Below, in pieces: positions 1 through 64,000 of a DNA stretch of 64,000 bases (positions within the stretch are counted from its first letter, which is position 1; each line of letters opens with the position of its first letter). The DNA is taken from assembly GCF_016735595.1 (NCBI RefSeq), contig NZ_JAERRB010000019.1:1-64000 (forward strand), written 5' to 3'. The position numbers were made by a program, and so were the translations under genes. The notes beneath the pieces are model-generated. The model had not been told where the DNA came from. It ran no database searches and worked only from the letters and a program-made list of their open reading frames with translations. Origin of the DNA: Chryseolinea lacunae (lineage in GTDB: Bacteria > Bacteroidota > Bacteroidia > Cytophagales > Cyclobacteriaceae).

Positions 1-66
1 GTGCTCATTGATCGCCTTCGCTATCTGTGTCTCTGTGAACTTTGATTTTTTCATCGTCTTAACCAT
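1..66 (-). CDS. IS3-family transposase OrfA, N-terminal part (runs off the left edge)
   Basis: The reverse strand reads MVKTMKKSKFTETQIAKAIN and continues past the window edge. The MKKSKFTETQI start is typical of the small helix-turn-helix OrfA of IS3-family elements (IS407/IS911-like groups), which binds the element ends and is extended by frameshift into the OrfAB transposase. The ATG at 54 (MKKSKF) is the more usual start; the ATG at 66 is in frame. On the reverse strand a sequence beginning TGTAAGCTCCCCTGAAG at about 123 could be the element's terminal repeat, as IS3 ends begin with TG, but the other end is not in view. Only 22 residues are visible, so the family call rests on the N-terminal signature alone. 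Confidence 0.65.
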   Translation of the reverse strand, partial: MVKTMKKSKFTETQIAKAINEH

Positions 67-423
67 TTAAAATTGAACATTTGTATTCAACTTTCAAATG
101 GCCGAACTTCAGGGGAGCTTACATGGGCTTTATCCTTTTTAATACTGTATCTATCATTGTCATACCTTTCAGGGTCAGGCATCGACATTTTACTATCGTT
201 TCAGCCTGCATAGCATCCAGATTGGTTCACGCCAATTTTAGCCTTTTGACTTACCGGGCCAGATAACGGCACCAAGCGCCCGGCGAAGAAAAGCTCAGGC
301 GTCATCGCTGACTCAACGCACACACTGATAGGCGCGTTTCCGGAGACGCGCAACACAGTTTTCCGCAACCGATGACGGATTCAAAAATGAACGCAGCATA
401 ATATATTTCTACGAAGAAATATT
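67..423. other. Intergenic stretch, probable IS end plus unassigned sequence
   Basis: This holds the leader of the IS3-like orfA and its presumed terminus near 123. The remaining 300 bases up to the VIT1 stop codon have no convincing reading frame. A GC-rich part at 268-350 with several GCG/CGC runs might fold, but no clear hairpin with a T-tract was found. Confidence 0.4.
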
Positions 424-1518
424 TTACGCAACATTAACGCCAATGAGCTTTCCTATCCCAAATGATATCGCCGCAGCCCCTAGCCCAAAAAGGACTTGTC
501 TGAAGCCTGAATACCATACACTCTTACCAGTAAACAGCGTAATAGCAGCACCGATTATAAACAATCCTGCCGCGCTGGCGGCAACACTAGTAATAATCGC
601 TTTCGTTCCATTGGTAAACATAAAAGGAAGAACAGGAATGACCGCCCCAATAGCAAACAGAATAAATGAGTAGATCGCCGCTTCCACCGCAGAACCTTTC
701 AGCGTCTCGGCATTTATCCCCAATTCCTCCTTCACCAACATTTCATATGCACGGGTTTTGTCCTTCATTATATCGCCAGCCATACTTCGTGACTGTTCAT
801 CGGGAATTCCTTTCGCCATATATATTAATGCAAGCTCTTTCAATTCACTTTCGGGATTTGTTTCCAGTTCATTCATTTCAATCTGCATCTGGTTTTCATA
901 AAGCTCCTGAGAGCTCTTCACTGAAATCCATTCACCTAATGCCATTGACAAAGCACCCGCCAACAAACCTGCCAGACCTGCCAGGAGAACGCCGTTTTGA
1001 CCAGCGGTTGCTCCTGCTATTCCCATAATCAAGCTAAAATTGGACACCAGACCATCATTACCACCCAGCACTGCCGCTCTAATTGCATTCCCTCCTACAG
1101 AACGATGTCGGCTTTCGAATTTGGATAGTTGCGCACCTGTTACCTTGCTTTCACTCTCGAGTATAGTTCGCAGTATTTTAACGTGACTGGTCTCAGTACC
1201 CTTTATTGCAACATTGTTCTTCTTCTTTGTCACAAGTATCGCATTGGATATACTCTTTTCAGTTTCCATCAAAGTTCCCAACACATAGTCATAGCCAAAA
1301 ATCCTACCAATTAAGTTAATTGTCTTTGCCCGCCATGAGGGCTGCATGAGATTTGCCAGGGGCACGCCTTCTTTTTCTGCAAATGCCACCGCATGGTCCT
1401 TCTCTATCTCACTCATTTGCTTGAAGACATTAGCAATTGTCGCATCCGCTTCATGATCAGCCAGTTTTTGGTAAAGGTAAGATGCATCAACCTCGGTCTG
1501 TATTGTCTTGTTCTTCAT
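424..1518 (-). CDS. Ferritin-like domain / VIT1-CCC1 membrane transporter fusion
   Basis: About 364 residues, with an N-terminal rubrerythrin/ferritin-like helical domain (residues 1-130, with spaced acidic residues and the EKDH segment) fused to a VIT1/CCC1 domain (residues 140-364). The C-terminal half has the family signature GGNDGLVSNFSLIMG, the GEWIS.KSSQELYE segment and five predicted membrane helices. The arrangement matches membrane-bound ferritin (MbfA-like) proteins, which export or detoxify iron or manganese and respond to peroxide or iron load. I chose ATG 1518 (MKNKT) over ATG 1527 because family members begin close to the first ferritin helix. It is a single gene facing the IS3 relic. 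Family assignment is firm; the substrate (Fe or Mn) is inferred. Confidence 0.85.
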   Translation of the reverse strand: MKNKTIQTEVDASYLYQKLADHEADATIANVFKQMSEIEKDHAVAFAEKEGVPLANLMQPSWRAKTINLIGRIFGYDYVLGTLMETEKSISNAILVTKKKNNVAIKGTETSHVKILRTILESESKVTGAQLSKFESRHRSVGGNAIRAAVLGGNDGLVSNFSLIMGIAGATAGQNGVLLAGLAGLLAGALSMALGEWISVKSSQELYENQMQIEMNELETNPESELKELALIYMAKGIPDEQSRSMAGDIMKDKTRAYEMLVKEELGINAETLKGSAVEAAIYSFILFAIGAVIPVLPFMFTNGTKAIITSVAASAAGLFIIGAAITLFTGKSVWYSGFRQVLFGLGAAAISFGIGKLIGVNVA

Positions 1519-1527
1519 TGCAATCAT

Positions 1528-2368
1528 TGTTGGTTTGATCTAGGACGTATATATATATAGTCTGGAAAACCACAGACACGTCACAGGCGTGCATCCTCCT
1601 CCAAACAGGATCAGCTGGCTGACCGGGGCTCCCCGGCAGGAAATGCCGTATTCACCAGAAATGGATACGAATCAAAGACTTCAAGAATTCCAACGCTCCC
1701 GTGCCCTAGGTAAAGATGCCGGGAAACTCGGCACCGATTCTATTCTCCCCGACAAGAATTTTGAAAATCAAATTCGAGATTCAAATGATCAGCGGGAACT
1801 CCGTTATCATTCGACGTAATACCCCAAGAAACCAATTTTCATTTAATCATATAGTGAGTACGAAAAAAAATGTCGGGCAGATTTTAAACGGCCTGAAGAA
1901 AATGGCAATATTATCCTGGAGTTCAGAAACACACGACAGACGGAAGCCCAGATCCCAAGTCACTTCTCGCGATTGGAGGATGAACCTTAATGGCGTTATC
2001 CAATGGCACCCAAAAACCGAGCAATTGAGTTCTTTTCAAAATAGATCGTTTTTTACTTTGACATATAATCGAATGTAAATGAAGATCGTCTAAGACCGGT
2101 GAGCACTGACTTCATCCTAAACATAGCCTCCGACATCCATAGATTATATGACAACGATCAGCCCAGATAATGATTATTAAACATAAATAGATCAACGGAG
2201 AACAGTAACTTGTAAATAATGCGACAGTGTCGCCCGACAAATCAAGTTAAAAGGTCAACCATAGTTAAGTGATTGTCGTGACCAAAATCATGAACAATAA
2301 ATTTCCCGAAAGACTATTTTTGGTTTGTCGGTGTTATTGATGCTCCTGTCTGGATCTTCCAACTATAA
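1528..2368. other. 840-bp stretch without a supported gene
   Basis: Two short overlapping frames (1589-1819 and 1716-2078, plus strand) exist, but neither resembles a known family. Their composition is irregular, so I treat them as chance or as decayed sequence. A (TA)n run at about 1549-1558 lies just upstream of the VIT1 gene and could be part of its promoter. The part 2080-2368 is AT-rich leader sequence for the CheB/CheR kinase. Confidence 0.4.
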
Positions 2369-5300
2369 ATGAAAACAAAGTCACCCCATAAAATTGCGAT
2401 AAGGCCTCGCGCCGGTAAACCTGCAGCCAAGAACACGCCTCGAGCAGAGACCTTCCCCATCGCTGCCTTTGGTGCCTCTGCCGGAGGATTGGAGGCGTTT
2501 TCCGAGTTATTGAAAAATCTCAATTGCGATCTTGGTGTCGCCTACGTATTCATCATGCACTTATCACCACAACATAAGAGTTCGCTTTGCGAAATCTTGC
2601 AGAATAAAACCAAAATGTCCGTCCATACGGTTAAGAATGGTATGAACGTGCGACCTGACAATGTTTATGTGATCCCTCCCAACGCATTCATGAGCCTTAT
2701 TGACGGACATTTTAAACTTTCTCCTCGCCTGAAAGCGCCGCGTGGTGGAGCATTCGCTATTGACTTTTTTTTTACCACTCTTGCCGCTATTTACAAGAAT
2801 AACAGCATTGGCGTGATTCTCTCTGGCAACGCAACAGACGGGACGCTGGGACTAAAGGCTATAAAAGCCGAAGGAGGAATAACTTTTGCCCAGGATGACT
2901 CCGCCAAATTTCCAGGGATGCCTAAAAATGCATACGATTCGGGTTATGCGGATTTCAGATTATCGCCTCAAAAAATTGCCAAAGAAATCGCGCTCCTGAC
3001 AAAAATTCCTTACAGTGGATTGCCCACTGCCAAGATCCACGAACAAGGCGAAAATAACATCATTGATGCCGAGCTACTAAAAAAACTCTTGGCGATCGTG
3101 AAATCTAAAAAAGGCGTTGACTTTTTTGGTCAGTACAAGCAGGCAATGATCTATCGACGGGTACTCCGAAGAGTGGTGTTGAATAAGTGCAAAACCCTCC
3201 GAGATTATATCCTCATACTTGAATCCAATGAGAAGGAAGTCCATGAACTTTACAACGACTTCCTCATTAATGTAACCACCTTCTTCAGGGACCCAGAATT
3301 CTTCACTACGCTGGAAAAACAAGTATTGCCAGCATTACTCAAGAACAGAAACGACGATGATCCGATAAGAATATGGATCGCCGGCTGTGCCACCGGTGAA
3401 GAGGCTTATTCTGTTGCCATTTGCCTTAAGGATTTTTTACAAGCCAGAGATGAGGATTATCCTTTCCAGATATTTGCTTCCGATTTGGATTTAGAAGCCA
3501 TTGAGAAAGCTCGACTTGGCATATACACAGGGAATACTCTTCAAAACGTTCGGCCACAACAACTCACACAATATTTTAAAAAACTCAACCACCACTATCA
3601 AATCGAAAAGAACATACGTGAATTGTGCATTTTTTCCCAGCATAACCTTTTGAAGGATCCGCCTTTTTCGCAAATGGATATCATCAGTTGTCAAAACGTT
3701 CTTATATACCTGGAGCCAGCGCCGCAGCAGACCATTTTACAGATTTTTCACTACGCATTAAAGCCGTCAGGGTACTTGTTCCTGGGCAAAGCTGAAACCG
3801 TCGCAGGCGCTACTGACCTGTTTGATGCCCGTGATGAGGAAATCAAAATCTACGCCCGCAGAAATACCAAGGCCCCATGGGCCCAGCTTTCAAATTCCAC
3901 CCCTGGATTGGCGTCATCCCCTCCCGTGACAAGGAGTATGCCCCGACAGAAGGTGAACATCGAAGGTGAAATGAGTAAACTCCTTCTGGACCGGTTTGTG
4001 TGGCCAAGCGTTATCCTGAATCAAAACCTGAACATCATACAGTTCTATGGGGTCACTTCACCTTATCTTGGGCCGCTGGTCGGGAAAGCCAGCCTAAATG
4101 TGCTCAAGATGATACAGCAGGACTTGTTGGTATATCTCCGAACACTGTTAGCGGAGGCCCGAAAAACCGGGATGCCAGCGTCCAAAGACGGCATAATCCT
4201 TACGCATAATAACGTAACCCGGGAAATCATCATTGAGGTTGTGCCTAAAAAGGTAGAAAATGAATTCTTTTTTTTGGTCGTATTCAAAGAAAATCTGGCC
4301 TACGATCTACCATCGCCAGGCAAAAAACCGATAGCCGATCAAAAATCCAAAATCATTATGCGACTTCAGGGTGAATTGGAACAATCGCGAGAAGTGATTC
4401 GAACCACTAGTGAAGAGTATGAATCCACGCATGAGGACCTACAGGCACATACCGAGGAACTGCTGTCCGCCAATGAAGAATTGAAAAGCACAAATGAGGA
4501 ACTTGAAACATCAAAAGAAGAACTTCAATCTACTAATGAAGAACTCACCTCCATAAACGAGGAATTGGAGAGAAGAAATAACGAACTTAAAGCTTCTCAA
4601 AGCTATGCAAAGGCTATAACCGACACTGTGAACAGCCCGTTCCTGGTACTTACTTCAAACCTCCAGGTGAAGAGTGCCAACAATTCATTTTACAATACAT
4701 TTCAGCTTACGCCGGCGAAAACTGACGGGCACTCAATATTCGACTTGAATGGTCAGGCTTGGGATGATTCCATCGTTCGAAGAAGCTTGAGTACGCTTCT
4801 TGGAAAAAAAACAGCTTACCTGGAATTTGAATTTACTAAATACTTTCCAGGCATAGGCGAACTTGCATTTGTGGTAAACATGCACAAGCTAACCGTGGGC
4901 GACAACCCTGCAGAATTTCTGATCCTGCTTGCACTCATCAACATCAGCGAAGCCGTCAGATCAAACAACGAGCTAAAAAAAATCAATAACCACTTGATAG
5001 AATTCACCTTCGGTGTCAGCCATGATTTGCAGGAGCCGCTGCGAAAAATCATGACGTTTGCCAATCTACTATCAGGCCGGAAACTTAGCGATGAGGTTGC
5101 CGAACAGTATGTAGCTAAAATAAACAGGGCAGTGGAAAGAGTGTCCACCCTGGTGCAGGCCACGGTGCAATACTCGAGCTTGCTCAAGGGTCACCAGCAA
5201 GAATTCAAGTCCGTCGATCTAAATAAAACAACAAAAGATATTTGTAAGGATCTCGAACTGATGATAGAGGAAAAGCACGCAGCAATTCACATAGAACACC

Positions 5301-5686
5301 TTCCAGTAGTAAATGGTGAGCCTGTTTTACTGCACCAGGTTTTTTATAATATAATTAAGAATGCATTGAAGTTCAGTAATAAAGATCCCATTATCAAGAT
5401 CACGACCGAAAGGCCGCCGATTGCCGCGTATACACAATATCATCTAAAAAAAGGAAGGCACTACGTAGCCATCCGCATTCAGGACAACGGAATCGGCTTT
5501 GACCAACAATATGCCGATAATATATTCTCACTATATAAACGTCTGGATGACGACAAGAAGGTCAAGGGCGCCGGCATGGGTCTTTCCATCTGTAAAAAAA
5601 TAGTTGAGGACCATGAAGGGGCTATCTTCGCTAAAGGAATCAAGAACAGGGGAGCAACCTTTACGATCCTTTTGCCAACGCCATAA
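2369..5686 (+). CDS. CheB-CheR-PAS-histidine kinase hybrid
   Basis: This 1105-residue protein joins a chemotaxis methylesterase, a methyltransferase and a sensor kinase. The CheB-like domain is at about 29-215: the GASAGG motif carries Ser37, and His64 and the Asp of NATDG near 157 complete the triad. The CheR domain (about 230-500) has the SAM-binding GCATGEEAYS at about 338 and SCQNVLIYL. A heptad coiled coil of repeated ELxSTNEEL units covers about 670-745. A PAS domain follows, then a DHp domain with SHDLQEPL (His885), and an HATPase with DNGIGF and GMGLSICK. No CheB receiver domain or transmembrane segment is seen, so it is probably cytoplasmic. Its output is probably phosphotransfer to the single-domain response regulator encoded convergently at its 3' end. 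Architecture is clear; the signal is unknown. Confidence 0.93.
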   Translation: MKTKSPHKIAIRPRAGKPAAKNTPRAETFPIAAFGASAGGLEAFSELLKNLNCDLGVAYVFIMHLSPQHKSSLCEILQNKTKMSVHTVKNGMNVRPDNVYVIPPNAFMSLIDGHFKLSPRLKAPRGGAFAIDFFFTTLAAIYKNNSIGVILSGNATDGTLGLKAIKAEGGITFAQDDSAKFPGMPKNAYDSGYADFRLSPQKIAKEIALLTKIPYSGLPTAKIHEQGENNIIDAELLKKLLAIVKSKKGVDFFGQYKQAMIYRRVLRRVVLNKCKTLRDYILILESNEKEVHELYNDFLINVTTFFRDPEFFTTLEKQVLPALLKNRNDDDPIRIWIAGCATGEEAYSVAICLKDFLQARDEDYPFQIFASDLDLEAIEKARLGIYTGNTLQNVRPQQLTQYFKKLNHHYQIEKNIRELCIFSQHNLLKDPPFSQMDIISCQNVLIYLEPAPQQTILQIFHYALKPSGYLFLGKAETVAGATDLFDARDEEIKIYARRNTKAPWAQLSNSTPGLASSPPVTRSMPRQKVNIEGEMSKLLLDRFVWPSVILNQNLNIIQFYGVTSPYLGPLVGKASLNVLKMIQQDLLVYLRTLLAEARKTGMPASKDGIILTHNNVTREIIIEVVPKKVENEFFFLVVFKENLAYDLPSPGKKPIADQKSKIIMRLQGELEQSREVIRTTSEEYESTHEDLQAHTEELLSANEELKSTNEELETSKEELQSTNEELTSINEELERRNNELKASQSYAKAITDTVNSPFLVLTSNLQVKSANNSFYNTFQLTPAKTDGHSIFDLNGQAWDDSIVRRSLSTLLGKKTAYLEFEFTKYFPGIGELAFVVNMHKLTVGDNPAEFLILLALINISEAVRSNNELKKINNHLIEFTFGVSHDLQEPLRKIMTFANLLSGRKLSDEVAEQYVAKINRAVERVSTLVQATVQYSSLLKGHQQEFKSVDLNKTTKDICKDLELMIEEKHAAIHIEHLPVVNGEPVLLHQVFYNIIKNALKFSNKDPIIKITTERPPIAAYTQYHLKKGRHYVAIRIQDNGIGFDQQYADNIFSLYKRLDDDKKVKGAGMGLSICKKIVEDHEGAIFAKGIKNRGATFTILLPTP

Positions 5687-6059
5687 ATTCACAGCCGGTC
5701 AGTTTTTTTATCCCTTCGACCAACTCGGAAAACAGAGCTGTTTTTGACAAAAATTTTATTCCCTTGGAGCTCAAATTGGCCCGTTCCTCTGGGTTAAAAG
5801 CAGTACTGTACATCACTATTTGGACAAGCTCAAAACGTGGAATCGAACGAATGAGGTTGACGCATTCATAGCCTGTCATTTTCGGCATATTTACGTCCAT
5901 AAAAATGAAATCGGGCAACAACTTTGCCTCATTCAGGTAATCGAGGACGTCTTTTCCGCTTTCCAGCTGTTGACAGGAAATACTCGGATCGATAGTATTG
6001 AGCGCGTCAAGGAATAATTCCCTGTCGTCTTCATCGTCATCTACTTCAAGGATAAGCAT
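5661..6059 (-). CDS. Single-domain response regulator
   Basis: 132 residues forming one receiver domain. The acidic pocket is D7-D8-D9, the phospho-acceptor is Asp55 in FMDVNMPKMTG, the Thr/Ser switch is in the MYSTA segment, and the Lys is in LSKTA. The VDDDEDDRELF start is typical of Rcp1-type regulators that partner phytochrome- or CheB/CheR-type kinases. No output domain is present, so it would act by protein contact or in a relay. It converges on the CheB-CheR kinase gene and overlaps its last 26 bases, which supports a functional pair. ATG 6059 is the only sensible start. Confidence 0.9.
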   Translation of the reverse strand: MLILEVDDDEDDRELFLDALNTIDPSISCQQLESGKDVLDYLNEAKLLPDFIFMDVNMPKMTGYECVNLIRSIPRFELVQIVMYSTAFNPEERANLSSKGIKFLSKTALFSELVEGIKKLTGCEFMALAKGS

Positions 6060-6700
6060 AAAAATTTGGTTTAGTTTAACTCGAAAACGAATTTCATACC
6101 ATCCTGCACCGATTCTTCACGCACCACACTCAAACGCACTAACAAAATTCGTCGCCCCACGGTCACCCCTCACCCCGTTTGATATCTTAAAAATAGCCGA
6201 TTCACTTGAGTGATACAATGATGGAAATCAGCACCCGACCTAGATAATATCAACCTATCGCGAGAAACTGTAGTTCGGAGCAAAACTAACCTGTGTGTCC
6301 GGGCCGAAGCGATGAAAATCGTCAAACTATAATGACTGTTTCCTACCTCTTCGACCAAATTTGAATCACGTAACGGATGCACCGAGTAATAAAACAAGTC
6401 GGCATGAAGGCTCCGGTTAGTTAAATCAAAAATGTTAATATACCTCGGCAAACAACGTTTTCATAAGGGGCACGATGTCCACATCGGGCGGTTTCTCAAA
6501 TCCAGATAATTCCTTTTTTTCGTAACAATAACTTTTGATGCTGATTATTATCATAGGTGTATTGTTTTCAATATCCTAGTTTAGTCACACAGATATGGCA
6601 CCTACCCTTGCTTGGGTAGTACGAATTTCTAGCTGCGAATAAGGCCGGATGGAAAATTCACCTGCAAAACAGACTCGTTCCTTTTTGAAAATTTTCGCCC
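6060..6700. other. 640-bp intergenic stretch without a supported gene
   Basis: A 93-codon frame on the minus strand (6170-6451) has no family resemblance and is rejected. The stretch contains the upstream regions of the response regulator and of the AraC gene at 6701. No repeat, hairpin or RNA gene was recognised. Confidence 0.4.
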
Positions 6701-7261
6701 ATGAAACTTTACATTAAATATATGGTCAGTCTTCGGTGTAAAATGATCGTCAAGGAAGAATTGAAAAAACTGGGGCTTCATGACACTACACTTGAACTGG
6801 GGGTAGTTCAGATTTCAGAGGATATTACCGCCAGTCAACGACTTCAATTGAATGAAAATCTGAGAAGATCGGGGCTTGAGTTACTCGACGATAAACAAAG
6901 TATTTTAATTGACAAGATTAAGACCGTCATTATCGAATTGATCCACTACAATGACGAACTACCCAAAGTGAAATACTCTAACTATATAAGTAAAAAAATG
7001 AATTATAATTACACCTACCTATCAAATATTTTTTCAGAAGTTAAGGGAATTACCATTCAACATTTCATTATTTCCCACAAGATTGAGAAGGTGAAAGAAC
7101 TGTTGTTGTACGATCAATTGAATCTTTCGCAGATTTCCTTTAAGCTGCACTATAGCAGCGTGGCCCACTTATCAAATCAGTTCAAGAAGGTAACAGGACT
7201 GTCACCGTCTTACTTCAAAAAAATTGGGCTAAAGAGATCATACAACCTGGAAGATATTTGA
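6701..7261 (+). CDS. AraC-family regulator with heavy-metal-associated-like N-terminus
   Basis: 186 residues. The C-terminal AraC/XylS DNA-binding domain (about 85-178) has two helix-turn-helix units, ending in the canonical SSVAHLSNQFKKVTGLSPSYFKK. The N-terminal 70 residues (MVSLRCKMIVKEELKKLG and ELGVVQIS) resemble an HMA metal-chaperone fold, but the usual CxxC is reduced to a single Cys. Proteins of this layout are common in Bacteroidota and often sit near metal or stress genes. There is no sugar-binding cupin, so the ligand is probably not a sugar. The gene stands alone, with relics of a kinase and of another AraC gene downstream. ATG 6701 fits the conserved N-terminus. Confidence 0.85.
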   Translation: MKLYIKYMVSLRCKMIVKEELKKLGLHDTTLELGVVQISEDITASQRLQLNENLRRSGLELLDDKQSILIDKIKTVIIELIHYNDELPKVKYSNYISKKMNYNYTYLSNIFSEVKGITIQHFIISHKIEKVKELLLYDQLNLSQISFKLHYSSVAHLSNQFKKVTGLSPSYFKKIGLKRSYNLEDI

Positions 7262-7345
7262 ACGGGGAAGTCCATGGTCGATTAACAATTTGTTCCGATT
7301 CTGCTCCTGAAGACTCCAACGGGGTTGACCACTCATTCCGCGAAA
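7262..7345. repeat. Possible IS21-like end relic (TGGTC-type repeats)
   Basis: Just after the AraC stop codon the plus strand carries CCATGGTCGATTAAC and the complement of AGTGGTCAACCCCGTTG. They resemble the better preserved repeats at 16322-16521 and 26731-26850, but are weak. It may mark the old insertion that damaged the next two genes. Confidence 0.25.
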
Positions 7346-7376
7346 GCGTACACCACATCCCTTACCGCCAGATAAT

Positions 7377-7676
7377 TCATTCCGAGAGAAATTGACCATC
7401 CTTTCTTTCGATTATCATGCCGTTATCTTCAAATAAATTTTCCAAAAGTAGGCCTAAAAATTTGATTACAATGATTCGTATTTTGGTCAAGGCGGAGCTT
7501 CCGACTCCATTGAATCGCTTATACAGCCCAAAAATCTTTGCGCCGTTTTTTTCAAGGTCAATTCCCCTGCCGTTGTCTTCAACAGAAAGACACACAAACG
7601 CATTGCTTGAAGCGGTGTGCAACTTTACAACAAGCGGAACGTCGGGCAGACGTCCTTTAGCAACTCTTTAAGACAA
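7377..7676 (-). pseudogene. Histidine kinase C-terminal remnant
   Basis: The minus strand encodes VKLHTASSNAFVCLSVEDNGRGID and then KIFGLYKRFNGVGSSAL, which match the N and G1 boxes of an HATPase domain of PAS-type kinases in this phylum. After the GVGSSAL segment the frame reads hydrophobic nonsense instead of the G2 box. Upstream, stop codons interrupt the frame (near 7671 and beyond), and no DHp His box can be found. I therefore call it a fragment of a decayed kinase rather than a short gene. Confidence 0.7.
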
Positions 7677-7854
7677 AGACCAACCAATCACCAATGGCGT
7701 TCAGACGATCCTTTCAATAACCAAATAAGTATTTGAAGGTGCCGCGACCGATGCAAACTATTAACGGCCTTCTCTGATGACAGACAATATTCAAGATAAA
7801 CCACCCCGAGTTCGATTTAGATCCGGCAAAGACACGAACCGAAAGAACTCTTTA

Positions 7855-8025
7855 TGGATTTAAGTCTACAAAGAGCCGGCGGCTGCGAGCTCCTGGTACG
7901 CATTGGCTTGGCACCCGAACAAATAGGTTTACTGTGGTTCCTGCATGAACCTTTCATCGTTAACGAAATTATTCAAGACAAAAACGAATCTTTCACCCGT
8001 GGAATATCTACAAGCCTTCACTAGA
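7855..8025 (+). pseudogene. AraC-type helix-turn-helix remnant, frameshifted
   Basis: One frame gives LQRAGGCELLVRIGLAPEQIG and then HEP; from about 7943 the next frame continues as SLTKLFKTKTNLSPVEYLQAF. Spliced together, these two pieces make a normal second half of an AraC DNA-binding domain (recognition helix and the LSPVEYL ending). A single frameshift near 7943 separates them, and nothing recognisable remains upstream. It may be the output domain of a lost hybrid kinase or an independent regulator. Confidence 0.7.
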
Positions 8026-8128
8026 GCAAATGCGCCCTCTCCTGAGTTTATTGATAAAAGGGGAACATCCTCATCACCGTTTCAAAGACGCAAACGTCAG
8101 TGGAAAAGCAAGCGAGGAAGCAACGATA

Positions 8129-8992
8129 CTATCCCAGATAGTTTTTCAACGCCCTGCTTCTGTACGCATGCCGAAGCCGGCGAATACCCTTTTCCTTAAT
8201 TTGTCTAGCCCGCTCCCTGGTCAGGCTAAACTTCTCGCCGATCTCCTCCAAGGTCATAGTCGGTCCGCCATTGAGCCCGAAATAGAGCGAAACCACATCG
8301 GATTCCCGCTGTGTAAGGGTGCACAGGGATCGTTGTATCTCCAGCCGCAACGAATCATCGATGAGGACGGAATCGGGCGTTCCCTCGGAAGTGTCCTGCA
8401 ATACTTCCAGTAAAGAGTTTTCTTCTCCCGTTACGAAGGGCGCGTTAATGGACACATGGCGGCTCCCCATTGACAGTGTGTCCCGTATTTCATCCGGAGT
8501 AATCTCCATCACTTCAGACAATTCTTCGGGGGAGGGCTCCCGCTCGAGCTTTTGTTCCAGTTCGGAAGATGTTTTGTTGACTTTATTGAGCGCGCCAACC
8601 CGGTTGAGCGGAATCCTTACAACACGCGACTGCTCGGCTAGAGCCTGCATGATCGATTGGCGAATCCACCATACAGCATAGGAGATGAATTTGAAACCGC
8701 GGGTTTCATCAAAACGCATAGCTGCTTTTACCAGGCCGAAATTGCCCTCATTTATCAGATCGCCCAACGTCAACCCGTTGTTCTGATATTGTTTGGCAAC
8801 CGAGACGACAAAACGGAGATTTGCGTTTACCATTTTGTCCAGCGCTGCCTGATCCCCTTCTTTGATTCGTTTGGCCAGCTCGACTTCCTGATCGGCGGTG
8901 ATCAGATCTACTTTTCCAATTTCCTGCAAATATCTATCTAACGACTGGCTTTCGCGATTAGTGATCTGCTTGGTGATCTTAAGTTGTCTCAT
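8129..8992 (-). CDS. rpoD: RNA polymerase sigma factor, RpoD/SigA type
   Basis: 287 residues, the usual size of Bacteroidota primary-type sigma factors, without region 1.1. Region 1.2 is at 18-50 ([18 protein letters not shown]). Region 2 is at about 55-125, with [15 protein letters not shown] and the -10 recognition helix [13 protein letters not shown]. Region 3 follows, and region 4 ends in the -35 helix-turn-helix with [19 protein letters not shown]. The sequence is slightly divergent in the C-terminal tail ([12 protein letters not shown]), so this could be a second, stress-type RpoD paralogue; only the rest of the genome can tell. It lies 56 bp downstream of a small gene and shares direction with it and with the alpha-oxoamine synthase. 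Confidence 0.9.
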
Positions 8993-9048
8993 GATCCGGT
9001 AGTATACTTAAAAACTTAATGCCCTTGGCCGTGAAAAAATAACACGGA

Positions 9049-9297
9049 TCAAGGACGGTGAAGCTGCCGAAAAATGTCAATAGCCAAATCCACATTGCAT
9101 TCTTCTCTTTCGGAAATTGCTTCAATCCTTGCCTGGGAAAGGACCTTGCTCATCCCAAGGATGAACCGTTGAATGATGTGGCCATGAACATTTCTTCCCT
9201 TGAGTCGCTGGATTGATTGTTCGATCACATCAGTCACCTCCTCTTCATTTGAAGCTGACTTGATCCGGCTTAAAATGCGCTGTCTAAAGTCCACCAT
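9049..9297 (-). CDS. Small conserved-looking protein, paralogue of the 10802-11062 gene
   Basis: 82 residues of no recognised family, charged and predicted helical, with no signal peptide or membrane segment. It aligns along its whole length with the 86-residue protein at 10802-11062. Shared features are MV-F at the start, an S-QRL block near residues 28-33, RYI/RFI-M, a following leucine-rich stretch, and a C-terminal NV-LA--IFRQ motif. Two copies with the same pattern are good evidence that both are real. It starts 20 bp after the acyltransferase stop codon and ends 56 bp before the sigma factor, so the three probably share a transcript. Function unknown; a small adaptor or regulator would fit. 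Confidence 0.7.
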   Translation of the reverse strand: MVDFRQRILSRIKSASNEEEVTDVIEQSIQRLKGRNVHGHIIQRFILGMSKVLSQARIEAISEREECNVDLAIDIFRQLHRP

Positions 9298-9317
9298 ATT
9301 TTTCTAAAAAATCAAGC

Positions 9318-10574
9318 CTAGGCCGGCCGGGTTACCGACACCAATTCTTCTTTTCGGTAGAATCCTTCATCAAGCTTTGACTTGAGAATGGAAAAGGCTT
9401 GCAATGTTTCTTCAACATCCGATAGTGAATGAACTGCGGTGGGGATAATCCTAAACATAATGACATCTTTGGGAACAACCGGGTAAATAACGACCGAACA
9501 GAAAATACCATAATTTTCACGAAGGTCCATGGCCATGTTTGCTGCCTCCCCTACGCCGCCTTTAAAGAGCACCGGTGTCGGCGGGGAGTGCGAGTCTCCA
9601 ACGTTAAATCCGCGTTCTCTCAACCCATTCTTTACGGCCAACATGATTGTTTTCAGATCTGACCTCAGCTGGGGATTGGTCTTTAGAAGTTCCAAGCGCT
9701 TAAGAGCGCCAATCACCAACGGCATGGGTAAGCTCTTGGCATATATCTGCGACCTGACGGTATAGCGAAGGTATTTGAGCACGTTCCTGTCACCAGCCAC
9801 AAAAGCCCCAATGCTGGCCATCGACTTGGCGAATGTGGAAAAATACAAGTCAATCATAGACTGGACGCCCTGCTCCTGTCCGACGCCTGCGCCGGTCGTC
9901 CCCATGGTTCCAAAGCCATGAGCATCGTCTACCAGCAGACGGAAATTGTATTTCGCTTTCAATTGCGCGATACCGCGCAAATCGCCCATCTGTCCGGACA
10001 TTCCAAATACGCCTTCGGTAATCAAAAGGATGCCGCCGCCCGTTTCATTGGCTAGCTTGGTTGCCCGTCGCAGCTGTTTTTCCAGACTCGCCATATCGTT
10101 GTGGGCATAAACAAAACGTTTGCCCATGTGCAACCGCACCCCATCAATAATAGAGGCGTGCGATTCGGCGTCATACACAATAATGTCCTTGCGATCGACT
10201 AGCGCATCGATGATGGATAATACGCCCTGATATCCGTAGTTCAACAGCATAGCGTCCTGCTTCTCTACAAACTCAGCCAATTGTCTTTCCAGGTCAAGGT
10301 GATGTACCGAGTTGCCCGACATCATGCGGGCACCCATCGGGGAGCCTAGGCCAAACCGGGCGGTAGCTTCGGCATCCGCTTTCCGGACGTCCGGATGATT
10401 GGCCAAACCTAAATAATTATTGAGACTCCAGTTAAGAACCTCTTTTCCATTGAACTTCATTCTTGGTCCAATGTCGCCCTCCAGCTTAGGAAAAAAGAAA
10501 TAGTCTTCCGGAAGGTGGGCATACTTGGCTAGTGGCCCTTGCTCCATTCTTAGTTTCTCGAACAAATCCTTCAT
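9318..10574 (-). CDS. PLP-dependent alpha-oxoamine synthase (serine palmitoyltransferase / KBL family)
   Basis: 418 residues, the usual size. It is a fold-type I PLP enzyme that condenses an amino acid with an acyl-CoA with loss of CO2. The visible motifs are NNYLGLANHP near the N-terminus, LNYGYQGVL, the DAESHASIIDG segment, the DDAHGFGTMG aspartate that contacts the PLP ring nitrogen, and the Schiff-base lysine in FSTFAKSMASIGAF. In Bacteroidota the closest such enzymes make sphingolipids from serine, or sulfonolipids (capnine) from cysteate; glycine C-acetyltransferase and BioF are alternatives. No biotin or threonine genes are nearby, so a membrane-lipid role is more likely. The gene is followed at 20 bp by a small gene and then a sigma factor. 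Confidence 0.85.
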   Translation of the reverse strand: MKDLFEKLRMEQGPLAKYAHLPEDYFFFPKLEGDIGPRMKFNGKEVLNWSLNNYLGLANHPDVRKADAEATARFGLGSPMGARMMSGNSVHHLDLERQLAEFVEKQDAMLLNYGYQGVLSIIDALVDRKDIIVYDAESHASIIDGVRLHMGKRFVYAHNDMASLEKQLRRATKLANETGGGILLITEGVFGMSGQMGDLRGIAQLKAKYNFRLLVDDAHGFGTMGTTGAGVGQEQGVQSMIDLYFSTFAKSMASIGAFVAGDRNVLKYLRYTVRSQIYAKSLPMPLVIGALKRLELLKTNPQLRSDLKTIMLAVKNGLRERGFNVGDSHSPPTPVLFKGGVGEAANMAMDLRENYGIFCSVVIYPVVPKDVIMFRIIPTAVHSLSDVEETLQAFSILKSKLDEGFYRKEELVSVTRPA

Positions 10575-10801
10575 GCTTACTTCAGTGTTAATAACAACAA
10601 AATGATTTTAAAGGAGCGCAAAAATAGAGCAAGTCCGGGGAGCAATGGTTGAGTTGAATTGTCATCAGGATTGACTTACGTCATTATGTTGACTGACCCA
10701 TGCATCATGCTCAGCACGCATTACTCCACCATAACGACGAGGTTTCGGGATACCCGAGTCCGGAACCCAGATCAAGGCGGTTGGGCTGGCAACGTTGATC
10801 A

Positions 10802-11062
10802 TCAGAAAAGGCGCACTGACTTCCCAAGCTGAAATTGCCTGAAAATAGCCGTTGCGAGTTCTACATTGTCCAAAGATTTGGTAGAAAGGTCCTCAGCGCG
10901 AAGAGCCGTCAGGGAGGCAATCATATTCATGATGTAGCGGTCTTCATTGTAATTTCTATGTTTCTGCAGCCGTTGCAGAGAGTTTGCAATCGCCTTAATC
11001 AGGACAGCCTCATCCTCGGCATTCATAATTTCACGCTGAATCTCATTGCAAAAGGCAACCAT
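10802..11062 (-). CDS. Small conserved-looking protein, paralogue of the 9049-9297 gene
   Basis: 86 residues, predicted helical and soluble. It shares the MV-F start, the SLQRL block, the RYIMNM segment and the NVELATAIFRQF ending with the protein at 9049-9297. It is the first gene of a minus-strand series, 227 bp upstream of the alpha-oxoamine synthase. It is divergent from the Crp/Fnr gene, and the 113-149 bp between them carry a perfect FNR-type palindrome. That makes control by the neighbouring regulator likely. No known family was recognised. Confidence 0.65.
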   Translation of the reverse strand: MVAFCNEIQREIMNAEDEAVLIKAIANSLQRLQKHRNYNEDRYIMNMIASLTALRAEDLSTKSLDNVELATAIFRQFQLGKSVRLF

Positions 11063-11142
11063 AAAAACCGGGTTAAAATACGTTTTCAGGCCAAATTAGA
11101 GCTCGTTTCTGTGGTTTTGATTGAAAATTATCAATTGACTTA

Positions 11143-11156
11143 TTGATTTAAATCAA
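11143..11156. promoter_or_regulatory. Perfect FNR/Crp-type palindrome
   Basis: TTGATTTAAATCAA is an exact match to the TTGAT-N4-ATCAA site used by FNR/DNR/NNR-type regulators. It lies between the divergent small gene (start 11062) and the Crp/Fnr gene (start 11212), about 55 bp from the Crp start and 80 bp from the small gene. A looser copy, TTGATTGAAAATTATCAA with an 8-bp spacer, lies just upstream at 11118-11135. Autoregulation of the Crp gene is inferred. Confidence 0.7.
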
Positions 11157-11211
11157 CTTAGATATTGATTCAATTGTGGAGATTGCCTGGCGCATACCAA
11201 ATTTCCAATCG

Positions 11212-11946
11212 ATGTTACAGAACTTTTTATCTGAAAATTTCCGGCTGAAAAAAGATCAGATTTTTGAGGGCCTGGCAACCGATGAAGTAGAGTCGCTCAT
11301 GGGTTCTGGCGTTACACATCTTTACCGGAAGGGTGAAGTGATCTTCCGGGAAGGAGGCATACCCACCGGGATATTTTACGTAAAGACCGGCCGAATCAAG
11401 AAATATAAAACGACCGGCAAGGGCGGTGAGCAAATTTTCTATGTCTGCAGTGAAGGGGAGCTTTTGGGCTACCATGCCCTGCTCAGCGAGGAGTATTATC
11501 CGGATTCCGCCGCCACACTGGAAGATGCTGAAATCACATTCATTCCAAAGGAGAATTTTCTGTCGGTCATCAGAAATTCAACCATTCTCTCCAATACGCT
11601 GCTGAAGGCACTTGGTCATGAGTTTAGCCTGTTCATCAACAGCATAACCAACTTGGCAACCAAGACGGTGCGGGAACGCCTGGCCTTTAATCTTTTGATT
11701 CTGGACGAGAAATACAAGAACCCGGCTATGACGGAGACTCCTAGCGATATTAACCTGTCCCGGACGGACCTGGCAAATATGGTAGGAACCGCTAAAGAAA
11801 CGCTGGTAAGACTTCTGCAAGAGTTCGTTGGTGCCGGCCTTATTGAGAAGGCAGACCGGTCAATTCGGATCGTGGACCGAAAGGGGATGATTAAGGAAGC
11901 GAACCTCAGAGGACTAAATTCAAAAAAAGTAACTTCAGTGAAGTAG
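11212..11946 (+). CDS. Crp/Fnr-family transcriptional regulator
   Basis: 244 residues from ATG 11212 (MLQNFLSENF); an in-frame GTG at 11176 would add 12 residues and is less likely. A cyclic-nucleotide-binding-like beta-barrel (about 15-130) carries the YRKGEVIFREG and GELLGYHALLS segments. A dimerisation helix and a winged helix-turn-helix (about 170-225) follow, with LSRTDLANMVGTAKETLVRLLQEF. The recognition helix keeps the Glu and Arg (ETLVR) that contact TTGAT sites in FNR/DNR, but not the FNR serine. The N-terminal FNR cysteines are missing, so it is not an Fe-S oxygen sensor; it may sense NO, redox or a nucleotide. It is divergent from a small gene, with an FNR-type palindrome between them. 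Confidence 0.9.
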   Translation: MLQNFLSENFRLKKDQIFEGLATDEVESLMGSGVTHLYRKGEVIFREGGIPTGIFYVKTGRIKKYKTTGKGGEQIFYVCSEGELLGYHALLSEEYYPDSAATLEDAEITFIPKENFLSVIRNSTILSNTLLKALGHEFSLFINSITNLATKTVRERLAFNLLILDEKYKNPAMTETPSDINLSRTDLANMVGTAKETLVRLLQEFVGAGLIEKADRSIRIVDRKGMIKEANLRGLNSKKVTSVK

Positions 11947-12069
11947 AAACTTGGTAACGACAAAGTATATCAAAATCATGCCGACCAACACGGCGTACAT
12001 CAGAAGGTCCACGCGAACGTACTCCCGGTAGCGATTAAAAGATCTCGTAGTTTCTTGAACATACTTTAG
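11935..12069 (-). CDS. Possible very small single-helix membrane peptide
   Basis: Just after the methyltransferase stop codon, and in the same frame after a second stop, the minus strand reads YVQETTRSFNRYREYVRVDL and then a hydrophobic helix (MYAVLVGMILIYFVV) ending TKFLLH. It looks like a short membrane protein of the kind often missed by gene finders. However, no ATG, GTG or TTG begins the segment before the internal Met, and its end overlaps the 3' end of the Crp gene. It may be a decayed small gene. Confidence 0.25.
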   Translation of the reverse strand, partial: LKYVQETTRSFNRYREYVRVDLLMYAVLVGMILIYFVVTKFLLH

Positions 12070-12081
12070 GTTTTAGTTCAC

Positions 12082-12684
12082 TCAAATCGAAAGTGTCTTC
12101 TCCCAGAATTTCAGTAGTCCTCCTTTTAGCGAATCCAGTAGTTTGAAACTGCTGGGAACTATCGTAGTAGGGCTGCAATAGGTAACCAACCTGGTTCCCG
12201 GCCGGCAACGGGCCAACTGCTCGACGATATGCAGTGAATACAGGTGATACAAGTCGCTACTCAACCGCACGGCATCATCAATCCTCTCGACCGGGTTAAG
12301 GTTCTCATAGAATGAATTGTAGAAATAGAACGCATCATATGCACCAAAGCCAACGGACTGGATATTGGCATGGATGAACCGCGCATTGCGGATATAGTAG
12401 TACGCCGAAAGCTTTTGGGACAACTCAACCAATTCCTGCCGCTGCTCCACGCCGGTGAAGTGTCCTTTGGTGTTCGCAGCCCCGATTAGGCAAAATTTGC
12501 CGGCGCCGGACCCGATGTCCAGGACTTTGGTCCCGGGCTTCTCGGCCAGGAATTCAGAGGCCACCTTGGCGATCGACACGGGAGTCCAATGCTTCCGGTC
12601 CAGATGCTTTATCGCCTCGGGATAAATGGAGACAAAGTCGCTGTCGGTGACACCAATATTTAGCCGAAGACGTTTGAAAATCAT
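12082..12684 (-). CDS. Class I SAM-dependent methyltransferase
   Basis: 200 residues, a minimal Rossmann methyltransferase. The SAM-binding motif I is VLDIGSGAGKFCLIGA (residues about 54-69). The acidic end of strand 2 is in FTGVEQRQEL, and the FIHANIQ region follows. The N-terminal helices (SIYPEAIKHLDRKHWTPV) may form a substrate lid. No target family can be named. It faces away from the SulP relic, with a perfect FNR-type palindrome about 99 bp upstream of its start, so low-oxygen or nitrosative control is likely. Confidence 0.82.
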   Translation of the reverse strand: MIFKRLRLNIGVTDSDFVSIYPEAIKHLDRKHWTPVSIAKVASEFLAEKPGTKVLDIGSGAGKFCLIGAANTKGHFTGVEQRQELVELSQKLSAYYYIRNARFIHANIQSVGFGAYDAFYFYNSFYENLNPVERIDDAVRLSSDLYHLYSLHIVEQLARCRPGTRLVTYCSPTTIVPSSFKLLDSLKGGLLKFWEKTLSI

Positions 12685-12776
12685 TATATGCGTTGACTAT
12701 GCGCTTTTGCATGCAGTCAATCAACAAAACTAGAAAGAACCGGAGTCCGGCCGCTTGACCTAACTCAACGGGTGGG

Positions 12777-12790
12777 TTGATTAAAATCAA
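12777..12790. promoter_or_regulatory. Second perfect FNR/Crp-type palindrome
   Basis: TTGATTAAAATCAA matches TTGAT-N4-ATCAA exactly. It lies in the divergent region between the methyltransferase (start 12684) and the SulP relic (start 12892), about 100 bp from each. With the site at 11143, it suggests that the Crp/Fnr protein encoded between them controls this small neighbourhood. Confidence 0.65.
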
Positions 12791-12891
12791 CGTCAATCTG
12801 GCCTTTGTAAAACGATCTTTGAGGGCAGACTCCTCGGTCAAATAGTTTGCACGCAAGCTGTCTCCGTTTCTTTATTCTTTTTAGGGCAGCC

Positions 12892-13083
12892 ATGAGTCCT
12901 TTTCAAAGAACATACTCCTTCACACTTCTCAAAAGTGATTTCAAAGCAAGTATCACGGTCTTTTTTGTGGCCTTGCCGCTGTGCCTAGGCATAGCACTCG
13001 CCTCATGCACCTCCATCTACTCGGGACTTTTGGCCGGTGTCATTGGTGGAATGATTATTCCCATCATCAGTAAGTCGCATGTG
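12892..13083 (+). pseudogene. SulP-family anion transporter, N-terminal remnant
   Basis: From ATG 12892 the frame reads a typical SulP start: a short cytoplasmic lead (LKSDFKASITVFF), then VALPLCLGIALAS and YSGLLAGVIGGMIIPII, the first two membrane helices of bicarbonate/sulfate permeases. After about 63 residues homology stops at SKSHVLV, where the substrate-binding SVSGPAAG region should follow. The frame continues as unrelated sequence for another 100 codons. A normal SulP has 500 or more residues, so this is a deletion remnant. The next 150 bp contain another unidentified peptide end (13067-13199) and then the DUF6671 relic. Confidence 0.75.
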
Positions 13084-13228
13084 TTGGTCGTATTCTATAT
13101 AACCTTCGCCGCCACCTTGCCGATATCGCGTACATCAATGAGAGTGAATCTCGCGCCGCCAGCAGGAAGAAAATTCCAATATAATAATAAGCGTTCCACC
13201 ATCTATCAAAGAGCAAGTCACCCGACAT

Positions 13229-13680
13229 TTTACGGAAAGAAAACTTATTATCGCTACCATGCATGGAAAGGAGCACATCATTTCCCCGCTGATAAAAAAA
13301 GATCTTCCGGCGAAAGTCGAGGTTATACAAGGTTTCAATACCGATGTGTTCGGGACTTTCGCCTGGGAGGTCCAGCGCAAGGAACTTGCTTTGGAAACAC
13401 TTCGCAATAAATTGCTCGCCGCCCTTACATGGTCTGGCGAAACGTTGGGACTCGCCAATGAAGGGTCTTTCGGTCCACATGCACTCTACTCCTTTTTGTC
13501 TGTCTACCTGGAACATGTTATGCTGATCGACACGCTCCATGGTTTTGAAATTATCGGCTCTGAAATATCGCTGCATACAAATTTTCTTTCAGCCATTGTC
13601 CTTGGACAGCTTACGAAAGATTTTCGATGCCATGCCGGCCTATGAACGGCCTTTAACGATGGAGACCGGAAGCATGAAAT
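13229..13680 (+). pseudogene. DUF6671 family gene, copy 1: intact N-terminal half, deleted C-terminal half
   Basis: The frame HFTERKLIIATMHGKEHIIS, then FNTDVFGTFAWEVQRKE and the GLANEGSFGPHALYSFL block are the hallmarks of DUF6671 proteins. It continues to MLIDTLHGFEIIGSEISLHTNF. There the DNA jumps: relative to copy 2 at 16522, about 125 bp are missing. After that GGACAGCTTACGAAAGAT through to ATGGAGACCG again aligns with copy 2, but out of frame, ending near 13680. The zinc-ribbon-like cysteine tail is absent. No start codon precedes the first conserved residues except ATG 13259. Function of the family is unknown. Confidence 0.7.
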
Positions 13681-13968
13681 ATCGGACTAATAGCAGCCCC
13701 TGTCGCAATACTGGTTACAACCTTTATCGACTCAGATCCGAGAAAGCCATTTGTGCTTGATTGCCTCGTTATTTACCCAGCCAAAGCATTGATATCGCAC
13801 TTATGTAAACAGATTTTCGGTTCTCCATGTTAGTTACAAGTTCTGCATCGTAAGGACTGTTCGTGGGGGCTTATTTCTCCTGCATAATCTCCAACATCCA
13901 TTGCTTTCAACATAAAAATGGGAACAGTATTGAAACCGTTCCCAAAATTAAATTAAAAAACCCGTATT

Positions 13969-14868
13969 TTAGAAACCGAACTTACCGTTGTTGTTCTTCC
14001 AGCTTTCTTTTGCAGGTATCTGTTCAATCACATCCCAATGCTCGGTAATCTTACCATTTTCCAAGCGGAACAAATCGTAGAAGGCGTTATAGCTACTGCC
14101 AAAGTTACCTTCACTCACCACAAGGACGAAGTTACCTTCTCCTAAAACCTGGTGAATCTTATCATACTTCAAAGTGATACCTTGCTTTGCTAACTCACCA
14201 AGCGTCTTTCCAAGACCAGAAAGTTGATCAGGAATCTGTGGATTGTGTTGAATGTAATTGTCCCGATTAAAGTAGCCCGCGATCTTGTCCATTTTACCAT
14301 TCACCAGAATATCGTCTACAAATTGGCGAACGAGCTTCTTATTCCCTTCAGTTTTAGCAACATCTGTTGAAGTAGTTGGACCATCAACCATAGTATGTCC
14401 ACTCGGATTTGCCTGTTTAGGAGTTTCCTGAAGATTGTCCCAGTGCTCTACAATCAAGCCATCTTCGAATCTAAAAATATCGAAACCAATCTTAGGGCCG
14501 AAGAAGTCATATTCAGTATGCGTAAATACATAATTGCCATCCTCGAACGCTCTTACGGTTTTAACTTTAGCAGAATTTGGCGGCAATGCCTTTAGCAGCG
14601 CTCCAAAGCCTGCAAATCCATCAGCGGCACTTAAATTATGCTGCGTGTACTTGTTGGGATTAATATAGGCGATCGGTTCAGTCGCTCCAGTCTCTATTGC
14701 CTTGAGCAATTCGACCACTTTATCCTTGTTACTCTTTTCCATGTTCGTCGTTATTTTAATTGTCGTTGAGTCATTTTTTTCGGTGGCCTCCATTGTCCTA
14801 TTCCCGGAGCACGTTAAAGCCCCTACCAGCGTTGTTATACCGAGCACTAAAGTTTTGAATGTTGTCAT
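13969..14868 (-). CDS. Exported protein with two SnoaL-like domains
   Basis: 299 residues from ATG 14868. An N-terminal hydrophobic segment ending in GALTCSGN looks like a lipoprotein or Sec signal. Two NTF2/SnoaL-like domains follow (about 45-160 and 175-285). They repeat the same pattern, with YTQHN/YIQHN, an alpha-helical G-GLLKAL/GLGKTLGEL segment, and FDIFRFEDGLIVEHWDN versus YDLFRLENGKITEHWDV. Such domains in this context are usually predicted polyketide-cyclase-like or stress proteins of unknown substrate. The gene lies 64 bp downstream of, and in the same direction as, an AraC regulator. An upstream extension of the frame to 15090 lies inside the regulator and is not used. Confidence 0.8.
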   Translation of the reverse strand: MTTFKTLVLGITTLVGALTCSGNRTMEATEKNDSTTIKITTNMEKSNKDKVVELLKAIETGATEPIAYINPNKYTQHNLSAADGFAGFGALLKALPPNSAKVKTVRAFEDGNYVFTHTEYDFFGPKIGFDIFRFEDGLIVEHWDNLQETPKQANPSGHTMVDGPTTSTDVAKTEGNKKLVRQFVDDILVNGKMDKIAGYFNRDNYIQHNPQIPDQLSGLGKTLGELAKQGITLKYDKIHQVLGEGNFVLVVSEGNFGSSYNAFYDLFRLENGKITEHWDVIEQIPAKESWKNNNGKFGF

Positions 14869-14932
14869 CGTTGTGATTTTTAACGATGCAAAGGTGGGGA
14901 CCTGAGCCGCCTTGAAAAAGGTAAGAAATGGT

Positions 14933-15832
14933 CTACGAATGATACTTTTTAGACAGCTCGCCCAAATGCTTCTCGCGGAACTCAGAGGGAGTTTGACCGG
15001 CTTGCTGGCGGAAATATTTGATAAAGTTGCTCGGTTCGTTAAATCCCAAATCAAAACCGATTTCTTTAATGCTCTTATTTGTATGCACAAGAAGTCTCTT
15101 AATCTCGAGCAAAACGCGCTCGCTTATAAGTTCTTTAGGTGACTTTCCCAACACGTGAGCAGTTGCACGACTAAGTCGTTTCTCAGGCACGTGCATCATT
15201 TCAGCATATTCATATACAGAACGAATTTTACTAAAATGCTCATTGACCAACGAGGAAAATAACATTGAATAGTCTCGATCCGCTCCTTTTGGAATCTGCC
15301 TAAATCCTTGCCGCCTTTTTTCCCGGTCACACAAAAGCAAAAAGGCATGGAGGTAATTCCTCAAAACATTGCGTTTAATTGGATCATCGTCACTGGCCAA
15401 CTCCGCTCCAACAAGCTGAATCAAAGATTGGAGACTATTGCTTATTCCATCCAGTTTTAATGGTACAGTTTCAAGAAGGTCATTGAAAAGAACGGTAGTG
15501 TTGAGAAAATCTATGTCATCCTGATTTTTGCAAAAGAACCGGTCGGTAAAAAGAATCAGCTTGCCATCATACTTTTCCGATGAATCGAATAGATGTACTT
15601 GCAACTTGTTAACAAACAGTATAGAATTCCTGGGTACTTTCACTGTATGAAAATCTACCAGATGTGTTGGACTTCCTTTTTCGATCCAGATGATATGATA
15701 AAAATTTGCACGATGTGGCAGAGTAATCTGTTTTTTATTCTTTGAGTATAAGTCTTTGATCGAAATAATCTCAAACTCCAGGGACAGACTTGGTTTGAAC
15801 TTAAATTCCGCGATTGACCGTCTTTCTTTCAT
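14933..15832 (-). CDS. AraC-family transcriptional regulator
   Basis: 299 residues. The N-terminal cupin-like domain (about 20-130; HIIWIEKGSPTHLVDF, NSILFVNKLQVHLF) is followed by a C-terminal AraC DNA-binding domain (about 190-295). The first helix-turn-helix region contains YAEMMHVPEKRLSR, and the second ends in LGFNEPSNFIKYFRQQAGQTPSEFR. It is the usual length for ligand-binding AraC regulators of Bacteroidota that control a neighbouring oxidoreductase or SnoaL gene. The SnoaL gene directly downstream is the likely co-transcribed or regulated partner. ATG 15832 fits the family start. Confidence 0.88.
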   Translation of the reverse strand: MKERRSIAEFKFKPSLSLEFEIISIKDLYSKNKKQITLPHRANFYHIIWIEKGSPTHLVDFHTVKVPRNSILFVNKLQVHLFDSSEKYDGKLILFTDRFFCKNQDDIDFLNTTVLFNDLLETVPLKLDGISNSLQSLIQLVGAELASDDDPIKRNVLRNYLHAFLLLCDREKRRQGFRQIPKGADRDYSMLFSSLVNEHFSKIRSVYEYAEMMHVPEKRLSRATAHVLGKSPKELISERVLLEIKRLLVHTNKSIKEIGFDLGFNEPSNFIKYFRQQAGQTPSEFREKHLGELSKKYHS

Positions 15833-16321
15833 TCGCTACCAAGATACAAAAACGCCGCAATTGTAAACTTTTTACCATTCATTTTAGCAATGTTGATAAT
15901 GAAAAAGTAACTGCTGAATTTGAAAAAATGCAAGTAAAATTCAGGGGCAAATGTGCGATCATCCATGCTATTTCTTAGCCACCTTCTTTCTGAACCGACT
16001 GAACATCTAGCGCGTGGACGAACAAAATTGTCATAAAAATTCAACCATTTTTTATTCATAAAAAAAGTGTTTGAATGAAATTCTAAAGGTTCACCGTAAG
16101 CTATTTGTAAGCGACGCAACACCGTTCTCTATTTCAAATCGGTAGCCATTGTGAAAAATCGGATAGTAAAATCGTCCCTCATTCCAACAATTGCCAATTC
16201 AGCCCGCCAGCTGACGTATCCGGTATTAGATTTTTGCACACTCACGATGAAATATCTCAAAATTCGCAGCGATGAAACAGAAAAATTTGTTCCGGGGATA
16301 TGGCATTGATGTTTGCCTGGA
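15833..16321. other. Non-coding stretch upstream of the IS21-like relic
   Basis: A 97-codon frame (15829-16122, minus) overlaps the AraC start and shows no family features. The stretch otherwise holds no recognisable gene and is probably promoter plus decayed flank. Confidence 0.35.
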
Positions 16322-16521
16322 GAATCCGAAGTGCTTGACCATCTTTTTCCGTTTTGTCCTGACCATCAATTTTCAGATCACGTGACCGCCAATTAAGCCA
16401 CCATTTGACCAGAAACGAGTCTAGCAATCAAGGGGTTCGAAACTTAGGCGAAGGCCAAGTCCTCAGACAACTTTAGCGGGTCACGCCCTCCTTAAACAAA
16501 GTGGTCAATGGCTCGGAATCT
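16322..16521. repeat. IS21-like terminal repeat relic, two opposed sets
   Basis: On the minus strand four units beginning TGGTCA or CGGTCA occur at 24, 23 and 23 bp spacing (complement TGACC at 16336, 16360, 16383 and 16406); some are followed by CGGAA/CGGAT. On the plus strand at 16500 the same kind of unit reads AGTGGTCAATGGCTCGGAAT. Tandem AGTGGTCAA...CGGAAT units are, from memory, typical of the ends of IS21-family elements in Bacteroidota. Two opposed ends without istA/istB between them suggest an element that lost its interior. The right end abuts the truncated DUF6671 copy 2. The 52 bp at 16470-16521 recur at 26731-26782. Confidence 0.5.
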
Positions 16522-17058
16522 CCAATGCTGATCGACACGCTCCACGGATTTGAAATTATCGACTCTGAAATATCACCGCATACAAATTTTCATTTAGTCA
16601 TTTTTGATGACTGGCGATCGGCGGAAAATTTCGCATTGAGAATTGGGGTCCCGGAGCATGGGCTAATTCTAAAGTCTTCGCAAGGCGAAATTATTAAGGA
16701 GATTCAGGACGTGGACAGCTCACGAAAGATTTTGGATGCAATGCCGGACTATGAACGGCCTTTAACGATGGAGACCGATATGCGCGCCATGCGTAATCCA
16801 ACACACATGAAGATTATCGGCATGGCTACTGAAAATCTTTTAGCTTCCATTTTTTGCCTCTGTCCGGTTTGCGCTACGCCAGGTTTCAAAATAGTAAACA
16901 GCATTAATTGCCTTCCCTGTCTCCAGTGTGGCACGCCCACTCGTCTTGTCCGACGCCATGTATATGAATGCTCCACGTGCCTTTATACCGAGCAACGAAA
17001 ACTCAATATGAACGAAGGTTATGGCGACCCACAGTATTGCGATGATTGCAATCCATGA
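16522..17058 (+). pseudogene. DUF6671 family gene, copy 2: C-terminal half only
   Basis: The frame begins at the IS-like repeat and reads MLIDTLHGFEIIDSEISPHTNF, then RSAENFALRIGVPEHGLILKS. It ends in a cysteine-rich tail (CPVCATPGF, CLQCGTPTRL, CSTCLY, CDDCNP) that is probably a zinc-binding ribbon and is complete to its stop. The N-terminal half with TMHGKE and SFGPH is missing, cut exactly at the repeat. The 5' 65 bases are close to identical to 13522-13586 of copy 1. So the window holds two differently broken copies of one gene. The remaining frame could be translated, but its function is doubtful. Confidence 0.7.
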
Positions 17059-17345
17059 TGATCCAGAGGAGGAACCCACACAACACGGGCCATGAGCAAC
17101 GCCTTTAGTAGCCAGATATTTGGTACCTTTGAAAACCAAATGCCCCTTAACTATGGAAACTTTATTCCCACTAGTTACATTAGTGGTCAATCTATATCTT
17201 TTCTTGACGCTCTTATGATCCTAGCAAGAATTCACCAGCGTAATCAGCGAAATAAGACCATATCGACTCCCTCGGTAGACAAGCCTCTTGCTATGAGTGG
17301 CCATTTACTTGTATTCCCGAGTAATCCAAAAAGCCTTTCCCGTTT

Positions 17346-19406
17346 ATGAAAACGCGCTCGTTACTAATAATTGTCTTGGCTCAAATAATATTTTATGCAT
17401 GCAATACAAAGAATCATGGCACAATATCACATCCTGTAGAGCTAGGTATGGCGGAAGGTGAGTTAACAATCTCCCATGTTGCGAGCTTACTGGAAGAAAG
17501 TGCAAAATATCTTTCCAAAGAAGATCAAGCCATCGTGTATTTGGATAAAGCTCTGCCTTTGGCAAACAAAGCGCTTGAAATAAGCAAGGAAATCAAATAC
17601 ACAGCGGGCATCAACGATGCTTCCTACCATATTGCAGCCAACTACGCTGAAAGAGGGAACATTAACGTGGCGCGGTCGTATCTGAAATCGGCGACGGACA
17701 GTTTGTTCAGATTACGCCTTATCTCGCGGATTGGAAAGTATCATTTCGAGAAAGGCAACAAGGATAGTGCCTCGTTGTACATGAGACAGTCAAGCGAACT
17801 AAAAAAAATCATTGATGGAAGCTCCGCGACTGGTGTCATGAAAACAGAAATTGTTTGTCGCGAAATGCTATTCCTATACTATGTGGAGGGGCTCTATGAC
17901 GTTTGCCTTTCGTGTGCCCACGCGACCATATCATTAGCCGATGCCAAAACCGATACGGCTGATTTGTTTCTGGCCCACGAAGTTTTAGGAAACATTTATC
18001 ACAATCTGGAGGAACATGAAAAGTCGCTCGAAAATAACTTGATGGCAATGAAATATTCAGCCAGTGCAGTTTCTGTGTATGTTGTGTACTATGTACTCGA
18101 TAACTTACGCATTAACTTTCGCAATCTGAATAGAGGTACGGAGGCCTTGCCGATAATTCAGAAGTATACTAAAATGTTTCCTCCAGAGAATGACGCCAAC
18201 AAATTTACGATGTATAGGCTCTTAGGAGATGCATATCTGCTCAGTGGTCAATTAGAGCAGGCCGAGTCGAATTATGTGCAAATGATGAAAGTACCTATTA
18301 ATGACGAAAATTTGGTTACTGCCAGTTATTCTTTTGGTTTGTTATACTACAAAAAAGGTGACTACAAACTTGCAAAGCAGTATGTTCTACAGGCCATTAA
18401 ACCGAGAGGTATTTTTCTCTCCGACCGCTATCTTTCCAATGCCAATAAACTATTATATAAAATAGATTCGGCTGGCGGCAACTACCCGTCAGCGCTGGAG
18501 TTTTATAAAAAATATAAAGAATCTGACGACGCCTATTTCAAGAAAAAGCAGGTGGACGTAGTGCGGGAAATGGAAGTAAAATACGAGACCTCTAAAAAAG
18601 AAGGAGACATTCGACTATTGAGACAACAAAGGGAGCTCCAGGACAGCAGGCTTCAACAATCCAATTTCATGCGAAATGTGACCATCGGTAGCTCCGTGCT
18701 GTTGCTCATTATCGCAGGATTACTTTCCTATATGTACAAGACGAAGCAAGAAAGCAACAAAATTCTTGGGGATTTGGTCACTGAAAAAGATTGGCTATTG
18801 AAGGAAGTTCACCATCGCGTTAAAAATAACCTTCATACCATTGTCAGTTTGCTGGAGTCTCAGGCTTCATATTTAAAAAACACCGAAGCATTGTCCGCTA
18901 TTCAGGACAGTCAGAATCGTGTTAATGCAATGTCTCTCATTCACCAAAAACTGTATCAGTCTGAAAATATCACAACGATTTATCTGAGAAATTATATCAC
19001 TGAATTGGTGGAGCATCTTGGCCAAAGTTTTAAAACAAAAAGAAGGATCCTATTTGAAATTGATGTTGATGATGTCTCACTAGATGTTTCTCAAGCCATC
19101 CCCCTGGGATTGATTTTAAATGAGGCAATAACAAACTCTATGAAATATGCCTTTATTGGCACGCGTAGCGCTAATGTTATTTCAATAAATCTGAAAGAGC
19201 ATGAAAAGACGATCAAACTTTATATTGCTGACAATGGCATTGGATTTTCTTCAAGCACGCTACTGGGTAAAGAAAAAAAAGGACTAGGACTTCAACTTAT
19301 TGAAGGCCTTACCATGGATTTAAACGGAGTGGCAAGAATTACTTCAGAACCAAACGTTCGCATTGAAATTAAATTTATCACAAACAATAAGCTGGAGAAG
19401 AGGTAA
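17346..19406 (+). CDS. TPR sensor histidine kinase of the HisKA_2 type, lipoprotein-like N-terminus
   Basis: 686 residues. The N-terminus has a signal with the lipobox-like FYAC (Cys19). A long periplasmic array of TPR helices covers about 35-410. One membrane helix (about 445-465, SSVLLLIIAGLLSYMY) follows. The kinase core is of the HisKA_2 class (EVHHRVKNNLHTIVSLL, probable phospho-His490), with an HATPase containing NEAITNSMKYAF, DNGIGF and KGLGLQLIEGL. Kinases of this kind usually pass phosphate to a LytTR or single-domain regulator, and none is adjacent. A short coiled coil links the membrane helix to the kinase core. Upstream at 17059-17345 no gene was accepted. Confidence 0.92.
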   Translation: MKTRSLLIIVLAQIIFYACNTKNHGTISHPVELGMAEGELTISHVASLLEESAKYLSKEDQAIVYLDKALPLANKALEISKEIKYTAGINDASYHIAANYAERGNINVARSYLKSATDSLFRLRLISRIGKYHFEKGNKDSASLYMRQSSELKKIIDGSSATGVMKTEIVCREMLFLYYVEGLYDVCLSCAHATISLADAKTDTADLFLAHEVLGNIYHNLEEHEKSLENNLMAMKYSASAVSVYVVYYVLDNLRINFRNLNRGTEALPIIQKYTKMFPPENDANKFTMYRLLGDAYLLSGQLEQAESNYVQMMKVPINDENLVTASYSFGLLYYKKGDYKLAKQYVLQAIKPRGIFLSDRYLSNANKLLYKIDSAGGNYPSALEFYKKYKESDDAYFKKKQVDVVREMEVKYETSKKEGDIRLLRQQRELQDSRLQQSNFMRNVTIGSSVLLLIIAGLLSYMYKTKQESNKILGDLVTEKDWLLKEVHHRVKNNLHTIVSLLESQASYLKNTEALSAIQDSQNRVNAMSLIHQKLYQSENITTIYLRNYITELVEHLGQSFKTKRRILFEIDVDDVSLDVSQAIPLGLILNEAITNSMKYAFIGTRSANVISINLKEHEKTIKLYIADNGIGFSSSTLLGKEKKGLGLQLIEGLTMDLNGVARITSEPNVRIEIKFITNNKLEKR

Positions 19407-19979
19407 GAATCAAACACATATATAGTCATCTTCCTTTCTGACGTTGGAGCCCTTTTTCTAAAGCGGGAAAGGAAGTCGTAAGCATGCTCGGAACTTCTAG
19501 CATCGATACAAACCGCATTCATTGAAAATGCCGCATGGACTTCTGTTGGGCTAACACTGTCTAAAACAAAAAGAGAGTCTGAACAGGTATGAAGTGTGAA
19601 GACATTGACTTTCTAGCTATCACCCGGTATCTAACAGGGACGATCTTGAAAAACATCACCTATATAATGATGTACACCCATTGCCTCTTCTGTTCACACT
19701 TACACACAAAACAACGGCCTAACCGCAAGCAAATTCTATTCGTCAACGCGCACATCATGTCCTGATATTCCTTGGCACTAAAAGTCAGCACTTTCAATAT
19801 ACTAATCAGGCGCTGGACAATTGAAGTAGTATAAATTGATCAATGTTTCTCATCATCGGGCATGCCATTCAGTTGCCATGCCTCATACAAGCTTTTCCTC
19901 CCGGACATAAGACGATTAGCTGACAAAAATCATCAAAAGTTCAACCATCTGTCACACGATGCTTTCGCCGAGATATCTA
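19407..19979. other. Intergenic stretch without a supported gene
   Basis: No reading frame with family features. Only short frames occur (for example 19292-19522, minus), largely inside the kinase 3' end. The right part leads into the UspA relic. Confidence 0.35.
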
Positions 19980-20275
19980 CTTTTCGAAAAAAACATAAAA
20001 GGATACTTGTCCCCTGCGATTTCTCTCAGCCGGCGCACAATGCATCGCTGGTGGCTTCAGAACGTGCCGCAAAATCAAAAGGAGAGATCATAGTATTGCA
20101 TGTGATCTATCTTCCGGCATTGACCAAACCCTACTATGGAACCACACCCATCAGTTATCGTAGCGGTCTCATTTCACAAATGGACGCCGACGCCCAGGCA
20201 GGAATTGAACGCATAACACAAAAGATGCCGGCCGACATCCCGGTGAAGTTGCAGACCGAAATGGGCAATGTGTGA
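19980..20275 (+). pseudogene. Universal stress protein (UspA) N-terminal remnant
   Basis: The frame reads KKHKRILVPCDFSQPAHNAS, SERAAKSKGEIIVLHVIYLP and IERITQKMPADIPVKLQTEMGNV. This is the first half of a single UspA domain: strand 1 with DFS, helix 1, and strand 2 with LHV. It stops at a TGA at 20273, before the second half and its G-x2-G-x9-G nucleotide loop. The upstream in-frame ATG at 19862 adds unrelated residues. Full Bacteroidota UspA proteins have about 275 residues with two domains, so most of the gene is gone. Confidence 0.75.
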
Positions 20276-20538
20276 CAGCATTCTTCATTCGCGCCTCCCG
20301 TAGAAACCGACGAGATATTGCGTACCCTCAAACTCAACATCGAAAATATATCAATAAACCTTTATGGGATCACCGCAAAAACTGAACACCAACGAATATT
20401 ATGGAAGATACTTGTCCAACAAAGCCATCGCACGACCTTAAAAATCAGTCGCAGGTTTCTGAGATGCCCGGCCACACCTCACAACAACCGCAATACGACT
20501 GATCCTGAAACAGGAGCTAAGAGACTGTATGGCCCCAC

Positions 20539-21678
20539 ATGACAAAACAAAAAGTAAAGCGTTTACATCCCAGACCTAAATATAAATGCCCTATGCAACG
20601 TATAAGTACAATTCTTGGTTTCAGCGAAGTCGCCCTGCAAAAACTATTTAACCTGCTCCCGATTCCATTCCTGATTTCCGACTGGCGTGATCATGAAAGA
20701 CAAAATCTATTTGTAAACACAGCATTCATAGAAGAAATAGGCTATTCGTGTCATGACATCCCAACCCTCAGGGATTGGTTTCTGAAAGCTTATCCCGACG
20801 AAGGCTATCGAAATAAGGTAATTGCCGAGTGGACTGAACTTTCTCGTGCGGGGCAACAGCATGCAAAGGCCGTCATGAACGCCTGCATCTGCACGCGAAC
20901 GAAAGGTGAACAGTGGTATGAAGTAGCTTCCTATATAGGAGAGTCTCTCAACATGGTCGCCTTCACCAATATAAACAAAGAAGTCACTAGAGAGAACGAA
21001 CTTGCCCAAATGAATGAGAACAAGAACCGCGTCCTTTCCATTCTCAGCCATGACCTTCGCTCTCCACTCACCAATCTCCAATCGTTGATCGAACTATCGG
21101 TTAGCGGCGTGCTCACGCCCGATGAATACCATCAATGCATGAAGAGTGTTAGCACAAGCACCTTCAATCTCGTGGAAGTTCTCGACACAACCTTACAATG
21201 GACGCGCACGAACTTCGATAACATTAACCCAACTATCGTTGCTGCAAATCTTTCTGAGGTCATTGGCAAGATCGCAGGGCAATATGAGAAGTCATTTCAG
21301 GATAAAGGCATTACCCTAAAGCTAAGTCTGGGTGTCGAAAACGTGACTACCGATCCCGACATCATATCCATAGTGCTCCGAAACGTGCTGTCCAATGCCG
21401 TGAAATTTACAAATGCTGGCGGCGTAACGGTTTCAACCTTTCGAAATGGCAAAAACACTTGTATCGCCGTTAAAGACAGCGGCACGGGCATGACCCCCGC
21501 TCAGATCCGCGCCGTACTTGACGGACAATCTAAATCCACGGAGGGGACTCAAAATGAAAAGGGGGCCGGTCTTGGACTGCGGCTTTCTAAAGATTTGCTA
21601 ACCAAGATAAATGCTCATTTTGAAATCGAAAGTGCCTTGGGACGTGGGACGACAGTTGACATTGTTTTTACAACATAG
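20539..21678 (+). CDS. PAS-domain sensor histidine kinase
   Basis: 379 residues without a membrane segment. A PAS domain is at about 30-150 (LPIPFLISDW, ending MVAFTNINKEVTREN). A DHp domain follows with ILSHDLRSPLTNLQSL (His about 170). The HATPase domain (about 260-379) has NVLSNAVKFTNAG, VKDSGTGM and KGAGLGLRLSKDL. It is a soluble class I kinase, and no response regulator is immediately adjacent. It lies in the middle of the relic-rich region, yet every kinase motif is intact. ATG 20539 is near the end of a decayed stretch, so the true start may be ATG 20593 (MQRISTI). Confidence 0.88.
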   Translation: MTKQKVKRLHPRPKYKCPMQRISTILGFSEVALQKLFNLLPIPFLISDWRDHERQNLFVNTAFIEEIGYSCHDIPTLRDWFLKAYPDEGYRNKVIAEWTELSRAGQQHAKAVMNACICTRTKGEQWYEVASYIGESLNMVAFTNINKEVTRENELAQMNENKNRVLSILSHDLRSPLTNLQSLIELSVSGVLTPDEYHQCMKSVSTSTFNLVEVLDTTLQWTRTNFDNINPTIVAANLSEVIGKIAGQYEKSFQDKGITLKLSLGVENVTTDPDIISIVLRNVLSNAVKFTNAGGVTVSTFRNGKNTCIAVKDSGTGMTPAQIRAVLDGQSKSTEGTQNEKGAGLGLRLSKDLLTKINAHFEIESALGRGTTVDIVFTT

Positions 21679-21783
21679 TTTCCCCCGCCAGTCGACTGAT
21701 ATATGTTGTGGCAACCCCTGACATCGTCATCGGAGCCACGGTCGAAGCCTAATTTTAGTCAGTCAACATCCTAACGCTGCCCG

Positions 21784-22340
21784 ATGATACACCAACGAAT
21801 ATCTTTTCAGTGGCTTGCATTGATTGCAGTGCCAGCGGTTTGCTGTACGAGAAGAATTGAAAAAGTGAATCCCACCCTTCGTAACATTACCAAATCGGTC
21901 TATGCCTCCGGCACCGTAAAAGCCAAAATCAATACGAAGTATACACCACCGTTGCCGGAGCCATTCAAAGCATCGTGTCGCGCGAAGGTGAGCGCGTTAA
22001 ACAAGGCGATGTACTGATGGAAATGCGCCACGACGTGTCAGCGCGCAACACCATGAATGACCGACTGGCTTCCGAACACGAAGACCTCAAGGGCAATCAA
22101 ACCAAATTCGACGCTGCGAGGGCAAGCATCGAGTTGGCCAGCGCCAAGGTGGCTCACGATTCTTTCTCATGGCACGCCAACGCAATCTGTGGGATCAAGG
22201 GGTGGGCAGTCGCGTGGACCTGGAACAACGTGAAATCAACTATCTGAACGCAGCAACATCCTAACGCATTGCCAAGCTCAACCACGCTGACCTGAAAAAG
22301 CAATTGCAATTCACCGATGTGCAGTCTAAAACCAATTGGC
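21784..22340 (+). pseudogene. HlyD-family membrane fusion protein remnant
   Basis: The first frame gives a signal-like start and VYASGTVKAK. After a frameshift near 21950 the next frame reads SIVSREGERVKQGDVLMEM, the biotinyl-lipoyl-like hairpin of periplasmic adaptor proteins, then a helical hairpin (ASIELASAKVAHDSFS). Another shift near 22165 leads to GVGSRVDLEQREINYLNAATS, a stop at 22261, and LKKQLQFTDVQSKTN. At least two frameshifts and one stop break it. An RND or ABC efflux adaptor is the likely origin; no efflux pump gene remains nearby. Confidence 0.75.
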
Positions 22341-22344
22341 CCAT

Positions 22345-22590
22345 CAGCTCGGCACTAGACACGCTGGGCGGCAAAGTGAAAATAACAGTCAATCCCGAAA
22401 CTCACCCGGGCACCGGGGTCCGTCTAAGGAAAGGGAGTTCCGCTTTACAAACAGGAAAAACAAACTGGTGATTTGTATGTAACGTTCGACGTAAAGCTGC
22501 CCACTCACCTGAAGCGAGAAACAAAAGGCTTTGTTCACCGAACTATCACAACTAACCAAAGGACAAGTTTCCTGCACGCGTATTCTCCCT
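22345..22590 (+). pseudogene. DnaJ/CbpA C-terminal remnant
   Basis: Three frames in turn encode the end of a DnaJ-type co-chaperone: ALDTLGGKVKITVNPETHPGTGVRLRKG; then PLYKQEKQTGDLYVTFDVKLPTHL; then QKALFTELSQLTKG. Each matches successive blocks of the C-terminal substrate-binding region of CbpA/DnaJ. The frame changes are near 22432 and 22513. The J domain is absent, and the fragment directly follows the HlyD relic without intergenic space, which indicates a deletion that fused two decayed genes. Confidence 0.8.
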
Positions 22591-22699
22591 CCACCCCACC
22601 ATAGCACTATCCTTCATCCAATCATTTTCAACAGCAGCATAATTACCGAGCAAACGGAAAACGATATCTTTCTACCGCTATCGGAGTTAAATTCGCCTT

Positions 22700-22843
22700 G
22701 AGAAAATAATCCACTTTCATTTCGATCTTGACATTAATCTGGAATGCATTGAAGCGATCATACACCTGCTAAACCGGACAGACGAAATGCAAAAAAAAAT
22801 CACCTGGCGAACCAACCGTTTTAAGGTCTATGAACCGTGAGTG
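22700..22843 (+). pseudogene. CbpM-like chaperone modulator C-terminal remnant
   Basis: The frame EKIIHFHFDLDINLECIEAI then IHLLNRTDEMQKKITWRTNRF matches the second half of CbpM, the MerR-like inhibitor that is usually encoded directly after cbpA/dnaJ. This is the expected order here too. The N-terminal part is not in frame; only a possible trace (IITEQTENDIFLPLSEL at 22635-22690) is seen in another frame. Confidence 0.7.
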
Positions 22844-22931
22844 ACATACATTTTCGCTTTCCATGCACCCAAACTCAACGGGTGCCCCGCATGCCCGGGC
22901 CATCTTCCTCAAAATTGAAATTGCCTCTTGG

Positions 22932-23294
22932 CTACAACAGACACTTGCGCATGACCCGAATTAGTTCCTTCACGTCAAAGGGCTTTCTCACAAACCCGCT
23001 CGCCCCCAATTCCATCGCCCTTTGAATCTCCATCTTTTCGCCGCTAGCGGTCACACAAATAAACGGAATTTTATTCGTGACCGGATCTTCTTTCAGCCGC
23101 CTTAACACCTCATAACCATCCACTTCCGGCATCATGATGTCACATAAGATAATATCGGGTTTTAGCCCAATCGCCAGAGCCATGCCGACTTGGCCATTAT
23201 CTGCGGCGTGTACCTCAAACCCTTCAAGCTCCAGAACCTCCGTAGTGTTCTCGCGTATTTCCAGGTTATCCTCGATGATCAAAACCGTCTTCAT
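22932..23294 (-). CDS. Single-domain response regulator
   Basis: 120 residues, one receiver domain. The acidic pair is E8-D9, the phospho-acceptor is Asp52 in ILCDIMMPEVDGYE, the Thr is in ICVTASGE and the Lys is in FVRKPFD. There is no output domain. Its ATG overlaps the stop codon of the upstream PAS kinase by 4 bp (ATGA), so the two are translationally coupled and certainly partners. It would act as a phosphate shuttle or by protein contact. Confidence 0.92.
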   Translation of the reverse strand: MKTVLIIEDNLEIRENTTEVLELEGFEVHAADNGQVGMALAIGLKPDIILCDIMMPEVDGYEVLRRLKEDPVTNKIPFICVTASGEKMEIQRAMELGASGFVRKPFDVKELIRVMRKCLL

Positions 23295-24817
23295 AACATT
23301 CCAACGGTTGGGACATCAATCATAAAGGTGGTTCCTTCTCCGGGCTTGCTGGTAAAGGAAACACTCCCTCCCATCAAATCAACATAACGCTTAACAATGG
23401 TCAACCCGAGGCCTGTGCCTTGAATGTTTCCCGTGTTTTTCGCACGAAAAAATTTATTAAACATAAATTTTTGCTCCTCCTCCGGAATACCGATCCCACA
23501 GTCGCGCACCGAAACGATCACCCGCTTCTCCAGAGCCATCGACTTCACAAACACCTGGCCACCTTCGGGTGAATACTTTAAAGAATTCGACACCAGATTC
23601 AAAAGTATGTACCGAAGCTTCTTCTGGTCGAGTGTGATTTCGCGTTCACCAAGATGCTCTATCTTCACCTGCTGTTCACGCTTTCGAACCGCTCCAACAT
23701 CCTCAACAACCTCTTTTAAAAACCCTTCCATTCCGAAAGTTTCGTATTCAACTTCCACGTTGCCTTGTTCAAGTTTGTCAATTGAAAGAAAATCATTGAG
23801 AATATTGGTAAGGTTGTTAACCGAAGACTGAATTCGTCTAAGATGACGCCCAACGCGTTCATCGCCACCGGAAGAAACATACTGTTCAATTAGCGACGCG
23901 CTTGATAACACTATACTCAACGGCGTACGGAATTCATGCGACGCCATTGACACGAATCGTGACTTCATCTCGTTCATCTCTTTTTCCCGGTCAAGGGCCT
24001 GGTAGAGCTCATTTGTGCGGGTTCGTACGAGCTGCTCAAGCTCGTCTTTCATTGCACGTTGATCATGAATGTCGTTACTGGTTCCAATGTATCCCGTAAA
24101 CACAGCGTCAGAATAGGTGGGTTTGCCAGTGTCCTGGATCCAACGATATTGGCCATCTGCACGGCGAAGTCTGTATTCTCGCACAAAGGATAGCCGGGCA
24201 TCGAAAGCTGCGCTAAAGGCAAAGAGACATTTTTCCAAATCGTCCGGGTGAACACCCGCTGCCCAGCCGCTACCCATTTCGTCCCCAATAGTTCGTCCGG
24301 TGAAGGAAAGCCAGGTGTTATTAAAATAGGTACAATTTTTTCCGGCGTCAGAGACCCAGATCATAACCGGAGAATTGTCGGCCATATTGCGAAACCAAGC
24401 CTCTCGCTCCGCGACCAACTTCTTCGCTTTCACCTGATCCGTGATGTCCGTCACAAAAGCAACAGCGAGTTTCTCCGTATCCAGTTCGTAATGCCCAAGG
24501 CTAATGGCCACCGGAAATACCTCGCCGCTTTTTTTCCTGGCAAATAATTCCATGCCAACGCCCATCGGACGTGCCTTCGGCTTGTCAAAATAGTGCGTGC
24601 GATGGTGGACATGGCGCGACCTTAGGTCCTCCGGGATCAAGACTTCTATAGGCTGACCAAGCAACTCGGAAGGCTGATATCCAAAAAGCGTCTCTGCGCA
24701 GGTATTAGCAAGTTCTATATCCCCAGCTTCGCTGATAACCAGAATGCTGATGGTAGCATATTCAAACAGGACGCGGAAACCAGCCTCGCTTTCAAGAGCA
24801 ATGGGTTTTTGTTCCAA
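23291..24817 (-). CDS. PAS-PAS sensor histidine kinase
   Basis: 508 residues, soluble. Two PAS domains are at about 10-125 (ISILVISEAGDIELANTCAE) and about 135-255 with its PAC motif (REYRLRRADGQYRWIQDTG). A coiled linker leads to the DHp helix with SMASHEFRTPLSIV (His294). The HATPase has NLVSNSLKYSPEGG, VRDCGIGIPEE and GTGLGLTIVKRYV. The PAC-containing second PAS may bind a small ligand or flavin, but no cofactor residue can be assigned. It overlaps its cognate response regulator by 4 bp. Its upstream region (24818-24934) is AT-rich, with no other gene on that side. Confidence 0.92.
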   Translation of the reverse strand: MEQKPIALESEAGFRVLFEYATISILVISEAGDIELANTCAETLFGYQPSELLGQPIEVLIPEDLRSRHVHHRTHYFDKPKARPMGVGMELFARKKSGEVFPVAISLGHYELDTEKLAVAFVTDITDQVKAKKLVAEREAWFRNMADNSPVMIWVSDAGKNCTYFNNTWLSFTGRTIGDEMGSGWAAGVHPDDLEKCLFAFSAAFDARLSFVREYRLRRADGQYRWIQDTGKPTYSDAVFTGYIGTSNDIHDQRAMKDELEQLVRTRTNELYQALDREKEMNEMKSRFVSMASHEFRTPLSIVLSSASLIEQYVSSGGDERVGRHLRRIQSSVNNLTNILNDFLSIDKLEQGNVEVEYETFGMEGFLKEVVEDVGAVRKREQQVKIEHLGEREITLDQKKLRYILLNLVSNSLKYSPEGGQVFVKSMALEKRVIVSVRDCGIGIPEEEQKFMFNKFFRAKNTGNIQGTGLGLTIVKRYVDLMGGSVSFTSKPGEGTTFMIDVPTVGML

Positions 24818-24934
24818 AATAGGCCTTTTTTTGTTTAACGAAAATAATCAAAATACCTATAATTAGACACATCACGTTAAACAAAAAAACAACGACAAAA
24901 CACTTTATACCCCCCTTAACGCTGAACATTTACC

Positions 24935-25486
24935 TTACACCGGACCGAACATAAAACACATTTTGCCTTTTCCGTTCTGGCGCGACGGGCTCCACGTGGC
25001 TATATAGCCCAATGTTACACCAATCACCACACGGTCTGTGTCGGCAACGCCTAGCAGCGAATAAAGGCTAGTTCTTTCAATGAACTTTCCTAGCCCAACC
25101 GGGCAGGTGTCAAGGCCCGCGGCGCTTGCTGATAATAATGTTTTGTGCATACATGCCAACATCAAGCATGGCCCACTCATTCTCCCTTGACGCTGCGATG
25201 AAAATCACTACAGGTGCACCATGAAAAATGGCATTCTCGCCCTGAAGAATTGTAGCATTTCCGGGATCATGTAAATATCATTTGCCACTAAATGAATTTG
25301 AACTTCCATTGCATTGATCAAATCACCTTCGGTTACCACGTAAAACTTCCATGGTTGAGTATTCATGGCCGAGGGTGCCATCCGGCCTGCATCAATGACC
25401 CCTTCAATCACCTGGGTCTCCACAGCTCGGTCGTCATATTTCCGCACCGCTCGTCGCCCGTAAAGTATCGTCATCAGGTCTTGCAT
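24935..25486 (-). pseudogene. Nitroreductase-family gene, two frameshifts
   Basis: From ATG 25486 the frame reads MQDLMTILYGRRAVRKYDDR and IDAGRMAPSAMNTQPWKFYV, the FMN-binding start of nitroreductases. Near 25235 it shifts to GENAIFHGAPVVIFIAASRE and VGMYAQNII. Near 25140 it shifts again to SASAAGLDTCPVGLGKF and VIGVTLGY. Together the three pieces reconstruct a protein of about 185 residues, close to family length. The enzyme would have reduced nitro compounds or quinones with NAD(P)H. It lies next to a second nitroreductase fragment on the same strand. Confidence 0.8.
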
Positions 25487-25635
25487 AGCGTCATCGTTTC
25501 GTCGCGATATTGATCTTAATACCATTGCGCAGGACCAATAATCCGGACATGAGATAACAGTAATTCGCATGATAGGTCACAACATACACATCGCGTGAAA
25601 TAGTCCAGTTGGCAAATTTTTGGCTACTGCTTTGC

Positions 25636-25899
25636 TTACTTGTTGTGGCACCGCTGTGTGTTTAATCGTTCTGCGCCCAACTCAAAATTGGCCACTTTCA
25701 CAATGCGTGGCGACAGGGAGCCGATCAGTTCCCAGTCAGTCAACACATAGAATTTCCATAATTGACGGTTCATGGCCGATGGCGCCATTCTTCCAGCATC
25801 TATGATTTGTTCAATCAAGTCTTTCTCAACCGGTTTGACCTTGTGATTTCGAACGGCCCTCCGTTGATAGATGGTCGCTATTGTCTCATTGGTCGTCAT
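25636..25899 (-). pseudogene. Second nitroreductase, N-terminal fragment
   Basis: 87 residues, paralogous to the neighbour: MTTNETIATIYQRRAVRNHK, IEQIIDAGRMAPSAMNRQLW and KFYVLTD. The frame then leaves the family and ends at 25636. FMN-binding Arg and Ser positions at the N-terminus are kept, but the dimer core and the C-terminal GY-NEP region are missing. Its start lies 3 bp after the stop of the DUF5655 gene upstream, so it was probably the second gene of that operon. Confidence 0.75.
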
Positions 25900-25902
25900 A
25901 TG

Positions 25903-26349
25903 TCAAATGTCTAAACGTTCTTGCCAGGCCTCTTTTATCCACGCTATTAATTCTGCGTCAATATCCGCTGCGGTCACAACGTCCACGCTGTAGAGGTAAC
26001 GATGCGCCGACAGCGATACAATTTGCGTTATGCGGTTGTGCCTGATCTTCCGGTTCAGGGTAAACTCGACGCGGATTTTATCTTTGAAAACCTTAACCGC
26101 TGCAAATGCGAAGGTGTTGACAAAATGGATACAACACGCCAAGGATTCCACCTTGTAAGTGCCCAACGTATTTTTGAGGGTATGTCTTAATTTTTGATAC
26201 AGCGCTTTCCCATCGGGCTTATTGTCAAAATGGTGTTGCAGCTGGAATAGCCTGCACGAATGCGACTGACCACGCCGCTGGAACTTGCGCCCGCAGGTGG
26301 GGCAAGTCCATAAGTCCTTTTTTGCATTTTTTTCCCTCTCTGTAATCAT
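25903..26349 (-). CDS. DUF5655-domain protein with N-terminal zinc-ribbon motif
   Basis: 148 residues from ATG 26349 (MITEREKN); the frame is open upstream to 26502, but those residues look random. The N-terminus has LWTCPTCGRKFQRRGQSHSC, a small zinc-binding motif (CxxC...HxC). The C-terminal DUF5655 part contains HHFDNKPDGKALYQKL, KVFKDKIRVEFTL and the conserved ending ADIDAELIAWIKEAWQER. The function of this domain family is not known. It is followed 3 bp later by the broken nitroreductase. Confidence 0.75.
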   Translation of the reverse strand: MITEREKNAKKDLWTCPTCGRKFQRRGQSHSCRLFQLQHHFDNKPDGKALYQKLRHTLKNTLGTYKVESLACCIHFVNTFAFAAVKVFKDKIRVEFTLNRKIRHNRITQIVSLSAHRYLYSVDVVTAADIDAELIAWIKEAWQERLDI

Positions 26350-26730
26350 ATCCCAGCTATTGTATCCGCTTCCGGGATTCCATAGAATAAAAATATGCCC
26401 GGCATATTCCAGATCCGATGATGAAAAGAAAACAGAAAGATGATTTCTGTCATGGCAACGTCCTTGCCAGCCATAAAGCGTTCCCCGGCCTAGCCGCGTC
26501 ACATCCCGGTGTGGCCTAAGAGGCGTAGGGAAAGAGAAAAAATAAGCTGCCCGTTACTCCATAGGCTTCCCAAATTCACAACACCTTCCTTTCACTGGGC
26601 AAGCTTGAAGAAGGAAAGACGGAGGTAAATCTAGAAACATTCGAGTTGCACGATTTTTTTTAGTGAGATAGTGAAGAGGGTGGAGTCATTCCTGAAAGAT
26701 GGTTAAGAAATGAAACTAATACGCAACGTA
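26350..26730. other. Intergenic stretch without a supported gene
   Basis: It contains only the low-quality upstream extension of the DUF5655 frame and AT-rich sequence. It precedes the IS-like repeat at 26731. Confidence 0.35.
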
Positions 26731-26850
26731 ACTTTAGCTGGGCACGCCCTACTGAAACAAAGTGGTCAATGGGTCGGAATCTTTACACGACGACGCGGAA
26801 TGTTTTGAGCAAAGCTACGGGAAATGAAGTGGTCAACCACCCCGGATTCC
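26731..26850 (+). repeat. IS21-like end relic, copy shared with 16470-16521
   Basis: Positions 26731-26782 repeat 16470-16521 with about seven mismatches, from ACTTTAGC through ACGCCCT to AAAGTGGTCAATGG-TCGGAATCT. A second unit, AGTGGTCAACCACCCCGGATT, lies at 26828, 67 bp (about three 22-bp units) further on, with a weaker CGGAAT in between. No transposase is present. The relic ends about 15 bp downstream of the stop codon of the 107-residue gene at 26865. Confidence 0.5.
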
Positions 26851-26864
26851 CCAAGTACTGCTGT

Positions 26865-27188
26865 TCATTTTCTTTTGTCAGTTATCATGCTTACCTCACT
26901 CCCTTTAATAGGATGATTGGACGGATAGTATTGAACATAGCCAAAATTCCGAAGGTCTTTAAGCGCTCTATGGTAAGTCGCTATTGACCGGATATGGGAG
27001 TCGCGCATAAGAATTTTTCGGGAAACCCGGTATCGATCCTGAAGTTCATTCGCCATCCATAGGTGACACAAGGCAATGCAAAGCGAAATATGAACAGGTT
27101 TTAAACGGTCATCCGAAACGACACGGTTAATAAATCCAAATACCTGAGCAAGTTGGTCCATGCCTTCGCTATTTAGTTTTACTTCCAT
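26865..27188 (-). CDS. Conserved hypothetical accessory protein, possible transcription factor
   Basis: 107 residues. Features are HISLCIALCHLWMANELQDR, RVSRKILMRDSHIRSIATYH and LKDLRNFGYVQYYPSNHP, which together look like a winged-helix-like DNA-binding protein typical of Bacteroidota mobile or accessory regions. The start overlaps the end of the helix-turn-helix gene upstream by 20 bp, so the pair is co-translated. I do not recognise a named family. The gene ends just before the IS-like relic but seems complete. Confidence 0.7.
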   Translation of the reverse strand: MEVKLNSEGMDQLAQVFGFINRVVSDDRLKPVHISLCIALCHLWMANELQDRYRVSRKILMRDSHIRSIATYHRALKDLRNFGYVQYYPSNHPIKGSEVSMITDKRK

Positions 27189-27486
27189 TCAATAGCCTTT
27201 CTATATCCTCATATCTATAGAATATTATTCCCCCAATTTTCTTATAGTCGAGACTTCCGTTTATCCTGAGATTTTGCAGGGTACCCGGCGAAATGTTTAG
27301 CATTTTTCGCACCTCCGAAGATCTCAAAAAAAGTTTCTCCCGATGTCCAAATCGTTCTGCTTGCAGTAGTTCACGGATATCGTTCAACAGAGTATCTCTA
27401 AACGCATCTAAATGCCCTACGGTAAGCAATTGATCCTTGTGGATCGTCGCTGTTATTTTTTGGTTAACCACCTTATCGTCTTGCAT
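27169..27486 (-). CDS. Helix-turn-helix DNA-binding protein (excisionase/MerR-like)
   Basis: 105 residues. An N-terminal helical region (TVGHLDAFRDTLLNDIRELL) leads to a HTH_17-type domain at about 50-98: FLRSSEVRKMLNISPGTLQN, LRINGSLDYKKIGGIIFYRY and EDIERLL. Such proteins in Bacteroidota are common partners of integrative elements and toxin-type cassettes. No integrase or toxin is adjacent here, so the pair at 26865-27486 may be the last intact part of a decayed element. Confidence 0.82.
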   Translation of the reverse strand: MQDDKVVNQKITATIHKDQLLTVGHLDAFRDTLLNDIRELLQAERFGHREKLFLRSSEVRKMLNISPGTLQNLRINGSLDYKKIGGIIFYRYEDIERLLNGSKTK

Positions 27487-28191
27487 AGCTGATAATTTCC
27501 CAACAATTTAGTTTGTCGAGTCAGCCAAGATATCATACTAGAAATCTACTAGAAGAATAAGAAGAGAGGATTCTAAAGAGAGACAAAATACAAATCGGTT
27601 CGGCCGCGTTAACGTGGAGATTCCGTCATCCCGATGGGCTCATCTTAAAAGGCGCCAGAGCCTTCAATAAATAGTACGATGTCAGCTTTTCATAATTCTT
27701 TGAAAGGCCAAGAGAAGCGATTAAATCGAGCGGTAGCACTACTGCGCCTCTGGGAGGATTATCATTTCAATTCTGGAAGGATTTAAATAATCCCCTTTCT
27801 ATCCTCCCTACAATCCCTGGGAGTGGCGTGAGCAACCCTGCATGCACACGATGATGTATAAGGCTGGAGATAAGATGTTTGTTGATTCCACAGGAGAAAG
27901 CTTAAAAATGGTGCATCCCTCAGGGGTGGAGCTGAGAAATCGCAACGCCTTTGGTTGCTGACCATCTGGACACAAGAAATCAACTCATGAATGGCAAGCA
28001 TGTCTCCTGGCAGGAGTCTAATGTCTGATACTTTCACCTTGATCTTACCCTTAAGAATGCCGGTCTGCTTTCCGGCGAATTTTCCTATTCATTAGGTCCC
28101 GAATATAACCATGTAACTTCTGGTTTTTAATCGATAATGTCTCCAGGCCTTCACTCCTGCTACCGATACCGCGCTTACTTCCGTCCCCTTC
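27487..28191. other. 705-bp stretch without a supported gene
   Basis: An 84-codon minus-strand frame (27783-28037) and a short KNQKLHGYIRDLMNRKIRRK peptide near 28090-28150 are seen, but neither could be assigned. The stretch separates the accessory pair from the carbohydrate locus and probably contains decayed mobile DNA. Confidence 0.35.
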
Positions 28192-28497
28192 TTAAGGATC
28201 ACGTTTACACAATCCAAAATGTACTCTTGAATCTAGAGCACAAACCGTTCCGGTTGAAAACGCATTAGTAAACCTTGTTCCAATTTGAGCTAAAGAGTCA
28301 ATGGTCGGTGTTCTCGAATACAGATTTCCATAGCAGCCTATAAAATCGGGCGAAGTATCTTCCAATACAAGACACAAAACGTTTGGTTTTTTCTGCGCAT
28401 AACCTATTTGGACTCCTAATGAAAACATTAGGGATATAAAGCTAATCGCAATGAGTTTAAGATTCGTTTGATGGTCATTCATTCTAAAAACCAACAT
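28192..28497 (-). pseudogene. Type I sulfatase, N-terminal fragment
   Basis: 101 residues. A signal peptide ending SLGVQIGYAQ is followed by KKPNVLCLVLEDTSPDFIGC and RTPTIDSLAQIGTRFTNAFS, the metal-binding start of arylsulfatase-type enzymes. The family then has a C/S-x-P-S/A-R motif whose Cys or Ser becomes formylglycine. Here the sequence reads TVCALDSRV, so the motif is disrupted just where the protein loses homology, and it stops 10 residues later. Real sulfatases have 450-600 residues. It lies downstream of the GH36 gene, so it once probably removed sulfate from the same polymer. Confidence 0.75.
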
Positions 28498-28565
28498 ACT
28501 CTGATTATGATCAAAAGATTGCTACTTAACGAGAAAGGCAGGGCTGAGCAGAGCAATAGGCTGAT

Positions 28566-30374
28566 CTATTCTTCCTCAACAACGTAGACGCAGCCAAGTT
28601 GACCACCGAAGTTCTCCAATACAATCTCCCGATCGAAATGACCGACCAGCTTTTCAGAGAAGAAATCTCGTACAACAACTGGATTATCTATTGGAATTTT
28701 GAATGACTTGGGGATATCTCCCCAATTTAGCACCACCAACTTTTTCGATCCCTTCGAGTTGACCCATCCGATTTCAAACTCTTCAGAGACAAACTTGGCT
28801 GTAGTGGTGTTACCATCAGCGGCCATTTTCTGCAGCATTATCAGTCGATTCTTCGGAATACTAGCCACGTCATCTCCACTTAATAGCATACCTCCCGTCG
28901 CGTACAAAAGCGACGCATGAAATGCAAACATATTATCTGGCAAGTCGCCCGTCAGCAGTAGGCAATCTGGATCGTTCCACCAAAGCCGACCGTTTTGCCA
29001 GCCCCGTAGCAGATTTTCTTTTCCCGTCTTCTTAATATTCGTCCAATTTCTTGAAACATCCATTGAAGATCTTGATCCATGGATTAAGCCCAGCGATGGC
29101 CACAGGGGGTGGTTGCATCCCAGGATGAATGCATCTGGTCCTGCTCCTTTTACGATCGCCTTCATACCTTCCCGATAGGCTTCTGTGCGCGTGGCATTTG
29201 CACGGTAATACTTGCCGTCGTGAATAGCACCCCAGTAATTCGCATCCAATTTAAAATACGTGCAGCCCCATTTCTCACGCATCGTCGAAAAAATCGTTTC
29301 AAAATGACGCTGAACATGTGGATTGGTACCATCGAGCACATACCATGGACCACGTCGCCAGCCGCCAAAACCAACTTTGTCACTTCTCAACGGGTGTCCG
29401 TTTTCATCTTTCACCAACCAATCTTTGTGTTCTCTAAAAATCGAAGATGTCGAATCACAAATAAATGGTGCCACCCAAATTGCCGGCTCAAATCCGGCCT
29501 CTTTAATTCGACCCAAAACATCTGTCACGCCACCCGAAAACGATCTACCAACGGAGAGCCAATCGCCCATATTCAATTGGTAACCGTCATCAATCTGAAT
29601 ATACTTCAAGCTTGGCACTTCAGCCTTAATCGCCGAAAGATTATCGTAAACATTTTGGGCTGTAACTTGCGATCCAAAACAATACCATGAACACCACCCG
29701 GTGGGACTCGCTGACGGTCGACGGGGATGCGCCCTTTCAACCTGCTCTGCAAAATTCGAAAGCAACAACTCACGATCCTTGCCATCCTCCATAAAAAAAC
29801 CTTCAAGATCGATCGTTTCACCTGCAGCCAATTCAATGTTCTCCAAATCCATCACAACTCTAACCGTATCGGCGGAAAGGTAAAATTTACCCACGAACCT
29901 ATTTGCGGAGGTGAACCCCAACAAATATTTACGATCTTCACGGCCATTCAAGTAAAGTAAATTGTAAACGACGCGGTAGCCTTTGGGCTCAACCATGCCA
30001 TAATGTTTCGAATCTTCGAAAGAGCCTAGCGCAACGGGTGCGTTAAGCGTTCCTCCTGTTTGCGAAAGCATCTGAAAGCCTTCCCCACTGATGGGCGTGT
30101 CTGGGGGAAAAAGATTAATTGCTTCGAATAAGATCACTTCCTTTATACGAATAGGAGATTTCGAGGAATTGGACACCAATGTCTTACAGGTGTTTCTCGA
30201 CCACTTGCGCTTTACCGACACAGAACTATTGTGTTGGCCATTGGAAGAAACGACCGTCGCCTTCGATGATTTTATTGTTGAAATGATATTTGGCCATCTT
30301 GACAAACTGAATCCATTCTGCCCAACACAAAAGATCAACGCTAAAAAACCCAAACACCAAACAGTTCTTTTCAT
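28566..30374 (-). CDS. GH36-type alpha-galactosidase (melibiase), secreted
   Basis: 602 residues from ATG 30374 (MKRTVWCLGFLALIF), a Sec signal peptide; the upstream frame to 30452 is not used. The N-terminal beta-sandwich (about 40-230) precedes a TIM barrel that starts at PTGWCSWYCFGSQVTA and continues through IQIDDGYQLNMGDW. The catalytic nucleophile is Asp377 in YFKLDANYWG, and the acid/base is Asp439 in SMDVSRNW. A C-terminal beta domain ends the protein. Family GH36 (or the related GH27) hydrolyses alpha-galactosides such as raffinose-type or galactomannan side chains. It is followed at about 70 bp by the sulfatase fragment. Confidence 0.9.
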   Translation of the reverse strand: MKRTVWCLGFLALIFCVGQNGFSLSRWPNIISTIKSSKATVVSSNGQHNSSVSVKRKWSRNTCKTLVSNSSKSPIRIKEVILFEAINLFPPDTPISGEGFQMLSQTGGTLNAPVALGSFEDSKHYGMVEPKGYRVVYNLLYLNGREDRKYLLGFTSANRFVGKFYLSADTVRVVMDLENIELAAGETIDLEGFFMEDGKDRELLLSNFAEQVERAHPRRPSASPTGWCSWYCFGSQVTAQNVYDNLSAIKAEVPSLKYIQIDDGYQLNMGDWLSVGRSFSGGVTDVLGRIKEAGFEPAIWVAPFICDSTSSIFREHKDWLVKDENGHPLRSDKVGFGGWRRGPWYVLDGTNPHVQRHFETIFSTMREKWGCTYFKLDANYWGAIHDGKYYRANATRTEAYREGMKAIVKGAGPDAFILGCNHPLWPSLGLIHGSRSSMDVSRNWTNIKKTGKENLLRGWQNGRLWWNDPDCLLLTGDLPDNMFAFHASLLYATGGMLLSGDDVASIPKNRLIMLQKMAADGNTTTAKFVSEEFEIGWVNSKGSKKLVVLNWGDIPKSFKIPIDNPVVVRDFFSEKLVGHFDREIVLENFGGQLGCVYVVEEE

Positions 30375-30652
30375 AGTCTCTTTTTTTAAAACACCGTCTT
30401 GACGTGACGTTAATAACCACATCAGTAATGAATCAAATTTACAAGCCAACATTTACGTAAGGCTACGATAATTTACCAATCTGTGATGATGGATTAACCT
30501 AAGGAACTGATTAAACTTTTCAACCGGCTTTACGAAACAAACCCTGGAAGATACCTTTGACTAAAAGCTTGCTTGAAAAATAAAACAATCATTACCGTTC
30601 TACTTGAAAAGAATTGAAAAAGACAGCTAAGATCCATAGTTATCGACCAAGT

Positions 30653-32272
30653 TCACATTCTAATATCATTGCGATCAAACATCCTCTTATCCTCAATTGC
30701 CTTGGTAATCGATCGCACGATATTGTCCAAGGATTCGGATTCTGCCCTCAACATGGCCATCAGAGCAGAGGGCTCCGCCCCTTGTCTCTCATCCAAGGGA
30801 AGATTGAGAAGTCCTAAAATTCTCGCCACAGGAGCGCGCAATTTATGAGCATTTATAAACGCATATTCGGACAATTGCTTATTCTTTTCGAAAAGTTCTT
30901 GTGTGCGCTCCTCAACACGCTGATTCAACAATGAATTAAATCTTCTGGCAGACCTGTATCGAATGATGAGCAAGCCAACAATAAATGCAAGCAAAACGGT
31001 CACAGCAACTACAAATAAAAACCTCTGCTTGTTATACCGAATTTCCGACTCCAAGATCTTTCTCTCCATAGCCGCCTCAGATTGCTCCAACACCAATTTA
31101 GCATTGAATTCATCTTGCAAGATCTCACCTAGTTGCCTTTGGCTGTACAGGAGTTGATAACTCTCAAAGTAAAGCTTATGATAGTGATATGCACTATCAT
31201 TCATCTGCAGGAATTCGAATGCCTGCTCTGCGATCTTAAACGTATTCATGCTTCCGTCAACACTTTTTACTTTTGGGATCTTGCGAATAAGTTCTTGCGC
31301 CATTTCTCTTTGGTTCTTGCGATCCCCAAGTTGCCCGTATGCATAGAAGATGCCTGCATTCCTTCTGTAAGACCCAAATTTAGGGTTTGGAACATTCTTT
31401 GTTAAAGCAGAAAGCGCCAAGGCAGGGCTGTCAAGGGCAAGGTAAATTTCACCGATGGTAAGCGTAAAATGAGAGTACTCAGGTAGATCATGAACGTGCG
31501 GGATTTCTACCATCATTTTGCGCCAATACCTATAGGCTTCAAGTGGTTTATTTAATTTCAGCAGAGATTCAATTAAATTTCCATAGAGCGATATAAGCTG
31601 ATTTTCATACCCTTTGTAATGCTCTTGCAGGGCTTGCTCAATGCCCTGTTTAGCAAGTTCAATAGCCCTATCTTCTAGACCGACAGCAGACAAAGCATGA
31701 GATTGATTAAGTTTACTGGTAACCATTTTAGCGGGCTGCTTTCCAAAGAAATATTTCTCACAGGTTTGCAAATACTTCAGAGCCTTAATAAAATCACCTT
31801 GATCCATGGCTATAAACGCCATCGTGTTTAGTGCATTGCTCATCACAACACTGTCCTTACTCAATCTGGCCAGGTGGTAGGATGTTTCAAGATAATAGTT
31901 AGCGGAATCCAAATTAGTATGTTTAAAGAGTCCGCCCGCAACGTAAAAAAGGCGCCGATCGTATTGATGGATGGCTTTAGCATTGGCTAGCGCGATGGCT
32001 TGCCTTATACTGGCCAGACCATTCAACACATTATGAGGATTATTCAGCCATGCTCTTATTTCAAGAACTTGAATGTCGTCCCTTGGGTCCTTTGAATATA
32101 GGGCGATCGTGTCCATCTGATGAAGCAGCTGAAACGCTTTGTCTGTGTTGATGCCCTTCATCTTCCAGGCGGAATCGTATAGAATTTCGATTTTGGTTCG
32201 ACGGGGATCCTTTTGACCAAACACCTGAAAAGGTGAAATGAAAATGATCAATAGTAGAAATTTCAAGATCAT
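30653..32272 (-). CDS. TPR sensor protein with a histidine-containing DHp domain but no HATPase
   Basis: About 540 residues. Signal peptide MILKFLLLIIFISPF..FGQ (ATG 32272 chosen over 32308 because it begins the hydrophobic core). TPR helices (about 40-390) form the sensor. One membrane helix is at about 420-440 (FLFVVAVTVLLAFIVGLLII), followed by a coiled coil (VEERTQELFEKNKQLSEYAF) and a DHp-like helix INAHKLRAPVARILGLLNL. The protein ends about 55 residues later at DRNDIRM. The ATP-binding N, G1 and G2 boxes are absent, so it cannot phosphorylate itself. Such truncated forms are known in this phylum and may act as regulatory partners. It lies between the GH36 gene and the STAS-like gene. 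Confidence 0.85.
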   Translation of the reverse strand: MILKFLLLIIFISPFQVFGQKDPRRTKIEILYDSAWKMKGINTDKAFQLLHQMDTIALYSKDPRDDIQVLEIRAWLNNPHNVLNGLASIRQAIALANAKAIHQYDRRLFYVAGGLFKHTNLDSANYYLETSYHLARLSKDSVVMSNALNTMAFIAMDQGDFIKALKYLQTCEKYFFGKQPAKMVTSKLNQSHALSAVGLEDRAIELAKQGIEQALQEHYKGYENQLISLYGNLIESLLKLNKPLEAYRYWRKMMVEIPHVHDLPEYSHFTLTIGEIYLALDSPALALSALTKNVPNPKFGSYRRNAGIFYAYGQLGDRKNQREMAQELIRKIPKVKSVDGSMNTFKIAEQAFEFLQMNDSAYHYHKLYFESYQLLYSQRQLGEILQDEFNAKLVLEQSEAAMERKILESEIRYNKQRFLFVVAVTVLLAFIVGLLIIRYRSARRFNSLLNQRVEERTQELFEKNKQLSEYAFINAHKLRAPVARILGLLNLPLDERQGAEPSALMAMLRAESESLDNIVRSITKAIEDKRMFDRNDIRM

Positions 32273-32308
32273 ACTAGAGAGGATAGATGGGCTACCCAAA
32301 GATATCAA

Positions 32309-32891
32309 AGTCCAATGAAACTTCCTCGTCCCAATAGATCACGAACAAACTATAAAAGGTTACATATTAGGCAGTTAGCAGATTCAATCCAGCGTAACAC
32401 ATCCTTCACTTTGCATCAATTGACCATGGGTTTTGTCCTGACCTTGGCACGTTTAGCCAAAAAAATCACAACCTAATTGGGGCGGGACTGAAGGTAATGA
32501 ATGAGCCGAATCGATCCCTCTCTCGGAGGTGATTTACAAGATGGGGGAAGTGTAAAAACTCAATAAAGATATCTATAAAAGTTGGTAAACTTAAGGCCTA
32601 TTGGTTGACAACCATAGATGCTGCAACGCCTCAAGGATGGATATCATAATCACTAGTTAAAGGGGCCGAATGGACGGCCTTTCGGTCATCAACACCTGGC
32701 GAGGAAGGCAGAGAACGGATCTGCATAGTAGAACATACATCTTATTGCTCCTGTATCCTATGGCCTCTGCAACTCAAGATGCCATTAGATACATATCGAC
32801 TATCACTTGGCTGGAATTCTCTCGTAGACACAGGTAACACGACATGAATAGCAAATAAAGAAAATCGGCAGTGCTGCCCCGAGTTAATGCC
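32309..32891. other. Intergenic stretch of 580 bp without a supported gene
   Basis: No frame with family features was found. It contains the leader of the TPR gene and the 3' flank of the small gene at 32892. A TTAGCA word at about 32378 has no second half at 21 bp and is not an operator copy. Confidence 0.4.
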
Positions 32892-33320
32892 TCATAATAC
32901 ATTCGGTTCTAAGGTGACCACATCTAACACCCAGCGATTAGCCTTCACCAAAGACTTAAAAATTCGCACTTCAAAATCACCAATTCTTCTCCCGAGTTCG
33001 AAAATTCTTAGTTTTTTGTACCGCTGTTCCGAGACCACGATGGCATACTTTTCCACGCCATACTTTAGCCCCGTCCGAATTTCATTCATTTGAAGGAATT
33101 TCGTGTGCATACTCTTGACACGGCTTAGGTCGTTTACAACAAATGAACAATTGTTGTCCCTAAGAAACCGAATGACCACGCGCGTTACACGTTCAGCCAT
33201 AGCATGGTCGAGAAGACCTTCAAAGGTGACAAAGGTTACATTCGACTCCAAATCAAAGCTCACAATTGCCGCCGATGAACTGTTGACATTCTCTGCACTC
33301 TTCTTAAAAATAAGTAACAT
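32892..33320 (-). CDS. STAS-like small protein preceded by a 20-base T run
   Basis: 142 residues from ATG 33320 (MLLIFKKSAENVNSS). The layout is beta-alpha-beta: an N-terminal strand pair (AIVSFDLESNVTFVTFEGLL), then helix AMAERVTRVVIRFLRD, then FVVNDLSRVKSM, then YAIVVSEQRYKKLRIFELG. It resembles STAS/SpoIIAA-like or single-domain regulators, but the usual phospho-serine loop is not evident. The frame continues upstream through a poly-T run (20 T on the coding strand at 33324-33343, giving Phe), which lies 4 bp upstream of the ATG where the Shine-Dalgarno region should be. Length variation of this run could change expression. Confidence 0.6.
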   Translation of the reverse strand: MLLIFKKSAENVNSSSAAIVSFDLESNVTFVTFEGLLDHAMAERVTRVVIRFLRDNNCSFVVNDLSRVKSMHTKFLQMNEIRTGLKYGVEKYAIVVSEQRYKKLRIFELGRRIGDFEVRIFKSLVKANRWVLDVVTLEPNVL

Positions 33321-33323
33321 ATC

Positions 33324-33343
33324 AAAAAAAAAAAAAAAAAAAA
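33324..33343. repeat. 20-bp A/T homopolymer
   Basis: Positions 33324-33343 are 20 consecutive A on the plus strand (T on the coding strand of the STAS-like gene). It is the longest mononucleotide run in the window and lies between the GH29 3' end and the STAS-like start. Such runs are prone to slippage during replication, so they may act as a contingency switch. Confidence 0.9.
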
Positions 33344-33422
33344 TGGTCGGATATACCTTATACAAAATCGCCATCATCATATCAGTATCAAACGATATCA
33401 ATGACTTGGCTTTTCAGCGCAC

Positions 33423-35195
33423 TTAGTATTGCACGGGTTCAAAACCCACAGAAGCAAGACTTGCACTATTGCGATCACCCTCCAACAGTTCAATGGTTAT
33501 CGTATGTGTTCCGCCCTTATCAAACTGCAGCCAACCCAAAGGGTAGTCATGATATACCGATGAGGAATTTTGTTGATTCTGGACCAAATGTCCCTCGTCA
33601 CTAGTTATGCGCCAAACCAGTCGCCCGTTGCCTGTATAATTCACGAAGGCCTGATAGTCTCCTGGCACCTGGACGTCAATCGTCCAGGTTGCAGTCCCAC
33701 CAGGCTGCCAATTGGTAACTTCTTTTATATGCTTCCACTCGCCAAACTTTTCCATCCATTGTTTGCTCTTCATGTCACAGTTTGTTGAAAGCGCAAAGTC
33801 TGCTTCTAAGGTTGTTCGAATCTGAGGATCGATAGCCAATCCCTCATCTGCTGCAATCACACCTTCAGTGTTAAGCTCAATAACAGACATCATAGGGTCC
33901 GGGCGCTCAAACGGAATTTGCAATATCAGCCAACCATTCTCCAACGCAAACGGAAGAGGCTGCCCAGCGCCGGCATCCAAGAGTCTAGCCGACAGTACGG
34001 ACGTTTTTAACCCCGGAACAAACAGACGCCCGGACAAAGGCCAGTCATATACCAGGAGCGAAATCTTGTTTTCCCCAACGATGGCATCGCCCCACGGCAA
34101 AGCGTGCTTCCAAGGCGATGGTTTCCCTTGATAGACAATTTTTTGATGACGCTTCACCCAGTCACCTACTGCTCTAAGAACATGAGCGGGCTGAGTGGGC
34201 AACGTCCCATCTCCCTTCGGCCCGACATTGATCATAAAATTTCCGCCGCGCGCAATGGTGGATAGTAGTAAGGCCAAAACCTGTCTTGGAGTTTTCCAGT
34301 TTTGATCATACCATGCATAGCCCCATGAATCATTGGTTACCTCCACGGTTTCCCATAGACCCGGTATATTTTTTTTGGGCACCTCCATGTCACCCAAGGT
34401 TGAATAATCGCCAAGGCCGTGCCCTACCCTTCCACTGACAAACGCATCCGGCTGGTTTTTATGGACTAAGTCCACCAATTGCGCGGCATACTCCTTAGAA
34501 ATGTTGGCCGGCGTATCAAACCACACTAAGGCAATTGGTCCATATGCTGTGGTGAGTTGATTTACCTCAGGAAGACACCGGGTCTTAAAATACATATCAA
34601 ACGTTACTTCCTTTCCGTTCTTATCTTTCACTGGTCCGTGAAATCCTCCAGGGGTGGTCCAGTCTTGTGTTTGTGAGTAATAAAACCCGAGTCCTAAACC
34701 AGCTTTTTTACAAGCTGCGGCCATCTCTTTCATCGGGTCTCTTTTAAAAAGGGTCGCATCATAGATATTAAAGGCGGAATATTTTGATCGAAACATTGCA
34801 AAACCATCATGGTGCTTGCTGGTAATTACGATATATTTCATTCCGGCATTTTTGGCCAGGGCAACCAGACTATCAGCATTAAAGCTTACAGGGTTAAATA
34901 ATCCAACTTTGCTCTTATAGTCTTCCACGCTAAGATCGGCCATCCGACTATTCATAAGCCACTCTCCAATGCCATAATATGTTTTTCCATTCCACTGGTT
35001 GCCCAGCAACGAGTAGTAGCCCCAATGCACGAACATGGCGTACCTACCTTCGCGAAACACCCTCCCACGATTACCGAAGGCAGATTCGTTTTCGGCTTTC
35101 CCATCCCACATCTCATTCATGTCACGCTGCTGCCCGTGCACTTCTGAAAGTACAACACAAAGAACAAATAGTAGTGACAGGATTTTGGTCATCAT
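33423..35195 (-). CDS. GH29 alpha-L-fucosidase, secreted
   Basis: 590 residues with a signal peptide (MMTKILSLLFVLCVVLSEVHG). The TIM barrel starts at GRYAMFVHWGYYSLLG; typical segments are YIVITSKHHDGFAMF and FYYSQTQDWT. The catalytic nucleophile is Asp227 in ALVWFDTP. Then follow GNFMINVGPKGDG and a beta-sandwich. The C-terminal region (about 450-590) resembles a small carbohydrate-binding domain (GTATWTIDVQVPGDYQAFVN). The enzyme removes alpha-linked L-fucose from plant polysaccharides. A predicted operator (35305-35342) precedes it. The gene is followed by the STAS-like gene, across the poly-T tract. Confidence 0.93.
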   Translation of the reverse strand: MMTKILSLLFVLCVVLSEVHGQQRDMNEMWDGKAENESAFGNRGRVFREGRYAMFVHWGYYSLLGNQWNGKTYYGIGEWLMNSRMADLSVEDYKSKVGLFNPVSFNADSLVALAKNAGMKYIVITSKHHDGFAMFRSKYSAFNIYDATLFKRDPMKEMAAACKKAGLGLGFYYSQTQDWTTPGGFHGPVKDKNGKEVTFDMYFKTRCLPEVNQLTTAYGPIALVWFDTPANISKEYAAQLVDLVHKNQPDAFVSGRVGHGLGDYSTLGDMEVPKKNIPGLWETVEVTNDSWGYAWYDQNWKTPRQVLALLLSTIARGGNFMINVGPKGDGTLPTQPAHVLRAVGDWVKRHQKIVYQGKPSPWKHALPWGDAIVGENKISLLVYDWPLSGRLFVPGLKTSVLSARLLDAGAGQPLPFALENGWLILQIPFERPDPMMSVIELNTEGVIAADEGLAIDPQIRTTLEADFALSTNCDMKSKQWMEKFGEWKHIKEVTNWQPGGTATWTIDVQVPGDYQAFVNYTGNGRLVWRITSDEGHLVQNQQNSSSVYHDYPLGWLQFDKGGTHTITIELLEGDRNSASLASVGFEPVQY

Positions 35196-35304
35196 ACGTT
35201 CATCAGTCTTTAGGCGGTTCGCGCGTTGACGTTCAATTAGGGTTTAATCGACGTTGAATTAGTCTTTGAATATGTCAAAGATATTGACCGTCTATAACAC
35301 TTCA

Positions 35305-35342
35305 TGATTATCTACTAGCCTGGTGTGATGATCTTTTAGCAA
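35305..35342 (-). promoter_or_regulatory. Direct-repeat operator, site A (upstream of GH29)
   Basis: Reading toward the GH29 gene: half-sites TTGCTAAAAGATCATCA and AGGCTAGTAGATAATCA, separated by CACC. Their GCTA cores are exactly 21 bp apart (complement TAGC at 35337 and 35316). It lies about 110-147 bp upstream of the start codon. The same layout occurs at 37866, 39690, 51835, 51959, 63158 and, weaker, 50330. Confidence 0.7.
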
Positions 35343-35379
35343 GTCCGATCATCCTAACGAAATTATCGCGTCATATCCT

Positions 35380-37725
35380 TTACCGCCGAACAATCAACTT
35401 GAGTGCTGCCTGAGAGCGGAATACGGTCATCGCCACCTCCCCCGACGATAGTGCACCAAAAGAACGCTCCAAATCCTCGACGGTTTTGATGGTAGTATCC
35501 CCTAAGGCCAGTATCACATCATTGGGACGGAGATATTTCGACCAGAAACTCCACGTCTCCACTTCCAACACATACACCCCCGCCTCCGTGGCCATACCGG
35601 TAGCCGAGCGTTCACCCAGTGTCGTGAGGTTTTTAATAGACATTCCCATCCACGCGTACCGGTGCTCGCGCGACTCTGTATTGTCGAGTATCACAGGCAG
35701 TTGGACTTTTAACGCACGAGCTTTGAGGGAAGGCGAAAGAACGCCGAAGCTATCCATTGCAAAATTCCGGAATCCTATCGCATACGCGGCCGAGTTCTCT
35801 GCGACAGCATAGTCCCCCTCAATAGGATTGACAAAATCAGGCATAGCCGCCTTTGAGTGTAAGTCCGTCCCACCGGACCGCGCTTGCGCCAGAGCAAGGG
35901 AATCGGGAAAAAGATTGTAATCAACCTGATCGCCCCAATTACTCACGCGTATGGGAAAATAATGTCGAGTGACAATATTATGCCGAAAGATGTCATGACT
36001 GTTTGCAAACCACACATGCGGATGAAAGGAGTTATTGATGATAATATTATTCTCCACAACGCGGTAAAACCCTTCGCGTAGTTTTAGGCCGCCATTCAGA
36101 CAAACGTTGTTATAAATGTGGTAATTGCTGGAACCATCGTCCAAGTCGATATCCCAACCGTGATCACAACGAAAGCGGTTATTGCGAATAACGATGGGAT
36201 TCACGACATCCAAAAGAGGCAGGCCTGGAAGTGCCATCACCCTGCTTTTCATGGAATCGTAATTGGGATGCCAATACCGATCGCGTCCCCAGCTGTTGAA
36301 TGAACCATGGTCACCCGTTTCCAACACGGTATTGAAAACATCATTGTATTCAAAGATATGGCCACCCCATGTGCCTTCGCTGACATTGATGCCGGCGCGT
36401 GGCATGTTGTAAATAGTATTGTGACTGACGGTGATGTCTTGTGCCATCGAGATCTGAACTCCGGCAACCTGCTTCTCTACTAAACCAACATCATGAATCA
36501 GGTTATCATACACTAGACACCGCGCCGGATAGTTTCCAGTCTTGGGGCCCGGCACTATGTCCATGGCGTTCAAGGGAACAAATTGATTATACTCAAAACT
36601 GGGTGACCGCACCGCACCCGGATCGCCGACAAAGCATACGCCACTCGCTCCGATATTCACAATTTCACAACCAACAACCTGGTTGTCTCGATTGTAGTTA
36701 CTAAAAAAAACAGCGTTTCCACCAATAGCATCGAACGTGCAGTTCTTGATGATGCATTGCTCCGCCCCTTCCATCAACACAGCACCACCCCGGTAAATTG
36801 TCCAGTCGCTGCGCAGTAATGGCTCCTTGGTCTCCATAAACGTTCTCAGCGTATGAACCAGTGTGAGCCCTTCCAATGTGATATTGCGAACAGGCGATGC
36901 TTGGCTTCCACGGAACTCGAACAACTGCCGCAACTGCGGCGATTCAATCTTTGCTCCACGCAAATTGTTCGCCGCAAGATAATAGAGTTTACGATCCTGT
37001 TTACTATAATACCATTCGCCTAGAGTGTCGAGTTCTTCCCGTACGTTTTCAACAAATCGGTATTGCGTATGCATACCCGTTCTTCGATTGTTTTGAAAAC
37101 CACCCTCCAACAATAGCTTGCCGGTTGAATCTTTACCGGTGATCAAAAAGTGAAAGTCGCCCCATTCGCTTCCATGAAGAGCATGAAGGTAAGCACCTGA
37201 AGGATCCTTCCAACGCTCCGTTCGCGTCTTGCTGATGGCATCTGCAGATGTGCCATTATAATGACGCCGCAAGGGGTTGAAATTAGGATATCGCGCCATC
37301 GGCTGTTGCCTGCCGTCAACAAACAGTTGGTCGAACACAGGATCGTCAGGAATACTTGCCATGTGCAGGCCGTTTTTGAGAACGTGCCACTTGGGTAACA
37401 GAACTTTCGCGCCACTAATGGTTACTCGTTCATGGCCATAGGCTTTGAAAACCATTTCCTCACCATCCTCCCGGCTGTCAAGGAGGGTAAATACAAGGGG
37501 TTCATTTAAATAATAAGTCCCCTCACGGACATATACCGTCACCTTACCGGCAGTTTCCCGGGCCACAGCTTTCGCTTTCTGTAGGGTCGCAAAAGGCTTC
37601 TCCTTGGTACCTCGGTTATTGTCGTTCCCTTGCGCAGCGACAAAAAGATCAACTTGACCATGCGCATGACCGCACAGAAAAAATGAAGTCGCAACCCAAA
37701 GAAAAATAATCAATTGTGTTTTCAT
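35380..37725 (-). CDS. Secreted right-handed beta-helix protein with C-terminal PDZ domain (GH141-like?)
   Basis: 781 residues from ATG 37725 (MKTQLIIFLWVATSFF), which begins a signal peptide. The N-terminal part DLFVAAQGNDNNRGTKEKPF and YVREGTYYLNEPLVF is the usual start of secreted beta-helix enzymes. A long parallel beta-helix follows, with repeated N-x-I/V segments (ITLEGLTLV, CIIKNCTFDAIGGNAVFF, ITVSHNTIYNMPRAGINVS, PIVIRNNRFRCDHGWDIDLD). The last 85 residues form a PDZ-like domain (LRPNDVILALGDTTIKTVED). In the fucose context, GH141 (alpha-L-fucosidase/xylanase) is a candidate, but I cannot confirm catalytic residues, so it may instead be a lyase or other hydrolase. Operator site B precedes it. 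Confidence 0.7.
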   Translation of the reverse strand: MKTQLIIFLWVATSFFLCGHAHGQVDLFVAAQGNDNNRGTKEKPFATLQKAKAVARETAGKVTVYVREGTYYLNEPLVFTLLDSREDGEEMVFKAYGHERVTISGAKVLLPKWHVLKNGLHMASIPDDPVFDQLFVDGRQQPMARYPNFNPLRRHYNGTSADAISKTRTERWKDPSGAYLHALHGSEWGDFHFLITGKDSTGKLLLEGGFQNNRRTGMHTQYRFVENVREELDTLGEWYYSKQDRKLYYLAANNLRGAKIESPQLRQLFEFRGSQASPVRNITLEGLTLVHTLRTFMETKEPLLRSDWTIYRGGAVLMEGAEQCIIKNCTFDAIGGNAVFFSNYNRDNQVVGCEIVNIGASGVCFVGDPGAVRSPSFEYNQFVPLNAMDIVPGPKTGNYPARCLVYDNLIHDVGLVEKQVAGVQISMAQDITVSHNTIYNMPRAGINVSEGTWGGHIFEYNDVFNTVLETGDHGSFNSWGRDRYWHPNYDSMKSRVMALPGLPLLDVVNPIVIRNNRFRCDHGWDIDLDDGSSNYHIYNNVCLNGGLKLREGFYRVVENNIIINNSFHPHVWFANSHDIFRHNIVTRHYFPIRVSNWGDQVDYNLFPDSLALAQARSGGTDLHSKAAMPDFVNPIEGDYAVAENSAAYAIGFRNFAMDSFGVLSPSLKARALKVQLPVILDNTESREHRYAWMGMSIKNLTTLGERSATGMATEAGVYVLEVETWSFWSKYLRPNDVILALGDTTIKTVEDLERSFGALSSGEVAMTVFRSQAALKLIVRR

Positions 37726-37865
37726 TAGTAAATTCATTCCTATTATCCTTCAAAGCTACTTTGGCACCTGATCGTCAGGTATACTTTAAAGATCGTAATG
37801 ATCTTTAATTCCTTGAAATCTTAACACCTTAACACCGCAAGGTAAAAACGGGATGCTCGACTTTT

Positions 37866-37903
37866 TTATGATCTATTAGCATACACTGATGCGATATTAG
37901 CAA
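37866..37903 (-). promoter_or_regulatory. Direct-repeat operator, site B (upstream of beta-helix/PDZ gene)
   Basis: Half-sites TTGCTAATATCGCATCA and ATGCTAATAGATCATAA, separated by GTGT, reading toward the gene. The GCTA cores are 21 bp apart (complement TAGC at 37898 and 37877). It lies 141-178 bp upstream of the ATG. Confidence 0.7.
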
Positions 37904-38013
37904 GTTGAAGGCTGAAAAATATACGTTCAGTTCGTGATCACCCTAAAGTACTCATATTGCTGTACCACCATGCTCCTGAAACCCCTACAAATACCTCCGT
38001 ATCCAGACTTACC

Positions 38014-39114
38014 TTAGCGATTGCCGTTCTGCCCATCCCGTCGTCGCTGCATTTCTGCCCAGGTGGTCAATACAAAACCTTCTCGCACGATATATTCTTT
38101 TAATCCGTCATCGAGCATCGCGAGCCAGTCAGCACGTCTTGTGTCACCCGAATCGCTAATAGACTGAAAAGCAGATCCAGCATCCGCGCAATGTAGCAGG
38201 ATGACCGTAATCCCAGGCTGGACAGACCTAAGCAATTCCTTATACCTCTCAACCTTAAACTTTCTCCAATTCTCATCCGTTCGAACCCAATTGCTGGGAA
38301 GTTCCCAATCATAACTGGAAACGTAAAGGTCATCCGCTACCGCAAGCCCGCCATCCCACAACCGTTCCCCAACGGCACGAATGGCGTCGTTGTAGTGCTG
38401 TACGTGCTCGGGTGTGTCTGCCTTCTGAAAAGCAGTCAATTTTTTTAATCCCTCGAGTGGGCCGCTTTGAATCTGCTTTAACAGCAAAGTGTTATGACCC
38501 GCTGTAAACAGAATCGGAATATGTTCCTTAATGCCAAAGCTTACATACCTGTCAAGGTACTCGGGCGTCGACCACAACGTACCCATATGCGTATCCAGAT
38601 GGGTTGGACTCATTCCCATGCGTCTTGCCCTGTTTAGTTGAGCACGCATCTCTATCTCGATTTCTTCCGACGTCGCATGCCTTACTACATCTGGAACGTT
38701 ATCCCATAAAGCTCCCTCTTGGTCAATAAGTCCGGGAGTACCTGTCCCTGAGACGGGCATCCACCGATACTTACTCCATTCTGCCGTAAAGGTTAAATGA
38801 AGGCCCGCATCCACGTGCGGATGGTCTCGGACATATGCTGCAATGTCCGGAACCCAAGGACAGGGCATCATTATACTCATTGAGGTAGCAATGCCATAGT
38901 CAATTGCATCCTTGGCTCCGTTGTTGCACTCATAAGACATGCCAACATCGTCAACGTGAAAAATCAAAACCCGCTCTCCTTTTTTCCATCCCAAACGCTC
39001 CGCAAAGGTTCCCTGGCCGTGCACGCAAAATGAAACCAATATAAACGACAGGCACAAAACTGCTCTCCAGTTTGAGCTTTTAAAATTCAGAACCGACTCG
39101 ATGGTCTTTTGCAT
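38014..39114 (-). CDS. YdjC/ChbG-type carbohydrate deacetylase, exported
   Basis: 366 residues from ATG 39114 (MQKTIESVLNF); a signal-like segment (AVLCLSFILVSFCVHG) ends near residue 34. The core has VLIFHVDDVGMSYECNNGAKDA, with the metal-binding Asp pair, DAGLHLTFTAEW (HLT), and HLDTHMGTLWSTPEYL (the H and D of the second site). These are hallmarks of the ChbG/HpnK (YdjC) family that deacetylates N-acetylated or O-acetylated sugars. The window gives no direct substrate; acetylated pectin or xyloglucan fits the neighbours. It is divergent from an HxlR regulator, with an inverted repeat between them. Confidence 0.85.
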   Translation of the reverse strand: MQKTIESVLNFKSSNWRAVLCLSFILVSFCVHGQGTFAERLGWKKGERVLIFHVDDVGMSYECNNGAKDAIDYGIATSMSIMMPCPWVPDIAAYVRDHPHVDAGLHLTFTAEWSKYRWMPVSGTGTPGLIDQEGALWDNVPDVVRHATSEEIEIEMRAQLNRARRMGMSPTHLDTHMGTLWSTPEYLDRYVSFGIKEHIPILFTAGHNTLLLKQIQSGPLEGLKKLTAFQKADTPEHVQHYNDAIRAVGERLWDGGLAVADDLYVSSYDWELPSNWVRTDENWRKFKVERYKELLRSVQPGITVILLHCADAGSAFQSISDSGDTRRADWLAMLDDGLKEYIVREGFVLTTWAEMQRRRDGQNGNR

Positions 39115-39122
39115 AATTTTTT

Positions 39123-39149
39123 TGTTTATTTTGGAACAAGGAATAAACA
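39123..39149. promoter_or_regulatory. Inverted repeat, probable HxlR operator
   Basis: TGTTTATT at 39123-39130 and AATAAACA at 39142-39149 are perfect 8-bp arms with an 11-bp centre. The palindrome fills the 66 bp between the divergent deacetylase (start 39114) and HxlR (start 39181) genes, which is the typical place for autoregulation of HxlR-type repressors. Confidence 0.6.
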
Positions 39150-39180
39150 CCAACAGTCACAATCAATTAGTCAAAAAATT

Positions 39181-39522
39181 ATGACTACCAAGAATCCTGA
39201 AATTATTGTAGAATGTCCAAAGGAATACCTGCTAAAACTCCTGACCGGAAAATGGAAACCTTGCATTTTTCGCTACGCAACACAAGGTCCTGTACGTTTC
39301 GGCCAAATCTCACGACTGTTGCCTGAGGCAACTAAACAAGGATTAACGAACGCACTCAGAGAACTTGAATCAGCAAATATTGTCGAGCGAAGAGTGATCC
39401 AAGAGAAACCGCTTCACGTTGAGTATCATCTCACCGAACTAGGCATCGAATTCATTCCGATTTTTAATGCCATTGAAGCGCTACACATGTTGCCGACACG
39501 AAAGCAAGCAGATCAAAAATGA
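39181..39522 (+). CDS. HxlR-family transcriptional regulator
   Basis: 113 residues from ATG 39181 (MTTKNPEIIVECP); an in-frame ATG at 39109 overlaps the divergent gene and is not used. The winged-helix signature is present: ECPKEYLLKLLTGKWKPCIF, GPVRFGQISRLLPEATKQGL, NALRELESANIVERR and EYHLTELG. HxlR proteins are small dimeric repressors that often sense redox or aldehydes and control a divergent gene. The Cys residues at about 12 and 28 could be redox-active. The likely target is the deacetylase through the palindrome at 39123. Confidence 0.9.
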   Translation: MTTKNPEIIVECPKEYLLKLLTGKWKPCIFRYATQGPVRFGQISRLLPEATKQGLTNALRELESANIVERRVIQEKPLHVEYHLTELGIEFIPIFNAIEALHMLPTRKQADQK

Positions 39523-39554
39523 TGCATCGTCAGCAAGGCGTAACATTTTCGTGT

Positions 39555-39580
39555 GTGTAGCGCTCCTGACCACGCTACAC
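39555..39580. terminator. Hairpin downstream of HxlR
   Basis: GTGTAGCG at 39555-39562 and CGCTACAC at 39573-39580 form a perfect 8-bp stem with a 10-base loop, 33 bp after the HxlR stop codon. There is no T-tract, so termination would depend on Rho or the stem alone. Confidence 0.4.
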
Positions 39581-39689
39581 GCTGTCGGTTCCGACTAAGA
39601 CACAATAGGCTACAATCATCTTCAAGCTCGGATCCACAGGCATTCTCCGGTGAATAATTGGCTCCTCCTAGTCCGTCCCTCCCACAAAA

Positions 39690-39727
39690 CAGCTAATCGT
39701 ACACCATATCTTGCTAAGATTTGGCTA
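39690..39727 (+). promoter_or_regulatory. Direct-repeat operator, site G (upstream of KDG kinase operon)
   Basis: Half-sites CAGCTAATCGTACACCA and TTGCTAAGATTTGGCTA, separated by TATC; the GCTA cores start at 39692 and 39713, 21 bp apart. The site lies 87-124 bp upstream of the KDG kinase start. It links the uronate genes to the same putative regulator as the fucose genes. Confidence 0.65.
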
Positions 39728-39813
39728 GCTATCACGACCGATAGCAAATCATCTTTGACCAAAATTCAACGCAAACTTTCGTGGCCATAGTCATGAAGTA
39801 AGTTCTATCATTC

Positions 39814-40806
39814 ATGTCGCAAATCGTAACCTTCGGTGAAATCCTACTTCGCTTTTCAACGTCTGATCAAAATCGCTTTTCACAATCCTCACAATTGGCC
39901 ATTACGTTCGGAGGATCCGAAGCCAACGTAGCGGGTGCACTCGCATCCTGGGGTAGTCCCTGTATGCATATCACCGCGCTTCCCGAAAATGCAATCGGAA
40001 AGTGTGCTGCTGAAGCATTCAACAAATTAGGCGTAAATGTTCAGGCATTACCCGGCTCCGGCCGCATGGGAACATATTATATCGAAGGTGGCGTATCCTT
40101 GCGGTCCCCGCAAATCATTTACGATCGATATCATTCTGTTTTTAGCGAGGCTACTTTTAAGGGACTGGAATGGAAAAATATTCTGGCGAAAGCAAAATGG
40201 TTTCATTGGTCGGGTATAACCCCCGCAATATCTGCATCCGCGGCAGAAGCTTGCCTGACAGCCGTGCAGACAGCAAAGAGCATGGGGGTTAGTGTTTCCG
40301 GCGACATCAACTACCGCCGCAACCTATGGAAATATGGAAAGGCACCCATAGACATCATGCCGGAACTTATCGCGCACTCAGACTTGATTATTGCAGGCAC
40401 TGAGGACTTTAAAAACAGCGCCGGCATCCCATCCAACTCATTTGAAGACATGTGCAACCTGGCCATTAACCGATTTCCTAACATCAAGCAAATAGCCACT
40501 ACTCATCGACACACCAAAAATGCAAGCAACGAGTCCATCTCCGCTACGCTTTGGTCGAAAGGAAACGTGAGCGAATCGGAAACATTCCATATCGCTCCCG
40601 TTGTTGATAGGATTGGCGCCGGCGATGCATTTATGGCAGGGATTCTGTACGGTATCCTGAACGGTTACACGGATGTCGAAACTATAAATTTTGCAGCAGC
40701 CTCCTGTGCGCTAAAGCACACGATCAAAGGGGATGTGAATTTGTTATCCGTTCAAGAAGTGACTGCGTTAGTAAATAACGAACGGGTAGGACAATTGCGT
40801 CGATAA
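39814..40806 (+). CDS. kdgK: 2-keto-3-deoxygluconate kinase (PfkB family)
   Basis: 330 residues. PfkB/ribokinase features are FGEILLRFS near the start, the GGSEANVAGALASWG motif, and the catalytic VDRIGAGDAFMAGIL with base Asp271. It phosphorylates 2-keto-3-deoxy-D-gluconate to KDPG for the next enzyme of the operon. Its stop codon overlaps the ATG of the aldolase gene by one base (TAATG), so translation is coupled. With UxaB two genes downstream it belongs to the galacturonate (altronate) route. It is the first gene of a plus-strand operon of four. Confidence 0.88.
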   Translation: MSQIVTFGEILLRFSTSDQNRFSQSSQLAITFGGSEANVAGALASWGSPCMHITALPENAIGKCAAEAFNKLGVNVQALPGSGRMGTYYIEGGVSLRSPQIIYDRYHSVFSEATFKGLEWKNILAKAKWFHWSGITPAISASAAEACLTAVQTAKSMGVSVSGDINYRRNLWKYGKAPIDIMPELIAHSDLIIAGTEDFKNSAGIPSNSFEDMCNLAINRFPNIKQIATTHRHTKNASNESISATLWSKGNVSESETFHIAPVVDRIGAGDAFMAGILYGILNGYTDVETINFAAASCALKHTIKGDVNLLSVQEVTALVNNERVGQLRR

Positions 40807-41471
40807 TGAATATGCCTGACACCAACATTGTTTCCCGCCTTAAGAACGCCACTCTAATGCCCATCTGCGGCGAGAGCAATATTGAGACCCTTACCCAATT
40901 GGTTCGCTGCTGTTATGACAGCGGGCTACGCGTTTTTGAATTTACCAACCGCAGCAGTCAAGCCTTGCAGACTTTCGCCCTACTTATGGAAAGAAGAAAA
41001 GACTTTGAAAACATGCTTTTTGGAGTGGGGACGATCACCGATCGTAGATCAGCGGAAATTTTTATTTCGGCAGGCGCAGAATTTATTGTCGCCCCAATCG
41101 TAGATCGTGCTACCCAACGATGCTGTAGCCAGTACAATACGCCCTGGATTCCCGGCTGCGCAACACCCACCGAAATATTCCTTGCGCAAAGACTGAATGC
41201 TCCGATTATTAAAATTTTTCCAGCCGGCGTACTCGGCCCAGGATTCATCTCAAATGTCATGGCCCTAAAGCCAGACTTGCATCTGATGGCTACCGGAGGT
41301 ATTGATCCTTCAAAACAATCCCTGGCCAGGTGGCTCGCCGCGGGCGTAAAATGTATTGGACTAGGTTCCAAATTATTTCCCGATGCCCTTGTCAATCAAG
41401 GGAACGTGAATGAAATACAGTTCACTATCAAACAGACGCTCACCCATATCAAGGATATACTCAAATACTGA
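40806..41471 (+). CDS. eda: 2-keto-3-deoxy-6-phosphogluconate aldolase (KDPG/KHG family)
   Basis: 221 residues, class I aldolase. The Schiff-base lysine is Lys136 in APIIKIFPAGVLGPGF. Other motifs are LFGVGTITDR, GAEFIVAPIVD, WIPGCATPTEI and LMATGGIDPS. It splits KDPG into pyruvate and glyceraldehyde 3-phosphate. Overlap with kdgK and co-direction with uxaB give the pathway order. The start codon is ATG 40806, which shares a base with the kdgK stop. Confidence 0.9.
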   Translation: MNMPDTNIVSRLKNATLMPICGESNIETLTQLVRCCYDSGLRVFEFTNRSSQALQTFALLMERRKDFENMLFGVGTITDRRSAEIFISAGAEFIVAPIVDRATQRCCSQYNTPWIPGCATPTEIFLAQRLNAPIIKIFPAGVLGPGFISNVMALKPDLHLMATGGIDPSKQSLARWLAAGVKCIGLGSKLFPDALVNQGNVNEIQFTIKQTLTHIKDILKY

Positions 41472-41483
41472 CTCACGAAAATA

Positions 41484-42959
41484 ATGAGTAGACTTCTAAA
41501 TAGAACAACAATCGGCGTGGGACCAATCCCTCCCATCAAGGTAGTCCAATTTGGTGGCGGAAATTTTCTACGCGCCTTTGCCGATCTCTTTATTGAAGAA
41601 CTAAACGACAAATGCGGCTTCAACGGAAGTGTCGTCATTGTCCAATCCCAAACGCCAGAGAAGAACAATCCCATCACAAAACAAGACGGCCTTTACCACC
41701 TGCTTGAGAAGGGATACAAAAATGGTCGTCGGGTAGCCTCCACCAGACTCATCACGTGCATTCACTCCTGCATTCATGCGACCGAGTCTTATACTTGCTT
41801 TCAAGGTTTGGCGAAGACACCGTCCTTGCGGTTTGTAATCTCCAACACAACGGAAGCCGGAATTACCGATGGTGGGGAAGTGTTGATTGAGGGTATTTCA
41901 CCCATCACGTTTCCCGCTCGCCTTACCACCTTTCTTTACGCAAGGTACCAGGAAGGGCTACCAGGGTTGATTATACTCCCCTGCGAACTCATCGAAAACA
42001 ACGGAATTATTCTAAAAGAAATTATTCTTCGCTATGCGCAGCAGTTTACCGATGCAACGCAATTTTCCGACTGGATAAATACCCAGAATATCTTCTGCAA
42101 TACGTTGGTTGATCGAATTGTTCCTGGGGTCACATCGGAACTACAGCACGAAGTTGAAAAAACAACTGGCTACATAGACGAAATTCCGGTGCAGGCCGAA
42201 CCCTATTACTTCTGGGCAATCGAGGGCACTCACACTGTCGCGAATGAATTTCCAGTTGACAAATTATCTCACAATATAGTTTTCACCACGGACCTCGCGC
42301 AGTACCGCATTCGAAAAGTCCGAATTCTCAACGGCCTGCATACGCTGATGACGTCGATGGCATTGCTCAAGAACATTCACAGCGTTCGTTCGGTATTCGA
42401 AGACGACGAGTTATCAATAGCGATTCTCCGCATCTTATACAAAGAAATATTACCAACGCTCCGCGCCGACCAAGACGCTCTTCACGCATATGCACGGGAT
42501 GTTCTGGAGCGCTTTAAAAATCCGTTTTTCGAGCACCAATTGAGCAGCATCGCTTTAAATTCAATTTCCAAATTTCGGGTCCGCGCATTGCCATCGCTGC
42601 TTGACTATTACAGCATCAAGGGCACGATCCCTCCAGGGATAGCATATTCCCTGGCCTGCTGGATTCGTTTTTACCAAGGCGTATGGCGAGGCAGCAATCT
42701 CCCCGTCAAAGACCTACCGGAAGTCATCCAAGCGTTCAACCAGGCCTGGCGTTCAACAAACCTTAACCAGATGGTCTACCAGATATTAGCAAATACCACC
42801 CTATGGGGGCAAGACTTAACCACGTTGGAAGGACTTCCAGATCTAATAACACTTTTCCTAGATCATCTCGCCAAGGACCAATCCATTCACCTGGACTACA
42901 TCCGCACCGAGGGAGAGACTTTTAAATCAAACGACGATCCACTGTTATCAACGTCATAG
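41484..42959 (+). CDS. uxaB: Tagaturonate reductase (altronate oxidoreductase)
   Basis: 491 residues, mannitol dehydrogenase family. The N-terminal nucleotide-binding part reads IKVVQFGGGNFLRAFADLFI; VISNTTEAGITD and LPCELIENNG follow, then CNTLVDRIVPG and the catalytic region FTTDLAQYRIRKVRILNGLHTL with the family Lys. It reduces D-tagaturonate to D-altronate with NADH. The isomerase UxaC, which makes tagaturonate from galacturonate, is not in the window. The next step, altronate dehydration, would be done by the UxaA-family gene at 47743. The gene starts 12 bp after eda. Confidence 0.9.
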   Translation: MSRLLNRTTIGVGPIPPIKVVQFGGGNFLRAFADLFIEELNDKCGFNGSVVIVQSQTPEKNNPITKQDGLYHLLEKGYKNGRRVASTRLITCIHSCIHATESYTCFQGLAKTPSLRFVISNTTEAGITDGGEVLIEGISPITFPARLTTFLYARYQEGLPGLIILPCELIENNGIILKEIILRYAQQFTDATQFSDWINTQNIFCNTLVDRIVPGVTSELQHEVEKTTGYIDEIPVQAEPYYFWAIEGTHTVANEFPVDKLSHNIVFTTDLAQYRIRKVRILNGLHTLMTSMALLKNIHSVRSVFEDDELSIAILRILYKEILPTLRADQDALHAYARDVLERFKNPFFEHQLSSIALNSISKFRVRALPSLLDYYSIKGTIPPGIAYSLACWIRFYQGVWRGSNLPVKDLPEVIQAFNQAWRSTNLNQMVYQILANTTLWGQDLTTLEGLPDLITLFLDHLAKDQSIHLDYIRTEGETFKSNDDPLLSTS

Positions 42960-43040
42960 CCTATACCTGTCCTCACGACTGCTTCATCTCCCGGTTCTAA
43001 ACAGGATCCCTTGAAACCCATTGGCAAGAACAAAATCATA

Positions 43041-43871
43041 ATGAAAATCGACTCGCACGTTCATTTCTGGCAGTACTCAGAGAAAGAATATCCTTGGATC
43101 GGCACGACGATGTCAGGCATAAGGCGCGACTTTATACCAACGGATGCCGAACCAATATTTCACCGTCACGGAATCGCCGGCTGTATTGCTGTACAAGCAC
43201 GACAAAACGAAGCTGAAAACGAATTCATGCTCTCCTTGGCCAAACGAAGTTCATTCATTAAAGGGATTGTCGGCTGGGTACCCCTGAAAGACAAAAGTTT
43301 GCAAAGCAAGCTGGAAGCCTATGCACAGCAACCGTTGATCCGCGGATTTCGTCACGTGATCCAAGACGAGCCCCTGCTGGAGTTTATGCTTGACCCCAGC
43401 TTTATTCGGGGGCTTCGTTTACTTCACCACCATAACTACTGCTACGACCTCCTCATCAAACCGTCACATCTGCCGGTGGCCGCAGCCCTGGTCAGGCTTT
43501 TACCAGCCCAACCCATCGTCATTGATCACATCGCCAAACCCGACATCGCTAGAGGCGAATTTACCCGCTGGGCAAAAGACATACAGCGTCTGGCCTCTTT
43601 TGATAACATCTATTGCAAAGTGTCAGGAATGACTACAGAAGCACGCTGGAAAGAATGGAGTGAAAACGACTTCCGCCCCTATTTAGACACAGTGGTGGAA
43701 TCCTTTGGCCTAAAACGCCTTATCTACGGATCTGATTGGCCCGTTTGCTTGCTATCAACTGACTACGAACAGCAACTCCGAATGGTGGAAAACTACTTCC
43801 GTTCGTTTTCCAAACCTGAACAGGCCTCGATCTTCGGATTGAATGCGCTTGAATTTTACAAGATTGCTTAG
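43041..43871 (+). CDS. Amidohydrolase, probable L-fucono-1,5-lactonase
   Basis: 276 residues from ATG 43041 (MKIDSHVHFW); the ATG at 43011 adds ten atypical residues. It is a COG3618-type amidohydrolase: HVHFW metal ligands, IAGCIAVQARQNEAEN, RGFRHVIQDEP, PIVIDHIAKPD and the Asp of IYGSDWPVCLL. Relatives include L-fuconolactonase and L-rhamnonolactonase of oxidative deoxysugar pathways. The neighbouring SDR genes, FAH-family hydrolase and FucP favour L-fucono-1,5-lactone as substrate. It is the last gene of the KDG kinase operon, which ties the two sugar routes together. It converges on the SDR at 43980. Confidence 0.82.
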   Translation: MKIDSHVHFWQYSEKEYPWIGTTMSGIRRDFIPTDAEPIFHRHGIAGCIAVQARQNEAENEFMLSLAKRSSFIKGIVGWVPLKDKSLQSKLEAYAQQPLIRGFRHVIQDEPLLEFMLDPSFIRGLRLLHHHNYCYDLLIKPSHLPVAAALVRLLPAQPIVIDHIAKPDIARGEFTRWAKDIQRLASFDNIYCKVSGMTTEARWKEWSENDFRPYLDTVVESFGLKRLIYGSDWPVCLLSTDYEQQLRMVENYFRSFSKPEQASIFGLNALEFYKIA

Positions 43872-43979
43872 CCTTAGTTCAAAATAGTTGAAGTACATAA
43901 CACCGGCAGAAGGCCCAACCCCGAGCTACTAGAACGCCGAAAGGCAAGCGAACTATAGCCATTAAAATTATAACTTTTT

Positions 43980-44759
43980 TTATAAGGACCTATCCAAATG
44001 AACATATCCACCGTCCACGTGAATGAGTTGTCCCGTAGTGTGACTTGATCGTTCGCTGAGCAAAAAGACAGTCATGTTAGCGATTTCCTCTACCGAAGTC
44101 ATCCGTTGTCCCAAGGGTATTTTTGATTCAATAAGTTTTAATTTCTCTTCTGGATTGGGTAATGTTTGGATCCATTTTTCATACAGGGGTGTATAACATT
44201 CCGCTACGATGAGCGCATTCACCCGGATTTCGTACTTTAATAACTCAACGGCCCACTCACGAGTAAGCGCGTTCCGGCCACCGTTAGAGGCTGCATAAGC
44301 GGAAGTATTTCCTTGTCCAGTTTCGGCTGTCTTCGAACCGATGTTTACAATGGAACCTTTGCTTTTAATCAAGTACGGCAACGCATAGTGCGCCATCAGA
44401 TAGTAGTGGACAAGATTTTTATGCAGGGACGCCATAAAGCCTTCGTAACTTCCATGCTCAAGCCCTACCCCATCATTGACGCCTGCGTTATTTACCAATC
44501 CATCAATGCGATCAAATATTTTCGCAATGTGCTGAATCACTTGTTGGCTTGCTGCCGGCTCAGACAGTTCCGCTACGAACTGTCTGGCCCGACCTCCACG
44601 CTCCTCGATCATTCTGACGGCGTCCAGGTTGTCCTTTTCAGCTCGGCCAACGATAACTGGAATAGCTCCCTCTTGGGATAATACCTGGCTTATGCCTAAG
44701 CCAATACCTTTGGCTCCGCCGGTAACAATTACTACTTTATCCTTCAATTGAAAATCCAT
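43980..44759 (-). CDS. SDR oxidoreductase, probable L-fucose dehydrogenase
   Basis: 259 residues, classical short-chain dehydrogenase. The cofactor motif is TGGAKGIGLGI, then LVNNAGVND, and the catalytic Ser lies in VNIGSK. The catalytic Tyr is in SAYAASNGG, where the usual YxxxK reads YxxxN (Asn in place of Lys), followed by NALTREWAVELLKYEIRVNA. As I recall, SDRs of this kind occur in fucose clusters of Bacteroidota, so the Asn may be normal there, but this needs an alignment. It would oxidise L-fucose to L-fucono-1,5-lactone with NAD(P)+. It is the last gene of the long minus-strand operon that runs from 50300 to 43980. Confidence 0.8.
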   Translation of the reverse strand: MDFQLKDKVVIVTGGAKGIGLGISQVLSQEGAIPVIVGRAEKDNLDAVRMIEERGGRARQFVAELSEPAASQQVIQHIAKIFDRIDGLVNNAGVNDGVGLEHGSYEGFMASLHKNLVHYYLMAHYALPYLIKSKGSIVNIGSKTAETGQGNTSAYAASNGGRNALTREWAVELLKYEIRVNALIVAECYTPLYEKWIQTLPNPEEKLKLIESKIPLGQRMTSVEEIANMTVFLLSERSSHTTGQLIHVDGGYVHLDRSL

Positions 44760-44843
44760 AATGTTGTTTTAAAGTTTACTAAATCGGCAATCTGCCTCCA
44801 GAACTGCTCGTGGGCATGTTAAAAACTTAGAAACTATCCATCC

Positions 44844-45701
44844 TCATGCACAGTACGTCACCGCGCGTTGTTTACTGCTACCAAGCCCCTCGATGCCGAG
44901 CTCTATTTCGTCTCCTGCTTTAATGTAAATCGGTTCCGGTTTGATACCCAGGCCAACGCCAGCCGGTGTTCCTGTGCTGATGACATCACCGGGAAGTAAT
45001 GTCATGAACTGACTCAGATAGTGAACAAGAAAAGGAATTTTGAAAATAAGGTTTGATGTATTGCTGTCCTGATATTTTTTACCATTCACGGTAAGCCACA
45101 TCTCCAGACGATCGACGTTTGTAATTTCATCTTTCGTAACCAAAAATGGACCCAGCGGTGCAAACGTATCGCAGCCTTTGCCCTTCGCCCATTGTCCTCC
45201 GCGCTCCAATTGGAACGCCCGTTCGCTGTAGTCGTTGTGTAAACAGTATCCGGCAACATACTGAAGTGCATTTTCCTCTTCCACATAACTCGCTTTCTTT
45301 CCCATTACTACTGCCAACTCTACCTCCCAATCTGTTTTTGTGCTGTGTTTAGGAATCACCAGGTTATCGTTTGGGCCACACAACGCTGTTGTCGACTTAA
45401 AGAATAGGATCGGCTCTGCCGGGATGGTAGCATTTGTTTCCAAGGCGTGATCACGGTAGTTTAATCCAATACACACAATTTTCGAAGGCCGGGCTATCGG
45501 TGAGCCCAGACGAATGGAGGCTTCAACTTTTGGCAAGGTGTCCTTTTGCTTCGATACAAGCTCCTTCAGTTTTGACAGGCCATCGTTTTCAAAGAAATCT
45601 TCATTGTAATCCGACACGAATTGTGAGACATCGTATCGGGTATCATTACTCATGACCCCTGCTTTCTCTTTCCCTGTTTCTCCAAAGCGTATTAATTTCA
45701 T
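44844..45701 (-). CDS. FAH-family hydrolase, probable 2,4-diketo-3-deoxy-L-fuconate hydrolase
   Basis: 285 residues of the fumarylacetoacetate hydrolase fold. Catalytic and metal features are intact: GLNYRDHALE with His85, the Glu-x-Glu of DWEVELAVV, the Asp of LHNDYSER, the KGKGCDTFAPLGPFL segment and the STGTPAGVG loop. Such enzymes split 2,4-diketo-3-deoxyaldonates; with the neighbours, the product would be pyruvate plus L-lactate. A divergent paralogue lies at 49428. The operon context includes an L-lactate-type oxidase and two SDRs. Confidence 0.88.
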   Translation of the reverse strand: MKLIRFGETGKEKAGVMSNDTRYDVSQFVSDYNEDFFENDGLSKLKELVSKQKDTLPKVEASIRLGSPIARPSKIVCIGLNYRDHALETNATIPAEPILFFKSTTALCGPNDNLVIPKHSTKTDWEVELAVVMGKKASYVEEENALQYVAGYCLHNDYSERAFQLERGGQWAKGKGCDTFAPLGPFLVTKDEITNVDRLEMWLTVNGKKYQDSNTSNLIFKIPFLVHYLSQFMTLLPGDVISTGTPAGVGLGIKPEPIYIKAGDEIELGIEGLGSSKQRAVTYCA

Positions 45702-45730
45702 ATTCCTTTTTAAAATAACTTTTCACTTGG

Positions 45731-46900
45731 CTAATCCCCTGTGCTCTGCTTAGGCAGGTGTTTGTAAAAATCCCCTGTTGTTGCACAACATAACTGATCC
45801 ATCACCTGGTGTAATTGTGTTTTCAAAATATTAGTGGTGTGATCGCCTCCTTCACTCCCTAATGCCGAAATGCCGTACATGAACGTTCGCCCCATAAATG
45901 TAAATTCGGCACCATGGGCCATAGCCCGTGCAACATCCGGACCGGAACGAATACCGCTATCCATCATGATCTTCAGCCTGCCCTTATAGTTTTTGACAAT
46001 CGGTTGTATGGCTTTAATGGCCGATTGTCCCGCGTCCAGTTGTCTTCCACCATGATTGGACACGATGATGCCATCCAATCCCAAGGTCAGCGCCATAGCC
46101 GTATCTTCTTCACTCACTACACCTTTTAACACGATTTTTCCTTTCCAACGATCGCGTATGGCGGCAATCTTTTCCTTGCTGAGTTTTCCGGAAAATGTTC
46201 GGTTCATGAACTGTCCCAATTGTTTCATGTTCATCTCACCGGGCATATAGGGTTTAAGCGTGGAAAACTCAGGCTGTCCGTGTATCAATGTTTGTATGGC
46301 CCAGGCAGGGCGTCCCATGATCTGCCAGATGTTCTTAACGGTCATGCGTGGCGGCATGGCCAATCCATTTCGGATATCACGCGGGCGGTAGCCAAACGAC
46401 GGGACATCGCACAACAACACCAGCACCGGATAATTTGCTGCCTCCAATCTTTTAATAAGGTCGTCACGAAGGCTGTTTTCTGCCGGGTGATACAATTGAA
46501 ACCAGGCCCGTCCTTCTGTGAGCTCGCTGATGCGCTCAATGCTACTCGTCGTTACTGTACTAAGCACAAAAGGTATATTATTCCGAAAGGCAGCACTGGC
46601 CAATATCTCCGTAGCGTTTGGCCACATGAGACCCTGTAGGCCCACCGGTGCTACGCCGAACGGTGCATCGTATAGGTGACCGAACAATTCAGTTTTTAAA
46701 TCAGAGCTTACATGGTCGGTGATATACTGTGGCACAAGTTCTACTTTGCGCAGTTCGGCCGTGTTCCGGAATACGTTTACATCCTCATTGCAACCTCCGT
46801 CTAGATACTCAAAGGCAAAGCCAGGAATTCGACCGCGCGCACGTTGTCTTAAATCTTCAATGGACGGATACCGAGTGTTGAATGGCCAGGTCATCGTCAC
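45731..46900 (-). CDS. lldD: FMN-dependent alpha-hydroxy-acid oxidase/dehydrogenase (L-lactate type)
   Basis: 389 residues. Characteristic motifs of the LldD family are YLDGGCNEDVNVFRNT, APVGLQGLMWPNA, WFQLYHP, VLKGVVSEEDTA and SNHGGRQLDAG, with the catalytic His and Arg, and then MMDSGIRSGPDVARAMAHGA. It oxidises L-lactate to pyruvate. In this operon it would deal with the lactate released from fuconate, a pairing known from other fucose clusters. The ATG overlaps the stop of the upstream SDR by 4 bp (46897-46900), so the two are coupled. Other (S)-2-hydroxy acids are possible. Confidence 0.88.
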   Translation of the reverse strand: MTMTWPFNTRYPSIEDLRQRARGRIPGFAFEYLDGGCNEDVNVFRNTAELRKVELVPQYITDHVSSDLKTELFGHLYDAPFGVAPVGLQGLMWPNATEILASAAFRNNIPFVLSTVTTSSIERISELTEGRAWFQLYHPAENSLRDDLIKRLEAANYPVLVLLCDVPSFGYRPRDIRNGLAMPPRMTVKNIWQIMGRPAWAIQTLIHGQPEFSTLKPYMPGEMNMKQLGQFMNRTFSGKLSKEKIAAIRDRWKGKIVLKGVVSEEDTAMALTLGLDGIIVSNHGGRQLDAGQSAIKAIQPIVKNYKGRLKIMMDSGIRSGPDVARAMAHGAEFTFMGRTFMYGISALGSEGGDHTTNILKTQLHQVMDQLCCATTGDFYKHLPKQSTGD

Positions 46901-47661
46901 CCGTTTAAGGTTACAAAGCCGCCATCAATCAGATAGTCACTGCCCGTAATGAAAGAGGCTTCCTCGCTCGCCAGGTACAATGCCAACGCGGCGATTTCTA
47001 CAGGCATTCCCATGCGCCCGATCGGCTGAGATTTTGACAATTTTTCAAACATTTCAGCTTCTTTACCTGCATAGTTATTTTCCAAAAAACCATCCACAAA
47101 AGGTGTGTGCACTCTAGCCGGTGAAATACAATTGCAGCGGATATGGTCCTGCAAATAATCCTTTGCGACAGAAAGCGTCATTGCCTTTACTGCACCTTTA
47201 GCAGTAGAATACGCGAAACGATCGTTCAGACCCACGTGCGCTGAAATCGAGGTCATGTTAATGATTACGCCGCGACCTTGCTTTTTCATCTGAGGAATGG
47301 CGGCAAAGAGGCAATTGTATACTCCTTTCACATTGATGCTCATGACGCGATCAAAATCCGCTTCTGTGGTAGTATCCGCCCGGCCAATGTGCGCTATACC
47401 CGCATTGTTCACCAGGATATCAAATGCGCCAATACTGGCAAACGCGTCAACCACGGCGATTTGATGTGCCACATTACAAGCATACGCTTTTGCTTTCCCA
47501 GCTTGGGCAGTTATCTCGCGCACGGTTTCATCGGCTGCTTCATCACGTAATTCAAGGATGTGAACTTCCGCACCCTGCTGGGCAAACAACAAGGCGATGG
47601 CTTTGCCGATGCCACTACCGGCACCGGTAATAACAGCCCTTTTATTTTGTAAGGAGAACAT
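46897..47661 (-). CDS. SDR dehydrogenase, probable 2-keto-3-deoxy-L-fuconate dehydrogenase
   Basis: 254 residues with the normal SDR set: TGAGSGIGKAIALLFA, LVNNAGIAHIG, MTSISAHVGL, catalytic FAYSTAKGAVKAMT (YxxxK intact), and CISPARVHTPFVDGF. Family members next to FAH hydrolases oxidise 2-keto-3-deoxy-L-fuconate at C4. It overlaps the oxidase gene by 4 bp and follows the UxaA-family gene. Its motif completeness contrasts with the YxxxN SDR at 43980. Confidence 0.87.
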   Translation of the reverse strand: MFSLQNKRAVITGAGSGIGKAIALLFAQQGAEVHILELRDEAADETVREITAQAGKAKAYACNVAHQIAVVDAFASIGAFDILVNNAGIAHIGRADTTTEADFDRVMSINVKGVYNCLFAAIPQMKKQGRGVIINMTSISAHVGLNDRFAYSTAKGAVKAMTLSVAKDYLQDHIRCNCISPARVHTPFVDGFLENNYAGKEAEMFEKLSKSQPIGRMGMPVEIAALALYLASEEASFITGSDYLIDGGFVTLNG

Positions 47662-47742
47662 AAGTTTAAGATTCTATTTCTGACATCACTATTTTTTTTC
47701 GGACCAATTAACCGTGACTGGCTAAGCATCCTGTTTTGCATT

Positions 47743-49380
47743 TCATAACGACACGCCGCGTTTCCAGGGAATAAAATCATCCTGATTCAATTGGACGGCC
47801 TTTGGAATAACCTCACCGCTCGCAACGTTTATACAATACTCCAGAATTTCTTCCCCCATTTGAACGATCGTTTTCTCACCGCTGATTACCGGCCCACAAT
47901 CAATGTCGATGATGTCGCCCATGCGCGTGACCAGAGGGGTATTGGAGGCCACCTTAATGGTAGGACATACAGCGTTGCCGGTGGGTGTCCCGAGACCCGT
48001 GGTAAACAAAATCAAGGTGGCGCCCGATGCAGCTTTGCCCGTAGTAGCCTCCACATCGTTTCCCGGTGTACACACAAGACTTAGCCCTGGTTTTGTAGCA
48101 GGTTCAGTGTAATCAAGGACATCGACCACAGGAGAAGTTCCGGCTTTCTTTGCCGCACCCGCGGATTTGATGGCGTCTGTAATCAGCCCGTCTTTGATAT
48201 TACCAGGAGAGGGATTCATGTGAAAGCCGGAGCCCACAGCCTGGGCCTCAGCACTGTAGGTGTCCATGAGCCGAATAAATTTTTCAGCGACCGCTTGGGT
48301 TACGCTACGATCGATCATGTCCTGTTCTGCGCCGCAGAGTTCAGGAAATTCAGCCAGCAACACTTTCGCGCCCAGCGCTACCAATAAATCTGCTGTATAG
48401 CCAACAGCCGGGTTTGCACTGATACCACTGAAGCCATCGCTGCCACCACATTTTACACCCACACAAAGTTTACTGAGGGACGCAGGCGTACGTTCAATCT
48501 TATTGGCTTGGGTAAGTCCAATAAACGTTTGATGAATCGCAATTTTTATCAACTGCTCCTCGCTCTGCATTTGCTGCTGTTCAAAAACCAGAATTGGTTT
48601 TTGAAATGTCTCACCTCGCTTAATATCAGACAGTAATGTTTGTGTCTGCAAGTGCTGGCATCCTAAACTCAGAATGGTTACACCGGCAACGTTGGGATGA
48701 TTGGCATACGCTGATAACAGCCTACTCAACGTGTTAGCATCTTGCCGCGTGCCACCACAACCGCCATGGTGATTTAAAAATTTAATCCCGTCTATATTTT
48801 CAAAATACCGCCCTTTCGATGATGTCGCCTGCAGACTGTCTGGATTAAACGATGTAAGAGAATCGCCGGCCGTATAGGCCTGGAGTAATTGATCTGCGTA
48901 ATTTTTATACTTGGGCGTTACCGCATAACCGAGTGTATTGTGTAAAGCTTCCTTGATGACATCCAGATTTCGGTTCTCACAAAATACGGTAGGCAAAAAC
49001 AACCAATAATTGGCTGTACCCACACTGCCATCAGTGCGGTGATAGCCCAAAAATTTCCGCGTTTGATATTTGGACACATCGGGGGCTTGCCACTGTGGCA
49101 CGACATTTCGGTACCCATATTGCTGGGCGGCATGTTTCAGGTTGGCGGTCGTCATGATAGACCCTCTGAAAACAGGCTGGGTTACTTTTCCGACCAAGAC
49201 GCCGTACATGATGACGCTGTCCCCCGCCTGCATATCCTGCATGTAAAACTTATGCTTAGCCTGTACAGCATCGGCCAGCACAAAGACATTGTTTTCAAAA
49301 TGAATGCCTTCTCCTTTTGCTAGATCTGTCAAGGCTACCAGCACATTGTCCTTGGGATGAATCTTTAAAACCCTGTTCAT
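47743..49380 (-). CDS. uxaA: UxaA-family dehydratase (altronate or L-fuconate dehydratase)
   Basis: 545 residues. An N-terminal SAF-like domain (about 1-100; NVLVALTDLAKGEGIHF) joins a D-galactarate dehydratase/altronate hydrolase domain, with GTANYWLFLPTVFCENRN, NHHGGCGGTRQDA, LGCQHLQ, GVKCGGSDGFSGISANPAVG and GCPVISGE-like DCGPVISGEKTIV. The Cys residues may bind Fe. Altronate dehydratase would complete the UxaB/KdgK/Eda route, but the gene sits in the fuconate operon between two FAH genes and two SDRs. The window has no other L-fuconate dehydratase (enolase-type). D-altronate and L-fuconate share the configuration at C2-C4, so one enzyme could act on both. Confidence 0.8.
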   Translation of the reverse strand: MNRVLKIHPKDNVLVALTDLAKGEGIHFENNVFVLADAVQAKHKFYMQDMQAGDSVIMYGVLVGKVTQPVFRGSIMTTANLKHAAQQYGYRNVVPQWQAPDVSKYQTRKFLGYHRTDGSVGTANYWLFLPTVFCENRNLDVIKEALHNTLGYAVTPKYKNYADQLLQAYTAGDSLTSFNPDSLQATSSKGRYFENIDGIKFLNHHGGCGGTRQDANTLSRLLSAYANHPNVAGVTILSLGCQHLQTQTLLSDIKRGETFQKPILVFEQQQMQSEEQLIKIAIHQTFIGLTQANKIERTPASLSKLCVGVKCGGSDGFSGISANPAVGYTADLLVALGAKVLLAEFPELCGAEQDMIDRSVTQAVAEKFIRLMDTYSAEAQAVGSGFHMNPSPGNIKDGLITDAIKSAGAAKKAGTSPVVDVLDYTEPATKPGLSLVCTPGNDVEATTGKAASGATLILFTTGLGTPTGNAVCPTIKVASNTPLVTRMGDIIDIDCGPVISGEKTIVQMGEEILEYCINVASGEVIPKAVQLNQDDFIPWKRGVSL

Positions 49381-49427
49381 ACACTCAATACATTGAATTG
49401 CATTTCAATTATAGTATTTCATTTCAA

Positions 49428-50300
49428 TTATAGTAAGGTAGATTTAAACTGATTCTGATTCGTTAAGACTTCTTTTCGCTGTACACCCAGTCCTTGTATA
49501 CCAAGCTCTATGAAATCCCCGGTCTTAACATATTGGTGAGATTCCAGAATCCCGCCCAAGCCGGAAGGAAGCGTCAATGAAATGATATTACCCGCCTGGA
49601 GCGTAACGAACCTGCTGAGGTAGCTAATTAAGTAGGAAACTGAAAAAAGCATATCCGCCGTAGTTGATGTTTTGACCGTCCTATTATTCACATTCAGCCA
49701 AACGCGGAGATCATCTGGGTTTGATACTTCATCTGCCGTCACCAGCAGGGGGCCAAGTTGTGATAACCTATTTGGCCAATGGAAGTCATGCGATGACAAG
49801 TCACTTTGACGGGAAGGATGTTTAGAAAAATCGTTGTGTACGGCATACCCAGCGACATAGCTAAGTGCGATGCGTTCGTCAATATTTTTGGCAGTTCTCC
49901 CGATTACAACAGCTAACTCGACTTCCCATTCGGCATCAGACAACTCGTGAGAAAGCACCACGTTGTCACAGCCTCCCCCTAACGGTGGTGACGATTTAAA
50001 GAAATGAATCGGCTCCTGTCGCCTTGAGATTTTTGTCTCAAGACCATATACTACCTCATTATATCTGACACAAATCATCATACTGGGCCTGCTTACACAA
50101 GGCCCTACCCGGACGTGTCCCGGAACATGCGGACAGTTCATTAGATTTATGGGGAGCCATGCTTGCAATCGCTGTAGACCATCGCTCGAAAAAAAATCAT
50201 CCGTATAATCCTCCCCAAAACTGGAAACGTCTCTTTTCTCCCCCGTAATGATCACACCCGGACGCTCATTTCCGGGTTCTCCAAATCGAAATAGCTTCAT
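49428..50300 (-). CDS. FAH-family paralogue with altered catalytic residues
   Basis: 290 residues, clearly a copy of the hydrolase at 44844 (same MKL-RFGE start and the same spacing to residue 88). The metal-binding WEVELAVV and the Asp of HNDFSKH are kept. However, the helix with GLNYRDHALE in the functional copy reads RYNEVVYGLE, so catalytic His85 is Tyr; the GKGCDTF segment is lost; and STGTPAGVG becomes SLTLPSGLG. It is therefore probably a pseudoenzyme or acts on another substrate. It is the first gene of the fucose operon, directly upstream of uxaA. A weak operator copy precedes it. Confidence 0.8.
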   Translation of the reverse strand: MKLFRFGEPGNERPGVIITGEKRDVSSFGEDYTDDFFSSDGLQRLQAWLPINLMNCPHVPGHVRVGPCVSRPSMMICVRYNEVVYGLETKISRRQEPIHFFKSSPPLGGGCDNVVLSHELSDAEWEVELAVVIGRTAKNIDERIALSYVAGYAVHNDFSKHPSRQSDLSSHDFHWPNRLSQLGPLLVTADEVSNPDDLRVWLNVNNRTVKTSTTADMLFSVSYLISYLSRFVTLQAGNIISLTLPSGLGGILESHQYVKTGDFIELGIQGLGVQRKEVLTNQNQFKSTLL

Positions 50301-50329
50301 CTCTTATATCTAAATCAAAAGCAAAGCTA

Positions 50330-50367
50330 ATTCGATTGCATTGCGCAATCCAATGAGAATTTAGCAA
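50330..50367 (-). promoter_or_regulatory. Direct-repeat operator, weaker site E (upstream of fucose operon)
   Basis: First half-site TTGCTAAATTCTCATTG is good. At exactly 21 bp the second core reads GCAA instead of GCTA (complement TTGC at 50341). It lies 30-67 bp upstream of the first gene of the operon. Weaker evidence than the other six copies. Confidence 0.4.
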
Positions 50368-50651
50368 GAACTAATGCGTTTTTAATAACGTGCAGTCACA
50401 ACAAGTGATACCACCAACGACGAAATTTGATTGTTGTCACTATGAAAATATACGATATGAACGTGCAAGAAAGTGCTGGCCCTTCGCTGCACTTTCTGAA
50501 CGCCATCAAATCAATCCAACAACTGGGTAGACAGATAAAGAAGAGGAAGACCACAAAAAGGTGGAGCCTTCCTTTTCATGAATCTTCCGCTTTCTAACTA
50601 TTTTCTGGTCCCTATGATGTATCTCTCAGGTAACATCTTTGAGATCAATAC
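50368..50651. other. Intergenic stretch between two minus-strand units
   Basis: No gene recognised; an 81-codon plus-strand frame at 50578 is the complement of the hydrolase 3' end. It holds leader DNA of the fucose operon and the 3' flank of the propeller hydrolase gene. Confidence 0.35.
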
Positions 50652-51782
50652 TCACTTTGGAACGCTCACCAATATGGGAATCTGCACACTAAACGTTTGC
50701 CTCACGCCATGCACGTCGAGCGTGTCGGCCGCGCAGACAAGTACATATGGTGTATCGCCCTCAAAAAGTAACTGTGGTCTTTCAAGATGCAAAAATGTCT
50801 GGCTCCGGCCGTCTTGCCATTGAATGGTACGATCGGAGACAGGTGATTTATCACATCGACGCCACGTGATTCCATCAGGTGAATTGTATAGCACCAGAGA
50901 TGGATTATTTGCGCCTGCACTATCCCGCATGCTCTTAAGAAGGGCAAAATATTGATTGTTTTGAAACCAGACATAGGGATCCTCTGCTGGAAAATCAACG
51001 CCGTGAACAGTAAATATCTCACCATCGTGTTTGACAAACGGGCCTGTGGGACTTTCTGACGTTGCCGCCAGGTGAACGACAGGTCCACCAAATGGCAGCG
51101 GACGCTTTTTACCTACCGCTTTGTAGATCATTAGAAATGTTCCATCAGGCCGTTGCACGATAGCCGGATTGGTGACCACAAGAGCGTCAGCAGCTGTACT
51201 GTCGGCGGCTACATCAATGATCGGTTTGTCAAACCGGGTCCAGGGCCCATCGGGACTGTCTGCCACGGCCACGCCAATGCGTTGGTTATTCCGATGAACA
51301 AAGTTCAGTTTTTCTACGGCTAAATCTTCGGTATTGGGATTGATACCATCTCCTGTATTTCCCATATAGTACAGATAATATTTCTCACCGAACCTATGGA
51401 TGGTCGGATTGTGCGTACACAAGCCATCCCAAAATTGAGCTCCACGCACCGGCAGAACCACATCACGGAATGCAAAGGGTCCAAAAGGCGAAGAAGACAC
51501 GGCATGTTTAATCACCGAATGTGTAACCCATGCCCATCCCATTCGCTTAGGCCAAGTGGAATAAAACATGTGGAACAATCCATCGTCACCTTTTATCAAT
51601 GAGCCGCACCATATGCTCAAGCTGTCGTCGGCAAACCTGGCCGTCATAGGCAACTTGCCCAAGGCAATGTGCATATCACAGGCAGAATCACCATCGGTTG
51701 ATACGCTACCCGTTGTTTTTTTTGTACACGCTACGCCAACGGCGAAAAGGAGGACCACCGGAAAAATTCGGAATATTATCAT
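50652..51782 (-). CDS. Five-bladed beta-propeller glycoside hydrolase, GH43/GH117-like lipoprotein
   Basis: 376 residues. An N-terminal lipoprotein signal ends at VGVACTKK (Cys19). The propeller contains IWCGSLIKGDDGLFHMFYS, CTHNPTIHRFGEKYYLYYMG, TNPAIVQRPDGTFLMIYK, FPAEDPYVWFQNNQYFALLK and HLERPQLLFEGDTPYVLV. These resemble GH43/GH117 and related clan propellers, but I could not match the Asp/Asp/Glu set exactly, so the subfamily and linkage are open. It is divergent from FucP, with two operator copies in the 355 bp between them. Confidence 0.75.
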   Translation of the reverse strand: MIIFRIFPVVLLFAVGVACTKKTTGSVSTDGDSACDMHIALGKLPMTARFADDSLSIWCGSLIKGDDGLFHMFYSTWPKRMGWAWVTHSVIKHAVSSSPFGPFAFRDVVLPVRGAQFWDGLCTHNPTIHRFGEKYYLYYMGNTGDGINPNTEDLAVEKLNFVHRNNQRIGVAVADSPDGPWTRFDKPIIDVAADSTAADALVVTNPAIVQRPDGTFLMIYKAVGKKRPLPFGGPVVHLAATSESPTGPFVKHDGEIFTVHGVDFPAEDPYVWFQNNQYFALLKSMRDSAGANNPSLVLYNSPDGITWRRCDKSPVSDRTIQWQDGRSQTFLHLERPQLLFEGDTPYVLVCAADTLDVHGVRQTFSVQIPILVSVPK

Positions 51783-51834
51783 TGAAATGACATAAGAAAC
51801 AGGTTCAAAGGTCTAGCAAAAAAAACTTAAACAC

Positions 51835-51872
51835 TTGCCAAGTATTAGCAATTGATGATGATCTATTAACTA
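51835..51872 (-). promoter_or_regulatory. Direct-repeat operator, site C (upstream of propeller hydrolase)
   Basis: Reading toward the hydrolase: half-sites TAGTTAATAGATCATCA and TTGCTAATACTTGGCAA (the latter has TTGCTAA intact), with a 4-bp spacer and cores 21 bp apart. It lies 53-90 bp upstream of the hydrolase ATG. An additional complement TAGC at 51814 is one further turn (32 bp) away. Confidence 0.65.
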
Positions 51873-51958
51873 CTGATCGAAGGTTGATAAGCCATCTTTG
51901 ATTTCCCGCTAGGGCTTGCGAATAATCCACCGCAATAGCGTTTTACCAGATCTTGACC

Positions 51959-51996
51959 TTGCTAACCGGTCGCCACAACCTGCTAATATCTTATAA
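51959..51996 (+). promoter_or_regulatory. Direct-repeat operator, site C' (upstream of fucP)
   Basis: Half-sites TTGCTAACCGGTCGCCA and CTGCTAATATCTTATAA, separated by CAAC; GCTA cores at 51961 and 51982, 21 bp apart, reading toward fucP. It lies 142-179 bp upstream of its ATG. Confidence 0.65.
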
Positions 51997-52137
51997 GTAA
52001 AACTGCTCCTCGTAATGCAGCTTTGAATTTCGAAGCAAGCAAATAACAGCACAAAACCCTATGAAGACTCGACGCTTTACCCGCTAGCCTTGGCGGCCCC
52101 ATACAGTCCTGACCGTCATTAAAACTCAATCGATAAT

Positions 52138-53355
52138 ATGCCTATCCTGATAATGCCCAAAGCCTCTACCAAGTCCCGCACGTCAAGTTCCATGCTCTTT
52201 CCTTTTATCCTGGTTACGAGCCTTTTCTTTTTATGGGGGCTGGCGTACGGCCTCCTGGATGTTTTAAACAAACACTTTCAGAACACACTGGCCGTAAGCA
52301 AACAAAACTCCATGCTCCTGCAGGCTGCATACTTTGGTGCTTACTTTTTAATGGCCCTGCCCGCCGGAATATTTATGAATCGGTTTGGCTATCGACGTGG
52401 AATTGTGCTTGGCCTTTTACTGTATGCTGTCGGGGCCTTTCTCTTTTATCCCTCAGCATCCGCCGAAAGCTTTCCGCTTTTTCTCACCTCCTTATTCATA
52501 CTCGCCAGCGGACTAGCCTTTCTTGAAACGGCTGCAAATCCATATGCGAGTGTATTGGGGGATGAAAAACTGAGCACCTTTAGATTAAACTTGGCACAAA
52601 GCTTTAACGGCGTTGGGTCGTTTCTCGGCCCTATCATTGGGGCAGCCCTCTTCTTTGGCCAACCCACCAAAGCTTCGGACCTCTCCTCGGTAAAGTTTGT
52701 ATATCCGGTAATTGGCATCATCGTTCTGATGGTGGGCGTGCTGTTCTTAATTGTAAAACTCCCGGAAATAAAACAGGATGCGGCTTCTGGGCTAAACGTT
52801 AAAGTCCTGTTTTCAATCCGGCATTTCAAGTATTCAGTTATCGCTCAATTTTTTTACGTCGCCGCACAGGTTGGTAGCGCCGCATTGTTCATTAATTACT
52901 GCGTTGAATCCCGTGAGCATATGCTCGAACAAGACGCATCCTACTTACTCTCAGCGGCCCTGCTTCTTTTCACCCTCGGTCGCTTTGTGGGTACCGCCCT
53001 CATGAAAGTAATAAAGCCCCACGTGCTGTTGAGCATCTTCGCCGCGGTAAACATCCTGCTGTGTGTAGTCATCATCTACTACCATTCCTCCACTGGAATT
53101 CTGGCGCTGCTCATCACGTTCTTTTTTAATTCAATTATGTTCCCCACCATCTTCGCGCTAGGCATCAAAGGGCTAGGCGAACATACCAAATCGGCGTCAT
53201 CCTTTCTCATCATGTCCATTGTAGGAGGAGCGATCGTGCCGATAGTGATGGGGAGTTTTGGATCGACTGCCACTGCCTTCTGGACGCCGTTATGTTGCTT
53301 CTGTGTTGTATTGTTCTTTGGTACAACGGGATACAAACCTGTGAAGCTTAACTAG
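52138..53355 (+). CDS. fucP: L-fucose:H+ symporter, MFS (FucP-like)
   Basis: 405 residues with about 12 membrane helices. The FucP signature is clear: FILVTSLFFLWGLAYGLLDV, LNKHFQNTLAVSKQNSMLLQ, AYFGAYFLMALPAGIFMNRF and FLETAANPYASVLGDEK (the ETAANPY motif), then LAQSFNGVGSFLGPIIG. Close relatives carry L-fucose, glucose/galactose or other hexoses; the operon points to L-fucose. ATG 52138 or 52153 could start it. It is the first gene of a plus-strand operon with the zinc dehydrogenase and the GAF/PAS protein. Two operator copies lie upstream. Confidence 0.92.
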   Translation: MPILIMPKASTKSRTSSSMLFPFILVTSLFFLWGLAYGLLDVLNKHFQNTLAVSKQNSMLLQAAYFGAYFLMALPAGIFMNRFGYRRGIVLGLLLYAVGAFLFYPSASAESFPLFLTSLFILASGLAFLETAANPYASVLGDEKLSTFRLNLAQSFNGVGSFLGPIIGAALFFGQPTKASDLSSVKFVYPVIGIIVLMVGVLFLIVKLPEIKQDAASGLNVKVLFSIRHFKYSVIAQFFYVAAQVGSAALFINYCVESREHMLEQDASYLLSAALLLFTLGRFVGTALMKVIKPHVLLSIFAAVNILLCVVIIYYHSSTGILALLITFFFNSIMFPTIFALGIKGLGEHTKSASSFLIMSIVGGAIVPIVMGSFGSTATAFWTPLCCFCVVLFFGTTGYKPVKLN

Positions 53356-53445
53356 CCACCTATCCTCAACGTCGCAACGACGCACCTTGAAGACTTCAAA
53401 CAGTAGCGTAACCACTTTAGCTTACCCTTTATCAAGCCTGTAACC

Positions 53446-54450
53446 ATGAAAACAATAACGTGTGTTGAACCCGGTAAATTTGAATTCGTCGACCGAGACT
53501 TTCCCTCCCTAAGGAAGGGGCATGCTCTTGTTAAAATAAAACGAATCGGCGTATGTGGAACCGACTTGCACGCGTATGAAGGCACGCAACCTTATTTTAC
53601 TTATCCCCGTGTTCTCGGCCATGAACTCGGCTGCGAATATGTTGCCGGCGATGCACCTGGCTTTCGTACCGGTGAAAATATTACCATCATCCCCTACGAT
53701 CATTGCGGACAGTGCTTACCCTGCCGAAAAGGAAACACCAATTGCTGCCAGCAGTTGAAAGTCCTCGGGGTTCACACCGATGGGGGCATGGTAGAATATC
53801 TTTCTGTTCCGTCGCATTTGCTTGTGCATGGTCAGGGCCTTCCCTTGGATACCCTGGCTTTGATTGAACCATTTTGTATCGCCGCGCACGGCGTGCGAAG
53901 GGCCAACGTCGGTCCCGACGACCATGTCCTTATCGTGGGCGCCGGTCCGATTGGTTTGGCCACCATGGAGTTTTGCCTTGTGGCAGGCGCTAAAGTCATC
54001 AGCTTAGACGTCAATGAAAATCGGTTGGCATTTAGCAAGGGTTTGGGCGTCAGTTTTGCATTACATGCACAGGAGGACAACGTCCAAGAATTGGTTCGCG
54101 AAATCACGAGCGGCGACATGGCCTCCGTTGTAATCGACGCCACCGGCAATATCGGCGCCATCAACAACGCTTTCTCATACCTGGCGCACTCGGGTAGATA
54201 TGTATTGATTGGATTGCAAAAAAATACTATTACTGTCAATCACCCTGAATTTCACAAGCGCGAAGCAACGCTCATGAGCAGCCGCAACGCTACACGGACG
54301 GATTTTGAATTTGTTCTTCAGACGGTGAATAAAGGGTTAATTGATCCAACCCAATTTATCACCCGCCGAATTCCCTTTGACGCTGTTGCCGAAGATTTCC
54401 ATTTGATTTCCGCTCAACCCGATATGATTAAAGCGATGATTGAAATCTAG
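53446..54450 (+). CDS. Zinc-dependent alcohol dehydrogenase (MDR family)
   Basis: 334 residues. Zinc and cofactor motifs are present: RIGVCGTDLHAYEG with the catalytic Cys, VLGHELGCEYV with the catalytic His and Glu, structural zinc CGQCLPCRKGNTNCC, and the NAD-binding VGAGPIGLATMEF. It resembles L-galactonate 5-dehydrogenase/RspB-type enzymes that act on sugar acids or polyols. In the fucP operon it may oxidise L-fucose to the lactone or act on a related intermediate, as an alternative to the SDR at 43980. It starts 90 bp after fucP. Confidence 0.87.
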   Translation: MKTITCVEPGKFEFVDRDFPSLRKGHALVKIKRIGVCGTDLHAYEGTQPYFTYPRVLGHELGCEYVAGDAPGFRTGENITIIPYDHCGQCLPCRKGNTNCCQQLKVLGVHTDGGMVEYLSVPSHLLVHGQGLPLDTLALIEPFCIAAHGVRRANVGPDDHVLIVGAGPIGLATMEFCLVAGAKVISLDVNENRLAFSKGLGVSFALHAQEDNVQELVREITSGDMASVVIDATGNIGAINNAFSYLAHSGRYVLIGLQKNTITVNHPEFHKREATLMSSRNATRTDFEFVLQTVNKGLIDPTQFITRRIPFDAVAEDFHLISAQPDMIKAMIEI

Positions 54451-54495
54451 CGAACGAAGCCCAACATTTTCCTCAAAAACATTACGCTTAAACTC

Positions 54496-56220
54496 ATGGA
54501 GCAAACCCTCGAACATTCCGCTGTGCTCAGGCCCTATGATAAGAACCTAACACGCGTCGGCTATAGCCTGGCACTGGCCGGTCTGATATTATCCATTACG
54601 AGCAGCCTGTTTTTCTCCGCGTTGCTGGTTGTACCCTTGCTCATCATTGTAAGTGGATTGACGATCATCACCCATAAGGTGACCGACACTCGCCCATTAG
54701 CCGAATTTATTGCTGGGCCCCTCACCACACTGCTGTTCTCAATCCTGTTATCGGCCCTACCGCGGGCAACACAAATTATCGAGGTGTCCTTAACGACTTT
54801 CACACTCGCCATAGGCCTTCTTCCATTTATTGTCATCGAACCCCAACGAAAAATTGCGCGCTTCCTTTACGTTCATGGGAATATCTTGTTAATGCTCTCC
54901 TACCATTTCCTGCTGTACCGCGCCCTTGAGCCAATCGTGTCTGGTTGGACTGCACTTTCAGAGTTTGCCGTTCTTTTTGTCGCCTCCGCGGCCGTACTTG
55001 GATTGACCTATCGTATGATTATTTTGCAGATGAAGGAAATACTGCTTCATCAAACTTTGTCCATTCGGTTAGACTCCGCGCAAAGGGTCATTAAAGCTAC
55101 CGAAGCAGAACTAACCGCACACCGCGCGGATAGTGAACAAACCCGAAAAGAAGAGCAAAACCGGCGATGGATATCCGAAGGCATAGCCGTTGTATCTGAG
55201 ATTCTCAGAAAACAACAACAGGAAAGTGAGCTACATTGTGAGCTGACCTCCACGATTGTGAAACGATTGAAGGCCAACCAGGCCTCCTTTTTTATCGTCG
55301 ACGAAGATCAAATGCATCTGCAACTGCAGGCTTGTTATGCTTACGAACGCCGCAAATTTCTTCAACAGAAGATACATGTTAAGGAGGGCCTGGTTGGTCA
55401 ATGCTACCAGGAAGGGGAAGTCATCATCCTTAAAAATGTTCAAAAGGACTATATCAAAATTACCTCTGGCCTGGGGGCAGCCACCCCAAGATGCTTAGTT
55501 CTTGTACCTTTAAAATCCGAGCTTCGCGTCGAAGGCGTCCTGGAAATTGCATCGTTCAGCCAATTCAACGTCCATCAGTTAGAGTTTCTTGAACGAGTCT
55601 CCTACATTATCGGCACGGGCATTCGATCCATTCACATCAGCTTGCAGACGCAGCGTATGTTGGAGAACACGCGCCGCCAGGCCGAGCAGATAACCCAGCA
55701 CCAGGAAGAAACCAGACGACATGTCGAACACCTGATGGCGGTGCAGAAAGAAATGCATGAAAAGGAAATGCAATTACGTGCACAATCAGACTTGCTAGAG
55801 TTGGTAGTGGACAACATTCCCTTTCCGGTATTTATCAAAAACGAGCGTGGGCAATACACCTTGGCGAACCGCGCACAGGCCTCTATTCTTAATTATCCAA
55901 AAGAAGAAATTATTGGCTTTGACGACAGTAAATTTATCGAGGACAGCCAAGCCATTCGCCTGATCCGCGAGTCGGACCATAGGGTGATTGACCAACAGCG
56001 GGAAGTACATTTTCCAGAGCAACAACTTCGAATGCCGGGCGGCGAACAAAAGATTCTTAAAACCTCTAAGATTCCCTTCCGAAACAGCCTCACACAGAAA
56101 ATCAATATTCTCGGAGTATCAATTGATGTCACTGACGTTAATAAAGCACAACAACAGTTATCCAGTGAAATTGAAGCACTAAAAAGAGAACTGGAATCCA
56201 GTCAACGTATATCGTCCTAG
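54496..56220 (+). CDS. Six-helix membrane protein with GAF and PAS domains, no output domain
   Basis: 574 residues. About six membrane helices occupy residues 20-180. A coiled coil (about 185-230) leads to a GAF domain (about 240-370; ANQASFFIVDEDQMHLQLQA, VKEGLVGQCYQEGEVIILKN). A second coiled coil follows (TRRQAEQITQHQEETRRHVE), and a C-terminal PAS domain (about 440-560; VVDNIPFPVFIKNERGQYTL) ends in another coil. No DHp, HATPase, GGDEF or other output module is present. It may sense a ligand and signal through a partner, perhaps the regulator of this sugar locus. It is the third gene of the fucP operon, 45 bp downstream. Confidence 0.85.
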   Translation: MEQTLEHSAVLRPYDKNLTRVGYSLALAGLILSITSSLFFSALLVVPLLIIVSGLTIITHKVTDTRPLAEFIAGPLTTLLFSILLSALPRATQIIEVSLTTFTLAIGLLPFIVIEPQRKIARFLYVHGNILLMLSYHFLLYRALEPIVSGWTALSEFAVLFVASAAVLGLTYRMIILQMKEILLHQTLSIRLDSAQRVIKATEAELTAHRADSEQTRKEEQNRRWISEGIAVVSEILRKQQQESELHCELTSTIVKRLKANQASFFIVDEDQMHLQLQACYAYERRKFLQQKIHVKEGLVGQCYQEGEVIILKNVQKDYIKITSGLGAATPRCLVLVPLKSELRVEGVLEIASFSQFNVHQLEFLERVSYIIGTGIRSIHISLQTQRMLENTRRQAEQITQHQEETRRHVEHLMAVQKEMHEKEMQLRAQSDLLELVVDNIPFPVFIKNERGQYTLANRAQASILNYPKEEIIGFDDSKFIEDSQAIRLIRESDHRVIDQQREVHFPEQQLRMPGGEQKILKTSKIPFRNSLTQKINILGVSIDVTDVNKAQQQLSSEIEALKRELESSQRISS

Positions 56221-56412
56221 CGTTACCCACAACCACAATCTATTTCACGGCATTCATTAAAAATAATCCATGACGTCAACCAAATTATGGTAACTGAGGA
56301 CCTTCCTGTGCCATGCGAAAGAGGGAAAAGGTAGGGGCCATAAATTCTGTAACCCTTACGACGTTTGACCCCACCTTTTTCTCGTCCAACTTTTCTTAGC
56401 GATACGTTATCA

Positions 56413-58344
56413 TTAGATCCGCTTACTGCCGGGTTCTTTCAGCAGCGACTGCAGTTCTGTGAGATGGCTTTCATAAACTTTCCGTGGTGTTGTCTTGTGG
56501 CGAACGCATAGTGCTGCAGCCTTTCCAACTACCTCCCCCATCATTCCGCAGGTTCGCATGACACGAACCGCTCCCAGGCCATCATGGCTTACACTGATGT
56601 CGCGTCCGGCCATAAAGAGGTTGCTGATGTTGCGGCTGTAAAGAACGCGGTATGGGGCCCAGTACAAGCCACCGTAATCGAAGTCACCTCCGGTGGTGGC
56701 TCTGGAAATAAATTCCTGCCCTTGCAGTTCACCGTCGAACTCTTCGTGCGGCGTATGCAAATCGATGTGCCAGGTGCATGGAAAGGCCGCGTCGGGATAT
56801 GCCTTCTTGGTCCGAAAATCTTCCGCTGTTAATACAACATCACCCATCAGACGCCGCGATTCACGCTTGCCAGCAATGAAGGCACACCAGTTAAGCCGAT
56901 GGTTCGGATAAAGGCCGTCCACATTCTTCAAGGCGTCCCAGGCTCCATACATTGCCCTGAAGTTGAGATCCCGGATCTTCTCTACATCCGTAATAGGATT
57001 CTTGTCGAAGCCGCTTTCCCAAAACCACCCACCAAGGTTTCCCAGAGGATCATCGGAACCCCATTGCCCCTTATAATTCTTCCTCCCCGGAAATGGCTTA
57101 TCGGACAAGTCGATTGCCCAGGGGCAACGCGGAAACGGCTGTTCAGTTTTACCAATCTCGCATGAGATGGCCAAGGCAGCCTTATCTTTACATTCGCATT
57201 TCAGCACTTCCTGATCATTGGCTGCATCCATTACATTCCACAGGTTGGACATGCCCATGATTCCAGACGCAGAAATCTCATGCTCGGCACCTGCCAAATA
57301 ACCAACTATCGCATCTCCCGTGCAGTCTGCGAAGTACGTTGCCTTGATATGCTGTTGCCTGGCTGTACGAATATTTTGGATGACTATTCCCGTAATCTGC
57401 TCTCCGTCGCGTTCCACGCTGATGGCGCGCTCTTCAAGCATGACCTTAATGCGGGGCTCGTTCTGGACAACACGCAACTTACGCTGATCATCGTACGATG
57501 CGCCCTGCCTAGCATTTCGGGTTCCATATACCAACTGAGACAAGTCGGGCGAAATCTCCTGCGCGATATCGCCAATATGCGGGAAAGGCTCGAAGTTTGT
57601 TCTACCCTCTGGCCAGACCCGCACTTCAGAACTTGAATTGCCGCCAAGCACCGGGCGATCCTGGATTAAGGCGACCTTCAATCCGTTTCTTGCCGCCGAG
57701 AGCGCGGCACAAACACCAGCATACCCCCCGCCGATGACCGCTAAATCAAAGTTGCCACCCTCCTGCGGCTTGTCGGGAAGCCCGAGCAACTTACGACGAA
57801 ACCGTGTCAGGGCGTTCACATCGTTGGTGGGCTCGAAGTCAATGTCCTTACATAAAAGTATCGCTTCACAACGGCCCTCAAAGCCGGTTAAGTCGTGAAG
57901 AGCAATCGTAGAATGCCGCGGTAGGTCGGCTATTCCGCCATCATGCCAATGCCACTCCGCCCCTTTTGTGCCAAACGTTTCGGGCAGCGCGTTCCCATTG
58001 ATTAACACCTGAAATTTCCCGGGCGCACCAGGGGCATTCCAGGGTGCGACCCAGTCACGCGTTCGAACCCACACCCGATATTTACCGGGTGAGGGAAGTT
58101 GAACGCGCGTAGTAGCATCTTGCACAGGCACACCTAAGCCGTGCGCCAGGAGATAAGGCGAACCCGTCTGATCCATCGACTGTTGATCCAGGTCCCACCC
58201 GCCGAGGTCTGCAAACTGCTCTGCTTCTAGGAAAACAAACTCACCTTTCAATGTAGTTTTCTTACCGGCAAAGGAACCTATGTTCCCTGCCAACAGCAGC
58301 AGCGTTGTACTACCTGCATGGCTGATAAATTGTCTTCGTTTCAT
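56413..58344 (-). CDS. FAD-dependent oxidoreductase, exported (Tat-like signal)
   Basis: 643 residues. The N-terminus MKRRQFISHAGSTTLLLLAG looks like a Tat signal (RRQF). A beta-sandwich, CBM-like module lies at about 35-160 (VFLEAEQFADLGGWDLDQQS, KYRVWVRTRDW). The FAD domain begins at FDLAVIGGGYAGVCAALSAA, continues with LIQDRPVLGGNSSSEVR, and ends with LFMAGRDISVSHDGLGAVRV. This type is widely annotated as 'FAD-dependent oxidoreductase' in SusCD-linked loci; its substrate is unknown. It is the third gene of the susC-susD operon, 82 bp downstream of SusD. Confidence 0.85.
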   Translation of the reverse strand: MKRRQFISHAGSTTLLLLAGNIGSFAGKKTTLKGEFVFLEAEQFADLGGWDLDQQSMDQTGSPYLLAHGLGVPVQDATTRVQLPSPGKYRVWVRTRDWVAPWNAPGAPGKFQVLINGNALPETFGTKGAEWHWHDGGIADLPRHSTIALHDLTGFEGRCEAILLCKDIDFEPTNDVNALTRFRRKLLGLPDKPQEGGNFDLAVIGGGYAGVCAALSAARNGLKVALIQDRPVLGGNSSSEVRVWPEGRTNFEPFPHIGDIAQEISPDLSQLVYGTRNARQGASYDDQRKLRVVQNEPRIKVMLEERAISVERDGEQITGIVIQNIRTARQQHIKATYFADCTGDAIVGYLAGAEHEISASGIMGMSNLWNVMDAANDQEVLKCECKDKAALAISCEIGKTEQPFPRCPWAIDLSDKPFPGRKNYKGQWGSDDPLGNLGGWFWESGFDKNPITDVEKIRDLNFRAMYGAWDALKNVDGLYPNHRLNWCAFIAGKRESRRLMGDVVLTAEDFRTKKAYPDAAFPCTWHIDLHTPHEEFDGELQGQEFISRATTGGDFDYGGLYWAPYRVLYSRNISNLFMAGRDISVSHDGLGAVRVMRTCGMMGEVVGKAAALCVRHKTTPRKVYESHLTELQSLLKEPGSKRI

Positions 58345-58426
58345 CTCTTACTTTTTTTCTTGCTAGCTCGGCTCCATCAACCTTTGGAGATCTTTTTTAT
58401 TTCCTATCCCGTCGATCCTACGACAC

Positions 58427-59950
58427 TTATTTCCACGGATCATTCTGCTCAAGTGATCGGTTCGCGTTAAGCTCATCCAGAGGAATCGGAAAGTATTTGT
58501 TCCTGGCCTGGGGTTGACGTACGGGATAAATCTCATTGACGGCCAACGGAATTACCGTTAAAAATTTATCGGTGCGTGTCAGGTCATACCAACGGTCCCC
58601 TTCGCAGAACAACTCCCACGAACGTTCCTGGATCACGGCATCGACAAAGGCATCCTTACCCAAACCCTCCGTCAAATCGTCCAACCCTGCACGCTGACGA
58701 ACGCGGTTGATGTACTGGTATGCTTTTGAGGTGGCGCCATTCAACCTTGCTTCGGCTTCTGCGGCAATAAGATAGAGGTCAGCAACTCGAAAAATAGGAA
58801 CGTTGGGTGTATACCCACTGATAGAGACCGGATCCCGATATTTCTTTACCAATACACCCTTCTTGGTTACTGGAGTGATACTGGCTTGCGGAACGACGTT
58901 GCCTTTCTTGTCGATATAGGTTGTATCCAAAAGGTTGCGTCGTTTATCTTTTGGATCGAATGAATCAAAGAATTTTTGATACACAAAGCAGGAACCATAC
59001 GTGGTCACACCATAGGCCGGGCCATTGCTGGCGGGCGGTCCATACAGACCCGTGAGTTGCTGTGAGGAGGCCGACTGGGATCCCGTCACCGAGGTAGTGG
59101 ATTCCGATTCAAACGCGAAGATATTCTCAACCCGCGCGATGTCCTCTTTAGATGCATCATAAACATCCAGCACATTGGGCATTAACATCAGGAATGAATT
59201 TGACAACACGGCTTCGGCTTTAGCCACGGCGGTACCCCAGTCACTGTTATAGAGTGCCGCTTTTGCGTAGAGTGCAAGAGCAGCTTCCTTTGAGGGACGT
59301 CCCTTCGGAAGTCCTGCCGTGTGTACGGGAAGTTTAGCTATAGCAGAATCCAGATCCTGATAAATTTGCTTATAGACCACGGCCATAGGACTCTTCGGCA
59401 AAGCCGCGAGCTGCACATTGTCACTTGGCGCAGTTTTGACAATTACATTACCGAAATTCTTTGTCGCTGTCCAATGATAAAACGCGCGCAGAAAATAGGC
59501 TTCACCAATAATCTGTTGCTTGCGGGCGGCGTCCATCGATGCTGATGGTACACCCCGTATGGCCCAATTCGCTTTCTCTATCCCGTCATAGCAGGACAGC
59601 CAGATTTGGTAAGGAGATTCTCCCTGGCGTCCAGCAGTGCGCTGGCCGGTGAAATTCGTATCGTAGGTGAACAAGGTCAACGTATTGCGAGACACTACAA
59701 CCCGGGGATACATCTGGTCAGCACTAAGATCGGAAGCCAGCACGGCTGCCGGACCACCATACATATCTCCTAATGGGCCATAGGCAGCGGAGATCGCGGC
59801 TTCAGCATCAGAGGCTGTTTTGTAAAAGTTATCTTTAAAAATGGAAGAGTAAACGTACTGGTCCTCGTTGAGTTTGCAGGATGCTACTGATACCAACAGC
59901 GCACTGGCAAGCACAACTTTTATGGTTCGCTTTATTGCAATTATTTTCAT
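58427..59950 (-). CDS. susD: SusD/RagB-family glycan-binding lipoprotein
   Basis: 507 residues. The lipoprotein signal ends at SVASCKLN (Cys25), so the protein is anchored at the outer-membrane surface. SusD-type features are NFYKTASDAEAAISAAYGPL, the TPR-like helices, YYHW-type AFYHWTATKNFGN, and the C-terminal VADLYLIAAEAEARLNGATS, RQRAGLDDL and ERSWELFCEGDRWYDLTRTD. It delivers bound glycan to its SusC partner. It follows susC at 22 bp. The ligand cannot be read from sequence; fucose-containing plant glycan is inferred from the neighbours. Confidence 0.95.
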   Translation of the reverse strand: MKIIAIKRTIKVVLASALLVSVASCKLNEDQYVYSSIFKDNFYKTASDAEAAISAAYGPLGDMYGGPAAVLASDLSADQMYPRVVVSRNTLTLFTYDTNFTGQRTAGRQGESPYQIWLSCYDGIEKANWAIRGVPSASMDAARKQQIIGEAYFLRAFYHWTATKNFGNVIVKTAPSDNVQLAALPKSPMAVVYKQIYQDLDSAIAKLPVHTAGLPKGRPSKEAALALYAKAALYNSDWGTAVAKAEAVLSNSFLMLMPNVLDVYDASKEDIARVENIFAFESESTTSVTGSQSASSQQLTGLYGPPASNGPAYGVTTYGSCFVYQKFFDSFDPKDKRRNLLDTTYIDKKGNVVPQASITPVTKKGVLVKKYRDPVSISGYTPNVPIFRVADLYLIAAEAEARLNGATSKAYQYINRVRQRAGLDDLTEGLGKDAFVDAVIQERSWELFCEGDRWYDLTRTDKFLTVIPLAVNEIYPVRQPQARNKYFPIPLDELNANRSLEQNDPWK

Positions 59951-59972
59951 CTCGTTAGATCATTAACAATGG

Positions 59973-62900
59973 TTAAAAAGAAACTTGTATTCCCGCCAAG
60001 TAAGATTTGGCTGTGGGGTAGGTAAAGTTGTCCACACCGATGGCCACGTTTGAATTGCCAAAGGAATTTACTTCCGGATCAAAACCACTGTAGTTGGTTA
60101 CCGTAAATAAATTGTTTGCCGACACATATACGCGGATGTTGCTCACCCCTTTAATGGCAGGAAGAGTATAGCCAAGGGTTATATTTTTGCAACGCAGATA
60201 GGATCCATCTTCAATAAATTTATCCGTGATCGGCTGACGTCCTCCCTGGAGTGGGCCCGACAATTCGTTGCTAGGATTCGTCTCACTCCAATGGTTCACA
60301 ACATAAGCAAACTGGTTGCGCAGACCGTTGGGGTTTTCATAGCTATAGCGGGTAAAATTGTATATATCGTTTCCGTAGGAACCAGAGAAGAAGACGTTAA
60401 AATCAAATTTCCGAAAGGAAACGTTGGACGAAAATCCATAAATGAACTTGGGATTGGGGTTGCCAGAAATGACCTGATCGTCGGCGCTGATGGCGCCATC
60501 CTTGTTGGAATCCAGAATCTTTGCCCCGCCTGTGCGACCGCCGTCAGGCCCAGCCAGTACCGGTTCACCGGTTTGATAAATCCCGTTGAATATGTAAGTT
60601 TTGAATAACCCCAATGGCTGACCAACTTTAATCACCGAATACGGCGTTACAAAACGTTCCTGCGTTTGTCCATCGATATCAAGAACTTTGTTGCGATTAA
60701 ATGTCGCATTGGCCGAAATATTCCATTTCACAGCCCCCGGCGTCAAGTGCGCAGTCGCCGCCAGTTCAAGCCCCTTGTTCTCAATGGCTCCTAAGTTGGT
60801 TGTTATGAACTTGTAGCCCGAAGAAAGTGGCAACGCCATGTCGTAAAGCAAATCCCGTGTCGTCTTTTTATAAACATCTACGGTAAGTTCCAACCTGTCT
60901 TGAAACAAGCTCGCATCAATGCCAATGTCTGCCTGAAGGGATTTCTCCCAGCGTAAATCCGGATTCACGATTCCAGCCGGCGAGATCCCTTTTTGGTAAG
61001 CATGGTTAATCTGATAGTTGCTGCCCGTCACCAACAGTGGCAGCGATTTATAGGGACTGATAGCACCGGCGTTTCCAGTTAAGCCATAGCTGCCCCGAAG
61101 CTTCAAGTCACTCACGAAGGTTGCCGCCTTCATAAAGGATTCTTCACTCAAGCGCCAGGCAACGGAGGCTGCAGGAAAGAAACCGTAGTGGTTGTTTGCA
61201 CCAAACTTACTGGACCCATCTGTCCTTGCCGTTACATCAAAAAATATTTTATCCTTATAGCCATAGTTGATGCGACCCATGTAGGAATCCAAACGCTCTT
61301 TTGTTCGGTTACTGGTAGTTGCTACAGTGAGCGCAAGTCCCAGGTTCTCATTTGTGGTGGCGTCGTTAGGAAAACCGTTTGCCGTTACCGCATTGGTCTG
61401 GAATGCCGTGGTTTGTGTAGCAAATACGCCGGTAAATTTCACCGTATGATTTTCGGCCAGCGTTTTTGAATAGGTCAGAATACTTTCATGTAGCAGCGTG
61501 AGCGTGTTCGACCAGGTTTTCGATCCTGAACCGGAAGAAGGATTCTGATCAACAAAGGCGATCGTGTAGCGCGGCGTATAACCATTGGTCAAGGAGTTCT
61601 GCAAGTCCGCATTAAACGATGCACGATACGTCAAACCAGTTACCACATTCGCTTCACCATAGACGTTTGCCAATACTCTGTTGATGTTGGATTTATTCAG
61701 AACAGCCAGGCGCGCCAGCGGATTGACCACCTCCCGGTAACGACCGTCAAGCTGGTCGGAGAAGTTATAAATTGATCCATCGTCGCGATAAGGCTTCAAC
61801 GTAGGCCCCGCAGCCATGGCTGCACCCAATACACCGTTCAAAACATCGGAGTTGCCGTCGCCCCCGCTGCCAGTCGGCACAGCACTGTTTATGTTATAAC
61901 TTCCCATGATGTTGGTGCCGATCTTAAGGTGATTGCTGACACGATGATCAAAACTTGTTCTGAGCGAATAGCGTTTGAAGTTTGAATTGACAATAATCCC
62001 ATCCTGATTAAAGTAATTCAAGGAAAGAGATAATTGGGTCTTTTCGCTACCACCACTGATGGACAACTGGTGGTTCTGCATGGGCGCTTCCCGAAAAATG
62101 AGCGACTGCCAGTCGGTGCCTTGACCTAAGGAAGCGGGGTCACTGTACACCTTGGTTTTGAAAACATCGTTCTCCAGTTGTGCAAACTCTGCCGCGTTCA
62201 TCAGGGCCATTGTTTTGCGTACCTTCTGCATGCCATAATACGTCTCGTAAGTAATTCGGGTAGAACCGGCCTTACCTCGCTTGGTTGTGATCAATACCAC
62301 ACCATTGGCGCCTCGCGACCCATAGATGGCCGTCGCCGAAGCATCTTTTAATACTTCAATAGATTCAATATCACCGGGGTTAATGGTGGACAACGGACTA
62401 AGGTCTTTACTACCACTATCGTTGGCACTTCCCGCACTGGATACGCCGCTATTGCTGGCGCCATTCGAAATCTGAATGCCATCGATAACATAGAGTGGTT
62501 CCGATGTTCCGTTGATCGAGTTCGTACCCCGAACGCGAACGCTGATACTGCCTCCAGGTGCAGCCGAATTTTGAGTAATCTGTACGCCTGCCGCACGCGC
62601 CTGCAACCCCTGGGCAACATTGACTACGGGTGTCTGCATGAGTTCTTCAGCTTTCACCGAAATAATGGAGCCGGTGGTTTCTATCTTGCGTTGTGTTCCG
62701 TAGCCGACAACGACAATCTCGCCAAGCGTTTTAACGTCCGGTGGAAGCGTAACGATAATGCTCGTTTGATTTCCAACTTCCACCTCCTGGTTTGAATAGC
62801 CGATGAAGGAGAAGACCAAGACATCCGAAGATTGTACATCCGACAATGTAAAGTTACCCTCTACGTCCGTCGTTGTTCCCTTGGCTGTCCCTTTGATCAG

Positions 62901-63050
62901 CACCGAAACGCCGGGAAGTATCTCCCCAGACGTGGTTGAGACCCTTCCATGAACGATTGCCTGGGCTCTCAGTGAATTGGAGCTGCCCAGGAGAAGCAGA
63001 AGGAAAAGACCCAATCGCAAAACTGTTTTTCCTGTAGAAAATGTTTTCAT
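59973..63050 (-). CDS. susC: SusC/RagA-family TonB-dependent outer-membrane transporter
   Basis: 1025 residues. A signal peptide (MKTFSTGKTVLRLGLFLLLL) precedes a carboxypeptidase-like N-terminal domain (IVHGRVSTTSGEILPGVSVL, TTTDVEGNFTLSDV). The TonB box region and plug follow: GEIVVVGYGTQRKIETTGSI, VAQGLQARAAGVQITQNSAA, and GSISVRVRGTNSINGTSEPLYVIDGI. A 22-strand barrel ends in an aromatic C-terminus (KSYLAGIQVSF). It imports oligosaccharide across the outer membrane with SusD as lid. No anti-sigma-binding extension is seen, so it is a SusC of the simple kind. Operator site D lies 108-145 bp upstream. Confidence 0.96.
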   Translation of the reverse strand: MKTFSTGKTVLRLGLFLLLLLGSSNSLRAQAIVHGRVSTTSGEILPGVSVLIKGTAKGTTTDVEGNFTLSDVQSSDVLVFSFIGYSNQEVEVGNQTSIIVTLPPDVKTLGEIVVVGYGTQRKIETTGSIISVKAEELMQTPVVNVAQGLQARAAGVQITQNSAAPGGSISVRVRGTNSINGTSEPLYVIDGIQISNGASNSGVSSAGSANDSGSKDLSPLSTINPGDIESIEVLKDASATAIYGSRGANGVVLITTKRGKAGSTRITYETYYGMQKVRKTMALMNAAEFAQLENDVFKTKVYSDPASLGQGTDWQSLIFREAPMQNHQLSISGGSEKTQLSLSLNYFNQDGIIVNSNFKRYSLRTSFDHRVSNHLKIGTNIMGSYNINSAVPTGSGGDGNSDVLNGVLGAAMAAGPTLKPYRDDGSIYNFSDQLDGRYREVVNPLARLAVLNKSNINRVLANVYGEANVVTGLTYRASFNADLQNSLTNGYTPRYTIAFVDQNPSSGSGSKTWSNTLTLLHESILTYSKTLAENHTVKFTGVFATQTTAFQTNAVTANGFPNDATTNENLGLALTVATTSNRTKERLDSYMGRINYGYKDKIFFDVTARTDGSSKFGANNHYGFFPAASVAWRLSEESFMKAATFVSDLKLRGSYGLTGNAGAISPYKSLPLLVTGSNYQINHAYQKGISPAGIVNPDLRWEKSLQADIGIDASLFQDRLELTVDVYKKTTRDLLYDMALPLSSGYKFITTNLGAIENKGLELAATAHLTPGAVKWNISANATFNRNKVLDIDGQTQERFVTPYSVIKVGQPLGLFKTYIFNGIYQTGEPVLAGPDGGRTGGAKILDSNKDGAISADDQVISGNPNPKFIYGFSSNVSFRKFDFNVFFSGSYGNDIYNFTRYSYENPNGLRNQFAYVVNHWSETNPSNELSGPLQGGRQPITDKFIEDGSYLRCKNITLGYTLPAIKGVSNIRVYVSANNLFTVTNYSGFDPEVNSFGNSNVAIGVDNFTYPTAKSYLAGIQVSF

Positions 63051-63495
63051 TACTTATTTAAGGTTTAGTTTATGAAGTCATCCAGAGGTGTGATGTATCA
63101 TCGAATCCCCTTGCGACCTCAATCGATTGCAAAGTCTGGTTTCTGCTAAAAAAAAAGTGAATGAATTTTAGCAGGCAGTGGTCAAGAATTAGCAGATTGG
63201 GTCTACAGAGTCGGGCTAGATAAAATGAATAAAACGCCAGTTGAAGATTATACCCTGGCAGGTGGTATATATGCAAACTAGTCCTTTAAAAAAATAACCA
63301 ATTTACCCATGGTCTCCATCTCATCAATTTATAGCTCTCGATCGGATACCTGTAAATCTTCGAGCACTTGGAAACGTCCTACTATGTTGCTTCCAGAGCG
63401 ACTTTAGATTGCTTACACCTCTTCGCTGAACAGTGCCGCAGGTACTTAGGCCAAACCCTGCTCCGACTGTTTCCAAACAAGATAAATTCTAACAT
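63051..63495. other. Intergenic stretch upstream of susC
   Basis: It holds the susC leader and operator site D (63158-63195), plus sequence after the stop of the partial GH29. No gene was recognised; plus-strand short frames are noise. Confidence 0.5.
63158..63195 (-). promoter_or_regulatory. Direct-repeat operator, site D (upstream of susC)
   Basis: Reading toward susC: half-sites CTGCTAATTCTTGACCA and CTGCTAAAATTCATTCA, separated by CTGC; GCTA cores are 21 bp apart (complement TAGC at 63190 and 63169). Confidence 0.65.
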
Positions 63496-64000
63496 TTACA
63501 GGCTCAACTTCACAATGGAAACAAATTCATCGGGCGCCTTTCTAGGCATTGTCAGGATAGTACGATCACGAGTTTGCTCCACACGTATCTTGGCGTTTGC
63601 ATTTGCCAGGAAGGTTGCGCTTTTTATTTTCGCCTTCAAAGCAGGCAATTCAAGTTGACCATCTTCTGGCCAGTTCAGAATGTGGATGTATACTTCTCCC
63701 GGTTTCGTAGTGCAACGCCAGTTGGCAGGAGCCGCAACGAATTTCCTTTTGCCATCCACTTGGTGGTACTCTCCAAACTCAGTTCCAAAAGCTGTACCAT
63801 GGCAACCGTAAATAGCTTCTCCGTTCACGGCTAGCCATTTGCCTATTTGCCGTAAACGCACAGTATAGGCCAATGAAATCTCACCCTCACCGTCGGGGCC
63901 AATGTTCAACAAATAGTTTCCATTTTTAGAAACCGCATCGATAAGGTGATAAAGTAATTCACTAACCGGGCGAAAATCAGTATCCCATTTCTTATAAGCC
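63496..64000 (-). CDS. GH29 alpha-L-fucosidase, C-terminal part (runs off the right edge)
   Basis: 168 residues are visible. The frame enters at AYKKWDTDFRPVSELLYHLI, then DAVSKNGNYLLNIGPDGEGE, which is the late barrel segment of GH29 that follows the nucleophile region. It continues with WLAVNGEAIYGCHGTAFGTE and a C-terminal beta-domain (EVYIHILNWPEDGQLELPAL). The catalytic Asp lies outside the window. It is upstream of susC and in the same direction, so it may precede it in an operon. It is a different protein from the GH29 at 33423. Confidence 0.88.
   Translation of the reverse strand, partial: AYKKWDTDFRPVSELLYHLIDAVSKNGNYLLNIGPDGEGEISLAYTVRLRQIGKWLAVNGEAIYGCHGTAFGTEFGEYHQVDGKRKFVAAPANWRCTTKPGEVYIHILNWPEDGQLELPALKAKIKSATFLANANAKIRVEQTRDRTILTMPRKAPDEFVSIVKLSL

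Follow-up and report, generated by a model that had tools for sequence, protein, structure and literature searches.

In the window (the whole stretch of DNA analysed here, the first 64,000 nucleotides of contig C11, NZ_JAERRB010000019.1, of Chryseolinea lacunae), genes for fucose and for uronate use stand close together in separate transcription units and on both strands. Do these units share a control element and, if so, which protein reads it? The original prediction had proposed that a paired 17-bp repeat places them under one control. The genes that bear on the question are these:

39814-43871 (+): uronate and lactonase operon (PfkB, KDPG aldolase, tagaturonate reductase, fuconolactonase-like)
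43980-50300 (-): putative fucose operon (SDR, FAH hydrolase, FMN dehydrogenase, SDR, UxaA-family dehydratase, FAH hydrolase)
52138-53355 (+): fucP, L-fucose:H+ symporter (TIGR00885, above cut-off)
6701-7261 (+) and 14933-15832 (-): AraC-type genes within the window, the latter with an AraC_binding domain
C11:75889-76752 (-): candidate regulator, one-component AraC, outside the window, 12 kb past its end
C11:76829-77872: lacI, beside araC
C11:94711-98844: hybrid two-component system (HTCS), in the cluster

The 43980-50300 operon probably serves fucose use, judging from its gene families and their context. In the neighbouring operon the tagaturonate reductase matches NF002969 above its cut-off, and the fuconolactonase-like gene matches NF052480 at 258 bits, below the cut-off of 400.

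A paired repeat with a 21-bp period

All six strong pairs of the original prediction stand where it had placed them, in a 17+4+17 layout. A seventh, weaker copy had been put at 50330-50367; the pair exists, but these coordinates are one repeat out of register, and the true pair lies at 50351-50388 (-), TTATTAAAAACGCATTA/TTGCTAAATTCTCATTG. One further site of the window, 30463-30500 (-), had been missed. The cluster extends beyond the window, and in all we count 13 sites across 93 kb of the contig. These candidate operators, with the distance of the downstream promoter-like element from the repeat, are:

30463-30500 (-): weaker site, GH36/GH31-like gene; TAAATTTG 22-29 nt downstream
35305-35342 (-): GH29 gene 33423-35195; TATCTTTG 22-29 nt downstream
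37866-37903 (-): beta-helix/PDZ gene 35380-37737; imperfect -7, CTTG for TTTG, at 25-28
39690-39727 (+): PfkB/KDPG aldolase/tagaturonate reductase/fuconolactonase-like operon 39814-43871; TTTG at 27
50351-50388 (-): weaker site, fucose operon 43980-50300; TAGCTTTG 22-29 nt downstream
51835-51872 (-): GH43-like gene 50652-51782; TTTG at 26
51959-51996 (+): fucP 52138-53355; TTTG at 26
63158-63195 (-): susC/susD 63050-58427; TTTG at 25
C11:72329, 90702, 92678, 119108 and 123826 (all -): five further sites right of the window

The spacing can be seen without any selection for the motif: across the whole contig, same-strand GCTAA-GCTAA pairs lying at most 60 bp apart number 11, and in 8 of them the distance is exactly 21 bp. 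A half-site matrix built from nine sites gave 13 matches above 12 bits at spacing 21, which include those nine by construction, as against 0-5 at any one of the remaining spacings between 15 and 31; in leave-one-out scoring the nine reached 19-35 bits. Since sites precede the uronate and lactonase operon, fucP and the fucose operon, the proposal that fucose and uronate genes lie under a common site is borne out. The lacI-araC-GH95-GH43 genes have no preceding site in the matrix scan of the contig.

The two half-sites run head to tail, two helix turns apart, as in AraC-type operators, for which direct repeats with a 21-bp periodicity are already known. At araI1-araI2, Escherichia coli AraC occupies 17-bp half-sites with a 4-bp gap and a 21-bp period, the promoter-proximal one lying at the -35 region. 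The equivalence drawn with this layout holds: half-site length, gap, period and the position of the promoter-proximal half-site are alike, whereas the half-site sequence, the Bacteroidota -33/-7 promoter and the presence of 13 sites over one cluster set the present case apart.

A nearly fixed distance to the -7 element

In 6 of the 9 strong sites, the TTTG that closes a Bacteroidota -7-like element stands 25-27 bases past the repeat (P 1.8e-8); the other 3 lack it. It is found at this distance in 4 of the 8 weaker matrix matches above 8 bits as well (P 2e-5), a set that includes four matches devoid of it, at 28255, 131042, 131063 and, within a coding frame, 115797. Overall, 10 of the 13 sites carry TTTG at this distance, and only 3 of the 13 have the exact TAnnTTTG at offset 22. 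This distance, unreported in the original prediction, is newly recognised here. AraC-type activators bind at a set place that adjoins the -35/-33 element or overlaps it; as deduced from the -7 sequence, the repeat appears to be so placed, which points to an activator position beside the -33 element.

Confinement to one cluster of one genome

In the 7.9-Mb genome, of which the contig makes up 1.67%, all four exact TGCTAA-N15-TGCTAA pairs fall on this contig (P 8e-8), as do 5 of the 31 pairs with one mismatch (P 1.5e-4); three of these five are counted sites, and 22767 and 67796 lie outside the site set. Pairs with 0-2 mismatches number 385 genome-wide, below the 694 of a reversed-pattern control, so there is no genome-wide excess, and the enrichment is found in the cluster only. 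The combined pattern of both half-sites and TTTG, drawn from these very sites, is matched exactly at 7 places genome-wide, of which 6 lie on the contig (P 1.5e-10).

A similar set of repeats was sought in related genomes. Among 295 genomes of the family, model R1, run with strict filters and scoring 22 candidates in each, brought up none; matches at E 0.1 or better occurred in 40 genomes including its own, the best foreign one at E 5e-4. For 29 of the foreign matches (L045-L073), tblastn over the surrounding 1.5 kb detected no relative of the cluster AraC, of the HTCS output domain or of LacI, and we therefore take these matches as chance. A scan of the genome contigs with the cluster AraC protein likewise gave no relative. 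Among the matches listed from the 295 genomes, the cluster AraC has no homologue above 42% identity, and its pairing with this motif is thus known from one genome only. In a genome of the same genus (G136) the fucose operon is present (55-71%), and neither an AraC match nor a fitting repeat occurs within 60 kb of it, a joint absence that speaks for the AraC as regulator.

Similar repeats beside homologous araC genes

AraC-like matches were found in 230 of the 295 family genomes. Among the matches listed, 29 loci and 40 stretches gave 69 upstream regions, and 56 remained once 13 near duplicates had been removed. Over these 56 regions the matrix peaks at spacing 21 only (mean 6.2, against 1.6 with sd 0.7 at 32 other spacings; z 6.7). 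At this spacing 23 regions score at least 8 bits, compared with 4.3 on average at the others; the remaining 33 score lower. A matrix-free count also tops at 21, with at least 12 of 17 bases identical in 20 of the 56 regions (z 6.8). Nineteen of the 23 repeats are directed away from the araC gene. Downstream sequence was searched at 20 of the 23, three with less than 45 nt being dropped: A..TT[TG][GA], a pattern picked after viewing those sites, stands at offset 23 in 11, and plain TTTG at offset 26 in 4. Both recognition helices of the cluster AraC resemble those of the homologues. In a separate comparison, 17 AraC-adjacent regions outscored 86 other promoter regions only moderately (P 5e-4).

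Fucose loci of Flavobacteriaceae offer a second view. An orthologue of the dehydratase (47743-49380) defined these loci, of which the best 80 of 577 were taken; the repeat is present in 30 of the 34 that hold araC. It occurs in all 26 where araC is divergent from the dehydratase gene (8.1-14.6 bits), and 25 of these have TAnTTTT[AG] at offset 22. All 4 loci where araC faces fucP also carry the repeat (15.5-17.9 bits), so that it precedes whichever gene faces the regulator. No convincing repeat was seen in the other four (L214, L218, L224 and L234); in these, araC and the nearest fucose gene do not diverge, and at L234 the region spans just 74 bp. Because the 26 Flavobacteriaceae loci are closely related, they represent a small number of independent events. 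The half-site there, AAGATAATTAAAGATTA/CGGATAATATTAGACTA, resembles that of C. lacunae without being identical, and the -7 element ends in TTTA.

Which protein reads the repeat?

Like repeats beside homologous araC genes are what a one-component AraC regulon would be expected to leave, and the cluster itself encodes a suitable protein at C11:75889-76752, with an N-terminal AraC_binding/cupin domain (AraC_binding 22.8 bits, cut-off 21.1; Cupin_2 24.9, just below its 27.2) and a C-terminal HTH_18 (71.6 bits). We consider it probable that a single AraC-family activator binds the 38-bp element, and this protein is the likeliest one. The reading as an AraC-type operator with an araI-like layout gains support from promoter position and from other genera; between AraC-type and hybrid two-component control, which the original prediction had left undecided, the evidence favours the one-component AraC.

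An operator of the HTCS at C11:94711-98844, whose AraC-type output domain could use an identical layout in answer to periplasmic oligosaccharides, seems to us unlikely. The repeat has the expected form: HTCS motifs of Bacteroides thetaiotaomicron (PMC3878776) are direct repeats averaging 21 bp between sites, located before polysaccharide utilization genes. The HTCS also lies within the cluster, at most 4 kb from sites 90702 and 92678, and near HTCS genes the matrix-free count is modestly raised for 21-bp repeats that differ in sequence (z 2.0, 4 regions; spacing 24 stands higher). Yet the GH88-like, susC and susD genes directly after it, its most natural targets, have no match above 8 bits (C11 94711-105029). 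The matrix likewise misses promoters near HTCS genes of the same genome, in contrast to its signal beside AraC homologues (z 6.7): in 73 HTCS-near promoter regions the z at spacing 21 is -0.1 and 1 of 73 reaches 8 bits, in a control where several own-genome matches cover the sensor part only and one region (L180) also contains an AraC paralogue. The stretches examined for the HTCS homologues of G159 (48%; 15 kb) and G061 (40%; 20 kb) had no such site either. The B. thetaiotaomicron operators belong to a different protein class from the one-component AraC.

It is rather improbable that another AraC-type protein of this genome binds here, the cluster AraC having other targets. Two such genes lie in the window, and four more proteins like the cluster AraC are encoded elsewhere; but the 14933 protein aligns weakly to it (23.9 bits) and is encoded away from the sugar genes, the repeat adjoining the paralogue on C12 is different and scores lower (6.9 bits), and the sites surround the cluster AraC, to whose homologues the matching repeats belong. 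That the pattern arose by duplication of a repeat or from AT-rich promoters, and means nothing for regulation, is already disfavoured and very improbable. Sites 63158 and 72329 are clear copies of each other (33/38 identical) and hence not independent, but the next closest pair shares 27/38 bases, and sites no more alike than this agree at the conserved positions and keep a nearly fixed -7 distance. That the lacI gene beside araC should own the element is scarcely credible: LacI operators are palindromes, and the element is a head-to-tail repeat.

Among known systems, the RhaR regulons of Bacteroides, Bacillales and Enterococcus, as portions of PMC3870299 describe them, also combine AraC-family regulators, direct repeats with a 21-bp period and deoxysugar use; they serve the rhamnose route, the likeness concerns the described layout, and the text gives no -7 distance for them. 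Fucose use in Bacteroides is governed by FucR, according to sections of PMC3878776; it has fucose control in common with the candidate regulator and belongs to a different family, GntR. A FucR also accompanies fucose/fuconate loci of other bacteria (PMC5507952, in part), and the available text of PMC11253607 yielded nothing on site layout. Among the literature titles listed, to which this statement is confined, none reports an AraC regulator of Bacteroidota fucose use or this spacing rule.

A model for joint activation

The observed sites, spacing, promoter position, cluster confinement and like repeats beside homologous araC genes suggest how binding and activation might proceed. Each 17-bp half-site, TTGCTAATAnnYCAYCA, would receive one DNA-binding domain, its GCTAA and YCA boxes, about one helix turn apart, accommodating the two helix-turn-helices, and a pair of AraC monomers would be arranged head to tail with an offset of two turns. 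The downstream half-site would end roughly at the expected -33 element, with the TTTG-ending -7-like element at a fixed distance; from this arrangement we propose that the bound dimer replaces the -33 contact and recruits RNA polymerase. L-fucose or an early breakdown product may be the inducer, and glycoside hydrolases, SusCD uptake, fucP, the non-phosphorylating fucose route and the KDG/uronate route would be switched on jointly.

The arguments appear to us evenly balanced on a wider proposal, that one-component cupin-type AraC proteins of Bacteroidota share a promoter design (a 17-4-17 repeat that ends about 21 bp upstream of a TAnnTTTG-type -7 element and replaces the -33 element), one of them here running a 93-kb fucose and uronate regulon. 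If true, the targets of many uncharacterised AraC genes would be predictable from sequence. Three data sets show the spacing rule, a gap of about 21 bp from repeat to -7 element, and it could aid such prediction in Bacteroidota. An AraC gene without close relatives is here tied to a likely DNA site, and an uncharacterised sugar cluster gains a testable 13-site regulon. At its leftmost site, the GH36/GH31-like ORF is listed as 28566-30452, and an in-frame ATG at about 30374 suits the promoter better.

Operator pairs on contig C11

The window corresponds to C11 bases 1-64000. The six strong pairs of 17-bp half-sites separated by 4 bp, announced in the original prediction, are present in it at the coordinates given there; the weak copy placed at 50330-50367 had been read one repeat out of register, the actual pair being 50351-50388. 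On the whole of C11 (132,144 bp of a 7.9 Mb genome in 29 contigs), 8 of the 11 same-strand GCTAA pairs no more than 60 bp apart have the exact 21-bp spacing. A half-site matrix derived from nine sites (leave-one-out scores 19-35 bits) gave 13 C11 matches above 12 bits at spacing 21, nine of them by construction, against 0-5 for each of the spacings 15-20 and 22-31.

Additional sites
30463: inside the window
C11:72329, 90702, 92678, 119108 and 123826: beyond the window

The enrichment on C11 does not extend to the whole genome: at 0-2 mismatches TGCTAA-N15-TGCTAA had 385 matches, against 694 for the reversed pattern. All four exact copies of the sequence in the genome are on C11 (P 8e-8), as are 5 of the 31 one-mismatch copies (P 1.5e-4), three of these five being sites in the counted set. 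The nine-site profile recovered its own nine sites (by construction) and C11:119112 (E 0.2), with no other genome match at E up to 10 among the 150 of 398 candidates scored. When both half-sites were combined with a TTTG at a fixed place, six of the seven exact genome matches fell on C11.

Position relative to the promoter

This fixed TTTG, absent from the original prediction, lies at offset 25-27 past the repeat in six of the nine strong sites (P 1.8e-8), the exceptions having CTTG (37866, 90702) or TTTC (72329). Weaker matrix matches above 8 bits have it (at 26) in four cases and lack it in four (P 2e-5). The consensus across 13 sites is [TG]A-N-[CAT]-TTTG at 22-29, and three of the 13 carry at offset 22 an exact TAnnTTTG, the Bacteroidota -7 element. 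The Bacteroides -7 element is centred near -7; if the same holds here, the repeat would span about -70 to -33, the promoter place occupied by araI1-I2 in E. coli.

Genes behind the sites

Genes preceded by a site, unless stated otherwise
In window: GH36/GH31-like gene
In window: GH29 gene
In window: beta-helix/PDZ gene
In window: PfkB/KDPG aldolase/tagaturonate reductase/fuconolactonase-like operon
In window: fucose operon (SDR, FAH hydrolase, FMN dehydrogenase, UxaA-family dehydratase)
In window: GH43-like gene
In window: fucP
In window: susC/susD
Outside: FAD oxidoreductase/symporter genes
Outside: small ORF 92212-92517, then MFS gene
Outside: NmrA-like gene
Outside: site 119108, adjoining a stretch without a clear gene

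The proposed sharing of one site by uronate and fucose genes is borne out by its presence before the PfkB/KDPG aldolase/tagaturonate reductase operon, fucP and the fucose operon. Site 72329 is a duplicate of 63158 and precedes a copy of the 5' end of susC that has decayed (C11:71893-72366). The operator was kept (33/38 identical) and the susC promoter copied too, but its -7 TTTG now reads TTTC. The open susC nearby begins 436 bp further along.

Two other proteins are also encoded in the window:
30653-32308 (-): TPR protein that has a transmembrane segment and ends like a histidine kinase (by eye, NAHKLRAP); no ATPase domain by Pfam
54496-56220 (+): membrane GAF/PAS sensor directly after the fucP-dehydrogenase genes; no kinase domain by Pfam

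Candidate regulators

C11:75889-76752 (-): one-component AraC-family protein of the cluster (cluster AraC); AraC_binding above the Pfam cut-off, Cupin_2 just below
C11:76829-77872: LacI, in the cluster
C11:94711-98844: hybrid two-component system (HTCS), in the cluster
Window 6701-7261 (+): AraC-type gene, away from the sugar genes
Window 14933-15832 (-): AraC-type gene, away from the sugar genes; its protein aligns weakly with cluster AraC

Judging from the sequence, the element is almost certainly the operator of an AraC-type activator, and cluster AraC is likely to be its binder; the identity of the inducer is a guess. The design itself is already known: the HTCS motifs of Bacteroides consist of direct repeats, 21 bp on average (PMC3878776), and a 21-bp periodicity is likewise described for the direct repeats of AraC-family rhamnose regulators in Bacteroides, Bacillales and Enterococcus (PMC3870299). 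The titles and passages covered by the literature search gave no match for the motif, the regulon or the regulator link.

The regions beside homologues of cluster AraC and those near HTCSs differ. We scored 56 dereplicated regions upstream of cluster-AraC homologues, none above 42% among the matches listed from 295 family genomes, with the C11 matrix. The maximum was at spacing 21 (mean 6.2 versus 1.6, sd 0.7, at other spacings), with at least 8 bits in 23 of the 56 regions, and 19 of these 23 sites are oriented away from araC. A matrix-free repeat count also peaked at 21 (20/56 regions, z 6.8). The pattern A..TT[TG][GA], selected post hoc after inspection of the homologue sites, occurs in 11 of 20 at offset 23, where the background is 0.14 per offset, and plain TTTG in 4 of 20 at offset 26. 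The helix-turn-helix region of cluster AraC is similar to that of the homologues. In contrast, 73 promoter regions near HTCSs, from 14 stretches of the same genome and two others (several own-genome matches cover just the sensor part, and an AraC paralogue lies in one of the stretches), gave no C11-matrix signal (z -0.1; at least 8 bits in 1/73) and a modest matrix-free signal for 21-bp repeats of other sequences (z 2.0). Four such repeats (L171-L184, L107 and L108; for example TCAAACGATTGCAA twice) are possible HTCS operators. The HTCS of C11 is followed by a GH88-like hydrolase (by eye, no Pfam match) and susC/susD, and no operator of this kind was found in this region (C11:94711-105029; L032, L033), which forms a second polysaccharide locus next to the fucose one, perhaps under different control.

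Relatives of the fucose operon

Among the best 80 of 577 loci encoding an orthologue of dehydratase 47743-49380 (70-76%), mostly from Flavobacterium and Pedobacter, 34 contain an AraC homologue. In 26 (24 Flavobacterium and two Flavobacteriaceae) araC and the dehydratase gene are transcribed divergently, and the gap between them has the repeat in all 26 (8.1-14.6 bits), with TAnTTTT[AG] at 22 in 25. In four others araC is divergent from fucP and the gap has the repeat at 15.5-17.9 bits. Hence in 30 of the 34 loci the repeat accompanies araC; these loci are close kin and represent few independent events. The four loci with araC not divergent from fucose genes gave no convincing repeat, and before the dehydratase gene of the 54 loci outside the group of 26 the best score was 11.1 (L185, a locus without araC) and the next 6.0. 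The same-genus genome G136 also carries the fucose operon (55-71%), but the surrounding 60 kb contain no AraC match and no matching repeat, only one 21-bp repeat of other sequence.

A paralogous AraC on C12 of the same genome (L126) has its own adjoining repeat, ATGATAAAAAACAGTCA/CGGGCAAAATACAGGAA, which scores 6.9 bits and is close to the ACAGTCA type found beside many AraC homologues.
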